From: Mesorhizobium huakuii
Lineage (GTDB): Bacteria > Pseudomonadota > Alphaproteobacteria > Rhizobiales > Rhizobiaceae
Length of the DNA stretch: 64,000 bases
Direction: 5' to 3'
Assembly: GCF_014189455.1 (NCBI RefSeq)
Contig: NZ_CP050296.1
Span: forward strand, 434,001 to 498,000
In this document: positions 1-64,000 of the stretch, in pieces
Layout: each line of letters begins with the position of its first letter
How positions within the stretch are numbered: the stretch's first letter is position 1
Notes under the pieces: generated by a model
Seen by the model: the letters and a program-made list of their open reading frames with translations, nothing else
Database searches by the model: none
What the model was told of the DNA's origin: nothing
Made by a program: the position numbers and the translations under genes

Positions 1-990
1 CTTCGCGAAATCAGGGCGTTGCGCCAGAATCTTACCATCAGCATCGCGCAAGATGCCGGCGGTGAAGAGGTAGTCGCCGATCGCGTCCATCTTGGCCGGA
101 TCCATCGCGCCGATGGCGCCGTTCTCTGCGCGCAGATAGTGGCCGTCGATCAGCGCCTTCAGCGACGCCTCGATCAATGCCGGGTTGGTCAGGGCATCCT
201 TGTTGGCGGCGATCAGCAGCGTGGCGGCTTCCCCGGGATGATCGACGGTGAACTGATAGCCGCGCCGCGTTGCCTGGATAAAAGCTGACGCCAGTGCCGG
301 GTTTGCCTGGAGATACGCTTCGCTCGACGAGATCAGCGTCGTGTGTTCGTCGGGCACGCCGTAATCGGCATAGACGAAGCTGCGCTGCTTGATGCCTTTG
401 AGTTCGGCCTCGACGCCCTCCCAGGTCGAGACCTCGAGCGTGAAGTCGACCGAACCGTTGGCCAGCGCTTCATAGGCGGATGTGCCGAGCGTCACCGTTT
501 CGAAATTGCCCTTGCCGCCATCATGGCGGATGATGGTCGAGATCAGCGCGTTTTCCCAGGCGCTGCCGAAGCCGCCATAGGTCAGGCCGTCAAGATCTTT
601 CGGGCTTTTGATCTGGCTGCGCGCCGCATTGAAGACCACGCGGCCGGTTTCCGACTGCACCACGGCATAGACGGCCTTCAGATCGGCACCGGCGGTCTTC
701 TGGGTGAACAGGCTGATGGTGCCGTTGATGCCGAAATCGGCGACGCGGTTGGCGACCAGCGTGCCGGCGCCGGTATCGCTGTAGGGCAGAATGTCGACCT
801 CCAAGCCGGCCTCGCGGTAAAACCCCTTGTCGCGTGCGACGAACAGCCCGATGTGGTTGGTGTTGACCGTCCAGTCCAGCGCGACGCTGACTTTTTGCGT
901 GGCCGCGAAGGAGCGGTTCGATCCGGCGATCAGCGGAAATCCGCTGGCAAGGGTGAGCAGCAAGGCCTGCCGGCGCGTCAAGTCAGTCAT
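1..990 (-). CDS. thiY: NMT1/THI5-like substrate-binding protein (ThiY-type), partial
   Basis: Last gene of the riboswitch-controlled operon; it runs off the left edge, so the C-terminus is missing. The protein starts with a twin-arginine-like export signal (TRRQALLLTLASG) followed by the NMT1/THI5 fold: VSVALDWTVNTNHIGLFVA near the start, then a DLDGLTYGGFGS segment. Family members bind thiamine-pyrimidine precursors in the periplasm and hand them to the ThiX/ThiZ importer. ATG at 990 is preferred over ATG at 996 because AAAGGA lies 7 nt before 990 but only 1 nt before 996. The start overlaps the ATPase stop by 8 nt, indicating translational coupling. Ligand identity (formylaminopyrimidine versus HMP) is inferred from the operon. 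Confidence 0.85.
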   Translation of the reverse strand, partial: MTDLTRRQALLLTLASGFPLIAGSNRSFAATQKVSVALDWTVNTNHIGLFVARDKGFYREAGLEVDILPYSDTGAGTLVANRVADFGINGTISLFTQKTAGADLKAVYAVVQSETGRVVFNAARSQIKSPKDLDGLTYGGFGSAWENALISTIIRHDGGKGNFETVTLGTSAYEALANGSVDFTLEVSTWEGVEAELKGIKQRSFVYADYGVPDEHTTLISSSEAYLQANPALASAFIQATRRGYQFTVDHPGEAATLLIAANKDALTNPALIEASLKALIDGHYLRAENGAIGAMDPAKMDAIGDYLFTAGILRDADGKILAQRPDFAK

Positions 991-1750
991 GGTCATGTCC
1001 TTTGGATGGTTGCGGGTTGAGCAAAATGTCGAGAATCTCGGCCTCGAGTGCGCCGGCCTGCTGCGCGGCGGCGCCGGTTGGATCGCGGGGGCGCGGCAAC
1101 GGCACTCCGATTTCACGCAGCACACGGGCCGGGCGCGCCGACAGCACATAGATGCGGTCGGACAGGAACACGGCCTCGCGCACATCATGGGTGATCAGCA
1201 GCGCGGTCCAGCGATGGTGCCGCCACATCTGCTCGAGCCAGCGCTGCATGGCCGCGCGGGTCAGCGCGTCGAGCGCGCCGAACGGCTCGTCGAGCAAAAG
1301 CATATCGCGCTCCTGCACCACCGTGCGCAGCAATGCCGCGCGCTGGCGCATGCCGCCCGAAAGCTGTGCCGGGAAATGCCGCTCGAAGCCGGCAAGCCCG
1401 AACTCGGCAAACAGCGGCGCGACACGCGCCCGCGCCGCTTTGCGTCTGACGCCTTGCACTTCGAGCCCGAGCGTCGCGTTGTCGAGGATGCGCCGCCACG
1501 GCATCAGCGCGTCGCGCTGCGGCATGAAGGCGAAATGCCTGCCATGGTCGTCGAGCGGCGCACCGTCGAACAACATCTCGCCCTCGCCATGCTCGGCACC
1601 CGTCAGGAGCTGGAACAGCGTCGACTTGCCGGCGCCCGACGGCCCAAGGATCGAGACGAATTCGCCGGCGCCGACGCTGAGCGAAATATCGGCGAGCACG
1701 TCGAGCCCGCCAAACGCTTTGTGCACATGCCGCAATTCGAGCCGGCTCAT
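983..1750 (-). CDS. thiZ: ABC transporter ATP-binding protein (ThiZ-type)
   Basis: A 255-aa cytoplasmic ATPase that should energise precursor uptake together with ThiX. Walker A (GPSGAGKST), the signature motif (LSGGMRQR), Walker B plus D-loop (MLLLDEPFGALD) and the switch histidine (LLITHD) are all present and in order, so the subunit looks functional. The start at 1750 overlaps the permease stop by 4 nt (ATGA), and the stop overlaps the downstream binding-protein start. A much longer in-frame reading upstream exists but is a shadow of the permease gene. Family: nitrate/sulfonate/pyrimidine ABC ATPases; specificity comes from the operon. Confidence 0.9.
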   Translation of the reverse strand: MSRLELRHVHKAFGGLDVLADISLSVGAGEFVSILGPSGAGKSTLFQLLTGAEHGEGEMLFDGAPLDDHGRHFAFMPQRDALMPWRRILDNATLGLEVQGVRRKAARARVAPLFAEFGLAGFERHFPAQLSGGMRQRAALLRTVVQERDMLLLDEPFGALDALTRAAMQRWLEQMWRHHRWTALLITHDVREAVFLSDRIYVLSARPARVLREIGVPLPRPRDPTGAAAQQAGALEAEILDILLNPQPSKGHDHD

Positions 1751-2568
1751 CCCTGCGCCCCCTTCCCTGCCGGCTGCCGGCCGGCCCGTTCCCAGGGCAT
1801 GGCGAGGCGCTGCAAGAGCACCGTCAGCCCGAACAGGATCAGCGTGAGCGCGGCACTGACGCCGACAGCGGCCAGAACCAGATCGGGGCGGAAATTGTTC
1901 TTGGCGTTGAGCATGTAGATGCCCAGCCCCTTCGCCGCGCCGGCATATTCGGCGAAGATCGCGCCGACCACGGCATAGGTGATGGAGATCCTCAAGCCGG
2001 CGAAGAAGTAGGGCAGCGCCGAAGGCAGCCGCGCCAGCACGAAGACGCGCCAGCGCCCCGCCCCCATGGCGCGCAGCATCTGGCCGATCTCGACCTCGGT
2101 CGCCTCGTAGCCCTGTACCAGAGCCACCAGCATCGGGAAGAAGGTGACCAGCGCCACCAGCATGATCTTCGGCGCCAGCCCGAAGCCGAACCACAGCACC
2201 ACCAGCGGCGCGATGGCCACCAGCGGCAAGGTCTGGCTGACGATGAAGACGGGAAACAGCGCGCGGCGCAGCGGCTGGAAGAAGTCGACCAACATCGACA
2301 GCGCGAAGGCGGCGCCGAGCGAGCAGGCAAAGCCGATCAGCGTGGCGCGGATGGTGGGAATGGCGTTGTCGATCAGCGCGTCGCGATTGAGCATCGCCTG
2401 TTCGAAGACGCGTGACGGCGCCGGCAGAATCGTCGGCTTGATGCCGGAATAGGTGGCGTAGATCTCCCACGTCACAAGGAGCAAGCCGACCGAGATGACG
2501 GCGGGTACGGCCTTGGCAAGGGAACCCACGAGCGGGCGTGACGCGACTGATGATGAGACCACGGGCAT
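1747..2568 (-). CDS. thiX: ABC transporter permease (ThiX-type)
   Basis: A 273-aa inner-membrane permease of the BPD_transp_1/SsuC-like class. Several hydrophobic segments are visible (residues about 20-40, 80-100, 115-160, 205-225, 240-260). The cytoplasmic EAA-type loop is recognisable around the segment ending AMGAGRWRVFVLARLPSALP, which docks onto the ATPase. It lies 35 nt downstream of the YkoF-like gene and overlaps the ATPase gene by 4 nt, so the four genes form one transcription unit under the TPP riboswitch. Confidence 0.9.
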   Translation of the reverse strand: MPVVSSSVASRPLVGSLAKAVPAVISVGLLLVTWEIYATYSGIKPTILPAPSRVFEQAMLNRDALIDNAIPTIRATLIGFACSLGAAFALSMLVDFFQPLRRALFPVFIVSQTLPLVAIAPLVVLWFGFGLAPKIMLVALVTFFPMLVALVQGYEATEVEIGQMLRAMGAGRWRVFVLARLPSALPYFFAGLRISITYAVVGAIFAEYAGAAKGLGIYMLNAKNNFRPDLVLAAVGVSAALTLILFGLTVLLQRLAMPWERAGRQPAGKGAQG

Positions 2569-2603
2569 AACCTTTGACGGGGTCGCGCCGAAGCGCGGCC
2601 GGC

Positions 2604-3212
2604 TTAGACAGCCGACGGGCTGTTGGCCGAAACCGTGACGTCAAGGGTTACGTGGCCGGCGCCTGGCCCGAAGCGGCAGAAAGCCTCGTTCAGCGCCGAA
2701 AAGATCGCGCCCGTATCGCCGCGCAGCTTGGTGCAGAAATTCTTGGAGCGATCGTAGACGCCGGACTGTTTCAGGAAATCGATGCAGCCATAAATCTCGT
2801 CCATGTGGTCGCCGGCGCCCATCACATAGAGCGAGAATTGCGCCGCCGCCGGCTGGCCGGTGGCAGCAGCTTTGCGCACGGCGGTGATGGCGGCTTCCTT
2901 GCGTGGGCCGAGCGGCCCGACAGGTCCGCCAAACGCGTCGGAGCGGCAGATCGGATCGTCCGGCTCGCCCGGGCAGCCGCGCGAAATGGCCGCCGACAGC
3001 ACGCAATGCTTGCCGCTCCGCGCCGCCGCCACGAACAGGTCGCGCAGCGCCGGGAACAACACTTCGGGCGGCCCGACCAGCAAGGTCGAGATGTCGTCGG
3101 TCTCGATCCTGAGCCTGTCCCGGTAGGGATCGAGCGCGCCGAGCGCGCCGAGGATGACGCCGACGAAATCGTCGGCCATGGGATATAGGGAAATCTGTGC
3201 GCCTGAAAACAT
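2604..3212 (-). CDS. ykoF: YkoF-like thiamine/hydroxymethylpyrimidine-binding protein
   Basis: A 202-aa soluble protein of the YkoF family, starting MFSGAQISLYPM and containing two related halves (near residues 5-85 and 115-200; second half begins QFSLYVMG). YkoF proteins bind thiamine and HMP through tandem ferredoxin-like domains and travel with thiamine-precursor transporters. The first ATG lies directly at the 3' edge of the TPP riboswitch, consistent with translation control by sequestering the ribosome binding site. Identification rests on the start motif, the duplicated architecture and the riboswitch/thiXYZ context. Confidence 0.88.
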   Translation of the reverse strand: MFSGAQISLYPMADDFVGVILGALGALDPYRDRLRIETDDISTLLVGPPEVLFPALRDLFVAAARSGKHCVLSAAISRGCPGEPDDPICRSDAFGGPVGPLGPRKEAAITAVRKAAATGQPAAAQFSLYVMGAGDHMDEIYGCIDFLKQSGVYDRSKNFCTKLRGDTGAIFSALNEAFCRFGPGAGHVTLDVTVSANSPSAV

Positions 3213-3217
3213 AGCCC

Positions 3218-3310
3218 GCCTCGCTCCGCTGGTATTACCCAGATCAGCTTCTAGGGTCTGTGGGCTTTGCCGCCCCCGTCTCAGCCCCGACCGTACGGAG
3301 CACCCCTGTG
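3218..3310 (-). promoter_or_regulatory. TPP riboswitch (THI element)
   Basis: On the minus strand the conserved THI-box blocks are present in order: GGGGTGC near 3300-3306, GCTGAGA near 3280-3286, and CTGATCTGGGTAATACCAGC at about 3228-3247, followed by GGAGCGAGG. This is the canonical thiamine pyrophosphate aptamer. It sits immediately before the YkoF-like start codon, so TPP binding most likely blocks initiation of the whole ykoF-thiXZY operon. Confidence 0.95.
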
Positions 3311-3519
3311 GATGGGCGCGTTAAAGCACCATTCGAACCGAAGGGGAAGCCGTTTTTTCAGCGCACCGCGCCAAAAGCATTGCACCAGATCTGGGTAGCG
3401 GCGGTCGATCACTGGAGATCCGAGCAAGCCGGCTTCGCCCAACACCGTCGATCCGGCAGCAAGCACCACCTCCACCACACCGGGCGACATGAACTCCGAT
3501 GCAAGCAAGTCATCGCCAT

Positions 3520-3565
3520 AAACAAAGAAAGCCGCGGGGCATCCGCCCCGCGGCTTTCTTTGTTT
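3520..3565. terminator. Strong hairpin terminator
   Basis: A perfect inverted repeat with 21-nt arms and a 4-nt ATCC loop. The GC-rich core (GCCGCGGGGC) is flanked by A/T-rich outer arms, so it can terminate in both directions. It lies 36 nt beyond the msrA stop on the minus strand. The 200 nt between it and the riboswitch hold no supported gene. Confidence 0.85.
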
Positions 3566-3600
3566 CGACATCGCTTCCCAACGATGCGTTTCGCCAAACG

Positions 3601-4119
3601 TCAGGACGCGGCCTTCTCACGCACCGGCAGCTTCCAGCCCGGCCTGACGAAATGGCAGGTGTAGCCGTTAGGATATTTCTCCAGATAATCCTGATGCTCG
3701 GGCTCGGCTTCCCAGAAGGCACCGGCCGGCGCGACTTCGGTGACGACCTTGCCAGGCCACAGGCCGGAGGCATCGACATCGGCGATGGTGTCTTCGGCCA
3801 CGTGCTTTTGCTCGTCGCTGGTATAGTAGATCGCCGAACGGTAGCTCATCCCGACATCGTTGCCCTGGCGGTTGCGCGTCGTCGGATCGTGGATCTGGAA
3901 AAAGCGCTCCAGCAGCGTGCGATAGCTGATCACGGCCGGATCGAAATTGATCTCGATGGCTTCGGCATGAGTGCCGTGATTGCGGTAGGTGGCGTTTGGC
4001 ACATCGCCGCCGCTATAGCCGACACGGGTGGAGATGACGCCGGGATAGCGCCGTATCAGATCCTGCATGCCCCAGAAACAACCACCGGCAAGCACTGCGC
4101 GTTCGATCGAAGTCGCCAT
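3601..4119 (-). CDS. msrA: Peptide methionine sulfoxide reductase MsrA
   Basis: A 172-aa cytosolic enzyme that reduces methionine-S-sulfoxide in proteins. The catalytic motif GCFWG (Cys at about residue 14) is present, as are the family segments RVGYSGG and [25 protein letters not shown] and YRSAIYY. ATG at 4119 is preceded by GAGGAGA; the longer upstream reading is not needed. Single-gene unit ending at the hairpin at 3520-3565. Confidence 0.95.
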
Positions 4120-4294
4120 GTCACGTCTCCTCAAAAGGCAATTCCATTCGCGTAGCGGTTTCCCGTCCGGAATTGCGCAGACAAAATTGGATTTCCCAAT
4201 AAATGGGCATTGTCGCCTGCTTCGTCCAGTCGCATGGAGACGAACGCAGCCATGCGCGAACGATATTACGACGCGGCTAAGGGATCGAACCGCT

Positions 4295-5881
4295 TCAATT
4301 ACGCGGATGCCGGGTCCGGCTGTCGGCGTCAAGCGGCAGATACCGCGTGCCAGGCGGAATGGCGGCAAAGCTGATTGCCACAGGCGGCGCCGTGCGCGAC
4401 CAGTTGAAAAGAACGGTCTTGACCGGCCGGTTGCCCAGCCATGTCCGCAACTGCGGCGGCACGCCATGCCCAGGCCAAACCATCAGCATGCCGTGGTCGC
4501 GCAAGCGCTGCCTGGTGATCCAGGGCGCGAACCGGGTATCGAGGTCGGTGAAGATCGACGGCTTGTCATAGGCATTGAGGCCCGCGAGCATGGCCAATTG
4601 GGTATCGCCGCCGACAATGTCGAGCCGGCCGGGCGCGGCCGCATGCCAAACCGCCTCGGCCTCGTCCGAGATCGGCTGCGCCGGCCAGCAGACGGCGTCG
4701 AGGCGCCCCCGCACATTGCAGCCCGTCCAGCGGAGGGTCGCATAGGCGCCCGACATGGTGACGATGCAGAGGAAGGCACAGATCGCCAGCCTTCGCATCT
4801 CGATGGCGCCGAGCCGGTGGCCGAGAAAGGCGAGCACCGTAACACCGACAAGATTGTACATCGGCGCCCCCCAGGACTCGCCGGTGCCGGTGAACAACGA
4901 GGCCACCATGATCAGGGTCGCCGGCCCAAGCCCCATCCACACGAGATAGACCAGAATGCCGCGTTCGACGGGAGCTTCGGGAGCGGGCGAGCGCCGCAGC
5001 AGCCCCGATATCGCCAGCACCAGGAGGAAGCCTGAGAGCCCGGCCAGTTGGACGCCGATATAGTAGAGGCGCGCGCGGTGTTCGGTTACCCACACGTCAC
5101 GGTCGGCAAAATAGGTCAATGGCAAGAAGTCGATGCGGTAGAGCGCGATGGCCAGCGGCGCCGCAACGGCGAGAAAAACGGCAAGGCCGAGCCATGGCCA
5201 AGGCGTCGCCAGCCGGCTGCGCGCGCGCGCGTCGGACAGCAGCCATAGGGCGCCAAAGGCGAGCAGCAGGCCGGTGGAGAACTTGGCATAGAGCCCGACG
5301 CCCGACACCAGCCCAAGCGCCAGCCACCAGCCAGGCCCGCCACCACGGCCGGCGCGCCAAAGCAGCCAGCAGATGGCCGCCCAGAACGGCATCTGCGCAT
5401 AGTCATGATTGAATTGCGGGGTCGGCCAGCCGAAGAAATAGACCGAGGGCATCAAAAGCACGGCAGCCAGCGCCCGGCGTTGCCCGAGTATGTCGCGGGC
5501 CAGCAGATAGACCAGGATGAAGGTCGACGAAATCGTCAGCTGGGCGAGCAGATATTGCGGCCAGTGGAACGATCCGGTCAGAAGATGGCTGGTTTCGAGA
5601 AGCCAGCCCGGAAGCTGCGGGTGCTTGTAGGTCAAAAGCACCCATTCGCGGCCCCACATGAAACCTTCCACGACATCGCCAGGCGGCGCGGGGTCGATCA
5701 GTGCCGGCACCACCGTCCAGCACAGGATCTGCACCAGGCACAGAAGCGCGAGCAAATACCAGGGATGGCGAAGCAGGCCGGGCCAGACCGATGACGAGTC
5801 GAGGCCGGTGGCAGTCAGCCCCGCCGGCGCCCAACCATCCATGGAGTCGTCTATTCCCACCATGCGGCGCTTAAACCACAT
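4295..5881 (-). CDS. GT39-family integral membrane glycosyltransferase
   Basis: A 528-aa polytopic membrane protein of the ArnT/PMT-like GT39 group, which moves sugars from polyprenyl-phosphate donors on the outer face of the inner membrane. After an N-terminal TM (residues about 40-60) comes the family-type loop [18 protein letters not shown] and then HPQLPGWL, the usual position of the catalytic acidic residues. About ten further hydrophobic segments follow, with a periplasmic C-terminal domain from about residue 400. An alternative start is the Met seven codons in. The acceptor is unknown; a neighbouring polysaccharide locus is not seen. Confidence 0.75.
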
Positions 5882-6041
5882 CGTCCGGTTTGCCGAACAG
5901 CCCCAACCTCAAAGCTTACGAAAAAGTATACTTGCTGGCCATTGCAAGACCAAGATTGAGCGGGAGTTTCGGCGCTCCGTTGACTTCCCCCGGCAGAACA
6001 AGCCCGCCCATCTGATCCTGTCTGAACATCCCGGATATTCG

Positions 6042-6749
6042 ATGCGTCACCAGCATGCCGTCATCCACCACCGCGCGCTCGACTTCTGGCTGGCGCGTGC
6101 GGCCGTCCTCGTCATCATCTGTCTGCAGCTCCTGGTGATCAACGATCTTTCGTTTGGCCCCCGCTGGCTGGCGCCGGCGCTCGAGGCCACCCTGCTCGTG
6201 CCTCTGTCCGTCGCCACCGCCTGGACACAGGTCGCCACCCTGAAAGCGATCGAGGAAGAGCACTGGTACCTGGTCGGCCGGTTTCGCGTCATGATCCGCA
6301 GGACGGCGCTGGTGATGACCGGCGTCGTCAGCGTCATGAATTGCGGTTCACTGGTGTTCCTGGTGCGCGCGCTGCTGGCAGGCCATGCCGGCTCCAGCGG
6401 CCAGACGCTGCTGATCGACGCGCTCAATATCTGGGTCACCAATGTCATCGTCTTTGCCCTGTGGTTCTGGAGCACCGACCGCGGCGGGCCGCCGACCTGC
6501 GGCCTCGTCAAACGCGCCCAATCCGATTTCCTGTTCCCGCAAATGACCTTGAACGACCGCGAGATCCGCGACTGGCTGCCTGGCTTCGTCGACTATTTCT
6601 TCCTCGCTTTCACCAATGCGACGGCGTTTTCGCCGACCGACACCTTGCCGCTCTCCCAGCGCGCCAAGCTTTTGATGATGGCCGAGGCGATGATCTCGCT
6701 GCTGACGATCGCACTGGTCGCGGCCCGTGCCGTCAACATCCTCGCCTAA
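6042..6749 (+). CDS. DUF1345-like integral membrane protein
   Basis: A 235-aa protein with about five hydrophobic segments (residues 15-35, 45-65, 90-115, 130-150, 205-230). The C-terminal region FTNATAFSPTDTLPLS then AKLLMMAEAMISL resembles the conserved end of DUF1345 membrane proteins, whose function is unknown. The ATG at 6042 was chosen because the open frame upstream to 5658 is antisense to the GT39 gene and lacks membrane character. Confidence 0.7.
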   Translation: MRHQHAVIHHRALDFWLARAAVLVIICLQLLVINDLSFGPRWLAPALEATLLVPLSVATAWTQVATLKAIEEEHWYLVGRFRVMIRRTALVMTGVVSVMNCGSLVFLVRALLAGHAGSSGQTLLIDALNIWVTNVIVFALWFWSTDRGGPPTCGLVKRAQSDFLFPQMTLNDREIRDWLPGFVDYFFLAFTNATAFSPTDTLPLSQRAKLLMMAEAMISLLTIALVAARAVNILA

Positions 6750-6841
6750 GGTGCGTTGAGATTCAGGCATGAAAACAAAAACCTAAAGCGCGTCGCCCGA
6801 ATCCGTTCAAAACGCGATGCGCGTTAGGCCCAGAAACGCAA

Positions 6842-6868
6842 AATAGCCCGCCCAACGAGCGGGCTATT
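6842..6868. terminator. Hairpin terminator between convergent genes
   Basis: Inverted repeat AATAGCCCGC / GCGGGCTATT with a 7-nt loop, placed between the convergent membrane-protein gene (ends 6749, plus) and the GNAT gene (ends 6915, minus). It can serve both. Confidence 0.75.
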
Positions 6869-6914
6869 GGATGGTCTGCGACGGTCTCGAAGCTGGAGCG
6901 GACGGACGATCCCC

Positions 6915-7385
6915 TCAATCCGCGCCGAGGTCGCGTTCGAACACCACCTGGTCGCGCAGCGGAATGCCATTCACAGCCGAGCCTTCGGGGTAACCGGTCG
7001 ACGGCCCGAACGCATCCTGCACGATGCGAAACATCCGAAAGCCCTGTCTCTGGTAAAATCGCAGATTGCCGATATCGGCCGCCGCGGTCGAAACGATCAG
7101 GCGCCGGCCGTAGCGCTCTCGACAGCGGGTGATTGCCGCCGCGACGAGGGCACGCCCCAACCCCTCGCTCTGCCTTGCCGGACGGACCGCCAGGCTCTTG
7201 AGTTCGAAGACCCCGCCCTCGCCTGTCTCGATGAGCTGCACATGGCCGACGATCCTGTTTCCATCCCGCGCGACCAGCACCTCGCCCTTGTCGATATAGC
7301 CGGAAACCTGCGTGGGAGAATCGTCGGCAAGGGTAACCAGCGGCAGCAATATTTCGCGGTCCCCGTCATATCGTTCAATCTGCAT
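6915..7385 (-). CDS. GNAT-family N-acetyltransferase
   Basis: A 156-aa acetyl-CoA-dependent acetyltransferase. The GNAT core is visible: motif D-like strand VLVARDGNRIVGHVQL, motif A ELKSLAVRPARQSEGLGRAL (acetyl-CoA pyrophosphate loop with Q/RxxGxG/A character), and motif B NLRFYQRQGF. It starts with MQIERYDGDR. The substrate cannot be deduced. Flanked by terminators on both sides, so probably monocistronic. Confidence 0.85.
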   Translation of the reverse strand: MQIERYDGDREILLPLVTLADDSPTQVSGYIDKGEVLVARDGNRIVGHVQLIETGEGGVFELKSLAVRPARQSEGLGRALVAAAITRCRERYGRRLIVSTAAADIGNLRFYQRQGFRMFRIVQDAFGPSTGYPEGSAVNGIPLRDQVVFERDLGAD

Positions 7386-7473
7386 CCGTAAGCCCAGGCT
7401 GGATTAATGCCGCCGCGAGTTCGGCAGCCTTGCTCCGGGATATAGCAGCGGCCGGTCAGGCGCCACAAACGCA

Positions 7474-7509
7474 AAAAGCCCGCCCCGGCGTGAGCCGAGG
7501 CGGGCTTTG
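7474..7509. terminator. Hairpin terminator
   Basis: AAAGCCCGCC ... GGCGGGCTTT with a 14-nt loop and flanking A/T residues. It lies upstream of the GNAT gene and downstream (minus strand) of the phage-gene remnant at 7560. Confidence 0.7.
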
Positions 7510-7559
7510 GGTCGATCGAGCCGGCCGGTACGGATTTTCGACGCCGGGCAAGCCTGGAG

Positions 7560-7680
7560 CTATTCCTCGGAAGCTGCTCTGAACTTCCGCACGATCACTT
7601 CGAACAAAATATCCGAAATCCACATCGCAGACACGCCGATCAGGAAGGCGGCGGCAAGCGTCCGAAGGGCAATTGGTGGT
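7560..7680 (-). pseudogene. Remnant duplicate of the phage membrane gene at 8734
   Basis: The C-terminal 33 residues encoded here (LAAAFLIGVSAMWISDILF, then VIVRKFRAASEE) closely match the end of the intact gene at 8734-9054 (same segment with Cys for Ser and RPATED at the end). The 48 codons upstream in this frame bear no relation to that gene, so only the 3' part was duplicated or survived. It suggests that phage-derived DNA reaches left to about 7.5 kb. Confidence 0.6.
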
Positions 7681-7788
7681 GGCTTCACCTCGATCGAACG
7701 TCGGTTGCTCCTCGCCTGGATGCCTTCGCAGTCAGGACTGCATGTGAAGAATACTGGCCGTCGATCGCGCCCCGCCGCGTGCAATCTG

Positions 7789-7902
7789 TCATTCAAACCA
7801 GCCAAACGTAACGCTAACCACCAAGACCGCGATCAAGATTGAGAGCGGCACCGCCATGAACAGCCCAGCTTCTAAAAATCGGGTTTCCTTGTCACTGAAC
7901 AT
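7789..7902 (-). CDS. Small single-TM peptide
   Basis: A 37-aa ORF starting MFSDKETRFLEAG with one clear hydrophobic segment (residues about 13-33, VPLSILIAVLVVSV) and ending FGWFE. The shape is like small phage or host membrane peptides, but no family is recognised. It lies between the phage-gene remnant and an empty stretch. Support is only the open frame and hydrophobicity. Confidence 0.35.
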   Translation of the reverse strand: MFSDKETRFLEAGLFMAVPLSILIAVLVVSVTFGWFE

Positions 7903-8429
7903 TAGGCCTGCCTCATTAAGCTTCGCTCAGATAGAAGCTGCGAAGCCTGTTTCAGTTCCGAATGCCGGCGCCCTGCGATCCACGAGCGATCTGGCTAAAC
8001 ATGGTTGCCTGGAGAGCGAAATCAGTTCGGTTTCCCCAATGATGCCGGCCATCTATTTTGCAATGATACGGGAGGCCAGCGCATCATTCGATTGGTGCTC
8101 CATTCCGCCCTAACCAGGGCGCGGGGGGCTTCCGAAGCAAATTAGCGCGCCCAAATGCTGGTGTTCCCGGAGACGCGACAAGGCCCCAATACGAAAAGCC
8201 CGCCGGCCGGAGCCAGCGCGCCTTGCCCTTCCTTCGTTCGCATGTTTCGCTGATATGAGCAGGGGTGCATCATCTTCGCCAGTCGGCGCTGCCATCCTCA
8301 AGGCCCTGCCGGTCAGGCCCAGTGGCCTTCCGCTGCCAGTCCCCTCTAGCAACCAAGCCGCTGGGCCGCAGGTGACGTGATTTGCGCCTCATATGCGGCA
8401 TGAAGGCGCCGAACAGAAGGTGTTGCTCG
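7903..8429. other. Gene-poor stretch
   Basis: No coding region is supported. A minus-strand terminator-like hairpin at 8197-8222 shares about 25 identical bases with the terminator at 63375-63405. The open frames here lack ribosome sites and recognisable protein features. Confidence 0.5.
8197..8222 (-). terminator. Terminator-like hairpin, shared with 63375-63405
   Basis: On the minus strand GCTGGCTCCGGCCGGCGGGC followed by TTTTC. The same 25 bases recur 55 kb away as part of a longer, better hairpin with six T residues. It is read here as a widely used terminator type and not as an attachment site. Confidence 0.45.
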
Positions 8430-8636
8430 ATGCTCCGGACTGACAATGGCGCGGCGCTCAGGCTTTCAGATTTTGCCGATCCTAACGACGCAGTGATTGC
8501 CGCAATCGAACTCTATGGGCCGGAAGCGCAGACCGCAGCGGCCTATTGTGCCATGGAAGCACACTTCGCCGGGCGACTGGCCGATTTCCGCCTCTGGTGC
8601 GAAGTCTTTCGCGTCTTCAAAACCAGATTCCATTGA
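8430..8636 (+). CDS. Small hypothetical protein
   Basis: A 68-aa ORF starting MLRTDNGAALRL. It has a helical, acidic/aromatic composition (AVIAAIELYGPEAQTAAAYCAMEAHF, then LWCEVFRVFK) like small alphaproteobacterial proteins with a GPEA...A..C pattern and an aromatic C-terminal WCEVFR segment. No function is known. An in-frame start 48 nt upstream is possible. Confidence 0.45.
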   Translation: MLRTDNGAALRLSDFADPNDAVIAAIELYGPEAQTAAAYCAMEAHFAGRLADFRLWCEVFRVFKTRFH

Positions 8637-8733
8637 GAGGCACATATATCTGGGCCTAAGGCCGCCCCGGCCATCAGCGCGTTCGCGCCGCGCAGCCTGC
8701 CGGGAAGATAACGAAGCAACCATCCGCGGCCTT

Positions 8734-9054
8734 TCAGTCCTCCGTCGCTGGCCTGAACTTCCGCACGATCACCTCGAACAGAATATCCGATATCCACATG
8801 GCGCAGACGCCGATGAGAAAAGCAGCCGCCAGCGTCGTGGTGTCGTCATTGGCCAGCGGCAGGCCCGTGGCGCGGGAATATTGGACCACGGGCAGCGTCA
8901 GATAGGCGGCGGCGAGTGCGCCGCAGATCGGCGACGCCACCATCTCTCGCAGCTTGTAGCGGTGGCGCGACAAAGCACGCAGGACACCGCCGGCCAGACC
9001 GGCGACGACGACCGGTCCCTTGATGCCGAGCAGGTCGAAGACATCGTGCATCAT
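8734..9054 (-). CDS. Phage-module membrane protein, last gene of the lysis cluster
   Basis: A 106-aa protein with three probable TM segments (residues about 10-28, 42-60, 72-95), starting MMHDVFDLLGIKG. It is the final gene of a tightly overlapping five-gene lysis block; its ATG overlaps the stop of the preceding 35-aa gene by 4 nt. The size and topology fit a holin or antiholin, but no holin family is firmly recognised. Its 3' end is duplicated at 7560-7680. Confidence 0.6.
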   Translation of the reverse strand: MMHDVFDLLGIKGPVVVAGLAGGVLRALSRHRYKLREMVASPICGALAAAYLTLPVVQYSRATGLPLANDDTTTLAAAFLIGVCAMWISDILFEVIVRKFRPATED

Positions 9055-9158
9055 TTCATCGCCCTCGCGATGAGGAAGCCGAAGACCGATCCGGCGCCGA
9101 AAATGACCAGCCCGGCAAGCAGCATGGCCGAGTCCAGCGGAAGTGCGACAACGGTCAT
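9051..9158 (-). CDS. 35-aa single-TM phage peptide
   Basis: Starts MTVVALPLDSAM and consists essentially of one hydrophobic helix (LLAGLVIFGAGSVFGFLIA) with a short basic tail (RAMK). It overlaps the lipoprotein gene upstream and the 8734-9054 gene downstream by 4 nt each, so it is translated in a coupled series. Plausibly a small holin-like or antiholin peptide. Confidence 0.55.
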   Translation of the reverse strand: MTVVALPLDSAMLLAGLVIFGAGSVFGFLIARAMK

Positions 9159-9349
9159 GGCTTCCACCCGCACAGTTTCTCGCCCTTGCGGTTGTGCGCC
9201 AGCAGCGTCTTGACCTCGGCGTCCGACAGCGCATCGACCGCGGCCGCCGACAGGCGCAGCGGGCTGGACACCGCGCAGAACCCGCCCTTGGCGGCCGTGC
9301 AGCCGACCATCGCGGCCAGGACGGACACAAGCATCAATCCCTTGCCCAT
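9155..9349 (-). CDS. Small lipoprotein, probable outer-membrane spanin (Rz1-like)
   Basis: A 64-aa protein with a signal peptide and a lipobox-like AMVGC (Cys at about residue 17), followed by a short periplasmic domain. The start lies inside the end of the upstream TM/coiled-coil gene (16-nt overlap), the usual arrangement for Rz/Rz1 pairs. In spanin systems the lipoprotein meets the inner-membrane partner across the periplasm and fuses the membranes at the last stage of lysis. The spanin role is inferred from order, size and lipobox. Confidence 0.6.
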   Translation of the reverse strand: MGKGLMLVSVLAAMVGCTAAKGGFCAVSSPLRLSAAAVDALSDAEVKTLLAHNRKGEKLCGWKP

Positions 9350-9573
9350 GATTTGAGCTCCTTTCGCGCGGTGGCGGCCGGCAGCGCGCCGACATCGTTC
9401 TGGACCTGGTCGGCGATATCGTGCGCCGCGGCCTCGGCGGCGGCCTGCCGGGCACGTTCGCTGCGTTCGCCGGCAAGCCGCTGGCGAACACCCCAGCCGA
9501 GCGTCGCGAGGATGGCCGCACCGATGCCGAGAAGGGTCGGATTGCCAAGCAGGAAGGACAGCAGCGCGCTCAT
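9334..9573 (-). CDS. Probable inner-membrane spanin (Rz-like)
   Basis: A 79-aa protein with an N-terminal TM (residues about 5-25) and a charged, Ala-rich helical region (residues about 30-60) suggesting a coiled coil. Together with the overlapping lipoprotein gene it matches the two-component spanin layout. Start overlaps the preceding holin-like gene by 4 nt. Confidence 0.6.
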   Translation of the reverse strand: MSALLSFLLGNPTLLGIGAAILATLGWGVRQRLAGERSERARQAAAEAAAHDIADQVQNDVGALPAATARKELKSWARD

Positions 9574-9770
9574 CGGTTTGGCTCATCCTTGACCAGATAG
9601 CCGATGGCGAAGACGGCGATCGGCAGAAGCGTCGCCCATGTCTCGGCGTCGTACCAGGAAGGCCAGATGTTGCGCACGAAGACGCCGGAGACCGACACGA
9701 CCGCGGCGGCGATGGTCGCGGCCGTCAGCTTGTTGGTCGGGCGGATGGTCGGTTGGGTGATGGTGGCCAT
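9570..9770 (-). CDS. Holin-like two-TM protein
   Basis: A 66-aa protein with two hydrophobic segments (residues about 15-32 and 46-60) and a charged end (KDEPNR), placed directly after the endolysin gene (2 nt apart) and before the spanin pair. Size, topology and position fit a class II holin that would release or activate the endolysin. Confidence 0.6.
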   Translation of the reverse strand: MATITQPTIRPTNKLTAATIAAAVVSVSGVFVRNIWPSWYDAETWATLLPIAVFAIGYLVKDEPNR

Positions 9771-9772
9771 GG

Positions 9773-10525
9773 TCAGAAGATCCCTTGCAGGGCGACGGCA
9801 ATGTGGTGCCAGGCGGCGTAGACGAGGAGCAGGCAGGCGGCGATGACACCCCCTGCCCCGGCGGCAACCGGAATTACCGAACCGCTCGGTGCCGGCGACG
9901 CCGGCTCGGCCGCCGGCGCGTTGCCGTCGGCCGTTTCAACCTCGGGCGGTTGCGGGACCGGTCGCGGAAGCGGCTCGGGCATCGCAGGCTTTACGGGCGC
10001 CGGCACTGTCGCCCGGTCCGACATCAGCAGGGCCTGAGCCCGCACCGACCTGACCCGATCCGACCAGCCGCGCCCGAACGTCGCCCATGTCGGCAATCGC
10101 TTGAGAAACGCCAGCCGCGCATCGCAAAGCTGGTCGATGACGACGCCAGCCGGCCTTGCCCTGGCCGCCGCGAGCGTCGCCGGGCCGATGCGCCCGTCCT
10201 GCGGGACGCCGACGCTTGCCTGCAGGTATTTGGCCGCCCTGCCCGGTCCGCTGTTCACCGCGAAGTCGAACACGGCATAGTCGACGCCATCCGGCAGTTC
10301 GGCGCCGAGCACGGCGTCCCAATAGAAGCGCCGGTAGACGGTCGCGACCTGGTCATCGCCGATCTTGCGCAGATCGGCCTTGCTGGCATCGGCCTTCACA
10401 TAGCGGCGGAAGTTGGCCAGGGTGACACCCTTCATCGTGGCGCCGCCCGGATCGGCCGGATTGTCCGACCAGCCGCCCTCGGATTTCAGGACGAGCGCAA
10501 GCGCCCGCGCAAAGTTGCGGTCCAT
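9773..10525 (-). CDS. Endolysin, GH108 N-acetylmuramidase with C-terminal TM
   Basis: A 250-aa peptidoglycan hydrolase. The N-terminal half is a glycoside hydrolase family 108 domain with the catalytic Glu in the EGG motif (Glu at about residue 16), followed by the family segment NPADPGGATMKGVT. A second domain follows (residues about 90-170, VDYAVFDFAVNSGPGRAAKYLQ region) as in GH108 lysozymes. A Pro-rich linker (residues about 178-215) then leads to one TM helix near the C-terminus, an unusual addition that would tether the enzyme to the inner membrane until holin action. First gene of the lysis block. Confidence 0.9.
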   Translation of the reverse strand: MDRNFARALALVLKSEGGWSDNPADPGGATMKGVTLANFRRYVKADASKADLRKIGDDQVATVYRRFYWDAVLGAELPDGVDYAVFDFAVNSGPGRAAKYLQASVGVPQDGRIGPATLAAARARPAGVVIDQLCDARLAFLKRLPTWATFGRGWSDRVRSVRAQALLMSDRATVPAPVKPAMPEPLPRPVPQPPEVETADGNAPAAEPASPAPSGSVIPVAAGAGGVIAACLLLVYAAWHHIAVALQGIF

Positions 10526-10607
10526 TAGATGCCTCTTTAGTTCTGGAGAAGAATTTGCGTTTTGCCGTTGGCGCGCCTAAAGCATCCAGGAAGCAACGGA
10601 GTGGTTC

Positions 10608-11576
10608 ATGCTTAAGCAACTGGCCTTGTCGATACCGCCAATCCGTCGGCTATGGAACGATCGCTTGGCCCTCATCGAAGAGCGCGACAACCTTGCAAGG
10701 GAGCGCACTTGGTTGACGGCGCAGCGGAACCGGTTAATCGGCCAGGTTAGCGAACTGACGAAGCCCGCACCGAAAAACAAGCCCCCAGTGCCAGAGCCAA
10801 ATGAAGATTCCCCCACCAAGACAATTACTTTAGGTGGCAAGGGGGTCGTTATCTGCGGCAGTCCCAAGGACGCCTATTTCAAACAGCTGAATGGCAAAGC
10901 CTTCGACGGCTCTTTTTTGGGGCGTGTCGTGCGAGAGAGACTTAGCACTGATGCCACCGTTTTCGATGTCGGAGCGAATATTGGTGTCACCACCGCCTTG
11001 TTTGCTCAACATGTCGGAAATGGACATGTCGTCAGCTTCGAACCGTCGCCGGTCGCCTTCAGCTACCTAGAAGCCACGATAGGCGCCAACCATTTTGTCA
11101 ATGCCATGCCCGTGAACGTGGCTCTTGGCGCCTCGGCCGGCAAGCTGCCTTTTTCCGACGATCCTCAGTCGGCTACGGCGAGCCATTTGAACTTCGAAGG
11201 CTCGCTGGGTGAAGCATCGCATACCGTCCTGGTCGAGCGCCTCGATGCCATCGCTGCTCAGTACGCGCCCGATAGGCTCGATTTCATCAAGATCGACGTC
11301 GAAGGCTACGAAAAGGGTGTGATCGAAGGTGGGATGGCAACCATCAAAGCCAGACAGCCGCTGGTCCTACTCGAATTCAACACCTTCACGCTGCTGGCCT
11401 ACGGCAACGAAAACCCAAGAGCCTTTCTCGAGTATCTGCAGGGCATTTTCACCGACATTCAATATCTGATCAACGGCGAGGTGAAGCACGCCAATACAAA
11501 GAACGAGACGCTTCATTTCATCCATGCAAATCTGATCAGCCATCACAGCGTATCCGATCTACTTTGCATCCCTTAG
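10608..11576 (+). CDS. FkbM-family methyltransferase (prophage cargo)
   Basis: A 322-aa SAM-dependent O-methyltransferase, probably acting on a sugar or glycan. Residues 1-65 form a charged helical N-terminus (possible coiled coil), and the FkbM domain follows with motif I VFDVGANIGVTT, the acidic post-I motif VSFEPSP, and FIKIDVEGYEKGVIEG. It runs opposite to the phage genes and, with the sulfotransferase remnant and GT4 gene, forms a block between endolysin and tailspike. This suggests a cargo region for surface-glycan modification of the lysogen. Confidence 0.85.
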   Translation: MLKQLALSIPPIRRLWNDRLALIEERDNLARERTWLTAQRNRLIGQVSELTKPAPKNKPPVPEPNEDSPTKTITLGGKGVVICGSPKDAYFKQLNGKAFDGSFLGRVVRERLSTDATVFDVGANIGVTTALFAQHVGNGHVVSFEPSPVAFSYLEATIGANHFVNAMPVNVALGASAGKLPFSDDPQSATASHLNFEGSLGEASHTVLVERLDAIAAQYAPDRLDFIKIDVEGYEKGVIEGGMATIKARQPLVLLEFNTFTLLAYGNENPRAFLEYLQGIFTDIQYLINGEVKHANTKNETLHFIHANLISHHSVSDLLCIP

Positions 11577-11698
11577 TGCGCCATTTTTTCTGGCGGCCGG
11601 CGCACCACGTGACACCTATCTGCGTCGCGTTCGTTTTGCCGGCCGGGCCAATGGTAGAACGTATTGGTTTCAGTAGAAGCGTGACCGCGGTTTGCGCT

Positions 11699-12480
11699 TT
11701 ACGACATCAGACGCTTCAGTTTCGACGCAGAGGATCGCAATAGCTGCATTGCCGAAGACGGTCGCCGCCAATTGAGTGCTAGCGTCGTCGCCCCTGCCGC
11801 ACCTATCCCCCACCGCTTTTCGTCGGCATACGCTTCCAACTCCCTGAAAAAGCTGGCGTCATAGAAGCGGAAACTCTCAGGTTTGCGAAACGCCTTAACA
11901 CCGGCGTTAAGGCGCCATTCTACACCGTTTTGCTTGCTGACGGCCACATGGTGCTCGGTGTCAATGACATGATTTAGACGCTCTTCATCCGGCACCTCGC
12001 CTGGTGCAAAAAAGGGAATGGCCGAACGCAGGACACCGTGAGCGTCTGAGACAAAATCCTCGTACCTCACAAGAAGGCGCTCGGTCGGGAACTGTGCGTC
12101 CACCCACTTCGCCATGAACGCTGCCCAGCCCTCGGCTTTGTAACGAGCAAAGGCCCGGAAACTTTCGACGGTGTCCTCGCCGACATCGCCGTCGTCTCTC
12201 AGATAGAGCTCGAAGTCAGAGATTGTAGCGGGCGTAAGCGCGCGGTATTGACTAGATAAGGAACGCCCTCGACAATACGTCCAGACAGTTCGAAGTCGTG
12301 GTATTTTGTGAAATTGACACCAGGCTGAGTGCAAGGGAAAGTGTGGCAGCAGGCCGGGTCGTCCCGGTAGAAGAAGCAATACCTGAAGCTCTCGCCGAAA
12401 TAATTTTGGACAAGCCGCTCCATAAGATGATGGCCGCTGCGTGGCCAGCTTACGCCAGCGACATACCTCTTTCCCACCAT
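11699..12480 (-). pseudogene. Sulfotransferase-like gene, single-base frameshift
   Basis: Two overlapping frames together give one protein of about 260 aa. The first (from 12480, MVGKRYVAGVSWPRSGHHLM) holds the PAPS-binding-type loop SWPRSGHHLM. The second continues from QYRALTPATISDF through LLVRYEDFVSD and NAGVKAFRKPES to 11699, typical of sulfotransferases. The switch point is near 12248, where one base is missing between VEGVPYLV and QYRAL. The product would transfer sulfate from PAPS to a glycan or lipid. It may be decayed or the base may be a sequencing error. Confidence 0.75.
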
Positions 12481-12608
12481 GAGCCCTCGAACAATCGCCT
12501 TATAAATTCGGTCTAACCTGCGAGGTGGCAGGTGTCTACCGGCTATCGGAAGTGGTCCAAGCCTTTATCTGAATTGCGGAGTGGTGGCAGCCGTGCTTAA
12601 CGTGGGCC

Positions 12609-13877
12609 ATGATCTACGCCGACATCAGCGAATTTGTTTCAAACCCTATTGGAACCGGCATCCAGCGCACTATTCGCGCAATTTTCCGTCATTGGTCAGA
12701 CGGCTTAACGGCATGCTATTTCGACAAAGCGATGGACAGTTTGCGGGTCTTGGCGCCTGATGCGTTGGCGGCAGTCCTTGACAATTCAAGTGCGACCACT
12801 GCCGAAAAGGCTCAGCGGGCAGCACAGGCTATCGCTGCCAATCCTGGAGCACCAATCGGCGAAGAGGCCTATGTCCTGATTCCTGAACTGTTTTGGGACC
12901 ATACGCGCTGCGCATTCTATAGGCAGCGCATTGCGCGCCATCCGTCGCGCTCGTTCGCTATCGTCTACGACCTTTTCCCATGGCTGCACCCCAAGGACTT
13001 CGGCATCGCTGACAAGACGCCATTCGAGCCGTATTTCAACCTGGTGTTTTCGATGGCCTACACCGCCCACATCAGCCAGGAGACTAAGCAAGGATACGAG
13101 ATCGCCGGCCAGCTAAGGCGGCCCTGGCCGCTGCCGATCCTTCATCTTGGCGCCGATGGGCTTTCCGTTGAGAAACAAATTTTCCACCCGAGTCGAAAAA
13201 CCTTCGTCTGCCTCGGATCGATCGAAGCGCGAAAGCGCCAAAGCGATGTCCTGATGGCCTTCGAAGATCTGTGGGACGAAGGCGTCGAAGTCGACTTAGT
13301 GTTTGTAGGCAAGTTGGTGGATCACGGTAACGCATCCCTCGGACCGACGATCGAGGCCGCCAAAGACAGGTATCCTCAGTTCTCACACTATCCGGCCGCC
13401 TCAGATGACCAGTTGGCACAGATCCTTTCCACCGCTCGCGCTACCATTTTAGCCAGCACCCTCGAAGGTTATGGCATCCCGCCAGTTGAAAGCCTTTACG
13501 CCGGCATCCCCGTGATCGTAAGCGACGTCATGCCAAGCACGAGACGACTGCAACCCTTGGGTCAAATTCGAGTCGAGCCCAAACGCCCCGATCAGATCGC
13601 GGCGGCGGCAAGAAAAATGCTGGACGATGATGAAGCCCGCAGACTTTGGGCTGAAGCGGCAAGCATCCCACTGCCAACATGGCGCGACACCGCCCGACAG
13701 GTACGGGAATGGGCCACACACATCGAGATAGTTCATTCTGCAATTGATCGCGACCTAGCCCGCCGCGATCCTATCCCCAAGTCAATGCCCCTAGCTGACA
13801 TCAAGCCGATCGATCTCAACAATGACCCTAGCTTACAGGCCGAAAGCGCGCGTTGGCTCCGCGAGGTGGCAACGTAG
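12609..13877 (+). CDS. GT4-type glycosyltransferase (prophage cargo)
   Basis: A 422-aa retaining glycosyltransferase of the GT-B fold. The C-terminal half carries the family features: FVCLGSIEARKRQSDVLMAF, the donor-binding region around STARATILASTLEGYGIPPVESL (E-x7-E type motif), and PVIVSDVMPSTRRL. The N-terminal part begins MIYADISEFVSNPIGTGIQR, typical of mannosyltransferase-like GT4 enzymes that open with a D(I/V)T/SxL-like strand and a GIQR loop. It ends 5 nt before the convergent tailspike stop. Presumed to alter a surface polysaccharide. Confidence 0.85.
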   Translation: MIYADISEFVSNPIGTGIQRTIRAIFRHWSDGLTACYFDKAMDSLRVLAPDALAAVLDNSSATTAEKAQRAAQAIAANPGAPIGEEAYVLIPELFWDHTRCAFYRQRIARHPSRSFAIVYDLFPWLHPKDFGIADKTPFEPYFNLVFSMAYTAHISQETKQGYEIAGQLRRPWPLPILHLGADGLSVEKQIFHPSRKTFVCLGSIEARKRQSDVLMAFEDLWDEGVEVDLVFVGKLVDHGNASLGPTIEAAKDRYPQFSHYPAASDDQLAQILSTARATILASTLEGYGIPPVESLYAGIPVIVSDVMPSTRRLQPLGQIRVEPKRPDQIAAAARKMLDDDEARRLWAEAASIPLPTWRDTARQVREWATHIEIVHSAIDRDLARRDPIPKSMPLADIKPIDLNNDPSLQAESARWLREVAT

Positions 13878-13882
13878 CGACG

Positions 13883-16063
13883 CTAATGTACCATCTTTCT
13901 GGCGGTCAACGTGCCGGTATAGGTGATCGCGACCGCCTCGTTTGGTTCAAGTTGAATACAAAGCGGAACATTGGCGCCCAGCGCGGCCGGCAGTATCGAC
14001 ACGCCACCTTGCGTGGCCGCTGTGATTGATGTGGTCGCTGAAGTGTAAACTGTCTCCGGCGACGCGCCAGCCGTATAGGTATAGGGGGAAGCTCCTGGGG
14101 TGATGCCTGCCGCGCCAACCGGGTTGTAGCCCGCATTTCGTTCGATGCGCGTGCTGCCTAGCCAAGCTCCAGCTATCTTGTTCGTACAACTCACAAACGA
14201 GTTGTCGTAAATCATCGCGTCTGTCGGTGTGCCGTCCGAGAAAATGCCGTACAACAGACCACCAAGGCGGTTGCCTTGAAGGCGTGCGCGAACAACACCG
14301 AAATTCAATGAAAACCCGGCAGCGGTACCAGGACCGTTGATGGTGTTGTTGACGAAGTTACAATCAGCGATCACCGCACCAGTGAGTGTAACCCCGCTCG
14401 AAGCATTGTTAAGCATAAAGCAGTTTGCAAAATTGACATTTGTCACTGAGGCGCTTGCGCCAGGTGCCATCTGCACTCCGTGAGTTCCTGAAGTGCTGAA
14501 CCAGCACTGTACGAAATCGCAGCCCGTGATCGTGCCCGTGCCCGTGGGGGTAATGGAAAGACCCGCGCCCAAAGAGGTATCGAACCAGCAATTGGTAAAG
14601 CGGCAATAGGCAACGGATTGGCCAGCAGCCGGTGCGATTTGCGCGCCATTGGTCCCAGCGAGAAACTGACAATTGGTGAAGCTATAGTCCCCTCCGTTGT
14701 CGATATAGAGACAGGCAAATGGATGGGCTGCACCGTTCCACACCACGATCATATTGGCTATCTCAACTGCAACACCGCCGTGGAGCCGGATACCAATGCT
14801 GGAGGCGCTAGCTGTGCTAATGTTGCCGTTGGCCACGAAGATTGTTGAAACAGCCGCCGAGAGAAAGATTCCTTGGAATGCTCCGGTCATGTTGAAGTTT
14901 GTAATCGAAACGACGTTGGCCGAAATATTGAAATAGCTGCCCGCCGTTCGGGTGATGTTGGTCCCGAAGGAAATCCGATCCAGAGTGAACGAGCCGTTCG
15001 AAACAGTCAGAAGATCGGCAGTCGCCGAGGTCGTGGTGAGCGTGACCTTGGCTTTGCTTTCTCCGAGCCAGCAAGCAAACGATGATGGTGTGATCGCGGC
15101 AGAGACCAGATAGTTGCCCTTTGGGAAATAGAGAGCTTTGCCCAAGGCTGCTGCAGCAGCGTCGGCCGCGACGATGCCCGCGCGGCTGTCTGAAACGCCC
15201 GTAGGATCGACGCCTGTGAAATCGAGAACAGATATCCTCTCCCGGGCGCGGTCCTGCATCGCACGCGCCAATGAGCCAGCCCCACCTTGGGTGTAAGACA
15301 CGTCAGCACCATCGATTGCGGCTATGGGCACATAGGCCGTATTACCGGCATTCCGCTTAAGGAAGGTGTTGGCGACCGGTGCCGGAAGATTGATCGCAGC
15401 CGCCGACGCGGCCGCGGCCGAAGCCGAGCCGGCGGCGGCGGTCGCTGAATTCCCCGCATTGGTCGCGGATGTCGCCGCGCTCGATGCCGAGCCGGCCGCC
15501 GCCGTGACCGCATTGCCGGCGTTCGTCGCGCTGGTGGCGGCGGCGGATGCCGAGCCCGACGCGGCGGTGGCCGAGTTGCCGGCATTCGTTGCGGAGGTCG
15601 CGGCATTGGTCGCGCTCGTCGATGCGGCAGTGGCCGATCCGGCGGCGGCGGAAGCACTGCCGGCCGCGGCCGTCGCCGCCGCCTGCGCATCGCCCAACGC
15701 GTTGTCGGACAAATAGAGCGACAGCGTGATGTTGTCGGTGCCGATCACCGGCTCATCGGTCTGGAATGAAAAAACCTTGGCGGCATTGGTCGATCCGGCC
15801 TGGGTGTGGACCGTGGTGCCCTTCTGCATCGTGCGCGAGGTCCGCGCGTCGGCGGCCCGGAACCAAGCCCCTGTGCTTGCGGTGTAAATGCCGTTTTGGG
15901 TGGCGTTCGTCTGGTTCTTGACCAGCACGCGGTCACCGACTTCCGTCAGCACGCCGTCAATCGTCTGGAGGCCGGATAGAGTAATATTGATCGTGGTCGC
16001 CAGGCGCACGGGTTCGCGCTCACCGGTCAACAGGCGAACGGCGGCAGTTGCAGGTCGGGCCAT
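13883..16063 (-). CDS. Tailspike/tail fibre with pectate-lyase-like beta-helix
   Basis: A 726-aa receptor-binding protein. Residues 1-125 form the virion-attachment part (VLVKNQTNATQNGIYTA is common to phage fibres). Residues about 126-235 are a low-complexity Ala/Ser/Thr/Asn repeat (SATNAGNSATAA units) likely to form a trimeric shaft. From about residue 275 (ISVLDFTGVDPTGVSDS) starts a Pectate_lyase_3-type parallel beta-helix with many short N/G-rich turns, the usual fold of depolymerising tailspikes. It lies downstream of the ejection-protein operon and convergent with the glycosyltransferase cargo, so the receptor is plausibly a surface polysaccharide. Confidence 0.85.
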   Translation of the reverse strand: MARPATAAVRLLTGEREPVRLATTINITLSGLQTIDGVLTEVGDRVLVKNQTNATQNGIYTASTGAWFRAADARTSRTMQKGTTVHTQAGSTNAAKVFSFQTDEPVIGTDNITLSLYLSDNALGDAQAAATAAAGSASAAAGSATAASTSATNAATSATNAGNSATAASGSASAAATSATNAGNAVTAAAGSASSAATSATNAGNSATAAAGSASAAAASAAAINLPAPVANTFLKRNAGNTAYVPIAAIDGADVSYTQGGAGSLARAMQDRARERISVLDFTGVDPTGVSDSRAGIVAADAAAAALGKALYFPKGNYLVSAAITPSSFACWLGESKAKVTLTTTSATADLLTVSNGSFTLDRISFGTNITRTAGSYFNISANVVSITNFNMTGAFQGIFLSAAVSTIFVANGNISTASASSIGIRLHGGVAVEIANMIVVWNGAAHPFACLYIDNGGDYSFTNCQFLAGTNGAQIAPAAGQSVAYCRFTNCWFDTSLGAGLSITPTGTGTITGCDFVQCWFSTSGTHGVQMAPGASASVTNVNFANCFMLNNASSGVTLTGAVIADCNFVNNTINGPGTAAGFSLNFGVVRARLQGNRLGGLLYGIFSDGTPTDAMIYDNSFVSCTNKIAGAWLGSTRIERNAGYNPVGAAGITPGASPYTYTAGASPETVYTSATTSITAATQGGVSILPAALGANVPLCIQLEPNEAVAITYTGTLTARKMVH

Positions 16064-16079
16064 AAGGCTTGCTCCATGA

Positions 16080-16104
16080 AAAAGCCCCGCTGAAGCGAGG
16101 CTTG
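16080..16104 (-). terminator. Terminator upstream of the tailspike gene
   Basis: Minus strand: AGCCTCGC - TTCA - GCGGGGCT followed by TTTTTC, one G-T pair in the stem. It separates the toxin/immunity block (ends 16473) from the tailspike gene (starts 16063), so the tailspike probably has its own promoter in 16105-16240. Confidence 0.6.
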
Positions 16105-16240
16105 AGGATTTCGGGTCGGATGGGTGGACGGGACGGGCGCGCCAACTAACTTGGCCAGCGGCTATCGTTTATTTCCGGTTTTCTCGTCCTGAAAGCGCTC
16201 GTGCCTCGACTGGCGTCTCGCCTGAGTCACCGGGTGATGC

Positions 16241-16418
16241 TTACGGTGACAGTGCACTATTCCCCCATATCTCCGCCCGGTGGTTCACTCCAGCGATATT
16301 GGGGACGATTGATTAAAATGGACTGGACTGCACCCCATGGGTGAGACACGGCAATTTCTGTGACAGGTTATCCTGGAGGATGACCCATGGCGTGCAGTCC
16401 AGCACTGTCACCGTAATT
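16241..16418. repeat. REPIN-like element, copy A, with nested palindrome
   Basis: Ends are inverted copies of TTACGGTGACAGTGCAC and GCACTGTCACCGTAATT. The left interior resembles copy C (38272-38364), including GTGCACTATT and a GATTAAAATG block. Near the right end an extra inverted repeat is inserted: 19-nt arms at 16323-16341 and 16386-16404 with one mismatch. It lies directly after the toxin-1 immunity genes. No ORF is supported in 16105-16472. Confidence 0.75.
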
Positions 16419-16472
16419 CACCGTCACCGTAATTCGTTGACGCCTCGCACCAAATCGGCCAGAAAAGAGCAT

Positions 16473-16787
16473 TCAATTATCGAAATTTTCATCGACGAAC
16501 ATCTCGGAAAATTTCTGAGGCGAAAGCGTTACGTTGTTGTCCCGAGCGATTTCGAGGTTTCTTGCCCATAGCCCCCGGATTTCGGCCGGTATTTCCTCGG
16601 AAAAATGAACCGATGCGGCAATTGCACCTTGCCAGTGTCCATCGCCACCGTAGAGAGCGTGCAGTTTGGGAGCTATCGCCTTCAAGGATTTATCCACTTC
16701 TTCCGGCAACTCCCCAATTACCCATAGAACATAGAATTCCAAGAGTTTAAGCAACGGCTTTCCGTCATAGCGCGGATTATTTTCCAT
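16473..16787 (-). CDS. Candidate immunity protein (toxin locus 1, second)
   Basis: A 104-aa acidic cytosolic protein (MENNPRYDGKPLL...), 8 nt downstream of the first immunity candidate and in the same orientation as the ejection-protein toxin. The segment LEFYVLWVIGELPEEVDKSL is amphipathic and the protein has no signal or TM. Small acidic proteins directly after a polymorphic toxin are usually immunity factors. No Pfam family is recognised, so the role is inferred from position. Confidence 0.55.
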   Translation of the reverse strand: MENNPRYDGKPLLKLLEFYVLWVIGELPEEVDKSLKAIAPKLHALYGGDGHWQGAIAASVHFSEEIPAEIRGLWARNLEIARDNNVTLSPQKFSEMFVDENFDN

Positions 16788-16795
16788 TCTATCTC

Positions 16796-17086
16796 CTATG
16801 CGTCATTGACGGCGTATTGGATAAGCCTTTGACAAACTGCCGATAGGCTAGGTTTTTCTTCTATCGAGGCAAGCCAACCCTCGATGACTTCTCTAGAGAT
16901 ATGTATCTCAAGAAAATATTCCAAACCCGCTTCGACGGCCTCCGGTGGCGATCTTCCCGTGTCTAGCCCGGTAGCAACCATCGCATCCGGATCCTCGGTC
17001 CAAGGCTCCGACGCATAAATCGTGTCGTACTCGTCAAACTCCGACAGCCTTTCGACTATCTCTATCAGCCTGCCTACTTTCCCCAT
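16796..17086 (-). CDS. Candidate immunity protein for the WHH-nuclease toxin
   Basis: A 96-aa acidic protein (MGKVGRLIEIVERLSEFDEYDTIYASEPW...). It overlaps the end of the 901-aa toxin gene by 13 nt, so it is translationally coupled to it. The composition (many Asp/Glu, no Cys) fits an inhibitor that masks a basic nuclease active site. Its pattern of YASEPWTEDPDA and EYFLEI resembles small proteins seen beside contact-dependent nuclease toxins, but this is from memory of family style, not a search. Confidence 0.6.
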   Translation of the reverse strand: MGKVGRLIEIVERLSEFDEYDTIYASEPWTEDPDAMVATGLDTGRSPPEAVEAGLEYFLEIHISREVIEGWLASIEEKPSLSAVCQRLIQYAVNDA

Positions 17087-19779
17087 CGAGAAAACCCTCC
17101 TTTGCCATTCGGATGCAGAACCTTCTGGAAGATGGTACCAGGATCATGCTGAGATCTAGGCACGAGTTGCATCACTCCGGACTCATCGGCGTGATGCCAC
17201 GAGAAACCATCAGGCGCGTTTTGGGGAGCCAGCCCCCTCGGCGTTCTCCGAAGATTAATTCCATGATTCTGCATGGCTTGAGCGAAAGCCGCTTCTCCCT
17301 CCATCGCCTGCAACAGCGCCTCGTTTGCTTCTTGATAATGTAGATCGCGTGAGATACCCGGATATGACGTAGGGGCTAGTCTCATTTCAAACACTACACT
17401 ATAAAATCGGCCGGTCGGTAGGTGAGTTGCTCTGGCATTCGCCTCTCCTGCGGCAAGTTCCGGCGCAGGCTTGGATAAATCGACGCCTTGATAGAGGTCT
17501 GCCCCCTCGGACGCGCCTTCCTCCAACGCCTTGATGCCCGCATCACTTCCCCTGCCCTCAGCGGCAGATGCCCCTGAATCGGCCTGGCGCCTGGTGAGCC
17601 TTCTCACCACCTGACCGCCAACCGCACTCAAACCCTCGGCAAGGGCATTGCCACCTGCACCCAACAGTGCTCCGGTGCTCATCTCCGTTACGATGTTCCG
17701 GCCGTTTAGAGCGGCATGGACACCGCCGAACACAGCGCCGTCTGCTGCCATGGTCGAGCTTCGTGCGAAAAGGCCGGGTATGCCCTTCAGACCTTCTGCC
17801 GCGAACTTTCCCGTGAAGGTGAGGCCCGCGCTCTGAATGCCGTGGCCGGTTGCGAAAGCGCCGAGCAATTTCGCGGCTATGCCGGCCGAGCCGGCACGAT
17901 CTTCAGCATCCTCGCTTTCGGCTTGCTCGGCTGCCTGCAACTCGCTGTAGCTTTTGTCGGAGAAAAGCCATTTCATTCCCGCGGCGAACTTATCGGCCTG
18001 ATCGAATGTCGCGCCGTTGGCCACGAGCCTGACGCTGTCGTTCACAGCCGCAATCGGCTTTTGCCACCATGAGCCGGCGTTGAACCGCACACGGGCGGGG
18101 TGCAGGGCCATCTCGATCAAACCGGCCTCGAGGGCCTTTCCCTGAGCTTCCAGCTCTGCCGGCGCGATCCTCGGATTGTTTGCCGCGTTTTGGCGCAGGC
18201 GAGCCAAGGCGGACTGGAAAACCTGCCCAGCGAATGTGAAGCGCGCCTCCGGATCGCGCACGGCCTTGAGAAACTCACTCAGTTCGATGATGCGCTGCCG
18301 CAATGGCGCGCTCTCATCGACGTATCTCGCGCCGAAGCTGTCCGAGAGCGCCTGCGGAACCGCCAAGACCTTGCCGAAGCCCATCTGCTGTTGAGCAGCC
18401 CAGGCCCACGTGATGGCGGCTTGAAAATCCTGGGGCGTTGAGACCTTGCTCCAGTCCGGAGCCTTGCCGGGGAATATCTGGCTGATGTAGGCGACAGGAT
18501 CGGCGTCGCGGGCGCCCATGATCAATTGGGCGGCGCCGGCTCTTACCTCGTATCGCTCGCGCTCTTCCAGCGAGCCGTTGGGGCTTGGTTCGAAATCCCG
18601 AAGCTCGGCATGTATTGCCTGGTTCGGCGCCCGATACATGTCGAAGAAAGACTTGGCGACGCCGGCCGTTGTCCTGAACTGATCGAAATGCTGCGGGCCG
18701 TCCTCGGCTCCGTAGATGTTGACGAAATCCTGAGCGGTCGGCTCCTCCTCCGGATATTTGCCCGTGGCGGCGATGACGGCCGGTGCGTTCTGCTCCGCAA
18801 GCAGGACCCTTGCACGCGCACCGATCAGTTGGGCTGCGGTGGCGGTGTTGGCCTGGTCCTTCAACGCCGCAACGTCACCAGGCTTCAGGTAGGTGATGGC
18901 ATCGAGGGGGATGGCTGTCTTGTCTTCCGGCGTCGTCGAACCACTTCCGCCGAACGCCTGCGCCACGGTTTCATCTGGCGTGCGCGTTCCAACGCGATCG
19001 CCTTTCGCGGCCGCCGCATTTGCACTGTCCGAGGCACTGGAGCCACCAACGACGGCATCGTCCTTCGTCCGGCCCTGCGCCGCGCCCAGCATCTCGGCAG
19101 CCCGCTTCGGGTCCTGGGCGATCATCGCCTGGACCAGCGCCTTGGCCGTGTTGGTGCGCCAGGCGGCTTCCGCCGCTTGCCGGGCAAGCGGGTTGCCGAT
19201 CTTGGCGATCAGGTCGGACCCGCTCTGCCGGATCGCCTCGAAGTTCGCGGTGTCGTTCGGGTCGCTTTGGGCGATGGCGCTCGTCGACATGGTGTCGACC
19301 TTGGTCCACTTGGCCAACTCATAGTCGTCGCGCCGCTGAAGCTGCCGTGCCGCCATGCGCAGCGCGCCGGTTTGACGCAGCGGTTCCTTCTGCCCGGCGA
19401 AAGCGGCGCGCTGGCTCTCGGGCATACCCGGCAAGGCGGCGGCAAACAGCTTGTCGAACAGGCCTGTCTTGACCACCCGGCCACTGTACGGATCGACCTG
19501 GCCGTACATGACTTCATGCAGGCCGGCGCCGTCGGCCGGCGCATTTGCCGTCACCTCGTCTTCCGCTTGCGCGATCTGGCCGTTGAACCGGCGGCGGGCC
19601 AGTTCGGCATCGAACGCCTCCTGCTGGTCCTTCATCTGCTGATAGCGCTCGGCGACAGCGGAAAGGTGATCGCCAAAACCCTGCATGGCGCCACCGATCG
19701 GCGAGCCCTGGGGGTATTGCGGCGCGTTGCCGGTATCGAGCCGGCGCTGGGCGATGGAAAGGGGGATGACGTGGACCAT
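17074..19779 (-). CDS. Phage ejection/internal virion protein with C-terminal WHH nuclease toxin (copy 1)
   Basis: A 901-aa protein directly (1 nt) downstream of the gp14-like gene, the position of T7 internal virion proteins gp15/gp16. Residues 1-300 (MVHVIPLSIAQRRLDTGNAP...; VDPYSGRVVKTGLFDKLFAAALP) are nearly shared with two paralogues at 31197 and 40226; homology continues to about residue 600. A Gly/Ala-rich hydrophobic stretch follows (about 640-740). The last 45 residues hold GFSWHHADESGVMQLVPRSQHD, the signature of WHH-type HNH/endonuclease VII toxins (His pair at about 862-863). The start has no strong SD, so coupling to the upstream stop is likely. Read as an ejection protein carrying a nuclease warhead. 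Confidence 0.8.
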   Translation of the reverse strand: MVHVIPLSIAQRRLDTGNAPQYPQGSPIGGAMQGFGDHLSAVAERYQQMKDQQEAFDAELARRRFNGQIAQAEDEVTANAPADGAGLHEVMYGQVDPYSGRVVKTGLFDKLFAAALPGMPESQRAAFAGQKEPLRQTGALRMAARQLQRRDDYELAKWTKVDTMSTSAIAQSDPNDTANFEAIRQSGSDLIAKIGNPLARQAAEAAWRTNTAKALVQAMIAQDPKRAAEMLGAAQGRTKDDAVVGGSSASDSANAAAAKGDRVGTRTPDETVAQAFGGSGSTTPEDKTAIPLDAITYLKPGDVAALKDQANTATAAQLIGARARVLLAEQNAPAVIAATGKYPEEEPTAQDFVNIYGAEDGPQHFDQFRTTAGVAKSFFDMYRAPNQAIHAELRDFEPSPNGSLEERERYEVRAGAAQLIMGARDADPVAYISQIFPGKAPDWSKVSTPQDFQAAITWAWAAQQQMGFGKVLAVPQALSDSFGARYVDESAPLRQRIIELSEFLKAVRDPEARFTFAGQVFQSALARLRQNAANNPRIAPAELEAQGKALEAGLIEMALHPARVRFNAGSWWQKPIAAVNDSVRLVANGATFDQADKFAAGMKWLFSDKSYSELQAAEQAESEDAEDRAGSAGIAAKLLGAFATGHGIQSAGLTFTGKFAAEGLKGIPGLFARSSTMAADGAVFGGVHAALNGRNIVTEMSTGALLGAGGNALAEGLSAVGGQVVRRLTRRQADSGASAAEGRGSDAGIKALEEGASEGADLYQGVDLSKPAPELAAGEANARATHLPTGRFYSVVFEMRLAPTSYPGISRDLHYQEANEALLQAMEGEAAFAQAMQNHGINLRRTPRGLAPQNAPDGFSWHHADESGVMQLVPRSQHDPGTIFQKVLHPNGKGGFSRWGK

Positions 19780-19780
19780 T

Positions 19781-20302
19781 TCAGTAGAGTCCCGAATAGC
19801 CGCCGGCTATGGCGGCGCTTGCCCGGGGCGAAAATGCCGAACCGCCGAGGCTCACAGCCTTGGTCGGGTCGTAGATTTTGGAGAGGCCGCCAACGAGCGC
19901 GCTGCCGGCGTTGAAGATCGATGCCGTCACCGCCTGCTTGCCGGAGAAGCGCGAAATGGCGGCCTGACTGTTGAGGTTGTTCTGGCGCAGCTGCGAGCTG
20001 TACTGGATCGCGTCGAGGTCCATCTGACCTTGCCTGGCATTGGCGGCCAGCACCTCGGTCGGCGAGCCGGATATGCCGACGCCGGAGGCGCCGGCCTGGG
20101 CGCGCGCCTGGGCCTGCAGCAGATCCTGCTTGTGGCGCTCCTGGCTCTGTTCGAAGGCCGCGCTTTGTGCCTCGGCCTGCGCCTGCTGCTCATAGGCCTT
20201 GGTCTGATAGTCGGCCATCTGCTTCGACTGCTGGCCTTCGACCAGCGCGCCGCCAACCGACAGGGCCGTGCCCGCCAGTCCAAGAAGGGCAAGTGTGCAC
20301 AT
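19781..20302 (-). CDS. Internal virion protein, T7 gp14-like
   Basis: A 173-aa protein with an N-terminal hydrophobic Gly/Ala helix (residues about 5-22), a long Gln/Ala-rich helix (residues about 23-75, QQSKQMADYQTKAYEQQAQA), and the segment ASGVGISGSPTEVLAANA that typifies gp14-like core proteins of podoviruses. In T7 gp14 is ejected into the outer membrane as part of a transient DNA channel. Here it is immediately followed by the toxin-bearing ejection protein. Confidence 0.75.
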   Translation of the reverse strand: MCTLALLGLAGTALSVGGALVEGQQSKQMADYQTKAYEQQAQAEAQSAAFEQSQERHKQDLLQAQARAQAGASGVGISGSPTEVLAANARQGQMDLDAIQYSSQLRQNNLNSQAAISRFSGKQAVTASIFNAGSALVGGLSKIYDPTKAVSLGGSAFSPRASAAIAGGYSGLY

Positions 20303-20305
20303 GGT

Positions 20306-20973
20306 TCAGCCTCGTTCGCTCAGAGAGGGAGTTGCGGGAATGAATTTGCTTTTGACGCCGTCCACGGGCGCGCCGAGCGGCGGGCGCGGGTCGAGCGCAC
20401 CGCCGGGGGTCAGGAAGGAGAGCAGCACCCTGTCCGCCTGCAGCGCCGGCCGGCTGAGCCGGGCGGGCGGGGTGGCCCGAGCGCCGGCCATGGCGGCGCG
20501 GCGTGTGGTGGTCAGGTTCACCTTCAGCTCGCCGACGCCGGCGGCGTCGAACAGGCCATTGGCGGTGGCGATGCGCGGGCGAGCGCATCGGCCTCGAACA
20601 GTTCCTGGCGCAGCTGCTCGACCAGACGATGAACGGCGCGCCACCGGTCGACAAGCAGGGCTGCCCTGGCCTTGATCTCCTCGCCGAGTGCGGCGATGTC
20701 GGCGCGGGCCTCGCCGCGCGCGGCTTCCGCGCGGCGCTTGCCGGCGGCGTCGATGGTTTTTTCCAGCAGCGCGATCCGGTCGTTGCAGTCGTCGAGCGCG
20801 GCACGCGCTGCAGCCAGGTCGCCATCGCCGAAGACCGCGCGGTCCTCGGCTTCAGCCAGTTCGCTCTTGCAGGCGAGCGCGTCGTTGAGGTCGGTGTCGA
20901 GCAGAGCGATGACGGCCGCGAATTCGGCAGCCGTCCGCGCCCTGCCGAGGGTTTCGGCATGGGGGGATGTCAT
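20306..20973 (-). pseudogene. Phage hypothetical protein with internal frameshift
   Basis: Two frames are needed. The first (from 20973, MTSPHAETLGRARTAAEFAAV) is a charged helical region to about ELFEADALAR. The second continues as IATANGLFDAAGVGELKVNL to KSKFIPATPSLSERG ending at 20306, 3 nt before the gp14-like gene. The switch lies near 20580. Together they give about 222 aa with an N-terminal coiled coil. It sits between tail tubular B and gp14, where podoviruses often have a small virion or assembly protein. No function recognised. Confidence 0.5.
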
Positions 20974-21000
20974 TGGGTGGGTTCCTTGTGGGGAGTGTTA

Positions 21001-21182
21001 TCTCCCCCTCGAGGGGGAGATGGCCGGCAGGCCAGAGGGGGTCGGTACGACCGGATGCGACCTTCTGCGGCGGATGAAGGTTGGCGCCTCGCGTGAGGCG
21101 CCGGCATCGTTTCAGGCTAGGAGGTCGCGTCCCGTCGTACCGACCCCCTCTGTCGCCTTCGGCGACATCTCCCCCGTCGATC
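21001..21182. repeat. RIME-type palindromic intergenic repeat, interrupted by ISAs1 element
   Basis: Begins CTCCCCCTCGAGGGGGAGAT and contains GCCGGCAGGCCAGAGGGGGTCGG, with its mirror GACCCCCTCTGTCGCCTTCGGCGACATCTCCCC near 21145-21177. The missing end (CCCTCGAGGGGGGAGATC) appears at 22337-22354, so the insertion sequence split one repeat. Related repeats are at 36306-36465 and 46380-46537. Confidence 0.75.
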
Positions 21183-22336
21183 CAGGGGAATCGCATATGG
21201 CGATTTTGGGCTTGAAGTTGGTTTGAGAAGGGATTCTTTGGGAAGGCAGTCCAGCGAGGAGTGACTGCCATTACCAGCCTTGAGAGCTATTTCGGTACGG
21301 TGCCTGATCCGCGCGCGGCCAACGCCACACATCGGCTTGGCGACCTGATCGTGATGATGATCGCTGCGAGCCTGTGTGGCGCGACCAGCGCAACGGAGTT
21401 TTCGTTGTTCGCGCAAGAGCGCAAACAGGCGCTGTCGCGCTTGATCGACTATGAGGAGGCGCCTAGCCACGACACCTTCTCGCGGCTGTTGCGCCTGCTC
21501 GATCCGGAGGCCTTCGGACGGGCGTTCGCCGCCTTTGCCGCAGGCTTTGCCCAGGCACGTCAGGGTGTGGTCGCACTTGATGGCAAGGCGCTGCGGCGGG
21601 CCTATGAGAAAGGCCTTGCGGCCAGCCCGCCCCTGACGGTGTCGGCCTTTGCCAGCCAGACGCGGCTGTGTTTGGCGGCGGTCTCGCCCGGCGACGAAGA
21701 CAATGAGGTCGAGGCTGCCCTCAAGGTCGTCGAACTCATTGATCTTACTGGCCGATTGGTCACGGCCGATGCCCTCCACTGCCACACGCGCATGGCCAAG
21801 GCCATCATTCAGCGCGGCGGCGACTATCTGCTCGCACTCAAGGGAAACCGCCGGCATTGGTTGGCTCGGGCCAATCAACAACTGGCCCAGACCACTCCCG
21901 CCGTCACTGAGCGGACCGAGACCAGCCATGGCCGCAACGAATGGCGGCAGGCAGAGGTCGTGGTGGCGGCTGAACCAATGATGCCGGGGCACAAGGCCTT
22001 CATCCGCATCACCAGCCGGCGCGATCAGGCCGAGCCGCTGACGCGCCTGTTCATGGCCTCAACGCTGCTGTCGCCACAGCAGGCGATCGACCTCACCAGA
22101 GCCCATTGGCAGATCGAGAACGCACTGCACTGGATGCTCAACGTTCATCTGCACGAGGACCTCAGTCGTGCCCGCAAGGACAACGCTCCCGCCAACACCG
22201 CCCTCATCAACCGCATCGCCAGAAATATCCTTCAGGCCGCCGACATCGACAAAGTCCCCATTAGCCACCGCATCAAGAAATGCGCTTGGAATGACGACTA
22301 TCTCATCCAGGCAATCGCTCATATGCGATAGCCCTG
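21183..22336 (+). mobile_element. ISAs1-family insertion sequence
   Basis: 1154 bp with terminal inverted repeats: left CAGGGGAATCGCATATG, right (reverse complement) CAGGGCTATCGCATATG, two mismatches. It carries one transposase gene. No clean target duplication is seen; CCGTCGATC on the left and CCCTCGAGG on the right match at only 6 of 9 positions. It lies in a repeat between phage genes in the gp12 to gp14 interval, reading opposite to them. Confidence 0.85.
21261..22331 (+). CDS. ISAs1-family transposase
   Basis: A 356-aa DDE transposase starting at GTG 21261 behind AGCGAGGA. Family features: N-terminal H-repeat region (DPRAANATHRLGDLIVMMI), first Asp in VVALDGKALRRAYE, second in LVTADALHCH, LLALKGNR, and the C-terminal HWQIENALHWMLNVHLHEDLSRAR with the catalytic Glu. 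The frame is intact, so the element may still be active. Confidence 0.92.
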   Translation: MTAITSLESYFGTVPDPRAANATHRLGDLIVMMIAASLCGATSATEFSLFAQERKQALSRLIDYEEAPSHDTFSRLLRLLDPEAFGRAFAAFAAGFAQARQGVVALDGKALRRAYEKGLAASPPLTVSAFASQTRLCLAAVSPGDEDNEVEAALKVVELIDLTGRLVTADALHCHTRMAKAIIQRGGDYLLALKGNRRHWLARANQQLAQTTPAVTERTETSHGRNEWRQAEVVVAAEPMMPGHKAFIRITSRRDQAEPLTRLFMASTLLSPQQAIDLTRAHWQIENALHWMLNVHLHEDLSRARKDNAPANTALINRIARNILQAADIDKVPISHRIKKCAWNDDYLIQAIAHMR

Positions 22337-22356
22337 CCCTCGAGGGGGGAGATCAA

Positions 22357-24825
22357 CTACGGCTCGGCGTCGAACACCGGCGTGAACGCGCGGATCGTGC
22401 AGGGCGTCGGATTGACGTGGCGGATGCGCACCCGGCCCTGCCCTTCCCAGCTGTCGTCGATCGGCACCTCGACATTGCCGGTGAACAGTGTCGCCCCGCC
22501 GTCGGGTGCGACGATCGAGGGCATGCGCACCGGCTCCCAGCGGCCGCGCATGAAGGACTGCACCTCGAGCCCCGTGGTGTCGGTCTCGAGCAGCGACAGG
22601 ATCGCTTTCGCCACCTTCTTGCGGCGGCCGATGATGGAGCCGTCCTTGCCGCCGACATCGAGTTCCAGCGTGTCGGCCGCCGCCGCATAGGGCAGGCCAA
22701 GCTGCCATTTGGCGGCAGTCGAGCCGCCCGGCAGCGTCACCGTGCCACCGCCGCTCACGGTGAGGCCATGGTAGACCTTGCCGTCTGCCAGCACGTCGAC
22801 GGACTGGCCGGCAAGGTGTGCCGCCCCGCCCACCGTGGCCACTGCGGCGCCCGTATAGGTCAGGCCGCAATCGACCTCGAAGGCATCGGCGACGGCACCA
22901 TATTCGAACGGCGCGGTCTTGACCTCGATATAGCGCCTGGTCACGCCACCGATAGTGCGCTTGACGACCAGCCAGAGGTCGTCATTGCCGTCCTGACCGG
23001 GAGTCACAGCGGCACTTTCGACAATTGCCCAGTCTACCCCGGTGAAGCTGCCGCCCAGGCGATGCCGATGCATGCCTCTAACTTCCTGGGATGGCTGGTG
23101 GGTGTAACCGCCCAGTTCGCCATTATCGAGCGGGAACCACAGCAACGGGTCAGGGTCGGTCTGGAAGGCCAGCTCGACCACGCCTTGCTTGGGGATGTGC
23201 TCGGAAATCTGGCCGACATCGTCCGAGGTGAAACGGCTCTGCGCCGTCTGCGTCAGCTCGGCGATGGATTTGCGCGAGCGCGTGACATAGAGAAACGACT
23301 GGCCGGCATCGACCGGGCGGATGCGGGCACAGCCGAAGGTGCGCGAGCGCCGGTTCTTGAACGAAGACGGCGTCAGCGCCTCGTCGATGCCCGAGCCCGA
23401 AAGCGCGCGCACGCCGCCTGAGGTGCCGATCATCAAGGCGCCGTCCGATTCCGCGATCCACTGGATGTCGTTGGCCTGGCCGCCGCCGGCCTGGACGAAC
23501 TCCAGCGCATCATCGTCCTTCTCGCCCAACGCGAAATTGTCGAAGTCGCCGGTTTTCGATGCGTAGACCGAGAACTTGCGGCTGAAGGCCAGGCGCTCTT
23601 CGTACAGCGATCCGCTTTCGACATACTTCCCAGGCACGAACGTACCCAGCCGCCAGCGTGTGATCGGAGAGAAGTCGGGCAAGGCGTGGCCATAGAGCCT
23701 GACCTTGACCACTGTCGTGCTGGTGCGACTTGTGATCTTGGCCCAGCGCCAAACATTGTCGGCGCCGAGCAGTCGGATTGATCGGCCGACATCGGTTGTC
23801 TGAAAGCCCGTACCGCCGTTGATGCCGGATATGCTGGACGCGGTAAGGTCGAACGGCGTCATCATGTCGCCGTTCTCGGCCAACGCAACCTCTGAGATCC
23901 CGGTGTTGTTGGCGTCGTCCCCGCCGCCACCGGAGAAGTCGAATTTGTAGTATTCATAGGTCGTCTGGTTCTGAAACTCGTAAAAGCGCACTTCCGAGCC
24001 GGACCAGCCCCGTTCCCCGCTCCGGCCATCCAGCGAGACGTAATTCACGCCATTGTTTGAACCTGACAGTTTCCATTGTGTCGGCGTGTCGCCCCATTTG
24101 GCGGCATCCTCCGATGCAGAGATCCAGTAGGCGTTCGCCGCCTTTCCCTGACCGGCGGGGAACTGGTACTGAAGAAACCCGCTGCTCCCCGTCGACACAG
24201 TGACGGAGCCGTTTATTGCCCGGTCAAAGGCCCTCCAACTGGTTGTGCCCGTGCCGTTGTCAGTAACGGTGCCGCTCGGTGTCGTGGCGGAGGTCATCTG
24301 CGGCGTGGCGTGGCCAGTATTCGCCGGGGTGAGCGTCGTCGGCGTGGTGTTGATTTCGTCATAGGGGCCATCGAGAAAGGTGAAGTCTGCCAGCGACCAG
24401 GTGGTGTGCGCGGTGCGCGTCAGCACCTTGGGCGGATAGTCCTTGTGGCTGATCCACATCTGGTCGGCCGACTGCACATAGGCGAGCTCGAACAGGTCCG
24501 CTTCCAGATAGGGCGAGGCGACCTCCACCGTGCCGACGCGCGCACCATAGGCGTAGACGCGGATATAGAGGTCGCCGAATTCGAGCGCGTAGGCCTGGTC
24601 GGCCGAGAAGATGAACGGGATCAGCCGCGTCTTCTTGGCCGATGTCTTGACCTCGCCGGCGAAATAGGTGCCGCCGCGCTTGCGGATGCCGCCATGCGGC
24701 AGCGTGAGGAAGTTCTCGCATCGGGCAAGCGCCGCCCGATAGAAATCGAGCGACGCGCGGGCATGCAAGCGCGGACTGATTTCACCACGCGTGAAAACAT
24801 CCTGGACGGGATAAAGCGTCGTCAT
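22357..24825 (-). CDS. Tail tubular protein B-like (gp12) with inserted F5/8-type domain
   Basis: An 822-aa virion protein. The N-terminal part (PVQDVFTRGEISPRLHARAS, then FLTLPHGGIRKRGGTYF) and the later TVVKVRLYGHALPDF and EFVQAGGGQANDIQWI segments match podoviral nozzle/tail tubular B proteins. Between about residues 185 and 305 is an extra domain (WRAFDRAINGS, WISASEDAAKWGDTPTQW, FYEFQNQTTYEYYKFDFS) with the look of an F5/8 type C (discoidin) carbohydrate-binding module. Such an insertion in the nozzle is unusual. Start overlaps the stop of the tail tubular A gene by 1 nt. Confidence 0.82.
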   Translation of the reverse strand: MTTLYPVQDVFTRGEISPRLHARASLDFYRAALARCENFLTLPHGGIRKRGGTYFAGEVKTSAKKTRLIPFIFSADQAYALEFGDLYIRVYAYGARVGTVEVASPYLEADLFELAYVQSADQMWISHKDYPPKVLTRTAHTTWSLADFTFLDGPYDEINTTPTTLTPANTGHATPQMTSATTPSGTVTDNGTGTTSWRAFDRAINGSVTVSTGSSGFLQYQFPAGQGKAANAYWISASEDAAKWGDTPTQWKLSGSNNGVNYVSLDGRSGERGWSGSEVRFYEFQNQTTYEYYKFDFSGGGGDDANNTGISEVALAENGDMMTPFDLTASSISGINGGTGFQTTDVGRSIRLLGADNVWRWAKITSRTSTTVVKVRLYGHALPDFSPITRWRLGTFVPGKYVESGSLYEERLAFSRKFSVYASKTGDFDNFALGEKDDDALEFVQAGGGQANDIQWIAESDGALMIGTSGGVRALSGSGIDEALTPSSFKNRRSRTFGCARIRPVDAGQSFLYVTRSRKSIAELTQTAQSRFTSDDVGQISEHIPKQGVVELAFQTDPDPLLWFPLDNGELGGYTHQPSQEVRGMHRHRLGGSFTGVDWAIVESAAVTPGQDGNDDLWLVVKRTIGGVTRRYIEVKTAPFEYGAVADAFEVDCGLTYTGAAVATVGGAAHLAGQSVDVLADGKVYHGLTVSGGGTVTLPGGSTAAKWQLGLPYAAAADTLELDVGGKDGSIIGRRKKVAKAILSLLETDTTGLEVQSFMRGRWEPVRMPSIVAPDGGATLFTGNVEVPIDDSWEGQGRVRIRHVNPTPCTIRAFTPVFDAEP

Positions 24826-25424
24826 CAGCGCACCATCCTGCTGTCGCCGCGCTGGCTGGACCAGGAGGCGGTGTAGAACCGGCCACCGCGCTGGATGGCA
24901 TTGGCGTTGAGTGCCGCATCCAGCGCCCGGTCATAGGCCGAACGGGCAATGTCGATCATGCCCGATTTGTGGGTCAGCGGATGCGCGACCTTGATGGCAA
25001 GCGCGGCTACCAGCACCTCGGTGAACAGCGCGTCCCAGTCGTTGGGATCGGTGAGGTTGGCGAGGTAGCGGATGGTCAATGGACCCGGCTGGTCCGAATA
25101 GATCAGACCCGCCTCCTGGCGCCACGAGATCGGCACGCCGTCCGGTTCGCCATTGTGGGTCAAGGGCAGCGGCCGCAGGCAGTCGGCCGGCAGTTCATAG
25201 GCGACGTTCAAGCCGCAATCATTGCCGCCGCTGTCCGACCCCACCACATTGGCGCGCAGGATCGCGAACACCCAGGCGTATTTGGTCAGTTCGGCTTCGC
25301 ATGTCAGGTCGAAATGCAGGTTCAACAGGCGCGCCGCCTTGACGTCCTGATCGAGACTGTCGATCGGCGCCTCGTCGAGCACGGCCAGCGCCATATTGGC
25401 GATATCGAGCGGGGTGATGGCCAT
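24825..25424 (-). CDS. Tail tubular protein A-like (gp11)
   Basis: A 199-aa protein starting MAITPLDIANMALAVLDEAP, with CEAELTKYAWVFAILRA and YELPADCLRPLPL, all typical of the gp11-like adaptor that joins portal and nozzle in short-tailed phages. It precedes gp12-like in a 1-nt overlap. The moron gene upstream is insulated from it by a terminator, so the adaptor may have its own promoter near 25430-25480. Confidence 0.85.
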   Translation of the reverse strand: MAITPLDIANMALAVLDEAPIDSLDQDVKAARLLNLHFDLTCEAELTKYAWVFAILRANVVGSDSGGNDCGLNVAYELPADCLRPLPLTHNGEPDGVPISWRQEAGLIYSDQPGPLTIRYLANLTDPNDWDALFTEVLVAALAIKVAHPLTHKSGMIDIARSAYDRALDAALNANAIQRGGRFYTASWSSQRGDSRMVR

Positions 25425-25483
25425 GGCTCAGCGCCTCGTCCATACGGGTCGAGCAAGGGTCATGATTGTCTCCAGGCATGAAA

Positions 25484-25507
25484 AAAGCCGCTTGGAAGCG
25501 GCTTGGG
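25484..25507 (-). terminator. Terminator after the exported moron gene
   Basis: Minus strand: AAGCCGCTT - CC - AAGCGGCTT followed by TTTTC, a textbook intrinsic terminator lying between the exported hypothetical (ends 25553) and tail tubular A (starts 25424). Confidence 0.8.
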
Positions 25508-25552
25508 AAAATCGTGGTCGGTGGAGCACCGGCGCCGAAGCTGCCGGGATCC

Positions 25553-26107
25553 TCACTGCTTCGGAATGGTGATGTCCTTGACCAGCGCCAGCCAGGCCAT
25601 CTCAGCGGTCTGGTATTTGTCTTCGCTACCGTAGCAGGTCAGCGTGACGGCGCCGAACCGCGCTTCCTGCGCGGCCGCCCAAGCCCGCGTCGGCGTGCCG
25701 GATTCGTCGTAGCGGATCGAGGATATCGAGACGATAACGCCGCCTTCCATGAAATTGGTCGGCGGATCGACCACGACGGGGTCGACGCCGAGCTTGTCGA
25801 ACTCTTCCACCAGATTGTCGGTGAATTCCTTCTGATACGCGTCAAAGAACTGCCGCGACGTCAGCGCTGCGTTGTTCATGGTCAGCATCACCTCGCATTC
25901 GCCGCTCTCGCCGCCGCAGGCATCGGACTTGCATTTGAGATCGATGTCCTGATCCTCGATCGCCGCCGACCAGAGCGCATCCTGATAGGTCAGGGTCACA
26001 CCATGTGTCGGCTCGCTGATCTCGGCGGCGGAAACCGGCACGACAGAAGCAACGACCAGCAACAACACCGTTGGAAGCCGAAGCAAGATCGAGGCCTCTG
26101 GTTTCAT
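25553..26107 (-). CDS. Exported hypothetical protein (moron)
   Basis: A 184-aa protein with a clear Sec signal peptide (LLRLPTVLLLVVASVVPVSAAE, cleavage after VSA). The mature part has three Cys near residues 59-71 (KCKSDACGGESGEC) and a further Cys late on, suggesting disulfides in the periplasm. It sits between capsid and tail genes and has its own terminator, the hallmarks of a moron expressed from the prophage. No family is recognised. Confidence 0.7.
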   Translation of the reverse strand: MKPEASILLRLPTVLLLVVASVVPVSAAEISEPTHGVTLTYQDALWSAAIEDQDIDLKCKSDACGGESGECEVMLTMNNAALTSRQFFDAYQKEFTDNLVEEFDKLGVDPVVVDPPTNFMEGGVIVSISSIRYDESGTPTRAWAAAQEARFGAVTLTCYGSEDKYQTAEMAWLALVKDITIPKQ

Positions 26108-26221
26108 TCCTTGAGATCCGCTGATGCCGCTTCAGACAGCGTGCCTGACGGCGGACGCGTTTGCCAGCAGGTTGCCGACCGAGAACGGGGCACCCTGCCC
26201 CGCCCTCTCGCCTCGGCCCGG

Positions 26222-27211
26222 TCAGGCCTCCGTCGTCTTCAGCGCGATGAAGGTCATGTTCTTGACGCTCGACGCGGTGCGGTCCCAGTTCACAGCCAGC
26301 GCCAGCTCGGTATCGGTGGCGAATTCGCCGGCCGAAGAGGCGTCGAGGAAGCGGGTGCCGGGCACATGCGGCACGAAATGCCGGCGGCCGACCATTTCGG
26401 TGACGCCGCCGCCATGACCCTGGCGCGGCTTGCGGTCGAACTCCAGCGGGCCGCCCTCGGTGTTGACCGGCAGCTCGTTCCACAGGATCGCCTTGTCCTT
26501 GAACATGAAGGCGGTGTAGACGCCCGCCGTCACCGGAATGTCGTCGTCGACGACGGCGCGCAGCCCCATGTAGTAGGGGATCAGCGGCCCGCCCTGCTCG
26601 GACGACGGCACATAGTCGATGAGGTCGGCGAGCTTCAGCGCCTTCATCTGCTTGGAGTGCATCCAGATCGTCTTGAACTTGTCCGCGCGATCGCCCATCA
26701 GATAGGCCGCCTCGATGATGTCGGTGTCGACGATGGAGGCGCCGGTGGTGCGCACCAGGTCGCCACCATCATTGGCGATGTTGTCGGCGACGACCCCCTT
26801 CAGGATGCCGAGCAGGGTCAGCTTGTTGGCGCGCTGCCAGTACTCGGTCTGCCGCTTGACGATCAGCTTCTGCGGATCGTCGCCCGCCAGGATCGAGGTC
26901 AGGTCCGGAACGCCCCACGCCTGGGCGCGGACGTTGCGGGCGGCGACCTCGCGGCGCGAGCCGACCTTCTTCATCTCGATGGAATCGGCCGGATCGTCAT
27001 TGACCGGCTCGGACGGATCGTTGCCGAGATCTTTCCAGCCGGGCATGTCGACGGAGCGGCCGCCCATCGACAATTTGGACGAGATGGCCGGGTCGGAAAA
27101 CAGGATTCCGGCCTGGTAGATTTCGAGCGACTGCACATGTTCCTCGAAAGCATATTGCGCATAGACGGACGGAACGATCGCGTCCGCGATGCGGGTGTAG
27201 GCATCTGCCAT
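26222..27211 (-). CDS. Major capsid protein
   Basis: A 329-aa protein in the scaffold-capsid-adaptor order of podoviruses. Starts MADAYTRIADAIVPSVYAQY, with GGRSVDMPGWKDLG, a WQRANKLTLLGILKGVVADN helix and TAFMFKDKAILWNELPVNTE near the end; this is the pattern of HK97-fold coat proteins of BPP-1-like and other alphaproteobacterial podoviruses. The gene is intact. Confidence 0.82.
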   Translation of the reverse strand: MADAYTRIADAIVPSVYAQYAFEEHVQSLEIYQAGILFSDPAISSKLSMGGRSVDMPGWKDLGNDPSEPVNDDPADSIEMKKVGSRREVAARNVRAQAWGVPDLTSILAGDDPQKLIVKRQTEYWQRANKLTLLGILKGVVADNIANDGGDLVRTTGASIVDTDIIEAAYLMGDRADKFKTIWMHSKQMKALKLADLIDYVPSSEQGGPLIPYYMGLRAVVDDDIPVTAGVYTAFMFKDKAILWNELPVNTEGGPLEFDRKPRQGHGGGVTEMVGRRHFVPHVPGTRFLDASSAGEFATDTELALAVNWDRTASSVKNMTFIALKTTEA

Positions 27212-27385
27212 TTTTCTCTTCCTTCAGTTTGGGTTGGTGGTGAAGGTGTGTTGAGATTCAGGTCAGGCCGAGCCGAAAATGATGGCTTTCGAGAACCGGA
27301 GCGGAGCGGACATTTGGGTCCGTGAGCACCGGAAGCGCAGAAAGCCATCGTTTGCAGGCCGGGATCACCTGAATATCGACACAGC

Positions 27386-28297
27386 TTAGAGGGGGTTGTT
27401 CGGCATCCAGCGGTCCGGATTCTCCCCGGCCTCGCGAGCCAACCGCCGGGCACGGGCGGGGTCGCTTTTGACGAGGGCTGAAATGGCGGTCAGGTTGCGT
27501 TCGCCGGCGGCGTTGCGCTTGAACGGATTGCCTCCGCTGCGCCCGGCGCCGCCGTCGATCGTGTCTTCCCTGAACATCGCCTCGCCAATGGCGTGGAAGG
27601 CCTTGGCGATCTGCGGATCGGTCAGCGCCCCGTCAGGCAGAAGGATGCCCTTCGCCTTGTAGGCGTGGACCAGGCCGAGCTTCTTCATCGCCCGGTTGGC
27701 GACCTCGAGCTTCTGGCGAAAGCCGTCGCTGTCGGTCGGTCCCCAGTCCCGGACAAGGTCGTCATGGGTGGCTTCCACCGAGCGGGCGAGCGCGATCTCT
27801 TGGCGCGCGGCCTGCTCGGCCATGTAGCCGACGAACTTGTCGTGGTAGGCCTGTGCGATCTTCGGGCTTGCACCCGCTTCGACCGCCCAGGCCTTGGACG
27901 CATTGGCGAGCTCGTCCGAATAGGCGAAGTTTTCCGGCAGGCCTTCCGGCCGGCGGTATTCGACCTTCTCGGACGAGGTGACCGGACGCATGGTCTCGGG
28001 CAGCCGGGCATGAAAACGCTCCCAGTCTTCCCGCGATGCGTCCGGGCCGGGCACGCGCAGGCTCTCACCCTGCTGCCGCTCCAGTTCCGCATAGGATGTG
28101 AAAACCCGATCGAGGCTTTCAGGCTTGGTCCAGCCCTTGGTTTCAGCGAGCTTGCGGTTGCCTTCGGAAAGACCGTCAAACCAACTTTTGCCGGCCGCCG
28201 GGGCGGACCCATTGTCCCCGTTGGCCGGTGGCCGTACTGGGTTGCCCGCCGGCAGCGCACGCGCCGCCACGGACCCGGCGTCTGCCAGATCTGTCAT
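27386..28297 (-). CDS. Capsid scaffolding/assembly protein
   Basis: A 303-aa, charged, mostly helical protein (KSWFDGLSEGNRKLAETKGW; SLDRVFTSYAELERQQG; DWGPTDSDGFRQKLEVANRAM). The motif W(F)DGL...NR.LAETKGW is typical of the scaffold-like proteins that precede the coat gene in rhizobial podoviruses. ATG at 28297 is chosen because the protein character begins there; the upstream extension is not needed. Confidence 0.75.
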   Translation of the reverse strand: MTDLADAGSVAARALPAGNPVRPPANGDNGSAPAAGKSWFDGLSEGNRKLAETKGWTKPESLDRVFTSYAELERQQGESLRVPGPDASREDWERFHARLPETMRPVTSSEKVEYRRPEGLPENFAYSDELANASKAWAVEAGASPKIAQAYHDKFVGYMAEQAARQEIALARSVEATHDDLVRDWGPTDSDGFRQKLEVANRAMKKLGLVHAYKAKGILLPDGALTDPQIAKAFHAIGEAMFREDTIDGGAGRSGGNPFKRNAAGERNLTAISALVKSDPARARRLAREAGENPDRWMPNNPL

Positions 28298-28434
28298 GTG
28301 ATGTTCCTCAAAAAGGTTTCGGATAGAGGTGAAATGCCGGCGCGCGTCAGCGCCTGCCATGCAGATCGCTTCTCACCCCGCCAGAAAGGGGAATGCCCTC
28401 AAGCGCGGTCAACTCAACTGGGAAGCGAACGGTG

Positions 28435-28854
28435 TTACGGTTGCGACACCCGGCAGGTGGTTGGCCGGTCGGGATCCAGTATCTTTCGCAGTTCTTTGAT
28501 TTTCCCGCACAAAGTGTCGGTGTAGTGCGTGAACAGGTCCTGCTGATCCTTGGTGAACCCTTGGGAGAATTCGGCGCGTTCCTTGTCGTCCAGCCGGGTA
28601 TCAAGTTCCCCGACTATTCCAGCGATCTGATTTCGCTCGACGTCGCGGCCGGACGCCTGTTTGAGGTATTCCAGATAACCGGCACCGGCGAACGCCACAA
28701 GGCTGAAGGCCATGAACATCAAGATGAGATTACGGGCTTCCGGCCGCGGCACTGGTCTTTTGAGTTCGGTATTCAACATCGCGGCTGTATAGCCGAGAAT
28801 CAGGACGCCAATGCTGAGGGCTCCAAATTTCAGAAAACCCATCGCCGTGTCCAT
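28435..28854 (-). CDS. Membrane hypothetical protein (possible moron)
   Basis: A 139-aa protein with two TM helices (residues about 8-27 and 42-62) and a charged C-terminal domain (residues about 70-139) with two Cys. ATG at 28854 follows AGGGGGAG. The region upstream (28880-29000) is A/T-rich and may hold its promoter. It separates scaffold from the next phage gene and has no virion-protein look, so a moron is likely. No family recognised. Confidence 0.55.
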   Translation of the reverse strand: MDTAMGFLKFGALSIGVLILGYTAAMLNTELKRPVPRPEARNLILMFMAFSLVAFAGAGYLEYLKQASGRDVERNQIAGIVGELDTRLDDKERAEFSQGFTKDQQDLFTHYTDTLCGKIKELRKILDPDRPTTCRVSQP

Positions 28855-29109
28855 GTCGCTCCCCCTTGGCGAACAGCTCAATTCTCCGCCTGAAAACTAT
28901 AACAGATTTCTCGGCAACTGCCCACTGCATGAGATATTAAACTTTCATCGCGCGTTAATAGCAACAAGACGCAAAGATCGGCTTTCAATTTCATCAAATT
29001 GTCGAGAACATTGCTGCCTGACGCGCATCGCATATCTTGCTGGAAAGGAGTTTCAGCACATCACTGTTAGCGTAGCGATGCGCTGGCACTGTCTCTCGGC
29101 TCAACACGT

Positions 29110-29682
29110 TCAGACATTATCGCCCCAGTTCTCCCACAGCAGCGTCACCGTCCCGGTCACGGCAATCGTCCCGTCGGCATCGATATCCGTGCCGGTGGCA
29201 AACGCCAAGTTGAGATAGAGGTCGACAGGCGTCGTCGTCCCATCCAGTGTCGCGGCGGCAGCGATGTCGGCGGTCGAGGCCGTGGAGAGCGCGGCGCCGG
29301 CGCCATCCAGCGGGCGCGCCGTCGAGGCCAGCACGTTGACCATGGCCCCAGTGAGCGTCGCGCTCGACGCCGCCGCCGAGCCGAGCGACCAGGTCAGCGC
29401 CGCATTGTCGTTGATGGTCGAGGCGCGGGTGGTGAGCACCGCGAACTGCAACCGTGCCGTGCCGCCCTTGATGCGCACCTTGCCGTCGGTGAAATCGAAG
29501 AGCTTTTGGGCGGCATAGGCCTGCGCATCGGCAACCGGCACCGGCATGCCGGCGAAGCTGAAGACGGTGCGGAAAGCACCGCCCTGCCCCGTGGTCACGG
29601 CTTTCAGGCCGAGTTTTGGCGGGGCAAGGCCGGCCTCGCGGGCGGCGGCACGGACAAGCGTCCGGGGAAGACCTCGGGTCAT
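29110..29682 (-). CDS. Probable head-associated phage protein
   Basis: A 190-aa protein (MTRGLPRTLVRAAAREAG...) with a beta-rich, Ala/Thr-rich C-terminal half (TLTGAMVNVLASTARPLDG; DIDADGTIAVTGTVTLLW) as in capsid-decoration-type proteins. ATG 29682 follows GGAGAA; the upstream extension is dropped. Its place next to scaffold and coat genes supports a head role, but no family is recognised with certainty. Confidence 0.5.
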   Translation of the reverse strand: MTRGLPRTLVRAAAREAGLAPPKLGLKAVTTGQGGAFRTVFSFAGMPVPVADAQAYAAQKLFDFTDGKVRIKGGTARLQFAVLTTRASTINDNAALTWSLGSAAASSATLTGAMVNVLASTARPLDGAGAALSTASTADIAAAATLDGTTTPVDLYLNLAFATGTDIDADGTIAVTGTVTLLWENWGDNV

Positions 29683-29953
29683 GGCATTTCTCCATTTTTC
29701 GATGAGACGAGAAGGGGGTACGCGCAGCGCGCGGGACGGGGCCAGGCTCGGCTTCGGCCGAGCCGTCATAGGCTGAATCATTTTGACAAGGACGAGAGCT
29801 AGCGCCTTGTTCGAAAGAGGTGTTTTGGCCTCCCGATCCATCAACGCCCGAGAAACCATGTCTTATATCGTGAGCGTCCATGCCCCCGTTCCGCCGCAAT
29901 GCGACCGCACGGGACGATCGATAGGGATTTCAGACCTTTAAGGGAGACCTCGC

Positions 29954-30271
29954 ATGACCTTTCACAAAGCCATGGCCGCCGTGCTGATGACCGCCGCACT
30001 TGCCGGCTGCCAGTCGCAGACCGAAGGCCAGCAGCGCGCCACGACCGGCGCGCTCATCGGCGGCGCCGGCGGCGCTCTCGTCGGCCAGGCGATCGGCGGC
30101 AACACCAAGAGCACGGTCATCGGTGCGGCCAGCGGCGCGCTGCTTGGCGCCGTCGTCGGCTCGGCCACCACCCCGCAGCGCCGCGGCGACGAGATGTGCC
30201 GCTACCAGGACCGCTACGGCCGCATCTACACCGCGCCCTGCGACGACCGCTACTACAACGGCAATTATTGA
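29954..30271 (+). CDS. Glycine-zipper lipoprotein
   Basis: A 105-aa outer-membrane-type lipoprotein. Lipobox LAGC (Cys about residue 19), then a glycine-zipper region (GALIGGAGGALVGQAIGGNT, with a second GAASGALLGAVVG) that can form a membrane hairpin, and a Tyr/Asp-rich tail (CRYQDRYGRIYTAPCDDRYYNGNY). Common in rhizobia as a host surface lipoprotein. RBS AAGGGAGA lies at about 29940. It runs opposite to the phage genes, so it is a foreign or moron insertion in the late cluster. Confidence 0.8.
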   Translation: MTFHKAMAAVLMTAALAGCQSQTEGQQRATTGALIGGAGGALVGQAIGGNTKSTVIGAASGALLGAVVGSATTPQRRGDEMCRYQDRYGRIYTAPCDDRYYNGNY

Positions 30272-30283
30272 GACCTCAGCTCC

Positions 30284-30335
30284 CTTCTCCCCGTTCCACG
30301 GGGAGAAGGTGCCCGAAGGGCGGATGAGGGGCAGC
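30284..30335. repeat. Short palindromic repeat (RIME-like)
   Basis: CTTCTCCCCGTTCCACGGGGAGAAGG hairpin followed by GTGCCCGAAGGGCGGATGAGGGG, a common rhizobial intergenic palindrome. It also provides a terminator-like stem after the lipoprotein gene. Related palindromes lie at 34021-34152. Confidence 0.6.
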
Positions 30336-30414
30336 GCCGAGGCCTGAAAAGCTGGCACTGCCCTTACCCCCAAAGCATTTCGACGCTATCGTCTCTTCTC
30401 CAAAGGGGGTGACG

Positions 30415-30729
30415 ATGCGACTTCTGATAGCCTCACTGCTGGTTGTCTGTTCGGTCTCCGCACAGGCCAAAGAAGCCATCAACATTGACCAGATCGGCGG
30501 TTGCCTGGTCTTGCCGGTTGCCGCCGTCGACAATCACATCAAAGCCATTTTCGAAGTGACCCTGGACAAGGCCGGCAAGGTCAAGTCGGTCACCGTCGTA
30601 TCCTACGAGCCGCATTCCGAACCGGCGGCACAAGCGGCCCGGCAACTTTCGAGATCGGTCCAGCGATGCTGGCCGCCGGGCGTCAAAACCAGCCCGATGC
30701 GCATCACGGTGGATCTGAGCGAAGTCTAG
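30415..30729 (+). CDS. Exported TonB-C-like/energy-transducer-type small protein
   Basis: A 104-aa protein with a signal peptide (LLIASLLVVCSVSAQA) and a short periplasmic domain whose pattern (AIFEVTLDKAGKVKSVTVVSYEP, then AAQAARQLSRSVQRCWPPG) matches the TonB/TolA C-terminal fold. ATG 30415 is preferred over GTG 30409 because AGGGGG lies 5 nt before it. Probably a host or moron gene; there is no partner ExbB/D or TolQ/R nearby. Confidence 0.65.
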   Translation: MRLLIASLLVVCSVSAQAKEAINIDQIGGCLVLPVAAVDNHIKAIFEVTLDKAGKVKSVTVVSYEPHSEPAAQAARQLSRSVQRCWPPGVKTSPMRITVDLSEV

Positions 30730-30759
30730 GCGTCCAGGACATTCGCCGATGCCAACCTG

Positions 30760-31032
30760 TCATTTCTGACCGTCTCGCCAATGCCATGGAACATTGGAGG
30801 GTGTATTGGCCAGTTCCAGGGGTGGCTCCAGTTCGCCGTACTTCCCTTCGAAGCGTTCACGCCATTCCTGCTCGTCAAGCACGTTGGCGGAATTTCGGAC
30901 ATCCGCAGCACTAACCCGAATCCAAGGGGAGTTGGGCTTAAGCTTGGCATACGCGCCTCCCGCGCCAATAATCGCGGGGCGATGGTCCCAATCAACGAAC
31001 CGTGGTGGTCTATTGTCTGGTAGTGGTGTCAT
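30760..31032 (-). CDS. Candidate immunity protein for toxin copy 2
   Basis: A 90-aa cytosolic protein (MTPLPDNRPPRFVDWDHRPAIIG...; WIRVSAADVRNSANVLDEQEW). It lies 164 nt beyond the end of the RelA/SpoT-like toxin gene, same strand, and is the only small ORF there with coding character. No signal, TM or known family. The immunity role is inferred only from position. Confidence 0.4.
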   Translation of the reverse strand: MTPLPDNRPPRFVDWDHRPAIIGAGGAYAKLKPNSPWIRVSAADVRNSANVLDEQEWRERFEGKYGELEPPLELANTPSNVPWHWRDGQK

Positions 31033-31196
31033 GTTTGACTCCTTGAATCAATGTTCCCGCACTATAGCACTGACTTCCAGAATATTCATGCAGAAATGGA
31101 GGAACATTAGCGCAAGCCCGTTATTTCCAGGCCGCTCCGATTAGTTGCCAAAGGATATTGTCTGCGGCACTGGGTCGATAAATCGGTTTGACGAAG

Positions 31197-33812
31197 CTAT
31201 TTCGACGTCGACGAACTTGATCCGCCCTTCAATCTGGCGAACACCTCCCTCCAGAGTGGATCAGTATCGCGACGAGCCGCAGCGTAAAGTGCAGCCTCCT
31301 GCCCCTCAAGATCAATCTGCTGAGGGCTACCTTCTTCTAAGCCCCTGCTACGCGTATAAAAATCCTGCCCCCCGAGTTCGTACTTAGCCTTGTAGATGTT
31401 CGGCTCCCACATTTGAACTTCGCCCAGCGTGCCGTCATCAAAGCGGACCATTACTTTTCGATCGAAGTAACCGTTGTCTTTTCCAGCCCACTTTTCATCC
31501 AGAATTTCGTACCGCTGAGCGAGCCGGGCGACGATCTCATCGGCTTGTGCGGGTGTCTTGACCACGAACCCGGCTCTGACCACGTCAGTCAGCCCCGACG
31601 CATCCTCGTATCCCTTGCGTCCAATCTTTTCGTCCGCTGTAGTCCTCTTCTTCATACCCTTGGTCACGAACTCTGCGCCGACTGAATCAGCAATTTCATG
31701 GCCGGTGCCCTCAAGATTTGCCTGCCATTTGGGCGCGACCGAGTACAGACCATCCAGCGACGTCGCGGGTTGCTTCGAGAAATCATCAGGCTGTGGCTTG
31801 GTCGGCGTGTTTGCCGCTGCGTTCTGTCCGGCGGCCGGTTCCTGAACCGGTCCGGTGGCATCTTCGGAAGTCCGAGCTTTAGCCACTGCCGAAACACCGG
31901 CAGATCGTTCTGCTTGCCCGGCCGCCCCGGAACCGGCCCATTCAGCCGCTCGCGCTATTCCTTTGGCAATACCTTCACCCAAGCCCCAGGTCGCCGCATC
32001 AGATCCCTGACGCATCATCAAATCTTCAACGTCGTTCGCCGGCTCGTAGTAATCGTCTTCCTTTTTCGGAGATTCGATGTTGGCTCCGCCCAGTGAAGCA
32101 AGGTTGTAGCCAATCTGGTCACTGACCCTGCCTAACGATATCCCCGCATTGGCAGCGAGTTTGCCAAGCGCTTTGGCCTCCGATGCAAATATTGAACTCG
32201 TGGATGGCGGTTGATAGCCAGCCTCGACCGGCATGATCCAACCCAGATCAGCGGCAGCCAGTTGCTTACCCACGGCTGCCCGGGCAACAGGGCCGGACGT
32301 TTTCGCAAGCAGCGCGCCTATTTTCGCGTTCTTTTCCTGCTGGTACGTACTAGGACTATTACGATTGTCCGAAAGCTCTTGAATGATGTGCTGCGGCACG
32401 AGCTGGGGATTCTCGATGCCCAGTCCTTCTTGCGCGGCAAGTGTTATGGCTATCGCCTTGTCGTAAGCTTCCTTGTTATACCCGTCGGGATCTTCGAGCC
32501 CGCCACCGATCACGGCTTTCCAGGCTGTGGCGATTGCCGGCACCGACTCCGCGACGGAGCCCCAGGCGTCGGTTCGTCTTCCGGTGAGAACCCGCATAGC
32601 GGCAACGGCGGTTGCCAGGCGATGCAGATTATCTTCCTGCGATCGGCCGGACTCCGAAGTGGCATCAAGAAGGGCGGCATTGACCGCCTTGTTCGTCATG
32701 GTCCGCATGTCGAAGACTTGCTTGTTGACGCCGACCTGCCACTCGAGACCCTTCCGGCGCCTGTCGCCCTCGTCGAGGCCATAGATGATCCTGTAAGCAT
32801 CCTTGCCCGGCATCGTGCCGGAATAGGCGCCGGTGCGCGCAATCTCGTCCGGCGCTTCTGTCTCGGCCCGACCGATGGCAGCGCGGATCTCGATCTCCTG
32901 AGCGAGCTTGGCCGCTCTCGCCTTTCGAACCAGCGCTTCCTGTTGCGCCTGCGGAAGGTCGTCCCTGAACGCCTGTGCTATACGCTCATCCGGTGTCTGC
33001 GTGCCGACACGGTCGTCTTTCCCCGCAGCCATGTTTGGGCTGCTCGACAAGGAACTGTCGGCGGCTTGCGCGCTGTCGCCCGTAGCCCCGCTGCCGGAGG
33101 CCGGCGTCCCGACACCAAATATCTCCAGCGCGCGCTTCGGGTCCTTGGCGATCAGCGCCTCGAACCGCATCTTCGCGGCCGTGCCGAACCAGTCCCTCAC
33201 CTTCTGCTGTCTGATCCCCGGGTCGAGACCCATCTTGTCGATCAGATCGAGCCCTTGCTGGCGGGCCGCTTCGAAGGTGGCGTGATCGTCGGGGTTGGCA
33301 CTGCCGATGGCGATGGCGCTGGTCTTCAGCGCCGTATCGACCTCGGCCTGCTCATAATCCTTGCGCCGCTGAAGCTGCCGTGCCGCCATGCGCCGCGCGC
33401 CAACCGCTCGCATCGCCTCCTTCTGCCCGGCGAAAGCGGCGCGCTGGCTGTCGGGCATGCTAGGAAAGGCGGCGGCAAACAGCTTGTCGAACAGCCCGGT
33501 CTTCACCACCCGGCCGCTGTACGGATCGACTTGGCCATACATGGTGTCATGCAGGCCGGCCCCGTCGGCCGGCGCGTTCGCCGTCACCTCGTCTTCCGCC
33601 TGCGCGATCTGGCCGTTGAACCGGCGGCGTGCCAGCTCGGCGTCGAACGCCTCCTGCTGGTCCTTCATCTGCTGGTAGCGCTCGGCGGCAGCGGAAAGGT
33701 GCTCGCCCAGCCCCTGCATGGCGCCGCCGATCGGCGATCCCTGCGGATATTGCGGCGCGTTGCCGGTATCGAGCCGGCGCTGGGCGATGGAAAGCGGGAT
33801 GACGTGGACCAT
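31197..33812 (-). CDS. Ejection-protein paralogue with RelA/SpoT-like C-terminal toxin domain (copy 2)
   Basis: An 871-aa protein whose residues 1-300 are near-identical to the other two copies (MVHVIPLSIAQRRLDTGNAP; RVVKTGLFDKLFAAAFP). Homology continues to about residue 590. The last 185 residues differ completely: a K-rich loop (GMKKRTTADEKIGRKGY), GLTDVVRAGFVV (about 739-750), GYFDRKVMVRF and GEVQMW (Glu about 798). These follow the order of the RelA/SpoT nucleotidyltransferase fold (basic loop, D..R strand, Y..K strand, ExQ). A short Ser-rich tail ends it. Start 33812 (RBS AGGAAA) was chosen over the 24-codon-longer frame because copies 1 and 3 begin at the same Met. Confidence 0.75.
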   Translation of the reverse strand: MVHVIPLSIAQRRLDTGNAPQYPQGSPIGGAMQGLGEHLSAAAERYQQMKDQQEAFDAELARRRFNGQIAQAEDEVTANAPADGAGLHDTMYGQVDPYSGRVVKTGLFDKLFAAAFPSMPDSQRAAFAGQKEAMRAVGARRMAARQLQRRKDYEQAEVDTALKTSAIAIGSANPDDHATFEAARQQGLDLIDKMGLDPGIRQQKVRDWFGTAAKMRFEALIAKDPKRALEIFGVGTPASGSGATGDSAQAADSSLSSSPNMAAGKDDRVGTQTPDERIAQAFRDDLPQAQQEALVRKARAAKLAQEIEIRAAIGRAETEAPDEIARTGAYSGTMPGKDAYRIIYGLDEGDRRRKGLEWQVGVNKQVFDMRTMTNKAVNAALLDATSESGRSQEDNLHRLATAVAAMRVLTGRRTDAWGSVAESVPAIATAWKAVIGGGLEDPDGYNKEAYDKAIAITLAAQEGLGIENPQLVPQHIIQELSDNRNSPSTYQQEKNAKIGALLAKTSGPVARAAVGKQLAAADLGWIMPVEAGYQPPSTSSIFASEAKALGKLAANAGISLGRVSDQIGYNLASLGGANIESPKKEDDYYEPANDVEDLMMRQGSDAATWGLGEGIAKGIARAAEWAGSGAAGQAERSAGVSAVAKARTSEDATGPVQEPAAGQNAAANTPTKPQPDDFSKQPATSLDGLYSVAPKWQANLEGTGHEIADSVGAEFVTKGMKKRTTADEKIGRKGYEDASGLTDVVRAGFVVKTPAQADEIVARLAQRYEILDEKWAGKDNGYFDRKVMVRFDDGTLGEVQMWEPNIYKAKYELGGQDFYTRSRGLEEGSPQQIDLEGQEAALYAAARRDTDPLWREVFARLKGGSSSSTSK

Positions 33813-34168
33813 TGGCTGTTTCCTGCTCGAATGGCTTTGAACAAAGGCGCGCCGGCGATCGTGGCACGGCCGGGACGCGCGCACGCTGGGGCTGACGCGG
33901 TCGCGGGTTTTGTCGGATCGATTCTTTGGAAGCCCCCAGGAGCCGCGGGCTGCCTGTGTGGGTCAATGAACGGCGTCGGCAGTGCTACCACGATGTGAAG
34001 CCGCGGCGACCGCGACTGGCTCCTTCTCACCGTGCACGGGGAGAGGGTCACGGAACGGTATGGGGGGCAGCGCTAAGTTCCGAAATGCTGGCGCCGCCCC
34101 TCACCTGCCTGCCGGCATCCCCTCCCCGTAGAGAGACGGGGAGAGGGGCGCAGCTTCGCGGACTCCGC
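33813..34168. other. Upstream region of toxin copy 2 and RIME-like repeats
   Basis: No gene. The 45 nt next to the start codon (33813-33857) match, with a few changes, those before toxin copy 3 (42740-42785), showing that the two loci were duplicated with their leader. 34021-34152 hold GGGGAGAGGG-type palindromes common between rhizobial genes. Confidence 0.7.
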
Positions 34169-34489
34169 CTACCCCTCCGCCCGCGCCGCCTTCTCCAGCG
34201 CCGCCAACTGCGTCTCGTCGAGCGTCAAAAACCCCATAATATGCTGCACCACCTCGGCGCGCGCATTGCTGAGCGCGCTGTGCAGCTCGAAGCCTTCGGG
34301 CGTCCGGGTCCGCGCCATCCATTCGCCATAGGACGGCCGCCTGTAATAGCCGACGGTCGCCGCGAGGTCGGCCAGCACCATCTCGCCGTCTTCGCCGGAA
34401 AAGACGCGCAGATATGCCTTGGTCAGCGCGTCCCGCGCCCTGGCCGGACCGCCGGCCTGGCCGGCGCGGGCGAAGCGTTTGCCGCTCAT
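34169..34489 (-). CDS. Bbp19-like phage protein
   Basis: A 106-aa helical protein (AYLRVFSGEDGEMVLADLAATVGYYRRPS, then TPEGFELHSALSNARAEVVQHIMGFL). The FSGEDG...VLADL...E...R.V..I pattern fits the Bbp19 family of BPP-1-like podoviruses, which sits next to the portal gene. Its ATG overlaps the portal stop by 4 nt. Function unknown. Confidence 0.75.
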   Translation of the reverse strand: MSGKRFARAGQAGGPARARDALTKAYLRVFSGEDGEMVLADLAATVGYYRRPSYGEWMARTRTPEGFELHSALSNARAEVVQHIMGFLTLDETQLAALEKAARAEG

Positions 34490-36267
34490 GCGCCGCCTCC
34501 CGTCGGCGCCTGGCCACCGGGCATGGCTTGCCCAGCCTGGCCACCGCCCTGCCCGCCCGCGCCCTGCAGCATGTTCTGCAGGCCGTCGAGCAGGCCGCTG
34601 TCGCGCGCTTGCACCGCCGCCGGCACCGCATCCTTGGCCGCCTTGCCCGCACTGGCGATCGCCGCCATGCCGGCCTGCGCCTGTTGGGCCTTGGCGCGGG
34701 CGTCGCGCATGCCGTCGACCTCCTCCTTGCGCCGGAAAATGCGCTGCGGGCTGCGGCCGGCGCTCTGCACGATCTTGATCGCCTCGTCGCTGTCGATATT
34801 GTCCATGACGCCCGGATCGAACTGCGCCATCTGCATGGCGGTCGTCACCACCTGGATGGTGTCGCGCGCCTCGGCCGAGCGCCTGAGCACGTCGAGCGGG
34901 CCGGTGAAGGTCGGCCGCACCGTCTTGCCGGCCAGGCTTTCCGGCGGCGCAAAGCGGCTGTCCTCCTCGTAGAGGCCCTTGTCCACGAGAATGCCGAGCT
35001 CGCGGTCGAGATTGGTGGCGAAGCCCGCCTGGATGATCGAGCCGGAAGGCCCGAGCAGCGCGCCCTTCTCTTCCTGGCGTATCAGCGCTTCGGTCGCCGT
35101 CATCTGCGGGTTCTGCACCAGCGTCTGGAACAAATTGACGAACATCATGTCGCGGATCTCGTCGGCTCGGCTCTGCGCGTAGTTGAAGGCATAGGTCGGG
35201 TTCTGCCCGGTGGTGATCGGCGCAATCAGCGGCCGGCCATTGTCGTCGATCAGGCCGGGATAATTCTCGCCGGGATTGAGCACCGGCACATAGTCGAGCC
35301 TCGCCTTCGAGGCGGTCGCCGGATCGGTGATCTGCTGCAACGCGCGGAGCCCAGAGCGGCGCACGGCGTTCTCCTCGCGCACCGTGGTCAGCGCCTCGAT
35401 GGCCGGCGAGATGCCATAGGGGTCGCCCTCGTAGCGGCGCCAGTTGAAGGTCGACACCGGAAAGGTACGGAACCCGCTTTCCCTGGCGATTTCCTCCTCG
35501 TCCTCGACGACGTGGTAGGAGGCGAACGCCGTGTCGAGATACTGGTACTGGTCGCCCAGCCGATACATCTTGCGCTCGTCGCGCGGCTGGATGCATTGGA
35601 CCAGCGAGATCTTGGTCTCGCATTTGACCGGATCGTCGACCAGCATTTTTATGCGCGAAGGCAGTTTTTCATAGCCGAGCAGCTGCGCCGCCTGCCGCGC
35701 CGTGCGCTCGTAGCGGCGATGGAAGATGTCGACCTGGCCCCAGCGGTTGCGCGACAGATACCCCTCGACCACGGGGATCGAGGCATAGTGGATCAGCGTG
35801 TTGCCGAACCCTTCCTCGGCATAGAGATAGGCCGGACCGTAGCGCACGACATTGCGCAGGCAGGCTTGCGTCGCGGGGACAAAGTTCGAATTGGCGGAAT
35901 AGCGCAGCGAGAACAGGAAATCGCGCAAGCTTTCCGCCCATTCCTTCTCCTCGTCGGTCTCCTCGTCATTCATCGCCGCCGTCGACAGCCCATGCCATTT
36001 TTCCGACTGCGGGATGATCAGGCTTTCGAGCCCGGCGGCCAGCCGATTGGCGGCCGAGTTGATGGTGTTGGCGTAGACGCGTGAGCCGCGCCGCTCCTGC
36101 CGCTCGGCCTGCGAGTCCGGCCCGCCGCTTCGGCGCCCGCTCCAGACATCGGGCGCGTCGGGGTCGCAGAACTCCGCCACCTGCTCCCACACAGCCTCAT
36201 ACTGGCTGCGCTCGCTCTCGAGCTCGGACTGGCGGGACAGGATATCGCGGGCGCGGGAATCGGTCAT
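34486..36267 (-). CDS. Portal (head-tail connector) protein
   Basis: A 593-aa protein of the T7 gp8-like/BPP-1 type. Starts MTDSRARDILSRQSELESER; characteristic segments are VWEQVAEFCDPDAPDVWSG, INSAANRLAAGLESLIIPQSEKWH, ACLRNVVRYGPAYLYAEEGFG, PFNWRRYEGDPYG-like TFNWRRYEGDPYGISPAIEAL and EALIRQEEKGALLGP. The last 90 residues are Ala/Gln/Gly-rich. Twelve copies form the DNA entry vertex. ATG 36267 is chosen because the longer upstream frame crosses a RIME repeat. Confidence 0.9.
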   Translation of the reverse strand: MTDSRARDILSRQSELESERSQYEAVWEQVAEFCDPDAPDVWSGRRSGGPDSQAERQERRGSRVYANTINSAANRLAAGLESLIIPQSEKWHGLSTAAMNDEETDEEKEWAESLRDFLFSLRYSANSNFVPATQACLRNVVRYGPAYLYAEEGFGNTLIHYASIPVVEGYLSRNRWGQVDIFHRRYERTARQAAQLLGYEKLPSRIKMLVDDPVKCETKISLVQCIQPRDERKMYRLGDQYQYLDTAFASYHVVEDEEEIARESGFRTFPVSTFNWRRYEGDPYGISPAIEALTTVREENAVRRSGLRALQQITDPATASKARLDYVPVLNPGENYPGLIDDNGRPLIAPITTGQNPTYAFNYAQSRADEIRDMMFVNLFQTLVQNPQMTATEALIRQEEKGALLGPSGSIIQAGFATNLDRELGILVDKGLYEEDSRFAPPESLAGKTVRPTFTGPLDVLRRSAEARDTIQVVTTAMQMAQFDPGVMDNIDSDEAIKIVQSAGRSPQRIFRRKEEVDGMRDARAKAQQAQAGMAAIASAGKAAKDAVPAAVQARDSGLLDGLQNMLQGAGGQGGGQAGQAMPGGQAPTGGGA

Positions 36268-36305
36268 GGGTGCCTCGCTGGGGATTGTGGAAAGGGGGTG
36301 ACGTG

Positions 36306-36465
36306 GGAGAGCGTAATCTCCCCCCTCGAGGGGGAGATGGCCGGCAGGCCAGAGGGGGTCGGTTCGACTGGGCGCGGCCTCTTGCGGCAGATGAAGGTTG
36401 GCGCCCGGTCGTACCGACCCCCTCTGTCGCCTTTGGCGACATCTCCCCCTCAAGGGGGAGATCAC
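36306..36465. repeat. RIME-type palindromic repeat
   Basis: Near-perfect long palindrome bounded by CTCCCCCCTCGAGGGGGAGA and CTCCCCCTCAAGGGGGAGATC, with internal GGCCAGAGGGGGTCGG / CCGACCCCCTCTGTCGCC arms. Same family as 21001-21182. Confidence 0.8.
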
Positions 36466-36554
36466 CCGCCCCGCTTCTTCAGCAACCTTGCGTGCCGGCG
36501 CCAGTACCACCAGTCCAGCACGCGCCGGCGAAAGCTTCGCTTCATCGCGGTCAT
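36462..36554 (-). CDS. Small Arg/Trp-rich phage peptide
   Basis: A 30-aa ORF, MTAMKRSFRRRVLDWWYWRRHARLLKKRGG. Very basic with a WWYW core. Similar short Arg-rich ORFs precede portal genes in rhizobial podoviruses by my recollection. Its stop overlaps the RIME repeat end. Support is modest. Confidence 0.35.
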   Translation of the reverse strand: MTAMKRSFRRRVLDWWYWRRHARLLKKRGG

Positions 36555-36557
36555 GGT

Positions 36558-36752
36558 CTAAAGCCCCAGGAGCACGCGGCGCTGGCCGGTGAGGCTCGAC
36601 GGCGCGAGGTCGGTCTTGACGGTGCTCTGCGTGCCCTGGCGCTGTTCGAGATCAGCCCGCAATGCCGCCTCGCGAGCCTTGACATCTTCGTCCTTGATCG
36701 TCGGCGCCGGCGGCAGCGGCTTCAGTTCCGGTGGTTTTTGAAACAGACACAT
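36558..36752 (-). CDS. Small phage virion/assembly protein
   Basis: A 64-aa protein (MCLFQKPPELKPLPPAPTIKDED...; ending TDLAPSSLTGQRRVLLGL). The N-terminal Pro-rich 'M..F..P..P..P.AP' start and C-terminal SSL.G.RR..L end are the pattern of the short T7 gp7.3-like/tail-assembly proteins next to portal genes. It overlaps the 3' part of the gp13-like gene in another frame by about 100 nt. Confidence 0.6.
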   Translation of the reverse strand: MCLFQKPPELKPLPPAPTIKDEDVKAREAALRADLEQRQGTQSTVKTDLAPSSLTGQRRVLLGL

Positions 36753-37221
36753 GGTTCCAGCCTTCTCTTGTCCAGTCGTAGAGGAAGAAATCTTCGCCGT
36801 TGCGGCCGTAGCCCGGCAGCAGGCAGCGTTGCGTGGCGCCCAGCCGGCCAAGCCAGCGCAACGCCAGATCATTGGCGGCCAGGGCGCGGGCCTCGACCCG
36901 CCAGGCGCCGCGAGCGGCAACCTGAGGCCCAAGCACGGTATGAAAGAACTCTGTAATCCTGGGCACGCAGCGCTTCATGCGGCGCGTGCCCCAGCTCCAA
37001 GCAATCCACAGACCGCCGCGCTGCTCGGCCGCGCCAAATCCGGCCTCCGGATTGCCGTCGAGCTCGGCGACATAGGCAAACCCCTGCAGCGCGGTGAGCG
37101 CCAGCAGCGCCGGCGACCAATGGTCGAGCTGGCAGTCGATCTCGGTACGGTCTTGCGGGCGCAGGTTCGCGGCGATGTAGGAGAGATCGCGCAGCGTGGC
37201 GGGAAGGATGCGGACGGGCAT
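36652..37221 (-). CDS. T7 gp13-like (DUF2833) GNAT-fold phage protein
   Basis: A 189-aa protein starting MPVRILPATLRDLSYIAANLRPQDRTEID. The GNAT-like fold shows in FAYVAELDGNPEAGFGA, the Trp-rich WIAWSWGTRRM and NDLALRWLGRLGATQRC. T7 gp13 is an internal virion/assembly protein of this kind. The tail beyond WTREGWNH overlaps the next gene and may be read-through after a lost stop. ATG 37221 was preferred to longer frames. Confidence 0.7.
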   Translation of the reverse strand: MPVRILPATLRDLSYIAANLRPQDRTEIDCQLDHWSPALLALTALQGFAYVAELDGNPEAGFGAAEQRGGLWIAWSWGTRRMKRCVPRITEFFHTVLGPQVAARGAWRVEARALAANDLALRWLGRLGATQRCLLPGYGRNGEDFFLYDWTREGWNHVSVSKTTGTEAAAAGADDQGRRCQGSRGGIAG

Positions 37222-37430
37222 GGATGGACTTTCCTCCGCGGGAAGCGAAGTCATCGTCAAGCGAGCGAAAGCGATCCCAGCTTCGTCACTCCAGGGCGAA
37301 GCGACGCAGCGCAGACCCCTGGAGCTGCTCCGCAGCCCAAGGAATCCATTCGGTGACATCGAGGCGTCGCGACGATGCGGAGGCGCTGCGTTGCTTCGCA
37401 ATCATTGCGGCATCCGCACCGACCATCGCG
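37222..37430. other. Dispersed rhizobial intergenic repeat
   Basis: No gene. 37270-37390 contain GCAGCGCAGACCCCTGGAGCTGCTCCGCAG and a GGAATCCATTC...GACATCGAGG stretch, echoed at 42940-43080 and near 37678-37745 (ATGTCGCGGAATGGATCCCCGGGTCAAG). This is a high-copy intergenic repeat style. Confidence 0.5.
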
Positions 37431-37518
37431 CAAAAACAAAACCCGCCTCAAGGGCGGGTCGTTGGCGCAAATCAGCACCATGGATAAGAATGTACCATTG
37501 CTGCCCTCACGCGGTCAA
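37431..37518 (-). ncRNA. Promoter/short transcript/terminator cassette R1
   Basis: Minus strand: -35 TTGACC (37513-37518), 18-nt spacer, -10 TACATT (37489-37494), then ATCCATGGTGCTGATTTGCG, CCAACGACCCGCC, a GGGCGGGT hairpin (37441-37460) and a TTTTGTTTTTG tract. The predicted transcript is about 45-50 nt. Two further copies lie at 46597-46683 and 46763-46849. It could be a small RNA or encode a tiny peptide MVLICANDPP. Promoter calls are by eye. Confidence 0.5.
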
Positions 37519-37562
37519 TGGGCCGCAGGAAAGAATTCCTATTTGGTGCCATTCCGGGCCAA

Positions 37563-37665
37563 AATTACGATGACAGTGCACTGCTTCCGTTCGATCGTCC
37601 TGAAGCAATAGCGGACTTCGAGAAGCGGAGTCGCATCCGAGAATGAGTGCACTGTCACGGCAATT
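37563..37665. repeat. REPIN-like element, copy B (103 bp)
   Basis: Left end AATTACGATGACAGTGCACT, right end GAGTGCACTGTCACGGCAATT. Interior with TAGCGGACTTCGAGAAGCGG and GTTCGATCGTCCTGA is close to copy D, which is exactly the same length. No ORF; a non-autonomous mobile repeat. Confidence 0.8.
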
Positions 37666-37778
37666 CCGTTCGTCGGCTGATGTCGCGGAATGGATCCCCG
37701 GGTCAAGGCGGTCAAGCCCGAGGATGACGAACCGGTAGGCGTCCCGCCCCTTGAAGGCGGTTCAGAGGCCGTGCCAGT

Positions 37779-38102
37779 CTAGGCTTTTGGCTTCGCCTTC
37801 CTGACTTCCTCAATGGCCATGTTTAACGCCGTTTCAAAGGCGTGCCTTAAGCCAGAGATCTTGTCTTTCCTCAGCGCAGCTGTTTGTTTTGAAATAGGTG
37901 CGAGTTCCCAAATGAGCGCGTTGCCTGCCTCCAGCAGGTGAGCCAGAGCTGCATCCGTTGCCTGGCTCGTTTCCAAAAGGTCGCGCGACTTCCCAATGTT
38001 CAGCTGCAAATGACGCGTGATCCCTTTCACGTTGCCTGCTTCCGCATGGATCGCCTCTCTGCGCAACTTATGCAGGTACTCCACCGCTGCTCCGATTGGC
38101 AT
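37779..38102 (-). CDS. Hypothetical protein near toxin locus 3
   Basis: A 107-aa helical cytosolic protein (MPIGAAVEYLHKLRREAIHAEAGNVKGITRHLQLNIGKSRD...; ending EEVRKAKPKA). No TM or Cys; no family recognised. It is the last minus-strand gene of the toxin-3 neighbourhood, separated from the others by REPIN copy C. It could be an orphan immunity gene or unrelated cargo. Confidence 0.5.
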   Translation of the reverse strand: MPIGAAVEYLHKLRREAIHAEAGNVKGITRHLQLNIGKSRDLLETSQATDAALAHLLEAGNALIWELAPISKQTAALRKDKISGLRHAFETALNMAIEEVRKAKPKA

Positions 38103-38271
38103 TTGTTCCTCCCTTGCTGTCGAAACCTAACGGATCATCATACGCCTCATTCTGAAAGAGGCCGCGCGATATCGTGGGTTTGGCGACTCGGGCGAAACCA
38201 ACCAGGTCCGGAACTCAAGAATGTTGGAAATTCACTGGTCGAGCTGGCAATCGATCTCGGCGCGGTTTTCG

Positions 38272-38364
38272 AATTACGGTGACAGTGCACTATTTCCCAG
38301 ATCTCAGTCCGAACCTCACTCCAATCACATAGACACAGTCGTTAAAATGCACATCACCGCAATT
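38272..38364. repeat. REPIN-like element, copy C (93 bp)
   Basis: Left end AATTACGGTGACAGTGCACT is intact; the right end is degenerate (ATGCACATCACCGCAATT). The interior (ATTTCCCAGATCTCAGTCCG, then GTTAAAATG) resembles the left part of copy A at 16241. Confidence 0.7.
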
Positions 38365-38372
38365 GCCGCGCC

Positions 38373-38579
38373 CTAACGATCCGCCCGCGCCGCCTTCTCC
38401 AGCGCCGCCTTACGCTGAATTTCGATAGTTCGATTCCAGAAGCGCACCACTTCAAAATGCTCTTGTCTGGTCAACCAGATCTTGTTCTCCAAACTGACTG
38501 GATCGCCGCCAACCGCAATCGGTTTGACCTCGAACAGTTCCATACCCTTGGAGCGAGGAGCTGTATCTTGTACGCTCAT
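38373..38579 (-). CDS. Small protein coupled to the SUKH gene
   Basis: A 68-aa protein (MSVQDTAPRSKGMELFEVKPIAVGGDPVSLENKIWLTRQEHFEVVRFWNR...). The GGDP...NKIWLTRQEH...V.FWN motif is a recognisable pattern in small proteins next to SUKH-type immunity genes. Start overlaps the SUKH stop by 4 nt, so the two are co-translated. The C-terminus ALEKAARADR resembles the end of the Bbp19-like gene (ALEKAARAEG), and the DNA at 38382-38405 matches 34178-34205, pointing to recombination of a phage end with immunity cargo. Confidence 0.55.
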   Translation of the reverse strand: MSVQDTAPRSKGMELFEVKPIAVGGDPVSLENKIWLTRQEHFEVVRFWNRTIEIQRKAALEKAARADR

Positions 38580-38971
38580 TTCAAGTCCTCCAGCGTGGCA
38601 AATAGATCGGCGAGGTCTCGCGCTATCGTCTCGGCGGATTGCCGTTCCATAAATATAAACGGGATGCGCACGATTGGCATTTCCACATCGTGGGTGTCGA
38701 AGCCATAGGCTTCCCCTCCTCCGTTCGATGCGAACAAGAGGATGCCTGGCGCGTATTTTTCAACCTCGTATTCTCGATTGAAATCAGCCAACTCTTCGGC
38801 TTTAAAAAAAATAATATAGTTGTCGCCGATGAAACCTTCGCCGCCATTATGCTCTTTGAGGAAGTCGGCGTAATCCTTGGGCAGCACGACGCCCAAGCGC
38901 GCCGACAGGCCATCGACGACTGTGGATTCAGCCGGCGCGTCGAACTGGCCCTCAGTCAAACTATATCCCAC
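38576..38971 (-). CDS. SMI1/KNR4 (SUKH) family immunity protein
   Basis: A 131-aa cytosolic protein. The SUKH signature is visible: LGVVLPKDYADFLKEHNGGEG near residues 26-46, then NYIIFFKAEEL, YAPGILLFASNGGGEAYGFD and PIVRIPFIFM. SUKH proteins are the classic immunity superfamily of polymorphic toxin systems and neutralise many unrelated nucleases and deaminases. It lies beyond the tandem immunity pair of toxin locus 3 and may protect against a toxin not encoded here. Confidence 0.9.
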   Translation of the reverse strand: MGYSLTEGQFDAPAESTVVDGLSARLGVVLPKDYADFLKEHNGGEGFIGDNYIIFFKAEELADFNREYEVEKYAPGILLFASNGGGEAYGFDTHDVEMPIVRIPFIFMERQSAETIARDLADLFATLEDLK

Positions 38972-39142
38972 TGATCTCCTCCTAGGTCCTTCAGCAACTC
39001 ATTCCACCACGGCGTAGCCTGTTGTCTATGAACTTCGCGAGGCAGAACGATCTTTGTAGGAGGTGTCGATCGGACTACCGCCAAACTTCACTGGAGAGAC
39101 CGGTCAGCGTTGCGTCGCCGCGACAACAAAGGCGCGATCCGG

Positions 39143-39571
39143 TTACAGCTCGTAAGGCTCGACCACAGCAAACGGAATGCCTAACGATTCCAACAAATCG
39201 AGAATGCGTTTCGAGATGACGAGACGGAAGGGTATCGCGATCCCGAAATCGTCGCGGCCAGCCTTCCCATTTACTTTCAGCCAGACGAAAGGTGGTAGCT
39301 GCAGCCCGGGTTGATCCTCTTGACACTCTTCCGAGGTAGTCACCTCGGCCTCGGCGAACGTGGCACCTGAAAAGCCCATCTTCTGCAGTGCGCGCTGGGT
39401 TTCCTGGGTGACGAGGAAACAGGGGAATGTCGCAACGATCACATCACCGAACCAGCCCTCTACCACATAGTGAAGCCTGCTTACGATTGGTGGGTGGACG
39501 CTCCGGTCAAGAACGGTGTTTTCGCCAATCCCACCAGCGACGTTTGGCCGTATTTTAAAGTATCGCATCAC
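39143..39571 (-). CDS. Immunity-like protein, tandem paralogue 2
   Basis: A 142-aa protein strongly similar to the gene at 39801 (MMRYFKIRPNVAGGIGENTVLD; HPPIVSRLHYVVEGWFGDV; FPCFLVTQETQRALQKMGFSGATF; ending FAVVEPYEL). The pattern of a xxYF start, AGG.G..T..D...HPPIV and GW.GD...FPC resembles immunity proteins of the MXAN_0049/Imm11 type. The duplicated unit includes flanking DNA to about 39070, indicating a tandem duplication of about 665 bp. REPIN copy D lies between the paralogues. Confidence 0.65.
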   Translation of the reverse strand: MMRYFKIRPNVAGGIGENTVLDRSVHPPIVSRLHYVVEGWFGDVIVATFPCFLVTQETQRALQKMGFSGATFAEAEVTTSEECQEDQPGLQLPPFVWLKVNGKAGRDDFGIAIPFRLVISKRILDLLESLGIPFAVVEPYEL

Positions 39572-39628
39572 TCACCTATCAGGGGATTGAACAGATACCC
39601 ATATTTCCTATTGATATAGGTCACGTAT

Positions 39629-39731
39629 AATTACGGTGACAGTGCAATATTTCTGTTCGATCGACCTGACACAATAGCGGACTTCAAGAAGCGGAGTCGC
39701 ATCACGGGATGAGTGCACTGTCACCGCAATT
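39629..39731. repeat. REPIN-like element, copy D (103 bp)
   Basis: Left end AATTACGGTGACAGTGCA, right end GAGTGCACTGTCACCGCAATT; interior nearly the same as copy B (TAGCGGACTTCAAGAAGCGG). It sits exactly between the two immunity paralogues. Confidence 0.8.
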
Positions 39732-39800
39732 CCTACCGCCAAACTTCACTTGAGAGACCGGTCCGCGTTGCGTCGCCACGGCAACAAAGGCGCGATCCCG

Positions 39801-40229
39801 TTACCGTTCGTAGGGCTCGACCACTGCAAACGGTATTCCCAGTGATTCCAGCAAATCAAGAATACGTTTCGAGATAACGAGGAGATAGTTTGCTGCAATC
39901 CCGAAGTCGTCGCGGCCTGCCTTCCCATTCACTTTCAACCAAACGAAAGGTGGAAGTTCCTGCCCAGGTTGATCCTCATGAAACTCCTCGGATGTCGTCA
40001 CTTCGACGTCGGCGAACGTCGCACCTGAAAAACCCATCTGTTGTAATGCACGCTGGGCTTCTTCGGTAACGAGGTAACACGGGAACGTCGTGACGAGCAC
40101 ATCACCAAACCAGCCCTCTACTTCATAGTGAAGCTTGGTCACAATCGGCGGATGGACGCTCGCGTCAAGAACGGTGTGGTTGCCAAGCCCACCAGCGACG
40201 TTCGGTTCTATGTAAAAATATTGCATCAA
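39801..40229 (-). CDS. Immunity-like protein for toxin copy 3, paralogue 1
   Basis: A 142-aa protein (MMQYFYIEPNVAGGLGNHTVLD...; ending FAVVEPYER). Its start overlaps the stop of the toxin gene by 4 nt (ATGA), so toxin and immunity are translationally coupled. Likely Imm11/MXAN_0049-type; such proteins accompany HNH-family toxins. Assignment to that family is from pattern recognition. Confidence 0.7.
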   Translation of the reverse strand: MMQYFYIEPNVAGGLGNHTVLDASVHPPIVTKLHYEVEGWFGDVLVTTFPCYLVTEEAQRALQQMGFSGATFADVEVTTSEEFHEDQPGQELPPFVWLKVNGKAGRDDFGIAANYLLVISKRILDLLESLGIPFAVVEPYER

Positions 40230-42739
40230 TCACCTATTGGAGGATTGAACAGATGTCCGTATTTCTTGTCGATGTAAGTGACGTAGTCCAGCACTTGCTG
40301 GCGGGTTGGCTGGGGATGCGACCTGTAAAAATTATTCCATTCGTATCGGAAAACAGTCTTGTGCAAAAGATTATCAAGCCCTTTGGGAATTCCGCGAAGG
40401 TTCTGAAGCGAGTGCATTTCATCTTCGGCAACGAGGCCAATATATCTTGTCAATACCTGCCGCTCTGCCGCGTGATGGACCACTACTTGACCCTCCAAGC
40501 TCGGGTATGCATCGAGGAACGTTTTGCGATAATTTTTTGAAAGAGCCTTGCCAAACGATGCTCCCGGATACTTTACCTTGGAGGGGTCCCTTGCGATCGA
40601 CTTTATTATCTCAAGAAGCTCGGCCTTGTCAGGCTTGGCGCCTGTGCTCAAGCGGTAGGCGGCCTCTTTTGCTGCATCTATTGCACGAGACTCCGCCTCG
40701 ACAGCCTGGCGAGCCACCGACCTCTCGGCGGCGAGATCCGATGCTGCGCGTGAGCCGCTATCGGCAAATTCCTCTATCGGCCTAGCAAGCTTGCCAGTCC
40801 CGCCGCGGACTATGGCCAAGCCTTTTGCAACGGCTTCGCCGACTGCCTCTAACGCTAGGCGCCCGTCGGCAACCGCCCCCGAGCCGGGGGTAGCCGGCAG
40901 TTGTTCAAGGAAGCCCCAAGGGGAATCGCGCAGATCCTGGAGACCCAGTCCAATGTCGTGCGGGATGCGGCCTAGGGCCTCGAAACCCTCGCTCAGATAA
41001 TTGCCGAAGTCGTCCGCGGCTTGTTGGAATGCCGACTGGGGTTCGCCAGGGCGTGCCGATAGAGGCCGCCCTTGCCCTATCGCAGAAGTGACGATCGGAT
41101 CGACTAGAGCCGGCCAAGAAATGCCAACGCGATCCAACTGCTGAGACAGGGCATCGCGCGCCGTCGGATCGGGCGCCGCTGCCAGAAGATCACGCAGGAT
41201 GTTGCCCTTCTCACCCTGCGGCACGTCTTTGTTGCCAAAGGTATCAGCTATGCTTTGGACAACAGCCTTCGGCAGGGGTTGAGGGGTCTCGACGCCCAGT
41301 TGCCTCTGGGCTGCAACCGAGACGGCGATAGCCCATTTGTATGCCGCCAGATCGCTGATCTCCGACTTGCTGCCTGGACCGGTTGCTGCCTTCCACGCAG
41401 CGTCCACATTGGGGAAGACTTCTCGAACATAGCCAGCAGGGTCCGCCCGCCTCATGCCTAGTGTCTTGAGAGCCGCCGCAGCGGTAACCCGATAGCGCGT
41501 CTGCTCCTCTTCGGAACTGCCAGGCCCAGGCTCCGCATCGCGCAGCGCTGCGTGGATAGCCTGGTTGGGCATGGTCCGCATGCCGAAGGCTTGACGGCCG
41601 ACATCCATCTTCAAGCTGAAGTCGTGGTACTGCTTACCGCCCTCCTCAGCGCCATAAACGGCAGCGAAGTCCGCAGGGCTGGGCATGTTGCCGGCATAAC
41701 TGCCGGTCTTGGCGATTGCGTCCGGGCCGTTCTGCGAAACGAGAGCGATGTTGGTGCGCGCCTCGATCAGATGCGCCGTGTTCGCGGCATGTGCCTGGTT
41801 GATCAGCCACTGAACGTCATCTCGAGATAAGTCAGCGAGATGGTGGGTTACCGGCTTGATCGCCATTGAATTGGGTGCCGAAGCACTGTCCCCGAACGCC
41901 TGTGCTATGCGCTCATCCGGTGTCGGCGTGCCGACACGGTCGTCTTTCCCCGCAGCCATCTTTGAGCCGCCTGACAAGGGGCTGCCCTCGGTCTGCGCAC
42001 TGTCGCCCGTAGCCTCGCTGCCGGAGGCCGGCGCGCCCACACCAAACATCTCCAGCGCACGCTTGGGGTCTTTTGCGATCAGCGCCTCGAACCGCGCCTT
42101 GGCGGCGGTGCCGTACCAGTCCTTGACCATTTGCTGCCGGATGCCGGGATCGACCCCCATCTTGTCGATCAGGTCGAGACCCTGCTGGCGGGCCGCTTCG
42201 AAGGTGACGTGATCGTCGGGGTTGGCGTTACCGATGGCGATGGCGCTGGTCTTCAGCGCAGTGTCGACCTCGGCCTGCTCATAATCCTTGCGCCGCTGAA
42301 GCTGCCGTGCCGCCATGCGCAGCGCGCCGGTTAGACGCATCGCCTCCTTCTGGCTGGCGAAAGCGGCGCGCTGGCTTTCGGGCATGCTGGGCAAGGCAGC
42401 GGCAAAGAGCTTGTCGAACAGTCCGGTCTTGACCACCCGGCCGCTGTACGGGTCGACCTGGCCATACATGGCTTCATGCAGGCCGCTGCCGTCGGCCGGC
42501 GCGTTCGCGGCCACCTCGTCTTCCGCCTGCGCAATCTGGCCGTTGAACCGGCGGCGTGCGATCTCGGCGTCGAACGCTTCCTGCTGGTCCTTCATCTGCT
42601 GATAGCGCTCGGCGACAGCGGAAAGGTGATCGCCCAGCCCCTGCATGGCACCGCCGATCGGCGAACCCTGCGGATATTGCGGCGCATTGCCGGTATCGAG
42701 CCGGCGCTGGGCGATGGAGAGCGGGATGACGTGGACCAT
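40226..42739 (-). CDS. Ejection-protein paralogue with HNH-like C-terminal nuclease (copy 3)
   Basis: An 837-aa protein sharing its first 300 residues with copies 1 and 2 (MVHVIPLSIAQRRLDTGNAP) and homologous to about residue 600. The last 90 residues are new: VVVHHAAERQVL (His pair about 755-756), DEMHSLQNLRGIPKG, NLLHKTVFRYEWNNFY and QVLDYVTYIDKKYGH. The order HH...S..NL..IP...N..LHK...H/Y matches secreted HNH/AHH-like nuclease toxins. ATG 42739 (RBS AGGAAACA) matches the start used by the paralogues; the 47-codon longer frame is rejected. Confidence 0.78.
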   Translation of the reverse strand: MVHVIPLSIAQRRLDTGNAPQYPQGSPIGGAMQGLGDHLSAVAERYQQMKDQQEAFDAEIARRRFNGQIAQAEDEVAANAPADGSGLHEAMYGQVDPYSGRVVKTGLFDKLFAAALPSMPESQRAAFASQKEAMRLTGALRMAARQLQRRKDYEQAEVDTALKTSAIAIGNANPDDHVTFEAARQQGLDLIDKMGVDPGIRQQMVKDWYGTAAKARFEALIAKDPKRALEMFGVGAPASGSEATGDSAQTEGSPLSGGSKMAAGKDDRVGTPTPDERIAQAFGDSASAPNSMAIKPVTHHLADLSRDDVQWLINQAHAANTAHLIEARTNIALVSQNGPDAIAKTGSYAGNMPSPADFAAVYGAEEGGKQYHDFSLKMDVGRQAFGMRTMPNQAIHAALRDAEPGPGSSEEEQTRYRVTAAAALKTLGMRRADPAGYVREVFPNVDAAWKAATGPGSKSEISDLAAYKWAIAVSVAAQRQLGVETPQPLPKAVVQSIADTFGNKDVPQGEKGNILRDLLAAAPDPTARDALSQQLDRVGISWPALVDPIVTSAIGQGRPLSARPGEPQSAFQQAADDFGNYLSEGFEALGRIPHDIGLGLQDLRDSPWGFLEQLPATPGSGAVADGRLALEAVGEAVAKGLAIVRGGTGKLARPIEEFADSGSRAASDLAAERSVARQAVEAESRAIDAAKEAAYRLSTGAKPDKAELLEIIKSIARDPSKVKYPGASFGKALSKNYRKTFLDAYPSLEGQVVVHHAAERQVLTRYIGLVAEDEMHSLQNLRGIPKGLDNLLHKTVFRYEWNNFYRSHPQPTRQQVLDYVTYIDKKYGHLFNPPIGD

Positions 42740-43088
42740 TGGCTGTTTCCTGCTCGAATGGCTTTGAACAAAGGGCGCGCGGCGCCGGCGAGCACGGCAG
42801 GGCCGGATCGCTCGCGCGCTGCGTTCGTGTGTTTTTCGGATCGACGTTTCTTGGAGGGATCGGCCGGTGTTGCGGATCACAGGCGCGGCAGGAGCCCCGT
42901 GTGTTCATCCCACGGGCGGAGCAAGGAGCGGAGCGACACTACGCAGATCCCTGGAACTGCTCCGCAGAGGAATCCATGCCGCGACACATAAGCGCCGCTG
43001 CGGTGTGGAATTCTGCTCCGCTGCACGCTTCGGCCGATGTCGCGGCATGGATTCTCGGGTCAAGCCCGAGAATGACGATGTGTGGAAG
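42740..43088. other. Leader shared with toxin copy 2, and dispersed repeat
   Basis: No gene. 42740-42785 repeat the leader before copy 2. 42930-43080 hold a common rhizobial repeat (ATGTCGCGGCATGGATTCTCG, GGTCAAGCCCGAGAATGACG). Confidence 0.65.
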
Positions 43089-43936
43089 CTACCGAAACGC
43101 CCCCAGCGGATCGCTCTGCCCCGCCGGCCGTCGCGCCGCCTTGAACTCGGCGGGATCGACCACCGCCTCGCGCAGCATCATCACGCCATAGCGTGTCGCC
43201 GCCATCAGGTCGTCGCGCAGTTTTACAACCTGGCCGTCCTTGCGATGGTAGAGCCGAAACTCCTCGAACCAGTCGGTCAGCGTCGAAAACACCTTGAAGC
43301 GGCCGGATTGCATGCGGTCGAGCATTTCCATCAGCCCGGCCTCGACCGAGACGGAGCCGTCGGCGAACTGCGCATGGCGCGACAGCATGTTCAGCCCGTG
43401 CGCTGAATATTGTTTGGCCAGCGCCACGCCCGCCCCTTCCAGCGTCTCGCGGCGGCCGTCGCGTGGCCAGGCAAAGGGCAGCCATTCGCCCCAGGGTTTC
43501 AGGGTCAGCGTCTGCATGGCCGGCGTCTGCTGGGAGGCCCGCACTGCTTTTGTGACATAGACGACATCGGCCTCCGTATCCCAGGCGAGCTCGACGGCGG
43601 CGGAAGGATGGTCCCAGCCGAAATCGAGCGCGCCGATGCGCGGCCAGTAGCGTGGTAGCCGGAACGGCGCGCAGGCGATCAGCGCCTCGGCCACCGGAAA
43701 GATGCGGCCCGAGCCCAGCACCGGAATGCCGCGAGCGCGCGCCTCGCGCTCATGCGCGGGATAGGCGGCGACGATCGCCGCGCGCTCTTGCGCCGAATAG
43801 TGCGCGGCATCCTCGATGGTCATGAAGGTGACGTGACGGGACATATTAGCCTGTCCTAATTACCTGCCGTGACGAGCTATTGCCATTGATAATACTGTTC
43901 ATCAATGCGAAGTAGCTGATGACTCGGGGGAGATAC

Positions 43937-44209
43937 ATGATCCGCATAGCAATCGTTGTGGCCATTGCAGCCAGTGCATCAGCATGCCAGTCGAACGTTC
44001 CATACGATACAAGTAAGCAGACCTGCAAGATGTACGATCTCCACGGGTACCAACACAAAGTTTGTGCCCCGGACACACCGAACAAAGTATGCAATGTCTG
44101 GTTCAATCCGATTTCGGGCGACGAAAGGATATGGTGCCAACCGCTCACCCGGAAAGCGACCGATCCCAAGGCCCGCGCCAGACAGCTTGCGGGCAGCCAA
44201 TACCCCTGA
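43937..44209 (+). CDS. Small lipoprotein inside the TerL insertion
   Basis: A 90-aa protein with signal peptide and lipobox SASAC (Cys about residue 17). Cys-rich mature part (CKMYDLHGYQHKVC, KVCNVWFNPISGDERIWC). ATG 43937 follows GGGGGAG. No family recognised. It belongs to the foreign DNA between the two halves of terminase. Confidence 0.6.
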   Translation: MIRIAIVVAIAASASACQSNVPYDTSKQTCKMYDLHGYQHKVCAPDTPNKVCNVWFNPISGDERIWCQPLTRKATDPKARARQLAGSQYP

Positions 44210-44246
44210 TTCGACTTCAATCAGCTTTTTTGACGCTCAGACCTGA

Positions 44247-44441
44247 TCAGCCGATGCGAACGTCACGGTGGCAGCGCTGCTTGAGCAAGTCCTGGTGTGG
44301 CCCGCCGCGCGCGAGGCGCTGCATGAAGGCTCGGAACGGGCGCTGGCCGGTTTCAGCGAGGATGAAGTGGCGACGCTGCTGGGTTTGCTCAGGCGGCTGA
44401 ACGAAAACCTCGATCGGATGGTGGCGCGGGAGACGGAGTGA
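44247..44441 (+). pseudogene. C-terminal fragment of a MarR-like regulator
   Basis: About 64 codons in an open frame without a start: ANVTVAALLEQVLVWPAARE then ALAGFSEDEVATLLGLLRRL and NENLDRMVARETE. The GFS.EE...L..LLRR...NL pattern is the C-terminal helix of MarR-type regulators. The DNA-binding part is absent, so this is debris. Confidence 0.55.
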
Positions 44442-44472
44442 ACAAGGTCAGAACCCGAGTTACCAGACCCGC

Positions 44473-44826
44473 TTAGCTCTTATACCCCTCGTTCAGACAA
44501 TCATTCTTCCAGGCCCAGTCGAAGTCGGCCCGAGACATGGACTGGCCCATGCCCGGCTCGACAAACGGACCGGCGGCGTTGTCGATATAGACGATGAAGC
44601 GCGCCTCCTTGGTGAAGGTGCCAACCTTGGCGGTGATGACGCCGCAGGTCTGGCCGGACGAACTGTCGCCGGTAAGCTGGACATGTGAGAATGTGGCGGA
44701 AGGATCGCTCACCAGACTGCGCATCTTGCCTTCAGCGGCGGTGATTGCATCGGCGCGCCAATCGCCGCTTCCGGTGCAGGCTGAAAGCAGGGCGGAGAGC
44801 AGGAGCAGTTTTGCGATTTGGCGCAT
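44473..44826 (-). CDS. Lipoprotein inside the TerL insertion
   Basis: A 117-aa lipoprotein: signal peptide MRQIAKLLLLSALLSAC with lipobox LSAC (Cys17), then a small domain (VSDPSATFSHVQLTGDSSSGQTCGVITAK...) with two further Cys. Similar small lipoproteins are common host genes in rhizobia. It points the same way as the phage genes but is not a virion protein. Confidence 0.65.
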   Translation of the reverse strand: MRQIAKLLLLSALLSACTGSGDWRADAITAAEGKMRSLVSDPSATFSHVQLTGDSSSGQTCGVITAKVGTFTKEARFIVYIDNAAGPFVEPGMGQSMSRADFDWAWKNDCLNEGYKS

Positions 44827-45561
44827 GTCAAACCTCGAACGTCGCGCCGGACGCTACTCGACCACCGGTTGCTGCAAAAGCGGCATTGCAAATCATGGTT
44901 TCGCGGCGGTTCACCCCTTCGCCATCCTCTCCACCTCACCTGCCGACAAAAACAGCAGCACCACATCGCTCATGCCGAGCAGCGGCGTGAAGGTGACGAT
45001 CGTAATCCCGCCGGTGGCGTTGGTGCGGGTCAGGCCTTCGGAATAGATGTCAAGCGGCGGTTCCTCGTCGAACCAGACGCCGTGCAGCGTCTCGCCCTGC
45101 CATTTCTCGCGGCCCTTCTCGAAACTCTTGAACGACAGCACGCTCTCTCCGGCCTGCACATCGCCGCCGCCGCCATGGCGCACCACGACGCTGTCGAGCG
45201 CGCCCGGCGCGCCGCGCCCATGATGGCGTGACGAATAGCATCGGCCGGGATCATGCCGGTGCCCCAGGCCGCCTGCTGCTGCGGCGGGCCGACGAGCACG
45301 CGCTGTGGGTTGTCGCGCGTGCCCTCGCCGGTCACGCCGGCGGCCCACAGCCGCACGGGCGTGTCGAAAACCTTGCCTTGCCACCACTGGGGATAACGGC
45401 CGGTCAGATGCATCGCCCATTCGGCGCCGCCGGCCCTGGTCTTGCCGAGCTGATTGCCGGCCATGAACAGCCTTTCGCGGTTGACCGACCCAGCTGCGTG
45501 AAATTCAGCCTGGCGCGGATACGGCTTGTAGGCCGCCAGCTGGTTTGTGCGTCTGCGGCGG

Positions 45562-45954
45562 TCAAGCTCCGCCAGCAGCGCCAGGTATTCCGTCTTCGCG
45601 GTGATCGGCGGGCTCTTCGAGGAACGGTTTGACGACGGCTTCGAGGCTGCGGATACGGCTGCGGATCTCTTCATCGCTCAGGGCATCCAGATGGTTGATG
45701 GCGACATCGAAATCTTTGGGCAGAACCGACAGCACGATCTTCAGATACTGGTCCGGCTTGTCGGCCCGCACCTCGGCGATGACGCCGGCGCCATACGCGC
45801 GGAAGTCCGCGCGCACGGCGGCCAAAAAATCATCGCCCAGCGTCTTCTTCGTCCGTTTCGGACGGGGCGCCTGCGCAGCAGCCTCACGAACGGGCTTGCG
45901 CCTCGTCGGCCTCGCCTTGCGGCGTACCGGCCCGGCGGCGGTGTCATCAGCCAT
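45562..45954 (-). CDS. Terminase small subunit-like protein
   Basis: A 130-aa protein: basic N-terminus (residues 8-37, Arg/Lys/Pro-rich), then LGDDFLAAVRADFRAYGAGVI, KPDQYLKIVLSVLPKDFD and LSDEEIRSRIRSLEAVVKPFL. The 'P.QYLK...LP....I......LSDEE' pattern is that of small-terminase-like proteins preceding TerL in alphaproteobacterial phages. It overlaps the preceding gene by 8 nt and the TerL frame by about 110 nt. Confidence 0.6.
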   Translation of the reverse strand: MADDTAAGPVRRKARPTRRKPVREAAAQAPRPKRTKKTLGDDFLAAVRADFRAYGAGVIAEVRADKPDQYLKIVLSVLPKDFDVAINHLDALSDEEIRSRIRSLEAVVKPFLEEPADHREDGIPGAAGGA

Positions 45955-46351
45955 CGACCTGGTCCATCACCGTAGCAGCGGCATCGCTTGCCGCCTTGCC
46001 CGCCTTCGGCGCCGATCCGGCCGGCTTCCTCGATCGGGTTTTTTTCTTCGCTCGCTTGGCGCGCCTCGGCTTTGCCAGCGCCGCAGGTTTTGCGGAACCA
46101 GCGCGTTTTGCCAGGCTAGCCTGCGCCTTGAGCCGCGCCAATACGAGACCGATGGCGTGGCCGCCGATGCCGGCTTGCGGAAAACCAAAGCCACCGGCCG
46201 CGTCCCGCACCATGCCGATCAGCACGCCGGGCGCGACCACCTCGACCCGGCCAAGACGCGGCTGGGGCGCGGCGCCCTCGAACGCGCCGATGGCGCTGAC
46301 GACCTCACGGCCGTCATCGTCGGTGATGATCGTGGCGTAGCGTTGGGTCAT
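45947..46351 (-). CDS. Phage hypothetical protein, first gene of the packaging operon
   Basis: A 134-aa protein with an N-terminal beta-rich part (RYATIITDDDGREVVSAIGAF) and a very basic Lys/Arg/Ala C-terminus (residues about 80-125, KPRRAKRAKKKTRSRKPAG), suggesting nucleic-acid binding. Overlaps the TerS-like start by 8 nt. Family unknown. Confidence 0.5.
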   Translation of the reverse strand: MTQRYATIITDDDGREVVSAIGAFEGAAPQPRLGRVEVVAPGVLIGMVRDAAGGFGFPQAGIGGHAIGLVLARLKAQASLAKRAGSAKPAALAKPRRAKRAKKKTRSRKPAGSAPKAGKAASDAAATVMDQVDG

Positions 46352-46379
46352 TGGATTTCTCGCAAAGGTCGCGCTCTAC

Positions 46380-46537
46380 GGGGCCCCCCTCTGTCCTGCC
46401 GGACATCTCCCCCACAGGTGGGGAGATCGGCTGTCATCCCGGCTTTCGCCAATCACAGACGTTGCAGGAAAGGCGCTGCGCCGAAGCTGCTGATCTCCCC
46501 CTCGTGGGGGAGATGTCCGGCAGGACAGAGGGGGGGC
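46380..46537. repeat. RIME-type palindromic repeat
   Basis: Outer arms CCCCCTCTGTCCTGCCGGACA and TGTCCGGCAGGACAGAGGGGG are perfect inverses; inner arms CTCCCCCACAGGTGGGGAGATC and GATCTCCCCCTCGTGGGGGAG. Confidence 0.8.
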
Positions 46538-46596
46538 GCTGTCCCGCCAGCGTGCAAAATCGGCAGTCTCAGCGCCGTCACCAGACAAGGCGCCAG

Positions 46597-46683
46597 AAAA
46601 ACAAAACCCGCCTCGGCGGCGGGTCGTTGGCGCAAATCAGCACCATGGACAAATATGTAGCATGGCTGCCCTCACCCGGTCAA
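46597..46683 (-). ncRNA. Promoter/short transcript/terminator cassette R2
   Basis: Minus strand: TTGACC (46678-46683), 18-nt spacer, TACATA (46654-46659), CCATGGTGCTGATTTGCGCC, then hairpin ACCCGCC-GCCGA-GGCGGGT (46606-46624) and TTTTGTTTTTC. Same arrangement as R1 and R3. Potential peptide MVLICANDPPPRRVL. Confidence 0.5.
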
Positions 46684-46762
46684 CGATTTTCTAAGAAAAA
46701 ATTCCTATTCCATCTTTCGGCACCAATGCGGAGACGCAACCGGCATCGCTTGAGGGGAAGCT

Positions 46763-46849
46763 GAAAAAACAAAACCCGCCTCACGGCGGGTCATCGGCGC
46801 AAATCAGCACCATGGGCAAAATCATAGCACAACGGCCCTCACCCGACAA
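46763..46849 (-). ncRNA. Promoter/short transcript/terminator cassette R3
   Basis: Minus strand: TTGTCG (46844-46849), 17-nt spacer, TATGAT (46821-46826), CCATGGTGCTGATTTGCGCC, hairpin ACCCGCC-GTGA-GGCGGGT (46773-46790), then TTTTGTTTTTT. This copy has the best -10 box and T tract. Here the potential peptide stops early (MVLICADDPP), so an RNA role is at least as likely. Confidence 0.5.
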
Positions 46850-46978
46850 TCGGACCGGCGACATCAGACCATCCGAAACCTGCATTGCCTAGCCGGCTTT
46901 TCATCGGCCGGCAGCTGTGGGATCATCAGCTGAAGCTCATGGAATGATTCGCGTCGCACGGCCTTTTAGGAGAGGACG

Positions 46979-47248
46979 ATGGACAGACCAGCCATGGCAT
47001 CCGTGTTCAGGATGCGGCATGCTCCAGCCTCGGTTTCCGGTGTGCGCAGCACCGGTCAGGGCCAGGCTGATCCGGTGATCCGCGTCAACTCGCTCGGCGA
47101 CGCGATCCGCTTCGTCGCCAACGCCTACCCCAACTACGACATCAGCGGCGTGGCCATACATTGCGGCGATCCGTCCATCCCACGCCTCGGCAGCCTGGAG
47201 GTCAAGGCGGTGTGGCGCGAATATGGCGAGCGCCTGACGCAGGAATAG
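46979..47248 (+). CDS. Small hypothetical protein (DUF982-like style)
   Basis: An 89-aa protein; ATG 46979 follows GGAGAGG. The core DPVIRVNSLGDAIRFVANAYPNYD and EVKAVWREYGERL recalls rhizobial small stress-type proteins, but no family is certain. First host gene right of the phage cluster. Confidence 0.65.
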   Translation: MDRPAMASVFRMRHAPASVSGVRSTGQGQADPVIRVNSLGDAIRFVANAYPNYDISGVAIHCGDPSIPRLGSLEVKAVWREYGERLTQE

Positions 47249-47302
47249 AGCACGGTCCCGAAAGGTGGAATCCGGCTTCATCCGCGCCATTACCCGATAG
47301 CG

Positions 47303-47671
47303 TCACGGAAAACGTCTTCGCGCTTTTGCCGTCGCGATGGTTTTGCCGCTGCCATCGAGCGCCTTCACCGATATCTCGTACATATGCGGCCTGGGCGGAC
47401 AGGGTCCGCGATAGCTGAAGGCTCCATAGGGCAAGGTTTTCTGGCCGCCGAAGACCACGGTGCCACCGCCATGTTTGAAGTCGGGCGCGTCCGTATCGAC
47501 CATCTTGAACGCCAGCGTCTTCGTCCCGGCGGGAACGCCGGAAAGCGTGATCGGCGGCGACTTCGGATCAAAACACTTGACCGTCGGGCCCCATTCGAAG
47601 TTCATCGCCATGTCGGCGGACGCGGCCGTCGTCATCGCCACGGCAAAACCAAAGGCTAGTACAAGACGCAA
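47303..47671 (-). CDS. PEBP/YbhB-like (Raf kinase inhibitor-like) exported protein
   Basis: A 122-aa protein read from TTG 47671, which has GGGAGG at proper distance and gives a signal peptide (RLVLAFGFAVAMTTAASA). Mature motifs fit PEBP: SPPITLSGVPAGTKTLAFKMVDTDAPDF, then FSYRGPCPPRPHMYEISVKALDG, the ligand-pocket loop. A longer ATG frame upstream lacks a signal at its N-terminus. Periplasmic; ligand unknown. Confidence 0.8.
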   Translation of the reverse strand: MRLVLAFGFAVAMTTAASADMAMNFEWGPTVKCFDPKSPPITLSGVPAGTKTLAFKMVDTDAPDFKHGGGTVVFGGQKTLPYGAFSYRGPCPPRPHMYEISVKALDGSGKTIATAKARRRFP

Positions 47672-47849
47672 AACGACCTCCCTGCTTCGCACCCGGCCCT
47701 GGCGATCATAGTCTCTTTTCGCACGCAAGGCATCGCGGCGAGGCTCGCGACCGACGGGCAAGACGTCCGCGAGTTGGCCAAACGCCTGCCCTCGGATCGG
47801 AAACGCTGCTGGCGCGTTTCAGCTTTGGTCAATGGAGGGAGCAATCGCC

Positions 47850-48155
47850 ATGAACGTCGCCAATCTGCAACTCGAAGGCCTGCTGATGGCCGTCGCATCG
47901 ATCAACCACGTGCTGGTTCGCAAGGGGGTGCTGACATCGGAGGAGATCGACATTGCGCTGCGCAAGGCCGAGGCCAGCGAAACCGGTGAGGAGCGGTCCA
48001 ACGGCATGTCGGCGTCGAGCCGTGACGCCGTCAATTTTCCGATCCGGCTGCTCGAACTCGCCAACCAGTGCCAGCCGGAGGCCGACATGCCGTCCTTCTC
48101 GAAACTGGCGCGCATGGTCGGCCAGATGAAGGAGCCCTACAACGACCAGCTGTGA
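47850..48155 (+). CDS. Conserved-style hypothetical protein
   Basis: A 101-aa helical protein (MNVANLQLEGLLMAVASINHVLVRKGVLTSEEIDIALRKAE...). ATG 47850 has GGAGGGAG 7-8 nt upstream and is preferred over ATG 47832. The 'L..KG.LT..EI..AL..AE' pattern is common in rhizobial small proteins of unknown role. Confidence 0.65.
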   Translation: MNVANLQLEGLLMAVASINHVLVRKGVLTSEEIDIALRKAEASETGEERSNGMSASSRDAVNFPIRLLELANQCQPEADMPSFSKLARMVGQMKEPYNDQL

Positions 48156-48163
48156 GGCCAGCC

Positions 48164-48589
48164 TCACGCCCTGCCCGGCCAGCCAACGCTCAGCGCCAGC
48201 GTCCGTCCCGGTCCGTGGACGGCGGCGAAGAGCAGGCCGGCCAGGAACGAAAAATGGTCGACGAAGAAGCCGAACTCGGCCTGGTTACCGGCCCAGTGGC
48301 TGGGGCCGTGGAAGGCAAAGCCCAGGAACAGCACATAGGCCGCCGCGACAAGAGCCGCCTGGGTGAAGAAGGCGCCGCTCAGGAAACACAGCACCAGCGC
48401 CACCTCCAGGATCGCCGCGCACCAGGCAAGGAAGAGCGGGAAGGGAAAGCCGGCGGCGGCGATGAACCCCGCGGTGGCACCCATGCCCATGAATTTGAAG
48501 GTCACCGCCATCAGGAAGACGGCGGCGAAGATCAGGCGGGCGATGAGAAGGGCCGCGGTCTGCCACGGCGATTGAGTGATGTCCGGCAT
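48164..48589 (-). CDS. DoxX-family membrane protein
   Basis: A 141-aa protein with four TM helices (residues about 15-32, 45-65, 70-92, 108-128). The first helix and loop (LIARLIFAAVFLMAVTFKFMG) and ILEVALVLCFLSG are typical DoxX. Function is unclear (thiol/quinone-linked redox in some members). ATG 48589 opens MPDITQSPW. Convergent with 47850-48155. Confidence 0.82.
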   Translation of the reverse strand: MPDITQSPWQTAALLIARLIFAAVFLMAVTFKFMGMGATAGFIAAAGFPFPLFLAWCAAILEVALVLCFLSGAFFTQAALVAAAYVLFLGFAFHGPSHWAGNQAEFGFFVDHFSFLAGLLFAAVHGPGRTLALSVGWPGRA

Positions 48590-48819
48590 GCTGTCTCTCC
48601 AGGGTTTGCAATGGATGTCGACCCAAGGACGAGCGACCGTGCGCAGTTCCGACACCGGCTTGGAATTTTTTGCACGAAAGCGATGCCGCTCCGGATATCG
48701 GCACCGGTCTGGCGCGCACGGACAGGACGCCGTCGCCGGGCCTGAAACCTTGCCGCGACCTGCCCCGAAAGCTACCCTCACAAAGGGGCGCTTGATCAGT
48801 TTATGAGGAGAGCCAGCAT

Positions 48820-49188
48820 ATGGCGACGGTCCGGTATCTCGTCAGCGATGTCGAGTTGGCGATAGCATTTTACACGAAGCATCTGGGTTTCGTGCTGCAG
48901 CAGCAGTTCGGTCCGGCGATGGCCATCCTCAGGCGCGATGACCTGACGCTCTGGCTTGCCGGCCCGATGGCGTCGGCGGCGCGGCCGATGCCGGATGGCC
49001 GGACGCCGGAACCGGGCGGATGGAACCGCATCGTGCTGGAGGTGGAGGACCTGCCGGCGCTGGCCGCCCGGATGCGCGAGGCCGGCGTGCCGTTCCGCAA
49101 CGAGATTGTCGACGGCCCCGGCGGCCGCCAGATCCTTTGCGAGGACCCGTCCGGCAACGTCGTCGAGCTTTTTGAACCAAGAGCATGA
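48820..49188 (+). CDS. VOC/glyoxalase-family protein
   Basis: A 122-aa single-domain VOC protein: VRYLVSDVELAIAFYTKHLGF at the start, and FRNEIVDGPGGRQILCEDPSGNVVELFEP at the end with the usual metal-ligand Glu in VELFEP. RBS GAGGAGAG. Members are dioxygenases, glyoxalases or resistance proteins; no substrate can be named. Confidence 0.88.
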   Translation: MATVRYLVSDVELAIAFYTKHLGFVLQQQFGPAMAILRRDDLTLWLAGPMASAARPMPDGRTPEPGGWNRIVLEVEDLPALAARMREAGVPFRNEIVDGPGGRQILCEDPSGNVVELFEPRA

Positions 49189-49328
49189 CCCCTCCCCGAA
49201 ATCCGTTCGCTTGCCTCGGCTTGCGCCTTGGCGCTGTCGGCGCGGCGCATCCGCGCCGGTGAAATCGGATTATTTCGGTTTGCCGGCTGATGGTATGATC
49301 GCTCTCGCCCACGGGGAGGGAATCAAAC

Positions 49329-49520
49329 ATGGCCAAGGCCTTGACCATCGGCGCGCCGCAGCATCCGGCGATGAGCGCCGCCTATGAACAGCACTGCCGG
49401 GAGATGCTCGTCCCCCATCTCGACGCGCTGCTCGACAAGGTCGAGGCCGCCGGCTGGGATCGCGGCCAGGCCGCGTCGGCGCTCATGTACCTCGCCGCCA
49501 GGCGGCTGACGCCAGCCTGA
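49329..49520 (+). CDS. Small hypothetical protein
   Basis: A 63-aa helical protein (MAKALTIGAPQHPAMSAAYEQHCREML...; GWDRGQAASALMYLAARRL). GGGGAGGGAATCAAAC precedes the ATG. Typical of short conserved rhizobial proteins of unknown function. Confidence 0.55.
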   Translation: MAKALTIGAPQHPAMSAAYEQHCREMLVPHLDALLDKVEAAGWDRGQAASALMYLAARRLTPA

Positions 49521-49685
49521 GGTCGGTGCCGGGCCTTGGGCCGAGGCGTTCACGAACAATTAATGATCCTGAAACTTGTCCGTAACCAGCAACGTGGTAT
49601 CGTTAGCTGGGGCTAATGCACAGGTCCGTCCTGTGCAGCAATTTGGGTGGGTTGGGTTTTGGGCGCGAGCGTCAAGTTCGGGACG

Positions 49686-49895
49686 ATGTCCTATATGGTC
49701 GGGTCTCCGGTCCTCGAGTGCAGCGGTTGCGGCGGCACCGGGCAGGTTTTCCAATGCCCGCGCTGGACACGCTCCAACGGCCTTTGCTGTCCTGCCGGCA
49801 CCCACCAGCGCGGCTGTCCCGGCGCCAGCGCGCCTTGCGCCGATTGCGGCGAGACCGACCGGCACGGCGCCGGCCTGGCCCCTGCATCGGCCTGA
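49686..49895 (+). CDS. Cys-rich small protein, possible zinc-binding
   Basis: A 69-aa ORF with nine Cys, including CSGCGGTGQVFQC (DnaJ-zinc-finger-like CxxCxGxG) and CADCGETDRHG. The regular Cys spacing is unlikely by chance, but the upstream SD is weak (GGGAC) and the GC-rich antisense frames are also open. Confidence 0.35.
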   Translation: MSYMVGSPVLECSGCGGTGQVFQCPRWTRSNGLCCPAGTHQRGCPGASAPCADCGETDRHGAGLAPASA

Positions 49896-50036
49896 AAGCC
49901 TGCAATCCGCGTCGGGCAGGCTTCTGTCCGCCACCTGCCATGGAACCAGTAGCGCCGATCGCTGTTATGTCTGATCGCGGCATCCTATATAGCGATGTCC
50001 GCACGACCGTGCGGCTCACAGAAAGCGAGGTCCGCC

Positions 50037-50216
50037 ATGCCCGACGATAAATCCAAGATCAAGCAGGACCGCAAGCTGGTTTCGAGCGAGGAGACCTACG
50101 AGGTCGCCGCCTTCGCGCGCAAATACGGCATCCCGCAGAGCGAAGCCCAGACCATCATCAAGCGCTATGGCCCGTCGCGCAAGAAGCTCGACAACCACAT
50201 GGCCGCGCGCGGATAG
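50037..50216 (+). CDS. DUF3606 small protein
   Basis: A 59-aa protein: MPDDKSKIKQDRKLVSSEETYEV, then FARKYGIPQSEAQTIIKRYGPSRKKL. This is the DUF3606 pattern (DKSK..D..rv...E.YEV..wa.k.gvs...l...v...G.s). Very common in rhizobia; function unknown. Confidence 0.85.
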   Translation: MPDDKSKIKQDRKLVSSEETYEVAAFARKYGIPQSEAQTIIKRYGPSRKKLDNHMAARG

Positions 50217-50428
50217 CAGCCGCGAGCCGCAACCATTTCGCCGTTATGGCGTTGAAGGATGCTGCGGGCCGCGTCGGCCCGGTTGGTGCTGCCAGCCGGG
50301 CTCGGCGGTACGATGGACAGGATGTCTTTTCCTGGTTTCTGGCCAACGAAATGGCAGATGAGCCTCTGTCCCGCCCGACCCGTAGCGTGCCAGACTGACG
50401 AGAGCCAGACCGAGGGAGGGCCGCGATC

Positions 50429-50884
50429 ATGTCCGACACCACACGCAGGACCGGCAGTTGCCTGTGCGGCGGCGTGCAGTTCGTCGTCACCGGCCAGCCG
50501 ATACGGGTCGGCCTCTGCCATTGCAAGGATTGCCGCAAGGCGGGCGGCTCGGTCTATTCGGCCTTCGCCATCTGGCCGCGCGATGCCTTCGAGACATCGG
50601 GCGAAGTCGCCAGCTACGGCACGCGCAGCTTCTGCCCGACCTGCGGCGGCCGCGTCACCTGGATCGGCGACGACGAGGTCGAGGTGATGCTTGGCAGCCT
50701 CGATGTCGCGCCGACCGACCTGGAGCCGCAATATGAATTGTGGACCGGCCGCCGCGAGACCTGGCTGCATGCCTTGCCCGGCACCGAACAGTTCGAACAT
50801 GACCGGCCCCTTGACGGGCCAGCCTCGGAAGACGCCGTTCCGCCGCCGCCGCGATCTTTGTCGGATGCCGTCGCCCACGATTGA
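50429..50884 (+). CDS. GFA/CENP-V family zinc protein
   Basis: A 151-aa protein with the GFA zinc ligands: GSCLCGGVQF, LCHCKDCRKAGGS and FCPTCGGRV. The family covers glutathione-dependent formaldehyde-activating enzyme and S-(hydroxymethyl)glutathione synthase-like proteins; most members have unknown substrates. GAGGGAGG lies 12 nt before the ATG. Confidence 0.9.
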   Translation: MSDTTRRTGSCLCGGVQFVVTGQPIRVGLCHCKDCRKAGGSVYSAFAIWPRDAFETSGEVASYGTRSFCPTCGGRVTWIGDDEVEVMLGSLDVAPTDLEPQYELWTGRRETWLHALPGTEQFEHDRPLDGPASEDAVPPPPRSLSDAVAHD

Positions 50885-51003
50885 AAATTGATCTTTCGGG
50901 CCTGGAACCCTCCCCTGCCGGCGGCGTTATCCGGCGCCCCTTGTGAGTGCGTTGTTTCATAACCGCTGTTCACTGCCGGGGCGACGTGCCACGGAGACTT
51001 CAG

Positions 51004-51240
51004 TTGAACGACAAGATGTTCCCCCGACCGATCCGCCTGAAATTCGCCCCCGAGCGGGAGCGCGTTGTGCGCAGCGCCTGGGAGGGGCTGGAATGCCTCG
51101 GCGACTGGCCGGCCGGCCGGGGCCGGCGATACCGGGCAGCATTGCGCAGTTGCCGCGACGCGCTCGACGGCTGGACGCCACCGGAAAAGGCGATGCGGGC
51201 GATGATCGACGCCGCACGCGAAGCCCACATCCTCCAATAG
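51004..51240 (+). CDS. DUF982 protein
   Basis: A 78-aa protein from TTG 51004 (GGAGA 6 nt upstream); ATG 51016 is the alternative. Core RVVRSAWEGLECLGDWPAGRGRRYRAALRSCRDALDGWTPPEKAMRAM matches DUF982 (W....P.rgp.y..A...C..al.g......A...F/M). Followed 11 nt later by a second DUF982 gene. Confidence 0.82.
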   Translation: MNDKMFPRPIRLKFAPERERVVRSAWEGLECLGDWPAGRGRRYRAALRSCRDALDGWTPPEKAMRAMIDAAREAHILQ

Positions 51241-51251
51241 CGGGAAATCCA

Positions 51252-51497
51252 ATGGCCGATGTGATGCTGTCGACACCAATGCGGATCAAGCCGCATGGCT
51301 CGGACACGATCCGCGAGGTGACGACGCTTCAAGACGCCAGTGAAATCCTGATCGACTGGCCGCATGCCAGCCGCGACCCTTTCTACCAGGCGGCGCGCGA
51401 GAAGATCGAGGCGGCGCTGGAAAACAAGGACGGCACGGCTCAGGCACAGGAGGCCTTCACGGCGCTCTGCGATCACGCCGGCCTGCTGGTCCGCTGA
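51252..51497 (+). CDS. DUF982 protein, second tandem member
   Basis: An 81-aa protein (MADVMLSTPMRIKPHGSDTIREVTTLQDASEILIDWPHASRDPFYQAAREKIEAAL...). Same small fold with the IL.DWP......Y..A...IE.AL pattern. Probably co-transcribed with the preceding gene. DUF982 proteins are rhizobial and uncharacterised. Confidence 0.78.
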   Translation: MADVMLSTPMRIKPHGSDTIREVTTLQDASEILIDWPHASRDPFYQAAREKIEAALENKDGTAQAQEAFTALCDHAGLLVR

Positions 51498-51633
51498 TCG
51501 TGACCGCCGGCCGGCGCCCCGGCCCCTCTATTGGCGACAAAAGGGTTGGCCCCTTGTCCCGGCGGCATGACGCCTCGGCCGCTATGCGTAGCGGAGGCGC
51601 CATGGAAACGGTCCTGACGGGCCGGCGCCCGGG

Positions 51634-51804
51634 TCAGCGGGATGTCCCCTCGCCCTTGTCGGTCGGAGGAACAGGCGGATCGGTCCTTTGCGGGCACGCC
51701 TCGTAGCGGTGGTCGCGGCCGCCGCAGAAAGAACAGCACATGGCCTCACGGTCTTCGTTACCGGGCCACCATTGCGGCGTTTCGTAAGGCTTCCTGCTGT
51801 CCAT
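51634..51804 (-). CDS. Small CCSFCGGRDH-type protein
   Basis: A 56-aa ORF, MDSRKPYETPQWWPGNEDRE, then CCSFCGGRDHRYEACPQR, a CxxC...H...C arrangement that could bind one zinc. No clear SD. Family unknown. Confidence 0.35.
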   Translation of the reverse strand: MDSRKPYETPQWWPGNEDREAMCCSFCGGRDHRYEACPQRTDPPVPPTDKGEGTSR

Positions 51805-51933
51805 GACCAGCAATGCGCGACACGTGGTTTGGTTGCGTCTTGCCCTGCGCAACGCGCGGGCTGTCGCGGAACCGGCGGACAGATGGCGGGTTTTGTGGAA
51901 CAATGAGGCTGCGTCAAAACCAAGAGAACCGTC

Positions 51934-52230
51934 ATGTCCGCTCGCCTTCGAATCCTGTCGATGACCTTGGCCACCGTGCTTGCGGCGACCGGTCTGGCCG
52001 AGGCCCGGCCCGACAGCCGCAGCATCAGCTGCGCCGGGATCCAGGCCATGATCCAGAGCCATCGCGCCGTGGTGCTGACCACCGGCCCGAACACCTATGA
52101 CCGCTATGTCAGGCAGTTCGGCAATGAATGCGACTGGCCGGAAGTGCCGATGTCGGCCTATATCCCGGCCCGCGACGGGCACTGCCCGGTTTACCGCTGC
52201 GAAGAGCCGGTCAACAACTTCCCGAATTGA
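51934..52230 (+). CDS. Exported hypothetical protein
   Basis: A 98-aa protein with signal peptide (LRILSMTLATVLAATGLAEA, cleavage after AEA) and four Cys in the mature part (SISCAG; NECDW; HCPVYRCEEP), probably two disulfides. The pattern RSISCAGIQAMIQSHRAVVLTTGPNTYDRYV is common in rhizobial periplasmic small proteins of unknown role. Confidence 0.75.
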   Translation: MSARLRILSMTLATVLAATGLAEARPDSRSISCAGIQAMIQSHRAVVLTTGPNTYDRYVRQFGNECDWPEVPMSAYIPARDGHCPVYRCEEPVNNFPN

Positions 52231-52267
52231 CGCCTAGCCGTACTGACGGCATAACCATCCGAGCTTC

Positions 52268-52341
52268 TCCCGCTTCGTCTAATGGTAGGACAGCGCCCTT
52301 TGAAGGCGTGAATCGTGGTTCGAGCCCATGAGCGGGAACCA
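52268..52341 (+). tRNA. tRNA-Gln (anticodon TTG)
   Basis: Acceptor stem TCCCGCT/AGCGGGA, D-arm GTCTAATGGTAGGAC, anticodon arm GCGCC-CTTTGAA-GGCGT with TTG at positions 34-36, T-arm CGTGG-TTCGAGC-CCATG, and encoded ACCA end. All arms pair, with G-T pairs in the anticodon and T stems. The accessory, IS-rich stretch begins right after its 3' end. Confidence 0.9.
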
Positions 52342-52360
52342 ACATTTTCAATCAGTTAGC

Positions 52361-52627
52361 TTATTTCGTTTCCGAATTGTCCAATTTCTGGCCAATACGC
52401 GACTGATGGCGTCCCTGGTCATCTTCCGAAAGAAGGTCCACTGGCCTAACATTAAGCGCTTGGGAAATCTGCCAGAGCGTGATCACCGTCGGGTTTCTCT
52501 TCCCCATTTCCAGCCCGCTGACATAGGCGCGGTCGACGCCCATCCGCTCCGCCACCTCGTGCTGAGTTAGACCCGCTGCCGTGCGGCAGCGCTTCACGTT
52601 CTTCGCAACGAGCTGACGCATGTCCAT
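52361..52627 (-). CDS. XRE-family transcriptional regulator
   Basis: An 88-aa HTH_3 protein: NVKRCRTAAGLTQHEVAERMGVDRAYVSGLEMGKRNPTVITLWQISQAL. The recognition helix region is DRAYVSGLE. Divergent from the SEL1-repeat gene, with a long palindrome between them, so it probably represses both promoters. Ends 20 nt after the tRNA. Confidence 0.9.
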   Translation of the reverse strand: MDMRQLVAKNVKRCRTAAGLTQHEVAERMGVDRAYVSGLEMGKRNPTVITLWQISQALNVRPVDLLSEDDQGRHQSRIGQKLDNSETK

Positions 52628-52646
52628 CAGGCATGCGTGGCGAATT

Positions 52647-52677
52647 GTGCACTTTAGTGCGACGCACTATAGTGCAC
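52647..52677. promoter_or_regulatory. Palindromic operator in the xre/SEL1 intergenic region
   Basis: GTGCACTTTAGTGC - GAC - GCACTATAGTGCAC: 14-nt arms with one mismatch around a 3-nt centre. Each arm itself contains a GTGCAC and a TAGTGC block. It lies 20 nt upstream of the XRE start and 35 nt upstream of the SEL1 start, as expected for an autoregulatory site. Confidence 0.7.
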
Positions 52678-52711
52678 GCGTCAACATCAAACGCAATTCA
52701 GGGGGGCCGGA

Positions 52712-53931
52712 ATGTCCATTCTCGGTAAGTTAGTCTACGGGCTAGTGGGGCTAGCGCTCTTTGCTTCAACAGCGTTTTGCGCCGACGAGTTAGACGCAAG
52801 AAAACAGAATCTTGATCACGCTTTGAGCCTTTTTCAGGGGGCAACTATGTTGCAGCGCTGTCAATCATCAAGCCGATAGCCGAATCCGGCGATCCGAGGG
52901 CGCAAACTTACCTCGGCAAGATGCTTCTCGCGGGCCAAGGTGTTCCGAAAGATGTACCGGTGGCAATGGCGCTGTTGCACCGCGCAGCAGATCAGGATTA
53001 CCGCGAAGCGCAATTCATGCTTGGGGTGGCCTATGCAGCTGGGGAGCCTGCCGTTCCTGTGGACAACATCGAGGCCGTGAAATGGCTGATCTTAGCAAAA
53101 GCCCAGGATGGCCTCGCTTATAGCATGCTGACGCATCAGATGAGCGCTGAGGCCGTAGCAACGGCCACTGCGAGAGCTGCACTTTGGCGAGAAGATGCCG
53201 ACGGCAAAAAGGTGCAGGCGGCATTGGCCCTCGGAAACAGAAATGAAGTTTCTGATCTCACCCGCCTGGCCGATGAAGGCATTCCGCGTGCTCAATACGA
53301 GCTGGGCTGGTTATACACCGTCGGAGTGCCGGATGGCATTCCTTCCAAGATGGTCCCTGGGCTGACGGAATTTCAGCCGAACGATCGCAAGGCCGCTGAG
53401 CTATATCTTAGGGCGGCATTGCAGGGGTATCCACCTGCGCAATCGAGATTGGGTTCGATCCTGTACGAAGGAAAAGGATTGGCCGTTGACAAAGCTGAGG
53501 CTGCGAAATGGTTCGAGAAGGCAGCTGCACGCTCGGAACCTACCGCGATGATGGCGCTAGCGGATATGTTCGCAACAGGAGACGGTATCCCAGCGGATAA
53601 AAATCGCGCCATCACGTTGTATGGCCGCGCCGCAGCCAAAGGCAATGCGGGCGCCATGAAGGCGCTCGGGGAAAACTACGCGAATGGCCGGCTCACCGAG
53701 AGGGACAGCCAGCTGGCATATATGTGGCTTACTCTCGCCAGTCAGAAATACCGAAAAGAGCTTGTTGAGGTTTTTGCAAACGAGGCCGACGAGACCCGCC
53801 GTTCTTTGACTGAGCTGATGCCCCAATCCGAAGTAGAACTTGCCAAGCGTGCGGCAGACAGGTGTTTGAGGACAAACTATCAACAATGCGGGCGCTCGGG
53901 TTTCGTCGACTGGTTATGGGAGCTTCTATAG
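52712..53931 (+). pseudogene. SEL1-repeat exported protein, single-base frameshift
   Basis: ATG 52712 (after AGGGGGGCCGGA) opens a signal peptide (LVYGLVGLALFASTAFCA) and about 42 codons. At the G5 run 52837-52841 the frame must shift to continue as NYVAALSIIKPIAESGDPRAQTYLGKMLL and then several SEL1-like repeats (LLHRAADQDYREAQFMLGVAY; WFEKAAARSEPTAMMALADMF; YGRAAAKGNAGAMKALGENYANG) to 53931. Joined product about 406 aa, periplasmic, for protein-protein contacts. One missing G in a homopolymer could be a sequencing error or phase variation. Confidence 0.75.
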
Positions 53932-53986
53932 CCGTTGCGACATCAGCGCCGGACGTGACGGGCAAGGTCGGCTCCCGTCGCGCTTG

Positions 53987-55385
53987 GAGCTATGGCTGAA
54001 ACTGGGTGATGACGGTTTGAGAAGGGCGGCGTATCGAGGCGGGTGATGAAGCCTGCCAGAACCTCTCAAGGAGAGCGATACGCCATGAACGAGACTATCA
54101 ACATTGTTCGCCTTCGTCAGCCCGACGAAATCGATGATCCCCTGACGGATGTGCTTCGCACCGGCGCGCGCAAATTGCTGGCGCAGGCGATCGAGATGGA
54201 GGCCGAAGCGTTTCTTGCCGAGATGCGGGATCTCAAGCTTCCGGACGGACGTGACCGGCTGGTCCGGCACGGTCACGGGCCGGAGCGGAGCATCCAGACG
54301 GGGATCGGGGCGGTGCCCGTCAGCCGGGTGAAGGTCCGGGATCGCGGCGCGAACGGTGAAGCGGAGCGCATCCGTTTTTCCTCATCGATCCTGCCGAAAT
54401 GGGCGCGTCGGACACGAAGTCTGGATGCGCTTCTTCCCGTTCTCTATCTGCGCGGCATTTCGACGGGCGACTTTCAGGAAGCTCTGGCAGCTCTGTTGGG
54501 CAAGGAGGCGCCGAACCTCTCACCCTCGGTGATCACGCGACTGACGGCGGAGTGGGGCATCGAATACGATCGTTGGCAAAAGCGCGATCTTTCGGCGCGC
54601 CGCTATGTGTATGTGTGGGCGGACGGGGTCTACCTGCAGGCCCGGATGGAAGATCATGCCGAATGCATGCTGGTCCTGATCGGCGCCACGCCCGAGGGCA
54701 AGAAAGAGCTGCTCGGCTTCCAGACCGGCATTCGTGAGAGCGCACAGAGCTGGCGCGAGCTGCTGGTCGACGTCAAGCGTCGTGGCCTGCAGATCGCGCC
54801 CGATCTTGCCGTCGGCGACGGCGCGCTTGGCTTCTGGAAAGCGCTCGATGAGCTCCTTCCCGGCACCAAGCACCAGCGATGCTGGGTGCACAAGACAGCC
54901 AACGTGCTCAACAAGGTGCCGAAATCGGTGCAGGCCGCCATGAAGACGGACTTGCGCGAAATCTTTTCCGCCCCGAACCGAGCCTCAGCCGAGACGGCGA
55001 TTGCCGTCTTTGTCGAGAAATATGATGCGAAATACGGCAAGGCGGTCGACTGCCTGACCAAAGATCAGAATGCCTTGCTGGCGTTCTACGATTTCCCCGC
55101 CGAACATTGGGATCATCTGCGAACGTCCAATCCCATCGAGAGCGTCTTTGCGACCGTTCGCCATCGCACGGTGCGTACCAAGGGCTCACTCTCCTCGAAA
55201 ACCGCCAGGCTGATGGTCTTCAAGCTGGTCATGGCCGCGGCCAGGACGTGGCGACGACTGAAAGGACAAAATCAGTTGCCTAAACTCATCGCAGGTGCAA
55301 CGTTCCAGGATGGAATCGAGGTCATTGAACTGAAGCCGCAGAGCGCCGCTTGATCAGCCTCGTCACCCAAATTGCAGCATAGCTC
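53987..55385 (+). mobile_element. IS256-family insertion sequence
   Basis: About 1.4 kb, bounded by imperfect inverted repeats (left GAGCTATGGCTGAAACTGGGTGA; right, reversed, GAGCTATGCTGCAATTTGGGTGA) and flanked by a perfect 9-bp target duplication TCGCGCTTG at 53978-53986 and 55386-55394. The clean duplication shows a simple, fairly recent insertion. Confidence 0.9.
54085..55353 (+). CDS. IS256-family (mutator-type) transposase
   Basis: A 422-aa transposase, ATG 54085 after AAGGAGAG. Family features: DALLPVLYLRGISTGDFQEAL, first Asp in YVYVWADGVYLQAR, second in LAVGDGALGFWKAL, the HQRCWVHKTANVLNKVPK block, and the C-terminal TSNPIESVFATVRHRTVRTKG with the catalytic Glu. Intact. Confidence 0.95.
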   Translation: MNETINIVRLRQPDEIDDPLTDVLRTGARKLLAQAIEMEAEAFLAEMRDLKLPDGRDRLVRHGHGPERSIQTGIGAVPVSRVKVRDRGANGEAERIRFSSSILPKWARRTRSLDALLPVLYLRGISTGDFQEALAALLGKEAPNLSPSVITRLTAEWGIEYDRWQKRDLSARRYVYVWADGVYLQARMEDHAECMLVLIGATPEGKKELLGFQTGIRESAQSWRELLVDVKRRGLQIAPDLAVGDGALGFWKALDELLPGTKHQRCWVHKTANVLNKVPKSVQAAMKTDLREIFSAPNRASAETAIAVFVEKYDAKYGKAVDCLTKDQNALLAFYDFPAEHWDHLRTSNPIESVFATVRHRTVRTKGSLSSKTARLMVFKLVMAAARTWRRLKGQNQLPKLIAGATFQDGIEVIELKPQSAA

Positions 55386-55394
55386 TCGCGCTTG

Positions 55395-55704
55395 CGCGTC
55401 AGCGGTGTTGGCAATGCCGGCGAGCAGTCCGCGATCACGCCATAACGCCGTCCCGATAAATCGGCCACTGTGAGGCGCGGCGGACCTGTTTCCGCCTGGC
55501 CGGCGCCTTTTACCCCAACGCCCCCGCCCAACGAGGCGCCGGCCACCTTTCCAACATGCATCGGCCTAGGGCTAAAAGTCGAACAGGTCGTCCTTCACTT
55601 CGTCGAGCAAATCAGGAGTCTTGTTTCGCGGGTTGCTGCACGTCCTGTTGTCTTCATCACAATGAACGGCGACACGCGTGAGCCTCCGTGGGACACCTTC
55701 TCGC
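55395..55704. other. No gene seen
   Basis: 310 nt between the IS256 element and a small ORF. Antisense ORFs here have the LTRKRE-type composition that arises from common rhizobial intergenic repeats and are not taken as genes. Confidence 0.5.
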
Positions 55705-55884
55705 ATGGAAAGATCAGTAGGCCTTTACCGATGCCCGGGAAGCCCGCCCTTTGCCTGCATCCTGGAGAGCGGCAAATGCAGCTATATCGGCCAGGACGCC
55801 TACCGTTCCGGCGGCCACAAACCCGACTTTGACGCATTGCCGTGGGAATCTGAATACAGGGCCACAAAGCAAAAAACCAAATAG
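55705..55884 (+). CDS. Small Cys-containing hypothetical protein
   Basis: A 59-aa ORF (MERSVGLYRCPGSPPFACILESGKCSYIGQDAYRSGGHKPDFDALPWESEY...). Three Cys and a well-structured C-terminal G.KPDFDALPWE motif suggest a real conserved small protein. No SD of note; function unknown. Confidence 0.4.
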   Translation: MERSVGLYRCPGSPPFACILESGKCSYIGQDAYRSGGHKPDFDALPWESEYRATKQKTK

Positions 55885-56091
55885 GGAAACCCGCCGGGCG
55901 AAGACCCCAACCACCTCAAGCCCGGCGAGCCTACTACCTGATCAGGTACGCGATCAGGGCCGGATTTACCCGGTGAGGACTGCCCTGCAAGACGGAAGCC
56001 AATGACTCTTGTTCCAAATTGGGACGGGAGGAACCGATCCGTCGCCGGCTCTTTACCTTTATTCAATGCGCCTAATTTAGAGATTTAGTGC

Positions 56092-56214
56092 ATGCGCTTT
56101 TCACTTCTGCTCTTAGGCTGGGTGGCGTTCTGCTGTTGGGACTTTGCCACTAACGATGGCCGTTTCATCACCGGCCTTGGCACGCAGGTTGCCAAGCTGA
56201 TCAACTACTTCTAG
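56092..56214 (+). CDS. Small single-TM protein ending at the IS1380 junction
   Basis: A 40-aa protein (MRFSLLLLGWVAFCCWDFATNDGRFITGLGTQVAKLINYF) with an N-terminal hydrophobic helix. The stop TAG is part of the CTAG target site of IS1380 copy 1, so the element inserted exactly at its 3' end without altering the product. Similar short proteins are frequent in rhizobia. Confidence 0.55.
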   Translation: MRFSLLLLGWVAFCCWDFATNDGRFITGLGTQVAKLINYF

Positions 56215-57830
56215 CCCGTCTTATGCACGACGTTGCGTCTGAGAGGTTGGCGGATGTAGCCTAAGCGATTGATTTGGCGTAGGATTCGGTTGTCTAAGCC
56301 AACCCTGCCACCGCCTCTCGCGAGCCACACCCGCCATGACCGATGATACGTTGCTGCCGCTCTCATTTCCAGCCGTTGGACGCAAGAAGATCACAGCTGC
56401 GTTTGACGGCGGACGCATCACCTCGGATGGTGGCGTCATGCTTTTGGCAGCGGCCGAGCGACGCCTGCAACTGGCCGACAGGCTGGCCGCCGCGATCCAC
56501 GATCCGCGCGATCCAGCGCGGGTGACGCACGCCATGGCCGACATTGTGCGCGCCCGCATCTTTGCGATCGCATGCGGCTACGAGGATGCCAACGATCTCG
56601 ACCGGCTGCGCACCGACCCGGCCTTCAAGCTCGCCTGCGGGCGGCTGCCCGACAGCGGGATTGATCTGTGCTCGCAGCCGACATGCTCGCGCCTCGAGAA
56701 CCTGCCCGACCTGCGCACCGTCATCCGGCTCGGCTGGGTGCTGGTCGATCTGTGGCTGTCGAGCTATGCCGCGCCGCCCAAAAGCGTCACGCTCGACATC
56801 GACGACACGGTGGATGTCGTTCACGGCCATCAGCAGCTCTCGCTGTTCAACGCCCATTACGACGAGCGTTGCTTCCTGCCGATCCACATCTACGACGCCG
56901 CGACAGGACGCCCGGTCGCCATGATCCTGCGTCCTGGCAGGACCCCGGCGGGCAAGGAGATCCGCGGCCATCTGCGCCGGCTTGTCCGGCGCATCCGCGC
57001 CCGCTGGCCGACCACCCGCATTCTGATCCGCGGCGATGGCCACTATGGCCGGGCGCAAGTCATGGCATGGTGCGAGGACAATGCGGTCGACTACCTCTTC
57101 GGATTGCCCGGCAACAAGGTTCTCCAGCGTCTCGTTGATGAAGCCGCCGACGATATCCGCACCCGCCGCGCGCTCGAGCAGAAGCCGGTGCTGCGCGGCT
57201 ATGCCGAGACCCGATACAAGGCGAAATCCTGGAAGACGGAACGCCGCGCCTGCGCCCGCATCGAGGCAACCACCCTCGGCCTCGACATCCGCTTCGTCGT
57301 CACCAATCTCGACAAAGGCTCCGCCGAGCATGTCTACGATGTGATCTACTGCGCCCGCGGCCAGGCCGAAAACCTGATCAAGATGCACAAGAGCCAGCTC
57401 GCCTCCGACCGCACCAGCTGCCGCTCACCGATTGCCAACCAGGTCCGTCTCGTCCTGCACACCGCCGCATACTGGTTGATGCTCACCCTGCGCGAGGCGG
57501 TGCCCACGACCCATCATCTGTGCAACGCCGAGTTCGCTACACTGCGGCTCAGGCTTCTCAAGCTCGGCGCCCGCGTCACCGAAACCGTCTCGCGCATCCG
57601 TCTGGCCTTCGCCGCCGCCTGTCCCGAAGCAAGTCTGTTCCGAACGATCGCCATCACGCTGCAGCCCGCAGGGCCATGAGCGCCGGGGCATCAAAGCCCC
57701 GCCGAACCCGATACCTTGACCCTCCAGCGCGTTCCAAAGTCCAGTCTCAGCTGCGGTGAAAAAGACGCCTCACACCTTCATGACCGAACGCTAAGCGGCA
57801 AGGAACCAGGCCGCTCGTGAATAGGACGGG
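56215..57830 (+). mobile_element. IS1380-family insertion sequence, copy 1
   Basis: 1616 bp. Ends CCCGTCTTAT and ATAGGACGGG form the inverted repeat; CTAG duplications at 56211-56214 and 57831-57834. Copy 2 at 60757-62371 appears identical apart from one missing base. Confidence 0.92.
56336..57679 (+). CDS. IS1380-family transposase (intact copy)
   Basis: A 447-aa DDE transposase. Motifs: FDGGRITSDGGVMLL at the N-terminus, the catalytic Asp region LDIDDTVDVVHGHQQLSLFNAHYDE, second Asp ILIRGDGHYGRAQVM, YLFGLPGNKVL, and CARGQAENLIKMHKSQLASDRTSC with the catalytic Glu. Long antisense frames over it are shadows. Confidence 0.95.
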   Translation: MTDDTLLPLSFPAVGRKKITAAFDGGRITSDGGVMLLAAAERRLQLADRLAAAIHDPRDPARVTHAMADIVRARIFAIACGYEDANDLDRLRTDPAFKLACGRLPDSGIDLCSQPTCSRLENLPDLRTVIRLGWVLVDLWLSSYAAPPKSVTLDIDDTVDVVHGHQQLSLFNAHYDERCFLPIHIYDAATGRPVAMILRPGRTPAGKEIRGHLRRLVRRIRARWPTTRILIRGDGHYGRAQVMAWCEDNAVDYLFGLPGNKVLQRLVDEAADDIRTRRALEQKPVLRGYAETRYKAKSWKTERRACARIEATTLGLDIRFVVTNLDKGSAEHVYDVIYCARGQAENLIKMHKSQLASDRTSCRSPIANQVRLVLHTAAYWLMLTLREAVPTTHHLCNAEFATLRLRLLKLGARVTETVSRIRLAFAAACPEASLFRTIAITLQPAGP

Positions 57831-58095
57831 CTAGCAGCGCTCAGCGTCTTCGGCGCACACGGCGGCCCACACTGAGGAAGCTTTGATCGTCGACACCTCA
57901 ATCCTCCTTGGTACGAGTCGTACAGTCGAATCTTATTGAACCCTTAAACGAAGCGAATATGAGTCATTATCGTCGCTGGCTGGCAATTGTGGGTGCTGGC
58001 GCTTGGAGAGTTCGCAAAGCTCCCGCCCTTTGTTGGGAGCTACGTCATGGATTCACATCGGTAGACCTTCTCTGCAGTAAAGCGCATGATGCCGC

Positions 58096-58263
58096 ATGAG
58101 GCGACCGATACCCCTACCGGAAAACGACAACGGCAAGCCCGAAGATCACCTCGCAGCCGTGACCACCGCCCTTCACAAGGTCGTTGAGGGGCTGGATGCA
58201 CAGGCAGCGCTCATAGCCGATGCTATAGCCACTGTGCCACCTATAGGCGCGACCCAGCCGTAG
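58096..58263 (+). CDS. Small hypothetical protein
   Basis: A 55-aa ORF (MRRPIPLPENDNGKPEDHLAAVTTALHKVVEGLDAQAALIADAIATVPPIG...). Helical Ala-rich middle; no SD seen. Weak support; listed because it lies in an otherwise empty stretch (57835-58295) and has a normal codon pattern. Confidence 0.3.
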   Translation: MRRPIPLPENDNGKPEDHLAAVTTALHKVVEGLDAQAALIADAIATVPPIGATQP

Positions 58264-58295
58264 CGGATCATTGGAGGCGTATAGCCAAATGTGCT

Positions 58296-58484
58296 ATGAT
58301 TCGCGTCATGGGGAAGAAGGCGAAGCAGAGCCGCGAAGAGCCGATCGACCGCGAAAGAGTGGCCGAGGCCGACTTCTATGCCCGCAGATGCGGTCTTACC
58401 CGAGAGGAGGCTCTGAAGTTTCTCAAAGAGGCCAGCCCGTCAAAACCGGTGATCCATCTGGTCGGCAAGGGTAAGGGCCGCTAG
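58296..58484 (+). CDS. Small DUF3606-like protein
   Basis: A 62-aa protein (MGKKAKQSREEPIDRERVAEADFYARRCGLTREEALKFLKEA). The DR.RV...DFYA..CGLT.EEAL..L pattern is close to DUF3606. The internal Met at 58308 is an equally possible start. Confidence 0.55.
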   Translation: MIRVMGKKAKQSREEPIDRERVAEADFYARRCGLTREEALKFLKEASPSKPVIHLVGKGKGR

Positions 58485-58566
58485 GCAGCTACCCAGCCGC
58501 AGGGGTTGCACCGGTCCTGTTGTGTTGCATTGGATGAAACCTGACTTCCTTCCCGGGCTGAACCCT

Positions 58567-58884
58567 TCACTCATCCTTCCAGATCACGCGCTTTTCCCAT
58601 CGGATCTCAACCAGGCGCCGGAACCGGATCGTTTCAAGCTCTTGGCCGACCGGATGAAATAACTCAGCGCTCACCGATTCCTTGCGCTTGCATTTTTCGC
58701 AGCGGACCTTTGTCCTTAGCTGATCGGCGGTGACGTTGCCGATCACTTCCCGCAATTCCAGTGGCTTGTAGAACCGCTTGATGTTGCAATAGCCGCACCG
58801 GATACGCGCCACCTGCCCTGCATTGTGGGCATGCATTAGCGTCCACGGGGCGCCTCTCGGCCACTTTTCTGGTTGCTCCGGCAT
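58567..58884 (-). CDS. Zinc-ribbon-type hypothetical protein
   Basis: A 105-aa protein with CGYCNIKRFY and CEKCKRKES, a four-Cys ribbon, and a basic C-terminus (IRFRRLVEIRWEKRVIWKDE). The first Cys pair is near residue 30, the second near 60. A nucleic-acid-binding role is possible; the family is not recognised. Confidence 0.6.
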   Translation of the reverse strand: MPEQPEKWPRGAPWTLMHAHNAGQVARIRCGYCNIKRFYKPLELREVIGNVTADQLRTKVRCEKCKRKESVSAELFHPVGQELETIRFRRLVEIRWEKRVIWKDE

Positions 58885-58977
58885 TCCCTGAAATGAGGAA
58901 CATATTCCTGCCGGTCAAGAGGCTCTTGACTCCGATGTTCTTATTTTGTTCACTGGGCACAAATTGGAGACACAACC

Positions 58978-59256
58978 ATGAAACCGATCATCGCCACCGA
59001 ATCCGAACAGCCCGAGCTTTACGCCCTGGTAAAGCGTGAGCGTCCAGCGATTAACAGGGCGGTCAACAAGATGGCCAAGCAGATGCGTGGCCTGTCCGAT
59101 GTTAGTCAGAAAGTGGCCATTGCCCAGCTTACCGCAACCTGGGCCTTGGCGAACTATCCCGAAGACGTCGATCTTGCGTTATCTCTTTCCGAAGCAATCC
59201 GCCATCAGACCGACATCTATCTCCGGGAAATCACGAAGGTCGGCGTTCGCCACTGA
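58978..59256 (+). CDS. Hypothetical protein
   Basis: A 92-aa helical acidic/basic protein (MKPIIATESEQPELYALVKRERPAINRAVNKMAKQMRGLSD...; ATWALANYPEDVDLALSLSEAIRHQ). It is followed 32 nt later by the SRAP gene, in the same direction. No family recognised. Confidence 0.5.
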   Translation: MKPIIATESEQPELYALVKRERPAINRAVNKMAKQMRGLSDVSQKVAIAQLTATWALANYPEDVDLALSLSEAIRHQTDIYLREITKVGVRH

Positions 59257-59288
59257 TCGAGATTTCAGCCGGCAACTAGGGGTAAGAC

Positions 59289-59980
59289 ATGTGCGGTCGC
59301 TACACCCGATATCTGTCTTGGTCGGAGATCCACCGGCTCTATCGGCTGACAGCGCCGGCAGAGACCGGCCGCAATGACGCGCCGCGCTACAACATCGCGC
59401 CGACTGACGAAGTCCCGTTCATCACGGCAGGCGAAGATGGCAACCACAAGCTCCGCACCGGCCGCTGGTGGCTGGTGCCCTTTGGGCAAAAGACATGCCA
59501 AAGGGAGCCATGTTCAACGCCCGGATAGAGGGCGTCGAAACGACACCTGCATTCCGTGACGCCTTTAAATCGAAACGCTGCCTCATCCCTGCAGATGGCT
59601 ACTACGAGTGGACGATATCACCGGCTGACGGCAAGAAAGACCCCTGGCACATTTTCCAGCCTGAGCACGCGCCGTTCTCATTCGCCGGCCTGTGGGCATA
59701 CAACTCGAACCTTGACATCACCAGTTGCACGATGATCACCGAACCGTCGGCCGCGCCGGTAAATCAGATCCACGATCGCCAGCCGCTCATTCTCGATCCG
59801 GCTTACTATGACGCTTGGCTCGATCCGAACACCCCTGCTGGCGACCTGAAGGACATCCTCAGCCACGACATCGACGAGCAGTTGCAGTTCTACCGGGTTG
59901 GCCGCGACGTCAACGCCGCCGCCATCAACAAGCAGCCCAACGATCATGCCGGGCTGATTGAGCCGATAAAGCTGCTATGA
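59289..59980 (+). pseudogene. SOS-response-associated peptidase (SRAP, YedK/HMCES-like), frameshifted
   Basis: The catalytic N-terminus MCGRYT (Cys2, which links to abasic sites in single-stranded DNA) and APRYNIAPTDEVP are in one frame. After a lost T in CCCTTTGGG (about 59479) the rest follows in another frame: WAKDMPKGAMFNARIE, CLIPADGYYEW, FAGLWAYN and NQIHDRQPLI. Joined length about 230 aa, normal for the family. SRAP proteins shield abasic sites during replication and are often carried by phages and islands. One base restores it, so a sequence error is possible. A short ORF (59977-60075) overlaps its stop by 4 nt. Confidence 0.85.
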
Positions 59981-60055
59981 GCGACGAACCGATTAAGCTT
60001 GCCGAAGGCATGACGGGGACGCCGCGCGATCGCGCAAAGGTGCTTGGCCATACAC

Positions 60056-60466
60056 CTAGCCAAACAGCGATTTAGATATCATTCCAATGTAAACGCCGAA
60101 AAATGTCTCGACGCCACCGAGTGCGATTTTCAACTGATCCGGGCCGAAGTGATCGAGCTGCTGGTAGAACAACCAGAACAGGACTAGTACCAAACTGATA
60201 AGGATGACGGGAAAAGCTACGCAAAGAAGTGCGAAAGTGCCGGACACCTTCTCTGGCGCAGGCTGTCCAGTTCTGTTCGCAATCACATTGCTGAATGCAC
60301 CGAATGCGATGACCGCCAGTACGGGGCTTGCCATTAACAGCGTCTGCATCGCATCGACTCCAGACAGAAGGGAGAATACTCCAAGTGCGATGCCGACAAG
60401 AAAAACAAAAAGGTGACCGAAGATTGCTACAACCGATACGACCGTCCTCAGGGTGCCGAGGGTCAT
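60056..60466 (-). CDS. Four-TM membrane protein
   Basis: A 136-aa protein with four hydrophobic segments (residues about 8-33, 42-62, 77-100, 115-133) and no recognised family. Starts 8 nt after the stop of the IS-interrupted exported-protein gene, so the two once formed an operon. A four-TM partner beside an exported protein may be an effector or accessory pair, but the function is unknown. Confidence 0.6.
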   Translation of the reverse strand: MTLGTLRTVVSVVAIFGHLFVFLVGIALGVFSLLSGVDAMQTLLMASPVLAVIAFGAFSNVIANRTGQPAPEKVSGTFALLCVAFPVILISLVLVLFWLFYQQLDHFGPDQLKIALGGVETFFGVYIGMISKSLFG

Positions 60467-60756
60467 GAGCGCTCCTATCGAAACTCACTAGTCATCGTGC
60501 AAACAAATGGCTTTGTATCTTCCAATCCTTCGGCCTCAACTTTGCATCGGCCCGAGCTGCCGCCCAGAAATAAACCAAAACTTGCGGCCGCAATATATTC
60601 TGCTTCATAAGCGCCTTGTGAGTCGTCGGCGAGGCGTCTGAAATGCTCAACGGTCGGGGGGGTATCACGCCCATTTACTTTTGGCGCCACGCGAAGGTTT
60701 TCGGTGTGAACCACTACCAAATAGTTTGAGCCTCGGGACGTTAGAAACGTCGCTAG

Positions 60757-62371
60757 CCCGTCTTATGCACGACGTTGCGTCTGAGAGGTTGGCGGATGTA
60801 GCCTAAGCGATTGATTTGGCGTAGGATTCGGTTGTCTAAGCCAACCCTGCCACCGCCTCTCGCGAGCCACACCCGCCATGACCGATGATACGTTGCTGCC
60901 GCTCTCATTTCCAGCCGTTGGACGCAAGAAGATCACAGCTGCGTTTGACGGCGGACGCATCACCTCGGATGGTGGCGTCATGCTTTTGGCAGCGGCCGAG
61001 CGACGCCTGCAACTGGCCGACAGGCTGGCCGCCGCGATCCACGATCCGCGCGATCCAGCGCGGGTGACGCACGCCATGGCCGACATTGTGCGCGCCCGCA
61101 TCTTTGCGATCGCATGCGGCTACGAGGATGCCAACGATCTCGACCGGCTGCGCACCGACCCGGCCTTCAAGCTCGCCTGCGGGCGGCTGCCCGACAGCGG
61201 GATTGATCTGTGCTCGCAGCCGACATGCTCGCGCCTCGAGAACCTGCCCGACCTGCGCACCGTCATCCGGCTCGGCTGGGTGCTGGTCGATCTGTGGCTG
61301 TCGAGCTATGCCGCGCCGCCCAAAAGCGTCACGCTCGACATCGACGACACGGTGGATGTCGTTCACGGCCATCAGCAGCTCTCGCTGTTCAACGCCCATT
61401 ACGACGAGCGTTGCTTCCTGCCGATCCACATCTACGACGCCGCGACAGGACGCCCGGTCGCCATGATCCTGCGTCCTGGCAGGACCCCGGCGGGCAAGGA
61501 GATCCGCGGCCATCTGCGCCGGCTTGTCCGGCGCATCCGCGCCCGCTGGCCGACCACCCGCATTCTGATCCGCGGCGATGGCCACTATGGCCGGGCGCAA
61601 GTCATGGCATGGTGCGAGGACAATGCGGTCGACTACCTCTTCGGATTGCCCGGCAACAAGGTTCTCCAGCGTCTCGTTGATGAAGCCGCCGACGATATCC
61701 GCACCCGCCGCGCGCTCGAGCAGAAGCCGGTGCTGCGCGGCTATGCCGAGACCCGATACAAGGCGAAATCCTGGAAGACGGAACGCCGCGCCTGCGCCCG
61801 CATCGAGGCAACCACCCTCGGCCTCGACATCCGCTTCGTCGTCACCAATCTCGACAAAGGCTCCGCCGAGCATGTCTACGATGTGATCTACTGCGCCCGC
61901 GCCAGGCCGAAAACCTGATCAAGATGCACAAGAGCCAGCTCGCCTCCGACCGCACCAGCTGCCGCTCACCGATTGCCAACCAGGTCCGTCTCGTCCTGCA
62001 CACCGCCGCATACTGGTTGATGCTCACCCTGCGCGAGGCGGTGCCCACGACCCATCATCTGTGCAACGCCGAGTTCGCTACACTGCGGCTCAGGCTTCTC
62101 AAGCTCGGCGCCCGCGTCACCGAAACCGTCTCGCGCATCCGTCTGGCCTTCGCCGCCGCCTGTCCCGAAGCAAGTCTGTTCCGAACGATCGCCATCACGC
62201 TGCAGCCCGCAGGGCCATGAGCGCCGGGGCATCAAAGCCCCGCCGAACCCGATACCTTGACCCTCCAGCGCGTTCCAAAGTCCAGTCTCAGCTGCGGTGA
62301 AAAAGACGCCTCACACCTTCATGACCGAACGCTAAGCGGCAAGGAACCAGGCCGCTCGTGAATAGGACGGG
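60757..62371 (+). mobile_element. IS1380-family insertion sequence, copy 2
   Basis: 1615 bp, same ends as copy 1, CTAG duplications at 60753-60756 and 62372-62375. One base shorter than copy 1 because of the deletion in the transposase gene. Confidence 0.92.
60878..62220 (+). pseudogene. IS1380-family transposase, one-base deletion
   Basis: Identical to copy 1 until YDVIYCAR near 61900, where GCGGCC became GCGCC. The frame then ends at ARPKT and loses the catalytic Glu block; the rest is intact in another frame from 61924 to 62220. The element may still be mobilised by copy 1. Confidence 0.9.
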
Positions 62372-63059
62372 CTAGCAAGTCATATCTGTCCCAAGTACCC
62401 TTCTCCTGCGGGCCGCGTGAAATCTCCGATGGAACTATAACTGTCATTCGTTTCGTAGGGACAGATGGGGTTACGGGACTGACGGAAAGCGGGCCTTCAA
62501 TTATCGTTTCGCTCTTTCCAGCCGGAGCCACATATCGCTTTAAGGCAGCCCGGAGAAAAGCTTCAAACTTTGGACCCTTCGAGATATCCCCCACGGCCGC
62601 TTTCTTGACTAATGCATAGCTTATCTCAGCCCCTCCGCAAACGCCGATTGCATGCGTAACCTGGCTTGCGAGCCCTGCATCAATCAGCGCGTTTCCAATA
62701 AATTTCTCTGATCCGGTCGGAACAATGAAATCAGATGTTTCTGAATATAACTCATAATGTTTCCCACGTTTCCATCGATCGTGAAGCTCTTTCTTTAAGG
62801 TTGTTTTATAGCTGCTATCCGCAAAGCTAACAAATGATTTTGAATACCACGGAAATTTGGATAGTATATCGTCAATGTCCTTGACGCTTTTGATTTTTCT
62901 AGTGAAGGCTACCGATAGAGCGCCATACTCTCCACCGCATTGCGTCGGGCCAAGATCTAGAGCGAGGGCAGTGACATTCCCCATGAGGAGAAACGACGCG
63001 ACAAGCATGGCGAATATTGGCGCAAAATGCCTTGGAAGGGAAATCTTATGAATTCGCAT

Positions 63060-63374
63060 TTTCCAAATCCAACACCATTCCGGATTATTTACCGCAAAGT
63101 CGAAAATATCAAGCCTTCCATCGATATCAGCAACGGCGTCGACCTTCAGAGCGTAGGGTTTTCGTCCTACTGGGTGTTGACGAGGAAAGGGCGCGACCGT
63201 TGATCGGCTATCTCGGCTACAACGGTCTTCTCTGGTGAGCGAAGCGCGACTGATGGCCCCTTGGGAGATGCACGGCCGGCCAAGCAGCGGTCGGTTATTT
63301 GGTGGTCTGCGGCTTTGCCGAGAAAGGCCGCCGCTTCCGCAATTTATCCCATGGCGTCCGGTCCCTCCAGAAAC
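63060..63374. other. No gene seen
   Basis: Short open frames only. On the minus strand this is the region between the RiPP-like ORF terminator and the start of the interrupted exported-protein gene; it should contain the promoter of the latter. Confidence 0.45.
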
Positions 63375-63405
63375 AAAAAAGCCCGCCGGCCGGAGCCAGC
63401 GGGCG
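63375..63405 (-). terminator. Terminator after the RiPP-precursor-like gene
   Basis: Minus strand GCCCGCTGGC - TCCG - GCCGGCGGGC followed by TTTTTTG. It lies 26 nt beyond the stop of the small ORF. Shares 25 bases with 8197-8222. Confidence 0.75.
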
Positions 63406-63430
63406 CGTCTGATAGTCCGACAGATTGTCG

Positions 63431-63520
63431 TCAGGCGGCAGGTCTCGATGTCACTACCTGCGCAGTGACCTCGGAAAGGCGCTCATGCTTGATGAGTGTC
63501 GGCTTCTCGTACTTCTTCAT
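63431..63520 (-). CDS. Putative RiPP (lasso-type) precursor peptide
   Basis: A 29-aa ORF, MKKYEKPTLIKHERLSEVTA plus QVVTSRPAA. The leader motif YEKPxLxKxxxLxxVTA is that of alphaproteobacterial lasso-peptide/RiPP precursors (conserved Tyr-Pro-Leu and a Thr near the cleavage site). AGGGGGACAACC precedes the ATG, and an intrinsic terminator follows, so it is a complete small transcription unit. No maturation enzymes are seen in the window, and the core lacks an obvious macrolactam ring acceptor, so the product may not be a true lasso peptide. Confidence 0.6.
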   Translation of the reverse strand: MKKYEKPTLIKHERLSEVTAQVVTSRPAA

Positions 63521-63736
63521 GGTTGTCCCCCTGGTTCTCCCTCTGCGCCAAGGTGCCTTCGGGCGATGACGGTTGTCAAGCTAACGCTAAAATTGCCGCC
63601 ATCTTTCGGCAGCGGGCCAGGGTCTGGGTGCTAGGATCAGCCAGCATAGGTAAACGAGGGCTGGAGGGGTGGTTTCGAGCCTGACAAAGCGAACGGTGAT
63701 GAATCGCGAAATCAGCCCTCCCCCATAGAGCGACTG

Positions 63737-63955
63737 CTAGCGAACAACAGTCCTCAGGTCGCCTCCAGGGCTTTTGGGAACGCTGGCGTCTCTTTGTTGG
63801 CCTTGCGATAAAATAATCACGGAATCGCGCATTATCGTCACGAGGGAGCCGAGATCACCTGTATTGTCCATCCGGGTGGTAGAGACTGCCGACGTTTCAC
63901 GATATGACAGAGTTGCGTCGGTGCCTACGCCGAGAATTCTCATATCGCTTTCCAT
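63737..63955 (-). CDS. Hypothetical small protein
   Basis: A 72-aa ORF (MESDMRILGVGTDATLSYRETSAVSTTRMDNTGDLGSLV...). No signal, TM or family. GGATGG lies upstream of the ATG but is a poor SD. Weak support; included because nothing else is seen in 63530-64000. Confidence 0.25.
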   Translation of the reverse strand: MESDMRILGVGTDATLSYRETSAVSTTRMDNTGDLGSLVTIMRDSVIILSQGQQRDASVPKSPGGDLRTVVR

Positions 63956-64000
63956 CCTTCAAAATCCCGCTGATCGGTTATTTGTTCCATCACGAGATGT

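What the first reader, a model, noticed from the sequence alone, without database searches (positions are those of the whole stretch)
16473..42739. Three ejection-protein paralogues with different toxin tips: a podovirus-based polymorphic toxin system
Seen: three large genes (17074-19779, 31197-33812, 40226-42739) share an almost identical first 300 residues and homology to about 600, then diverge completely to three unrelated C-termini, each followed by small immunity-like genes. Established: the copy-1 position (just after a gp14-like gene) is that of podoviral internal virion/ejection proteins, which are injected into the target cell with DNA; polymorphic toxins keep a delivery N-terminus and swap C-terminal toxins. 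Inference: the phage ejectosome delivers nuclease or nucleotide-modifying toxins into cells that lack the immunity genes, as superinfection exclusion or competition. Phage MuF polymorphic toxins are known, but I know of no described system built on a T7-like ejection protein.
Basis: partly seen in the sequence, partly recalled or inferred. Interest (0 to 1): 0.92.

Follow-up and report, generated by a model that had tools for sequence, protein, structure and literature searches.

The report
Domesticated podovirus carrying swappable toxins
A short-tailed phage's particle genes, apparently kept by Mesorhizobium bacteria at one fixed chromosomal place, carry several copies of a phage injection protein that end in interchangeable toxins with matching immunity-like genes, which looks like a phage particle turned into a weapon against rival bacteria.

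Summary
In detail: three paralogues share a near-identical N-terminus and end in three unrelated tips. Tip 1 is a colicin/WHH nuclease (Pfam 8e-8), tip 2 a Tas1-like RelA/SpoT enzyme (PDB profile E 6e-12), tip 3 unknown. The same N-terminus occurs in 55 of 146 Mesorhizobium genomes; 71 full-length proteins fall into 15 tip groups, among them TNT and HNH. Adjacent small genes track the tip (222 of 222 pairs sharing the neighbour share the tip group), and tip displacement with orphans is visible. The N-terminus belongs to the podoviral ejection protein beside gp14; an integrase-bearing phage of the genus has a toxin-free version.

Late genes match that phage in order, 0 of its 35 early ORFs do. 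The element lies beside DoxX in all 38 testable genomes, its capsid gene tracks gyrB (Mantel r 0.80; dN/dS 0.06), and 11 of 20 inspected empty sites keep deletion scars. Best reading: a vertically inherited, domesticated podoviral particle delivering polymorphic toxins to competitors. Toxicity, particles and DNA content are untested; the three largest tip groups match no known family; no structure could be predicted. Nine literature searches found no earlier description.

The parts
8734..46351 (-). Whole element: late (structural and lysis) genes of a short-tailed phage with three toxin slots; boundaries approximate
   Evidence: Window ORFs conserved across element loci; late genes of phage G108:C28 match in the same order, 0 of 35 early ORFs match; the gene just outside, 46937-47290, is present at 17 of 20 sites without the element
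17074..19779 (-). c1, ejection-protein toxin in slot C (directly after gp14-like gene); tip = colicin-DNase/WHH nuclease
   Evidence: Pfam PF12639 8e-8, PF14414 2.1e-6, both over cut-off; phrog_37988 E 0
16796..17086 (-). Presumed immunity gene of c1 (DUF7716-like, 96 aa)
   Evidence: Same family adjacent to 7 of 7 toxins with this tip; PF24832 only 0.0052, below cut-off
16473..16787 (-). Second small gene (phrog_21050), possible accessory immunity
   Evidence: Downstream of 7 of 7 WHH toxins but also of 9 toxins with other tips
31197..33812 (-). c2, ejection-protein toxin in slot B (after portal); tip = RelA/SpoT-family, Tas1-like
   Evidence: Profile A2 of 7 sequences: Tas1 6ox6 E 5.7e-12, SaSAS 0.0084, GTP pyrophosphokinase 0.016; Pfam RelA_SpoT for only 1 of 7 members at 0.081, none for this one
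30760..31032 (-). Candidate immunity gene of c2 (90 aa), weak case
   Evidence: Family downstream of 2 of 3 toxins with this tip (window included) and 1 other; starts 168 nt downstream
40226..42739 (-). c3, ejection-protein toxin in slot A (after terminase); tip of unknown fold
   Evidence: 20-member tip alignment with nearly invariant HH, E, LRGI, H and KYGH; no relevant Pfam or PDB match
39801..40229 (-). Presumed immunity gene of c3 (142 aa, phrog_32682), abuts the toxin stop
   Evidence: Same family in 18 of 18 toxins of this tip group that have an adjacent ORF (group size 21) and in no other group
39143..39571 (-). Duplicate of the c3 immunity gene
   Evidence: phrog_32682 2.4e-72; 84 % DNA repeat
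38968..39174 (-). Orphan remnant of a tip of another group (about 31 aa), with an in-frame stop upstream of it
   Evidence: 64-81 % identical over 26-31 aa to the end of all nine group-2 tips
38576..38971 (-). Orphan SUKH-1 immunity gene matching that remnant
   Evidence: PF09346 1.4e-13; this family is adjacent to 8 of 9 group-2 toxins
45030..45674 (-). Terminase large subunit, N half (Walker A); frameshifted in this genome
   Evidence: PF03237 3.6e-5; halves on separate ORFs in 14 of 14 loci that hold both (not all loci independent)
43089..43844 (-). Terminase large subunit, C (nuclease) half
   Evidence: PF17289 1.4e-14; dN/dS 0.14 over 20 loci
34486..36510 (-). Portal (head-tail adaptor)
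   Evidence: phrog_332 5e-123
27386..28360 (-). Scaffold/protease-like gene
   Evidence: phrog_3742 7e-64, phrog_458 protease 6e-8
26222..27211 (-). Major capsid protein
   Evidence: phrog_247 2.4e-82; 93-100 % identical in 50 of 146 genomes; dN/dS 0.062
24825..25424 (-). Tail tubular protein A
   Evidence: phrog_394 6.7e-46
22357..24825 (-). Tail tubular protein B
   Evidence: phrog_376 1e-189; best listed phage matches are Pelagibacter podoviruses such as HTVC010P
19781..20302 (-). Internal virion protein, T7 gp14-like
   Evidence: PF24072 7.2e-9; slot C toxins start 3-18 nt after its last sense codon in 29 of 29
13883..16063 (-). Tail fibre: conserved anchor, variable distal part
   Evidence: First 140 residues match 42 loci, residues 301-726 match 1 locus
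9773..10525 (-). Endolysin
   Evidence: phrog_315 2.2e-50
48164..48781 (-). Host DoxX gene, fixed right neighbour
   Evidence: PF07681 2.7e-7; on the capsid gene's contig and within 32 kb in 38 of 38 testable genomes of 50
4295..5881 (-). Host gene, left neighbour used to measure the site
   Evidence: 32-46 kb from DoxX in 11 of 12 genomes with the element, 3-20 kb in 30 of 32 without; the other three have it about 1 Mb away

Best explanation
A vertically inherited, host-owned late module of a podovirus. SHOWN by sequence: (a) it keeps terminase halves, portal, scaffold, capsid, tail tube, gp14, fibre and endolysin, and in the own genome lacks the integrase, helicase, ParB-like gene and large gp16-like ejection protein of a phage relative; (b) the ejection protein beside gp14 has been turned into a polymorphic toxin and copied, mostly to three recurrent slots (after terminase, portal and gp14; some genomes hold more copies), most copies with a tip-specific adjacent gene; (c) the same chromosomal site, capsid divergence tracking gyrB, strong purifying selection, and loss by deletion elsewhere. 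INFERRED: the cell makes particles loaded with the toxin-tipped ejection proteins, lyses with the endolysin, the variable fibre binds a related strain, and the proteins are expelled through the tail into the envelope, so that nuclease, alarmone-synthetase or NADase tips reach the cytoplasm and kill or arrest cells lacking the immunity genes. Whether DNA is packaged too is open; the conserved terminase halves suggest that it is, at least in relatives with an unbroken N half.
For: Tips: PF12639/PF14414, Tas1 profile hit, TNT 1.3e-25 and HNH 4e-6 in relatives. Tip-neighbour coupling 222 of 222 pairs; 2000 shuffles gave mean 40, maximum 88. Tip displacement: L004 is 91.5 % identical to the window up to 17615, then has a new tip and neighbour, then the last 15 residues of the window's WHH tip (93 %) and its immunity gene at 99 %. 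Ejection-protein identity: gp14 upstream, toxin-free homologues with wall-hydrolase segments followed by phrog_342 'internal virion protein with endolysin domain' in G734 and G108:C28. Domestication: no PF00589 match in the element among 33 in the own genome; 0 of 35 early ORFs of phage G108:C28 match the window; a gp16-like protein found in 1 of 179 sequences searched, the phage itself, though many of the 179 do not reach that position; DoxX neighbour in 38 of 38 testable genomes; Mantel gyrB-MCP 0.80, 0 of 2000 permutations, dN/dS 0.062 against gyrB 0.068; scars at 11 of 20 inspected empty sites, 4 with one and the same terminase/endolysin junction.
Against: No experiment: no particle, toxicity or immunity shown. 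The three largest tip groups (0, 1, 2; 39 of 71 proteins, c3 included) match no Pfam or solved family, so their being toxins rests on exchange and coupling alone; only 4 of 18 scanned relative tips pass a Pfam cut-off, one of them a cell-wall hydrolase that could be ordinary ejection equipment. The c2 neighbour is weakly linked. 21 of 71 full toxins have no ORF of 70 aa or more right after them. Loss of the gp16-like protein leaves no known way across the inner membrane; no strongly hydrophobic segment in c1-c3. The terminase N half is frameshifted in this genome, and 28 of 99 unique N-terminal ORFs are short or run off the locus, so some elements decay. TTB dN/dS is higher (0.27), and only 13 of 37 splits agree between gyrB and capsid trees (shuffles at most 2), so some recombination is likely. 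The left neighbour is about 1 Mb away in 3 of 44 same-contig genomes.
Confidence: 0.6

Rival explanations
1. An ordinary temperate podovirus family that favours the DoxX site, its ejection toxins serving superinfection exclusion or lysogen competition.
For: Late genes are phage-like and selected; a true phage relative exists in the same genus (G108:C28, integrase); MuF toxins are proposed to act this way (PMC5576092, passages).
Against: No tyrosine integrase in the own element and none among the listed matches in 14 other genomes (list truncated; serine recombinases not searched); no early genes; capsid gene follows gyrB at similar divergence; deletion scars at empty sites. The true phage carries no recognised toxin tip.
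Confidence: 0.14
2. A gene transfer agent of podoviral type: particles mainly carry host DNA, and the toxins serve to kill non-kin or to police recipients.
For: Fixed site, vertical descent and missing replication genes are as in GTAs; both terminase halves are under purifying selection (dN/dS 0.15 for N over 11 loci, 0.14 for C over 20), with Walker A, Walker B-like and nuclease-like motifs conserved (motif names recalled).
Against: Packaging of host DNA not tested; terminase N half frameshifted in this genome; I met no GTA with toxin and immunity genes in the search listings.
Confidence: 0.2
3. The variable C-termini are not antibacterial weapons but ejected effectors against host defence or physiology during entry (polyvalent-protein logic).
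For: The c2 tip also occurs in 4 other genomes of 3 genera in 3 families (5 of 397 with the own one), on long open frames that by eye hold ParB-like segments and resemble polyvalent proteins; RelA/SpoT domains are reported in phage polyvalent proteins (PMC5512222, passages).
Against: Strict coupling to adjacent small genes, orphan immunity genes, TNT and colicin-DNase tips and absence of a propagating phage to benefit.
Confidence: 0.06

Closest known systems
MuF polymorphic toxins of temperate phages (PMC5576092; Apk2, PMC12226406; Bxa, PMC11699363; passages seen)
   Same: Phage virion protein with swappable C-terminal toxin (nuclease, RelA-like) and adjacent immunity genes; presumed injection with the virion.
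   Different: No MuF domain found here; carrier is the ejection protein beside gp14 of a podovirus, usually in several copies per element, in a host-owned late module rather than a prophage.
Tailocins (pyocins, recalled; rhizoviticin PMC10811719, search listing only)
   Same: Domesticated phage particle genes, lysis gene, variable fibre, presumed killing of relatives.
   Different: Capsid, portal and terminase genes are retained and under selection; podoviral rather than contractile or flexible tail; toxins ejected (inferred).
Gene transfer agents (RcGTA: PMC11409702 passages; others search listing)
   Same: Fixed site, vertical descent, no replication or integration genes found, purifying selection.
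   Different: Podoviral genes; polymorphic toxins; DNA content unknown.
T7/P22-type ejection proteins (review PMC8954989, passages)
   Same: Gene position after gp14; homologues with wall-hydrolase segments (the review reports lysozyme on a gp15-like protein of K1E).
   Different: Wall-hydrolase segment and gp16 partner absent, toxin tip added; the word 'toxin' does not occur in that review.
Tas1 and other RelA/SpoT-family synthetase toxins
   Same: c2 tip profile matches Tas1.
   Different: Tas1 is a type VI effector (recalled); here on an ejection protein.

Membership tests
Polymorphic toxin systems | Conserved N-terminal trafficking part with unrelated C-terminal toxin domains | tested here: met
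   71 full-length proteins, 15 tip groups; toxin domains identified in a minority of groups
Polymorphic toxin systems | Cognate immunity gene adjacent to each tip | tested here: met
   50 of 71 have an adjacent ORF of 70 aa or more; 222 of 222 sharing pairs agree with tip group. 21 of 71 lack one by this rule; protection untested
Polymorphic toxin systems | Orphan tip/immunity modules and tip displacement | tested here: met
   Window 38576-39174; L004 against window slot C
Polymorphic toxin systems | Toxicity and neutralisation | not testable with these tools
   Needs expression experiments
MuF toxins | N-terminal MuF domain | tested here: not met
   Pfam scan of c1-c3 at E up to 0.1 gives no MuF family
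Podoviral (T7-like) ejection proteins | Gene order gp14 - gp15 - gp16 - fibre in relatives, homologous N-terminus | tested here: met
   G734 and G108:C28; Ab31 order
Podoviral (T7-like) ejection proteins | Sequence similarity to a solved ejection protein | tested here: not met
   Profile A4 against PDB: only an amidase at E 1.9. Structure prediction never ran, so fold homology is untested
Tailocin | Headless particle (no capsid, portal or terminase) | tested here: not met
   Capsid, portal and terminase halves present
Gene transfer agent | Fixed chromosomal site and vertical descent | tested here: met
Gene transfer agent | Packages random host DNA | not testable with these tools
   Needs sequencing of particle DNA
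Functional prophage | Integrase and early genes | tested here: not met
   Own genome; serine recombinases not searched; other genomes only by a truncated list
RelA/SpoT (Tas1-like) synthetase | Profile similarity to solved members | tested here: met
   6ox6 5.7e-12, 8vx3 0.0084, 2be3 0.016

The most novel reading that the evidence does not exclude
A previously undescribed class of phage-derived weapon: a complete short-tailed phage particle, owned by the host lineage since early in Mesorhizobium, that kills by ejecting polymorphic toxins grafted on its gp15-type ejection protein, with independently swappable toxin slots and a swappable fibre; a headed counterpart of tailocins.
Probability: 0.5. 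Interest if true: 0.95.

Novelty: new variant of a known kind. Interest (0 to 1): 0.88.

Why it matters
Domesticated phage tails (tailocins, eCIS, type VI) are known weapons and domesticated phage heads are known as gene transfer agents; a domesticated short-tailed particle whose ejection machinery is the toxin carrier would join the two and add a delivery route. It would make the question of what ejected phage proteins can carry directly testable, offers a natural modular protein-injection device with several swappable payloads, and may bear on strain competition among nitrogen-fixing rhizobia. A related integrase-bearing phage in the same genus (G108:C28) gives a before/after comparison of domestication.

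Tried and rejected
Structure prediction (c2 tip once, A4 and A3 otherwise) was asked for 15 times and never accepted, the queue being full each time, so fold evidence is missing throughout and no fold search was made.

Single-sequence searches of the c2 and c3 tips against PDB and of whole proteins against NCBIfam gave nothing useful; only the seven-member c2 profile did. Profiles of tip groups 0, 2 and 1 against PDB found nothing relevant. The c3 tip was sought in 397 genomes of the order: only the own genome and one other Mesorhizobium, so no other carrier is known. That groups 0, 1, 2 look HNH-like is my eye and recall, not a result.

I first took the split terminase as a sign of a packaging-dead particle; rejected, because two relatives have the same split and both halves are under selection. 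A self-splicing intron was considered; Rfam at gathering thresholds found none in the window. The phage and plasmid collections held no match to the N-terminus, and phages none to gp14.

One search had gyrB in the wrong orientation for some genomes and gave a false zero correlation; one search repeats it with the strands as listed and replaces it. One search used only 50 of the 77 left-neighbour matches; one search repeats it with all 77 and adds three genomes with the neighbour about 1 Mb away; 33 of 77 could not be compared (different contigs). My notebook says the terminase is split in 16 of 16 loci and that the c2 tip is in 4 other genera; recounting gives 14 of 14, and 4 genomes of 3 genera.


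Full report
OBSERVATION. The three genes exist at the given coordinates on the minus strand. An alignment shows near identity over residues 1-150 in all three, to about 250 between c2 and c3 only, weak similarity to about 550, and none beyond.

WHAT THE TIPS ARE. c1 residues 809-880 match Colicin-DNase (8e-8) and WHH (2.1e-6), over the curated cut-offs. The c2 tip, aligned with six relatives, matches Tas1 (6ox6) at 5.7e-12 and two other alarmone synthetases weakly, although Pfam gives RelA_SpoT for only 1 of 7 members at 0.081. The c3 tip matches nothing relevant; 20 relatives share nearly invariant HH, E, LRGI and H residues, which I read by eye as nuclease-like without a test.

THE FAMILY. 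A profile of the three N-termini finds 55 of 146 Mesorhizobium genomes, own included, 15 loci in genome contigs and 24 in viral contigs; one N-terminus found none in the phage or plasmid collections. From the loci then held, without repeats of the window, I extracted 125 N-terminal ORFs; 99 are unique and 71 of these full length (at least 700 aa, closed); 26 duplicates and 28 short or open ORFs were dropped. Single linkage on the last 150 residues gives 15 groups of 21, 9, 9, 8, 7, 3, 3, 2, 2, 2 and five singletons. Of 18 relative tips scanned with Pfam, 4 pass a cut-off: TNT (1.3e-25), HNH (4.1e-6), Hydrolase_2 (4.1e-6) and DUF6973 (5e-17). The three largest groups (39 of 71) match no Pfam or solved family. 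One singleton (L109) is the protein of an ordinary phage. Genomes with the element hold from one to several copies; G010 has 11 matching pieces.

IMMUNITY COUPLING. Of 71 toxins, 50 have an ORF of at least 70 aa starting within -40 to +80 nt of the stop. All 222 pairs that share the adjacent family also share the tip group; 2000 label shuffles gave a mean of 40 and a maximum of 88. Relatedness inflates such counts, but there is no exception. Examples: the 142-aa family beside 18 of 21 c3-type toxins, the DUF7716-like gene beside 7 of 7 WHH toxins, SUKH-1 beside 8 of 9 group-2 toxins. Orphans exist: in the window a SUKH-1 gene (PF09346, 1.4e-13) follows a remnant of a group-2 tip. The relative L004 shows displacement: 91.5 % identity up to window 17615, then a new tip and neighbour, then the last 15 residues of the WHH tip (93 %) and its immunity gene at 99 %.

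THE CARRIER. The gene directly upstream of c1 is T7_gp14 (7.2e-9). Neighbours are terminase, portal, scaffold, capsid, tail tubes A and B, and fibre, in an order like that of Pseudomonas phage Ab31 and Pelagibacter phage HTVC010P. Three slots recur: after the terminase (12), after the portal (23), after gp14 (29), 7 of 71 undetermined; slot C toxins begin 3-18 nt after the last sense codon of gp14 in 29 of 29. Two relatives show the starting point. In G734, another genus, a toxin-free 898-aa homologue has a lysozyme segment (phrog_3572, 7e-22) and is followed by a 1422-aa phrog_342 'internal virion protein with endolysin domain'; repressor- and ParB-like genes nearby are read by eye, and no tyrosine integrase lies on that contig, so its being an intact prophage is inference. 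G108:C28, same genus, is a 42.3-kb contig with a 53-nt terminal repeat that looks by eye like a tRNA end (ARAGORN found no tRNA in its last 2.3 kb), an integrase, a DnaB-like helicase and a ParB-like gene, a 1053-aa homologue with wall-hydrolase segments, and a gp16-like protein. Among 179 sequences searched (nearly all Mesorhizobium, many too short to reach that position) the gp16-like protein is in one, that phage, and the G734 lysozyme segment in one, from another genus. So in the element the wall-hydrolase segment and the gp16 partner are missing and toxin tips are present. Direct similarity to a solved ejection protein was not found.

NOT AN ORDINARY PROPHAGE. Of 35 mechanically listed early ORFs (120 aa or more) of phage G108:C28, integrase, helicase and ParB-like gene included, none matches the 64-kb window, while its late genes match in order. 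None of 33 tyrosine-integrase matches in the own genome lies in the element; in 14 further genomes none of the listed matches does, but that list was truncated. Full-length capsid genes of 93-100 % identity occur in 50 of 146 genomes. In 38 of these 50 the capsid and the best DoxX match are on one contig, always 9-31 kb apart; in 10 they are on different contigs, and 2 have no good DoxX match. Where DoxX and the left neighbour share a contig, they are 32-46 kb apart in 11 of 12 genomes with the element and 3-20 kb in 30 of 32 without; the other three are about 1 Mb. I inspected 20 of those 30 empty sites: 11 keep pieces of terminase or endolysin, 18 keep the small gene next to the terminase, and 4 share one terminase/endolysin junction. 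That is loss by deletion from an ancestral element. Over 40 of the 50 genomes the capsid distances follow gyrB (Mantel r 0.80, 0 of 2000 permutations), mean divergence 0.086 against 0.10, dN/dS 0.062 against 0.068; tail tube B follows less well (r 0.44, 36 genomes, dN/dS 0.27); 13 of 37 tree splits agree, shuffles at most 2. This is vertical descent with some recombination.

TERMINASE AND FIBRE. In 14 of 14 loci holding both halves (not all independent) the terminase is split behind the ATPase part, with 0.2-2.4 kb between the motifs; both halves are selected (dN/dS 0.15 over 11 loci, 0.14 over 20), and the same split with almost no gap is in the two relatives. In the window the N half is also frameshifted. 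The fibre's first 140 residues match 42 loci, its distal part one.

MECHANISM. Shown: gene content, tip exchange, coupling, fixed site, selection. Inferred: particle production, lysis by the endolysin, binding by the variable fibre, ejection of toxin-tipped proteins, action in the cytoplasm, protection by adjacent genes. The weakest step is passage through the inner membrane without a gp16-like protein.

LITERATURE. Nine searches of the PMC library listed MuF toxins, polyvalent proteins, tailocins and GTAs; among the listed papers I saw no polymorphic toxin on a podoviral ejection protein and no domesticated podovirus in Mesorhizobium. One paper (PMC10386132, passages) treats podoviral prophages in Rhizobiales, including a Mesorhizobium clade; its phage has a pfam04466 terminase, whereas this one matches Terminase_6, and the word toxin does not occur there. 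Most subscription papers and bioRxiv were outside the library.

CHECK. On re-reading the calls I mended the number of structure attempts, the empty-site counts, the genera of the c2 tip, the repeat length and the status of G734, and added the unmatched large tip groups; confidence in the best explanation was lowered from 0.62 to 0.60 for the last.

Noticed in passing
window 43089-45674; 14 loci; L231; G108:C28 12810-14340: Terminase large subunit encoded as two separate halves (ATPase, nuclease) across the element and two relatives, with variable sequence between the halves in the element. A natural split terminase.
   Followed up: partly
window 45030-45674: The terminase N half of this genome is frameshifted relative to its relatives, after about residue 153; this copy may be unable to package.
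   Followed up: partly
L114-L117: The Tas1-like tip also occurs on long open frames (606-1247 aa) in 4 genomes of 3 other genera, by eye with ParB-like segments: possible polyvalent proteins.
   Followed up: partly
window 13883-16063 and 42 loci: Tail fibre with conserved anchor and almost private distal part: receptor specificity may be swapped as fast as the toxins.
   Followed up: partly
window 10608-13877: Glycosyltransferase-like and FkbM methyltransferase genes on the opposite strand beside the fibre; possibly self-protection by surface change.
   Followed up: no
L203-L222: Deletion scars of the element at the DoxX site in genomes that lost it; shared junctions could serve as phylogenetic markers.
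   Followed up: partly
G010:C46 1-12376 (L091): A short contig with several N-terminal copies of the toxin gene in a row, some broken: possible array of displaced copies.
   Followed up: no
window 21004-21175 and 36321-36449: G+C-rich repeat element (85 nt at 91 %, 49 nt at 94 %) in two places of the element.
   Followed up: no
window 3203-3317 (-): TPP riboswitch (Rfam RF00059, E 2.9e-9) outside the element.
   Followed up: no
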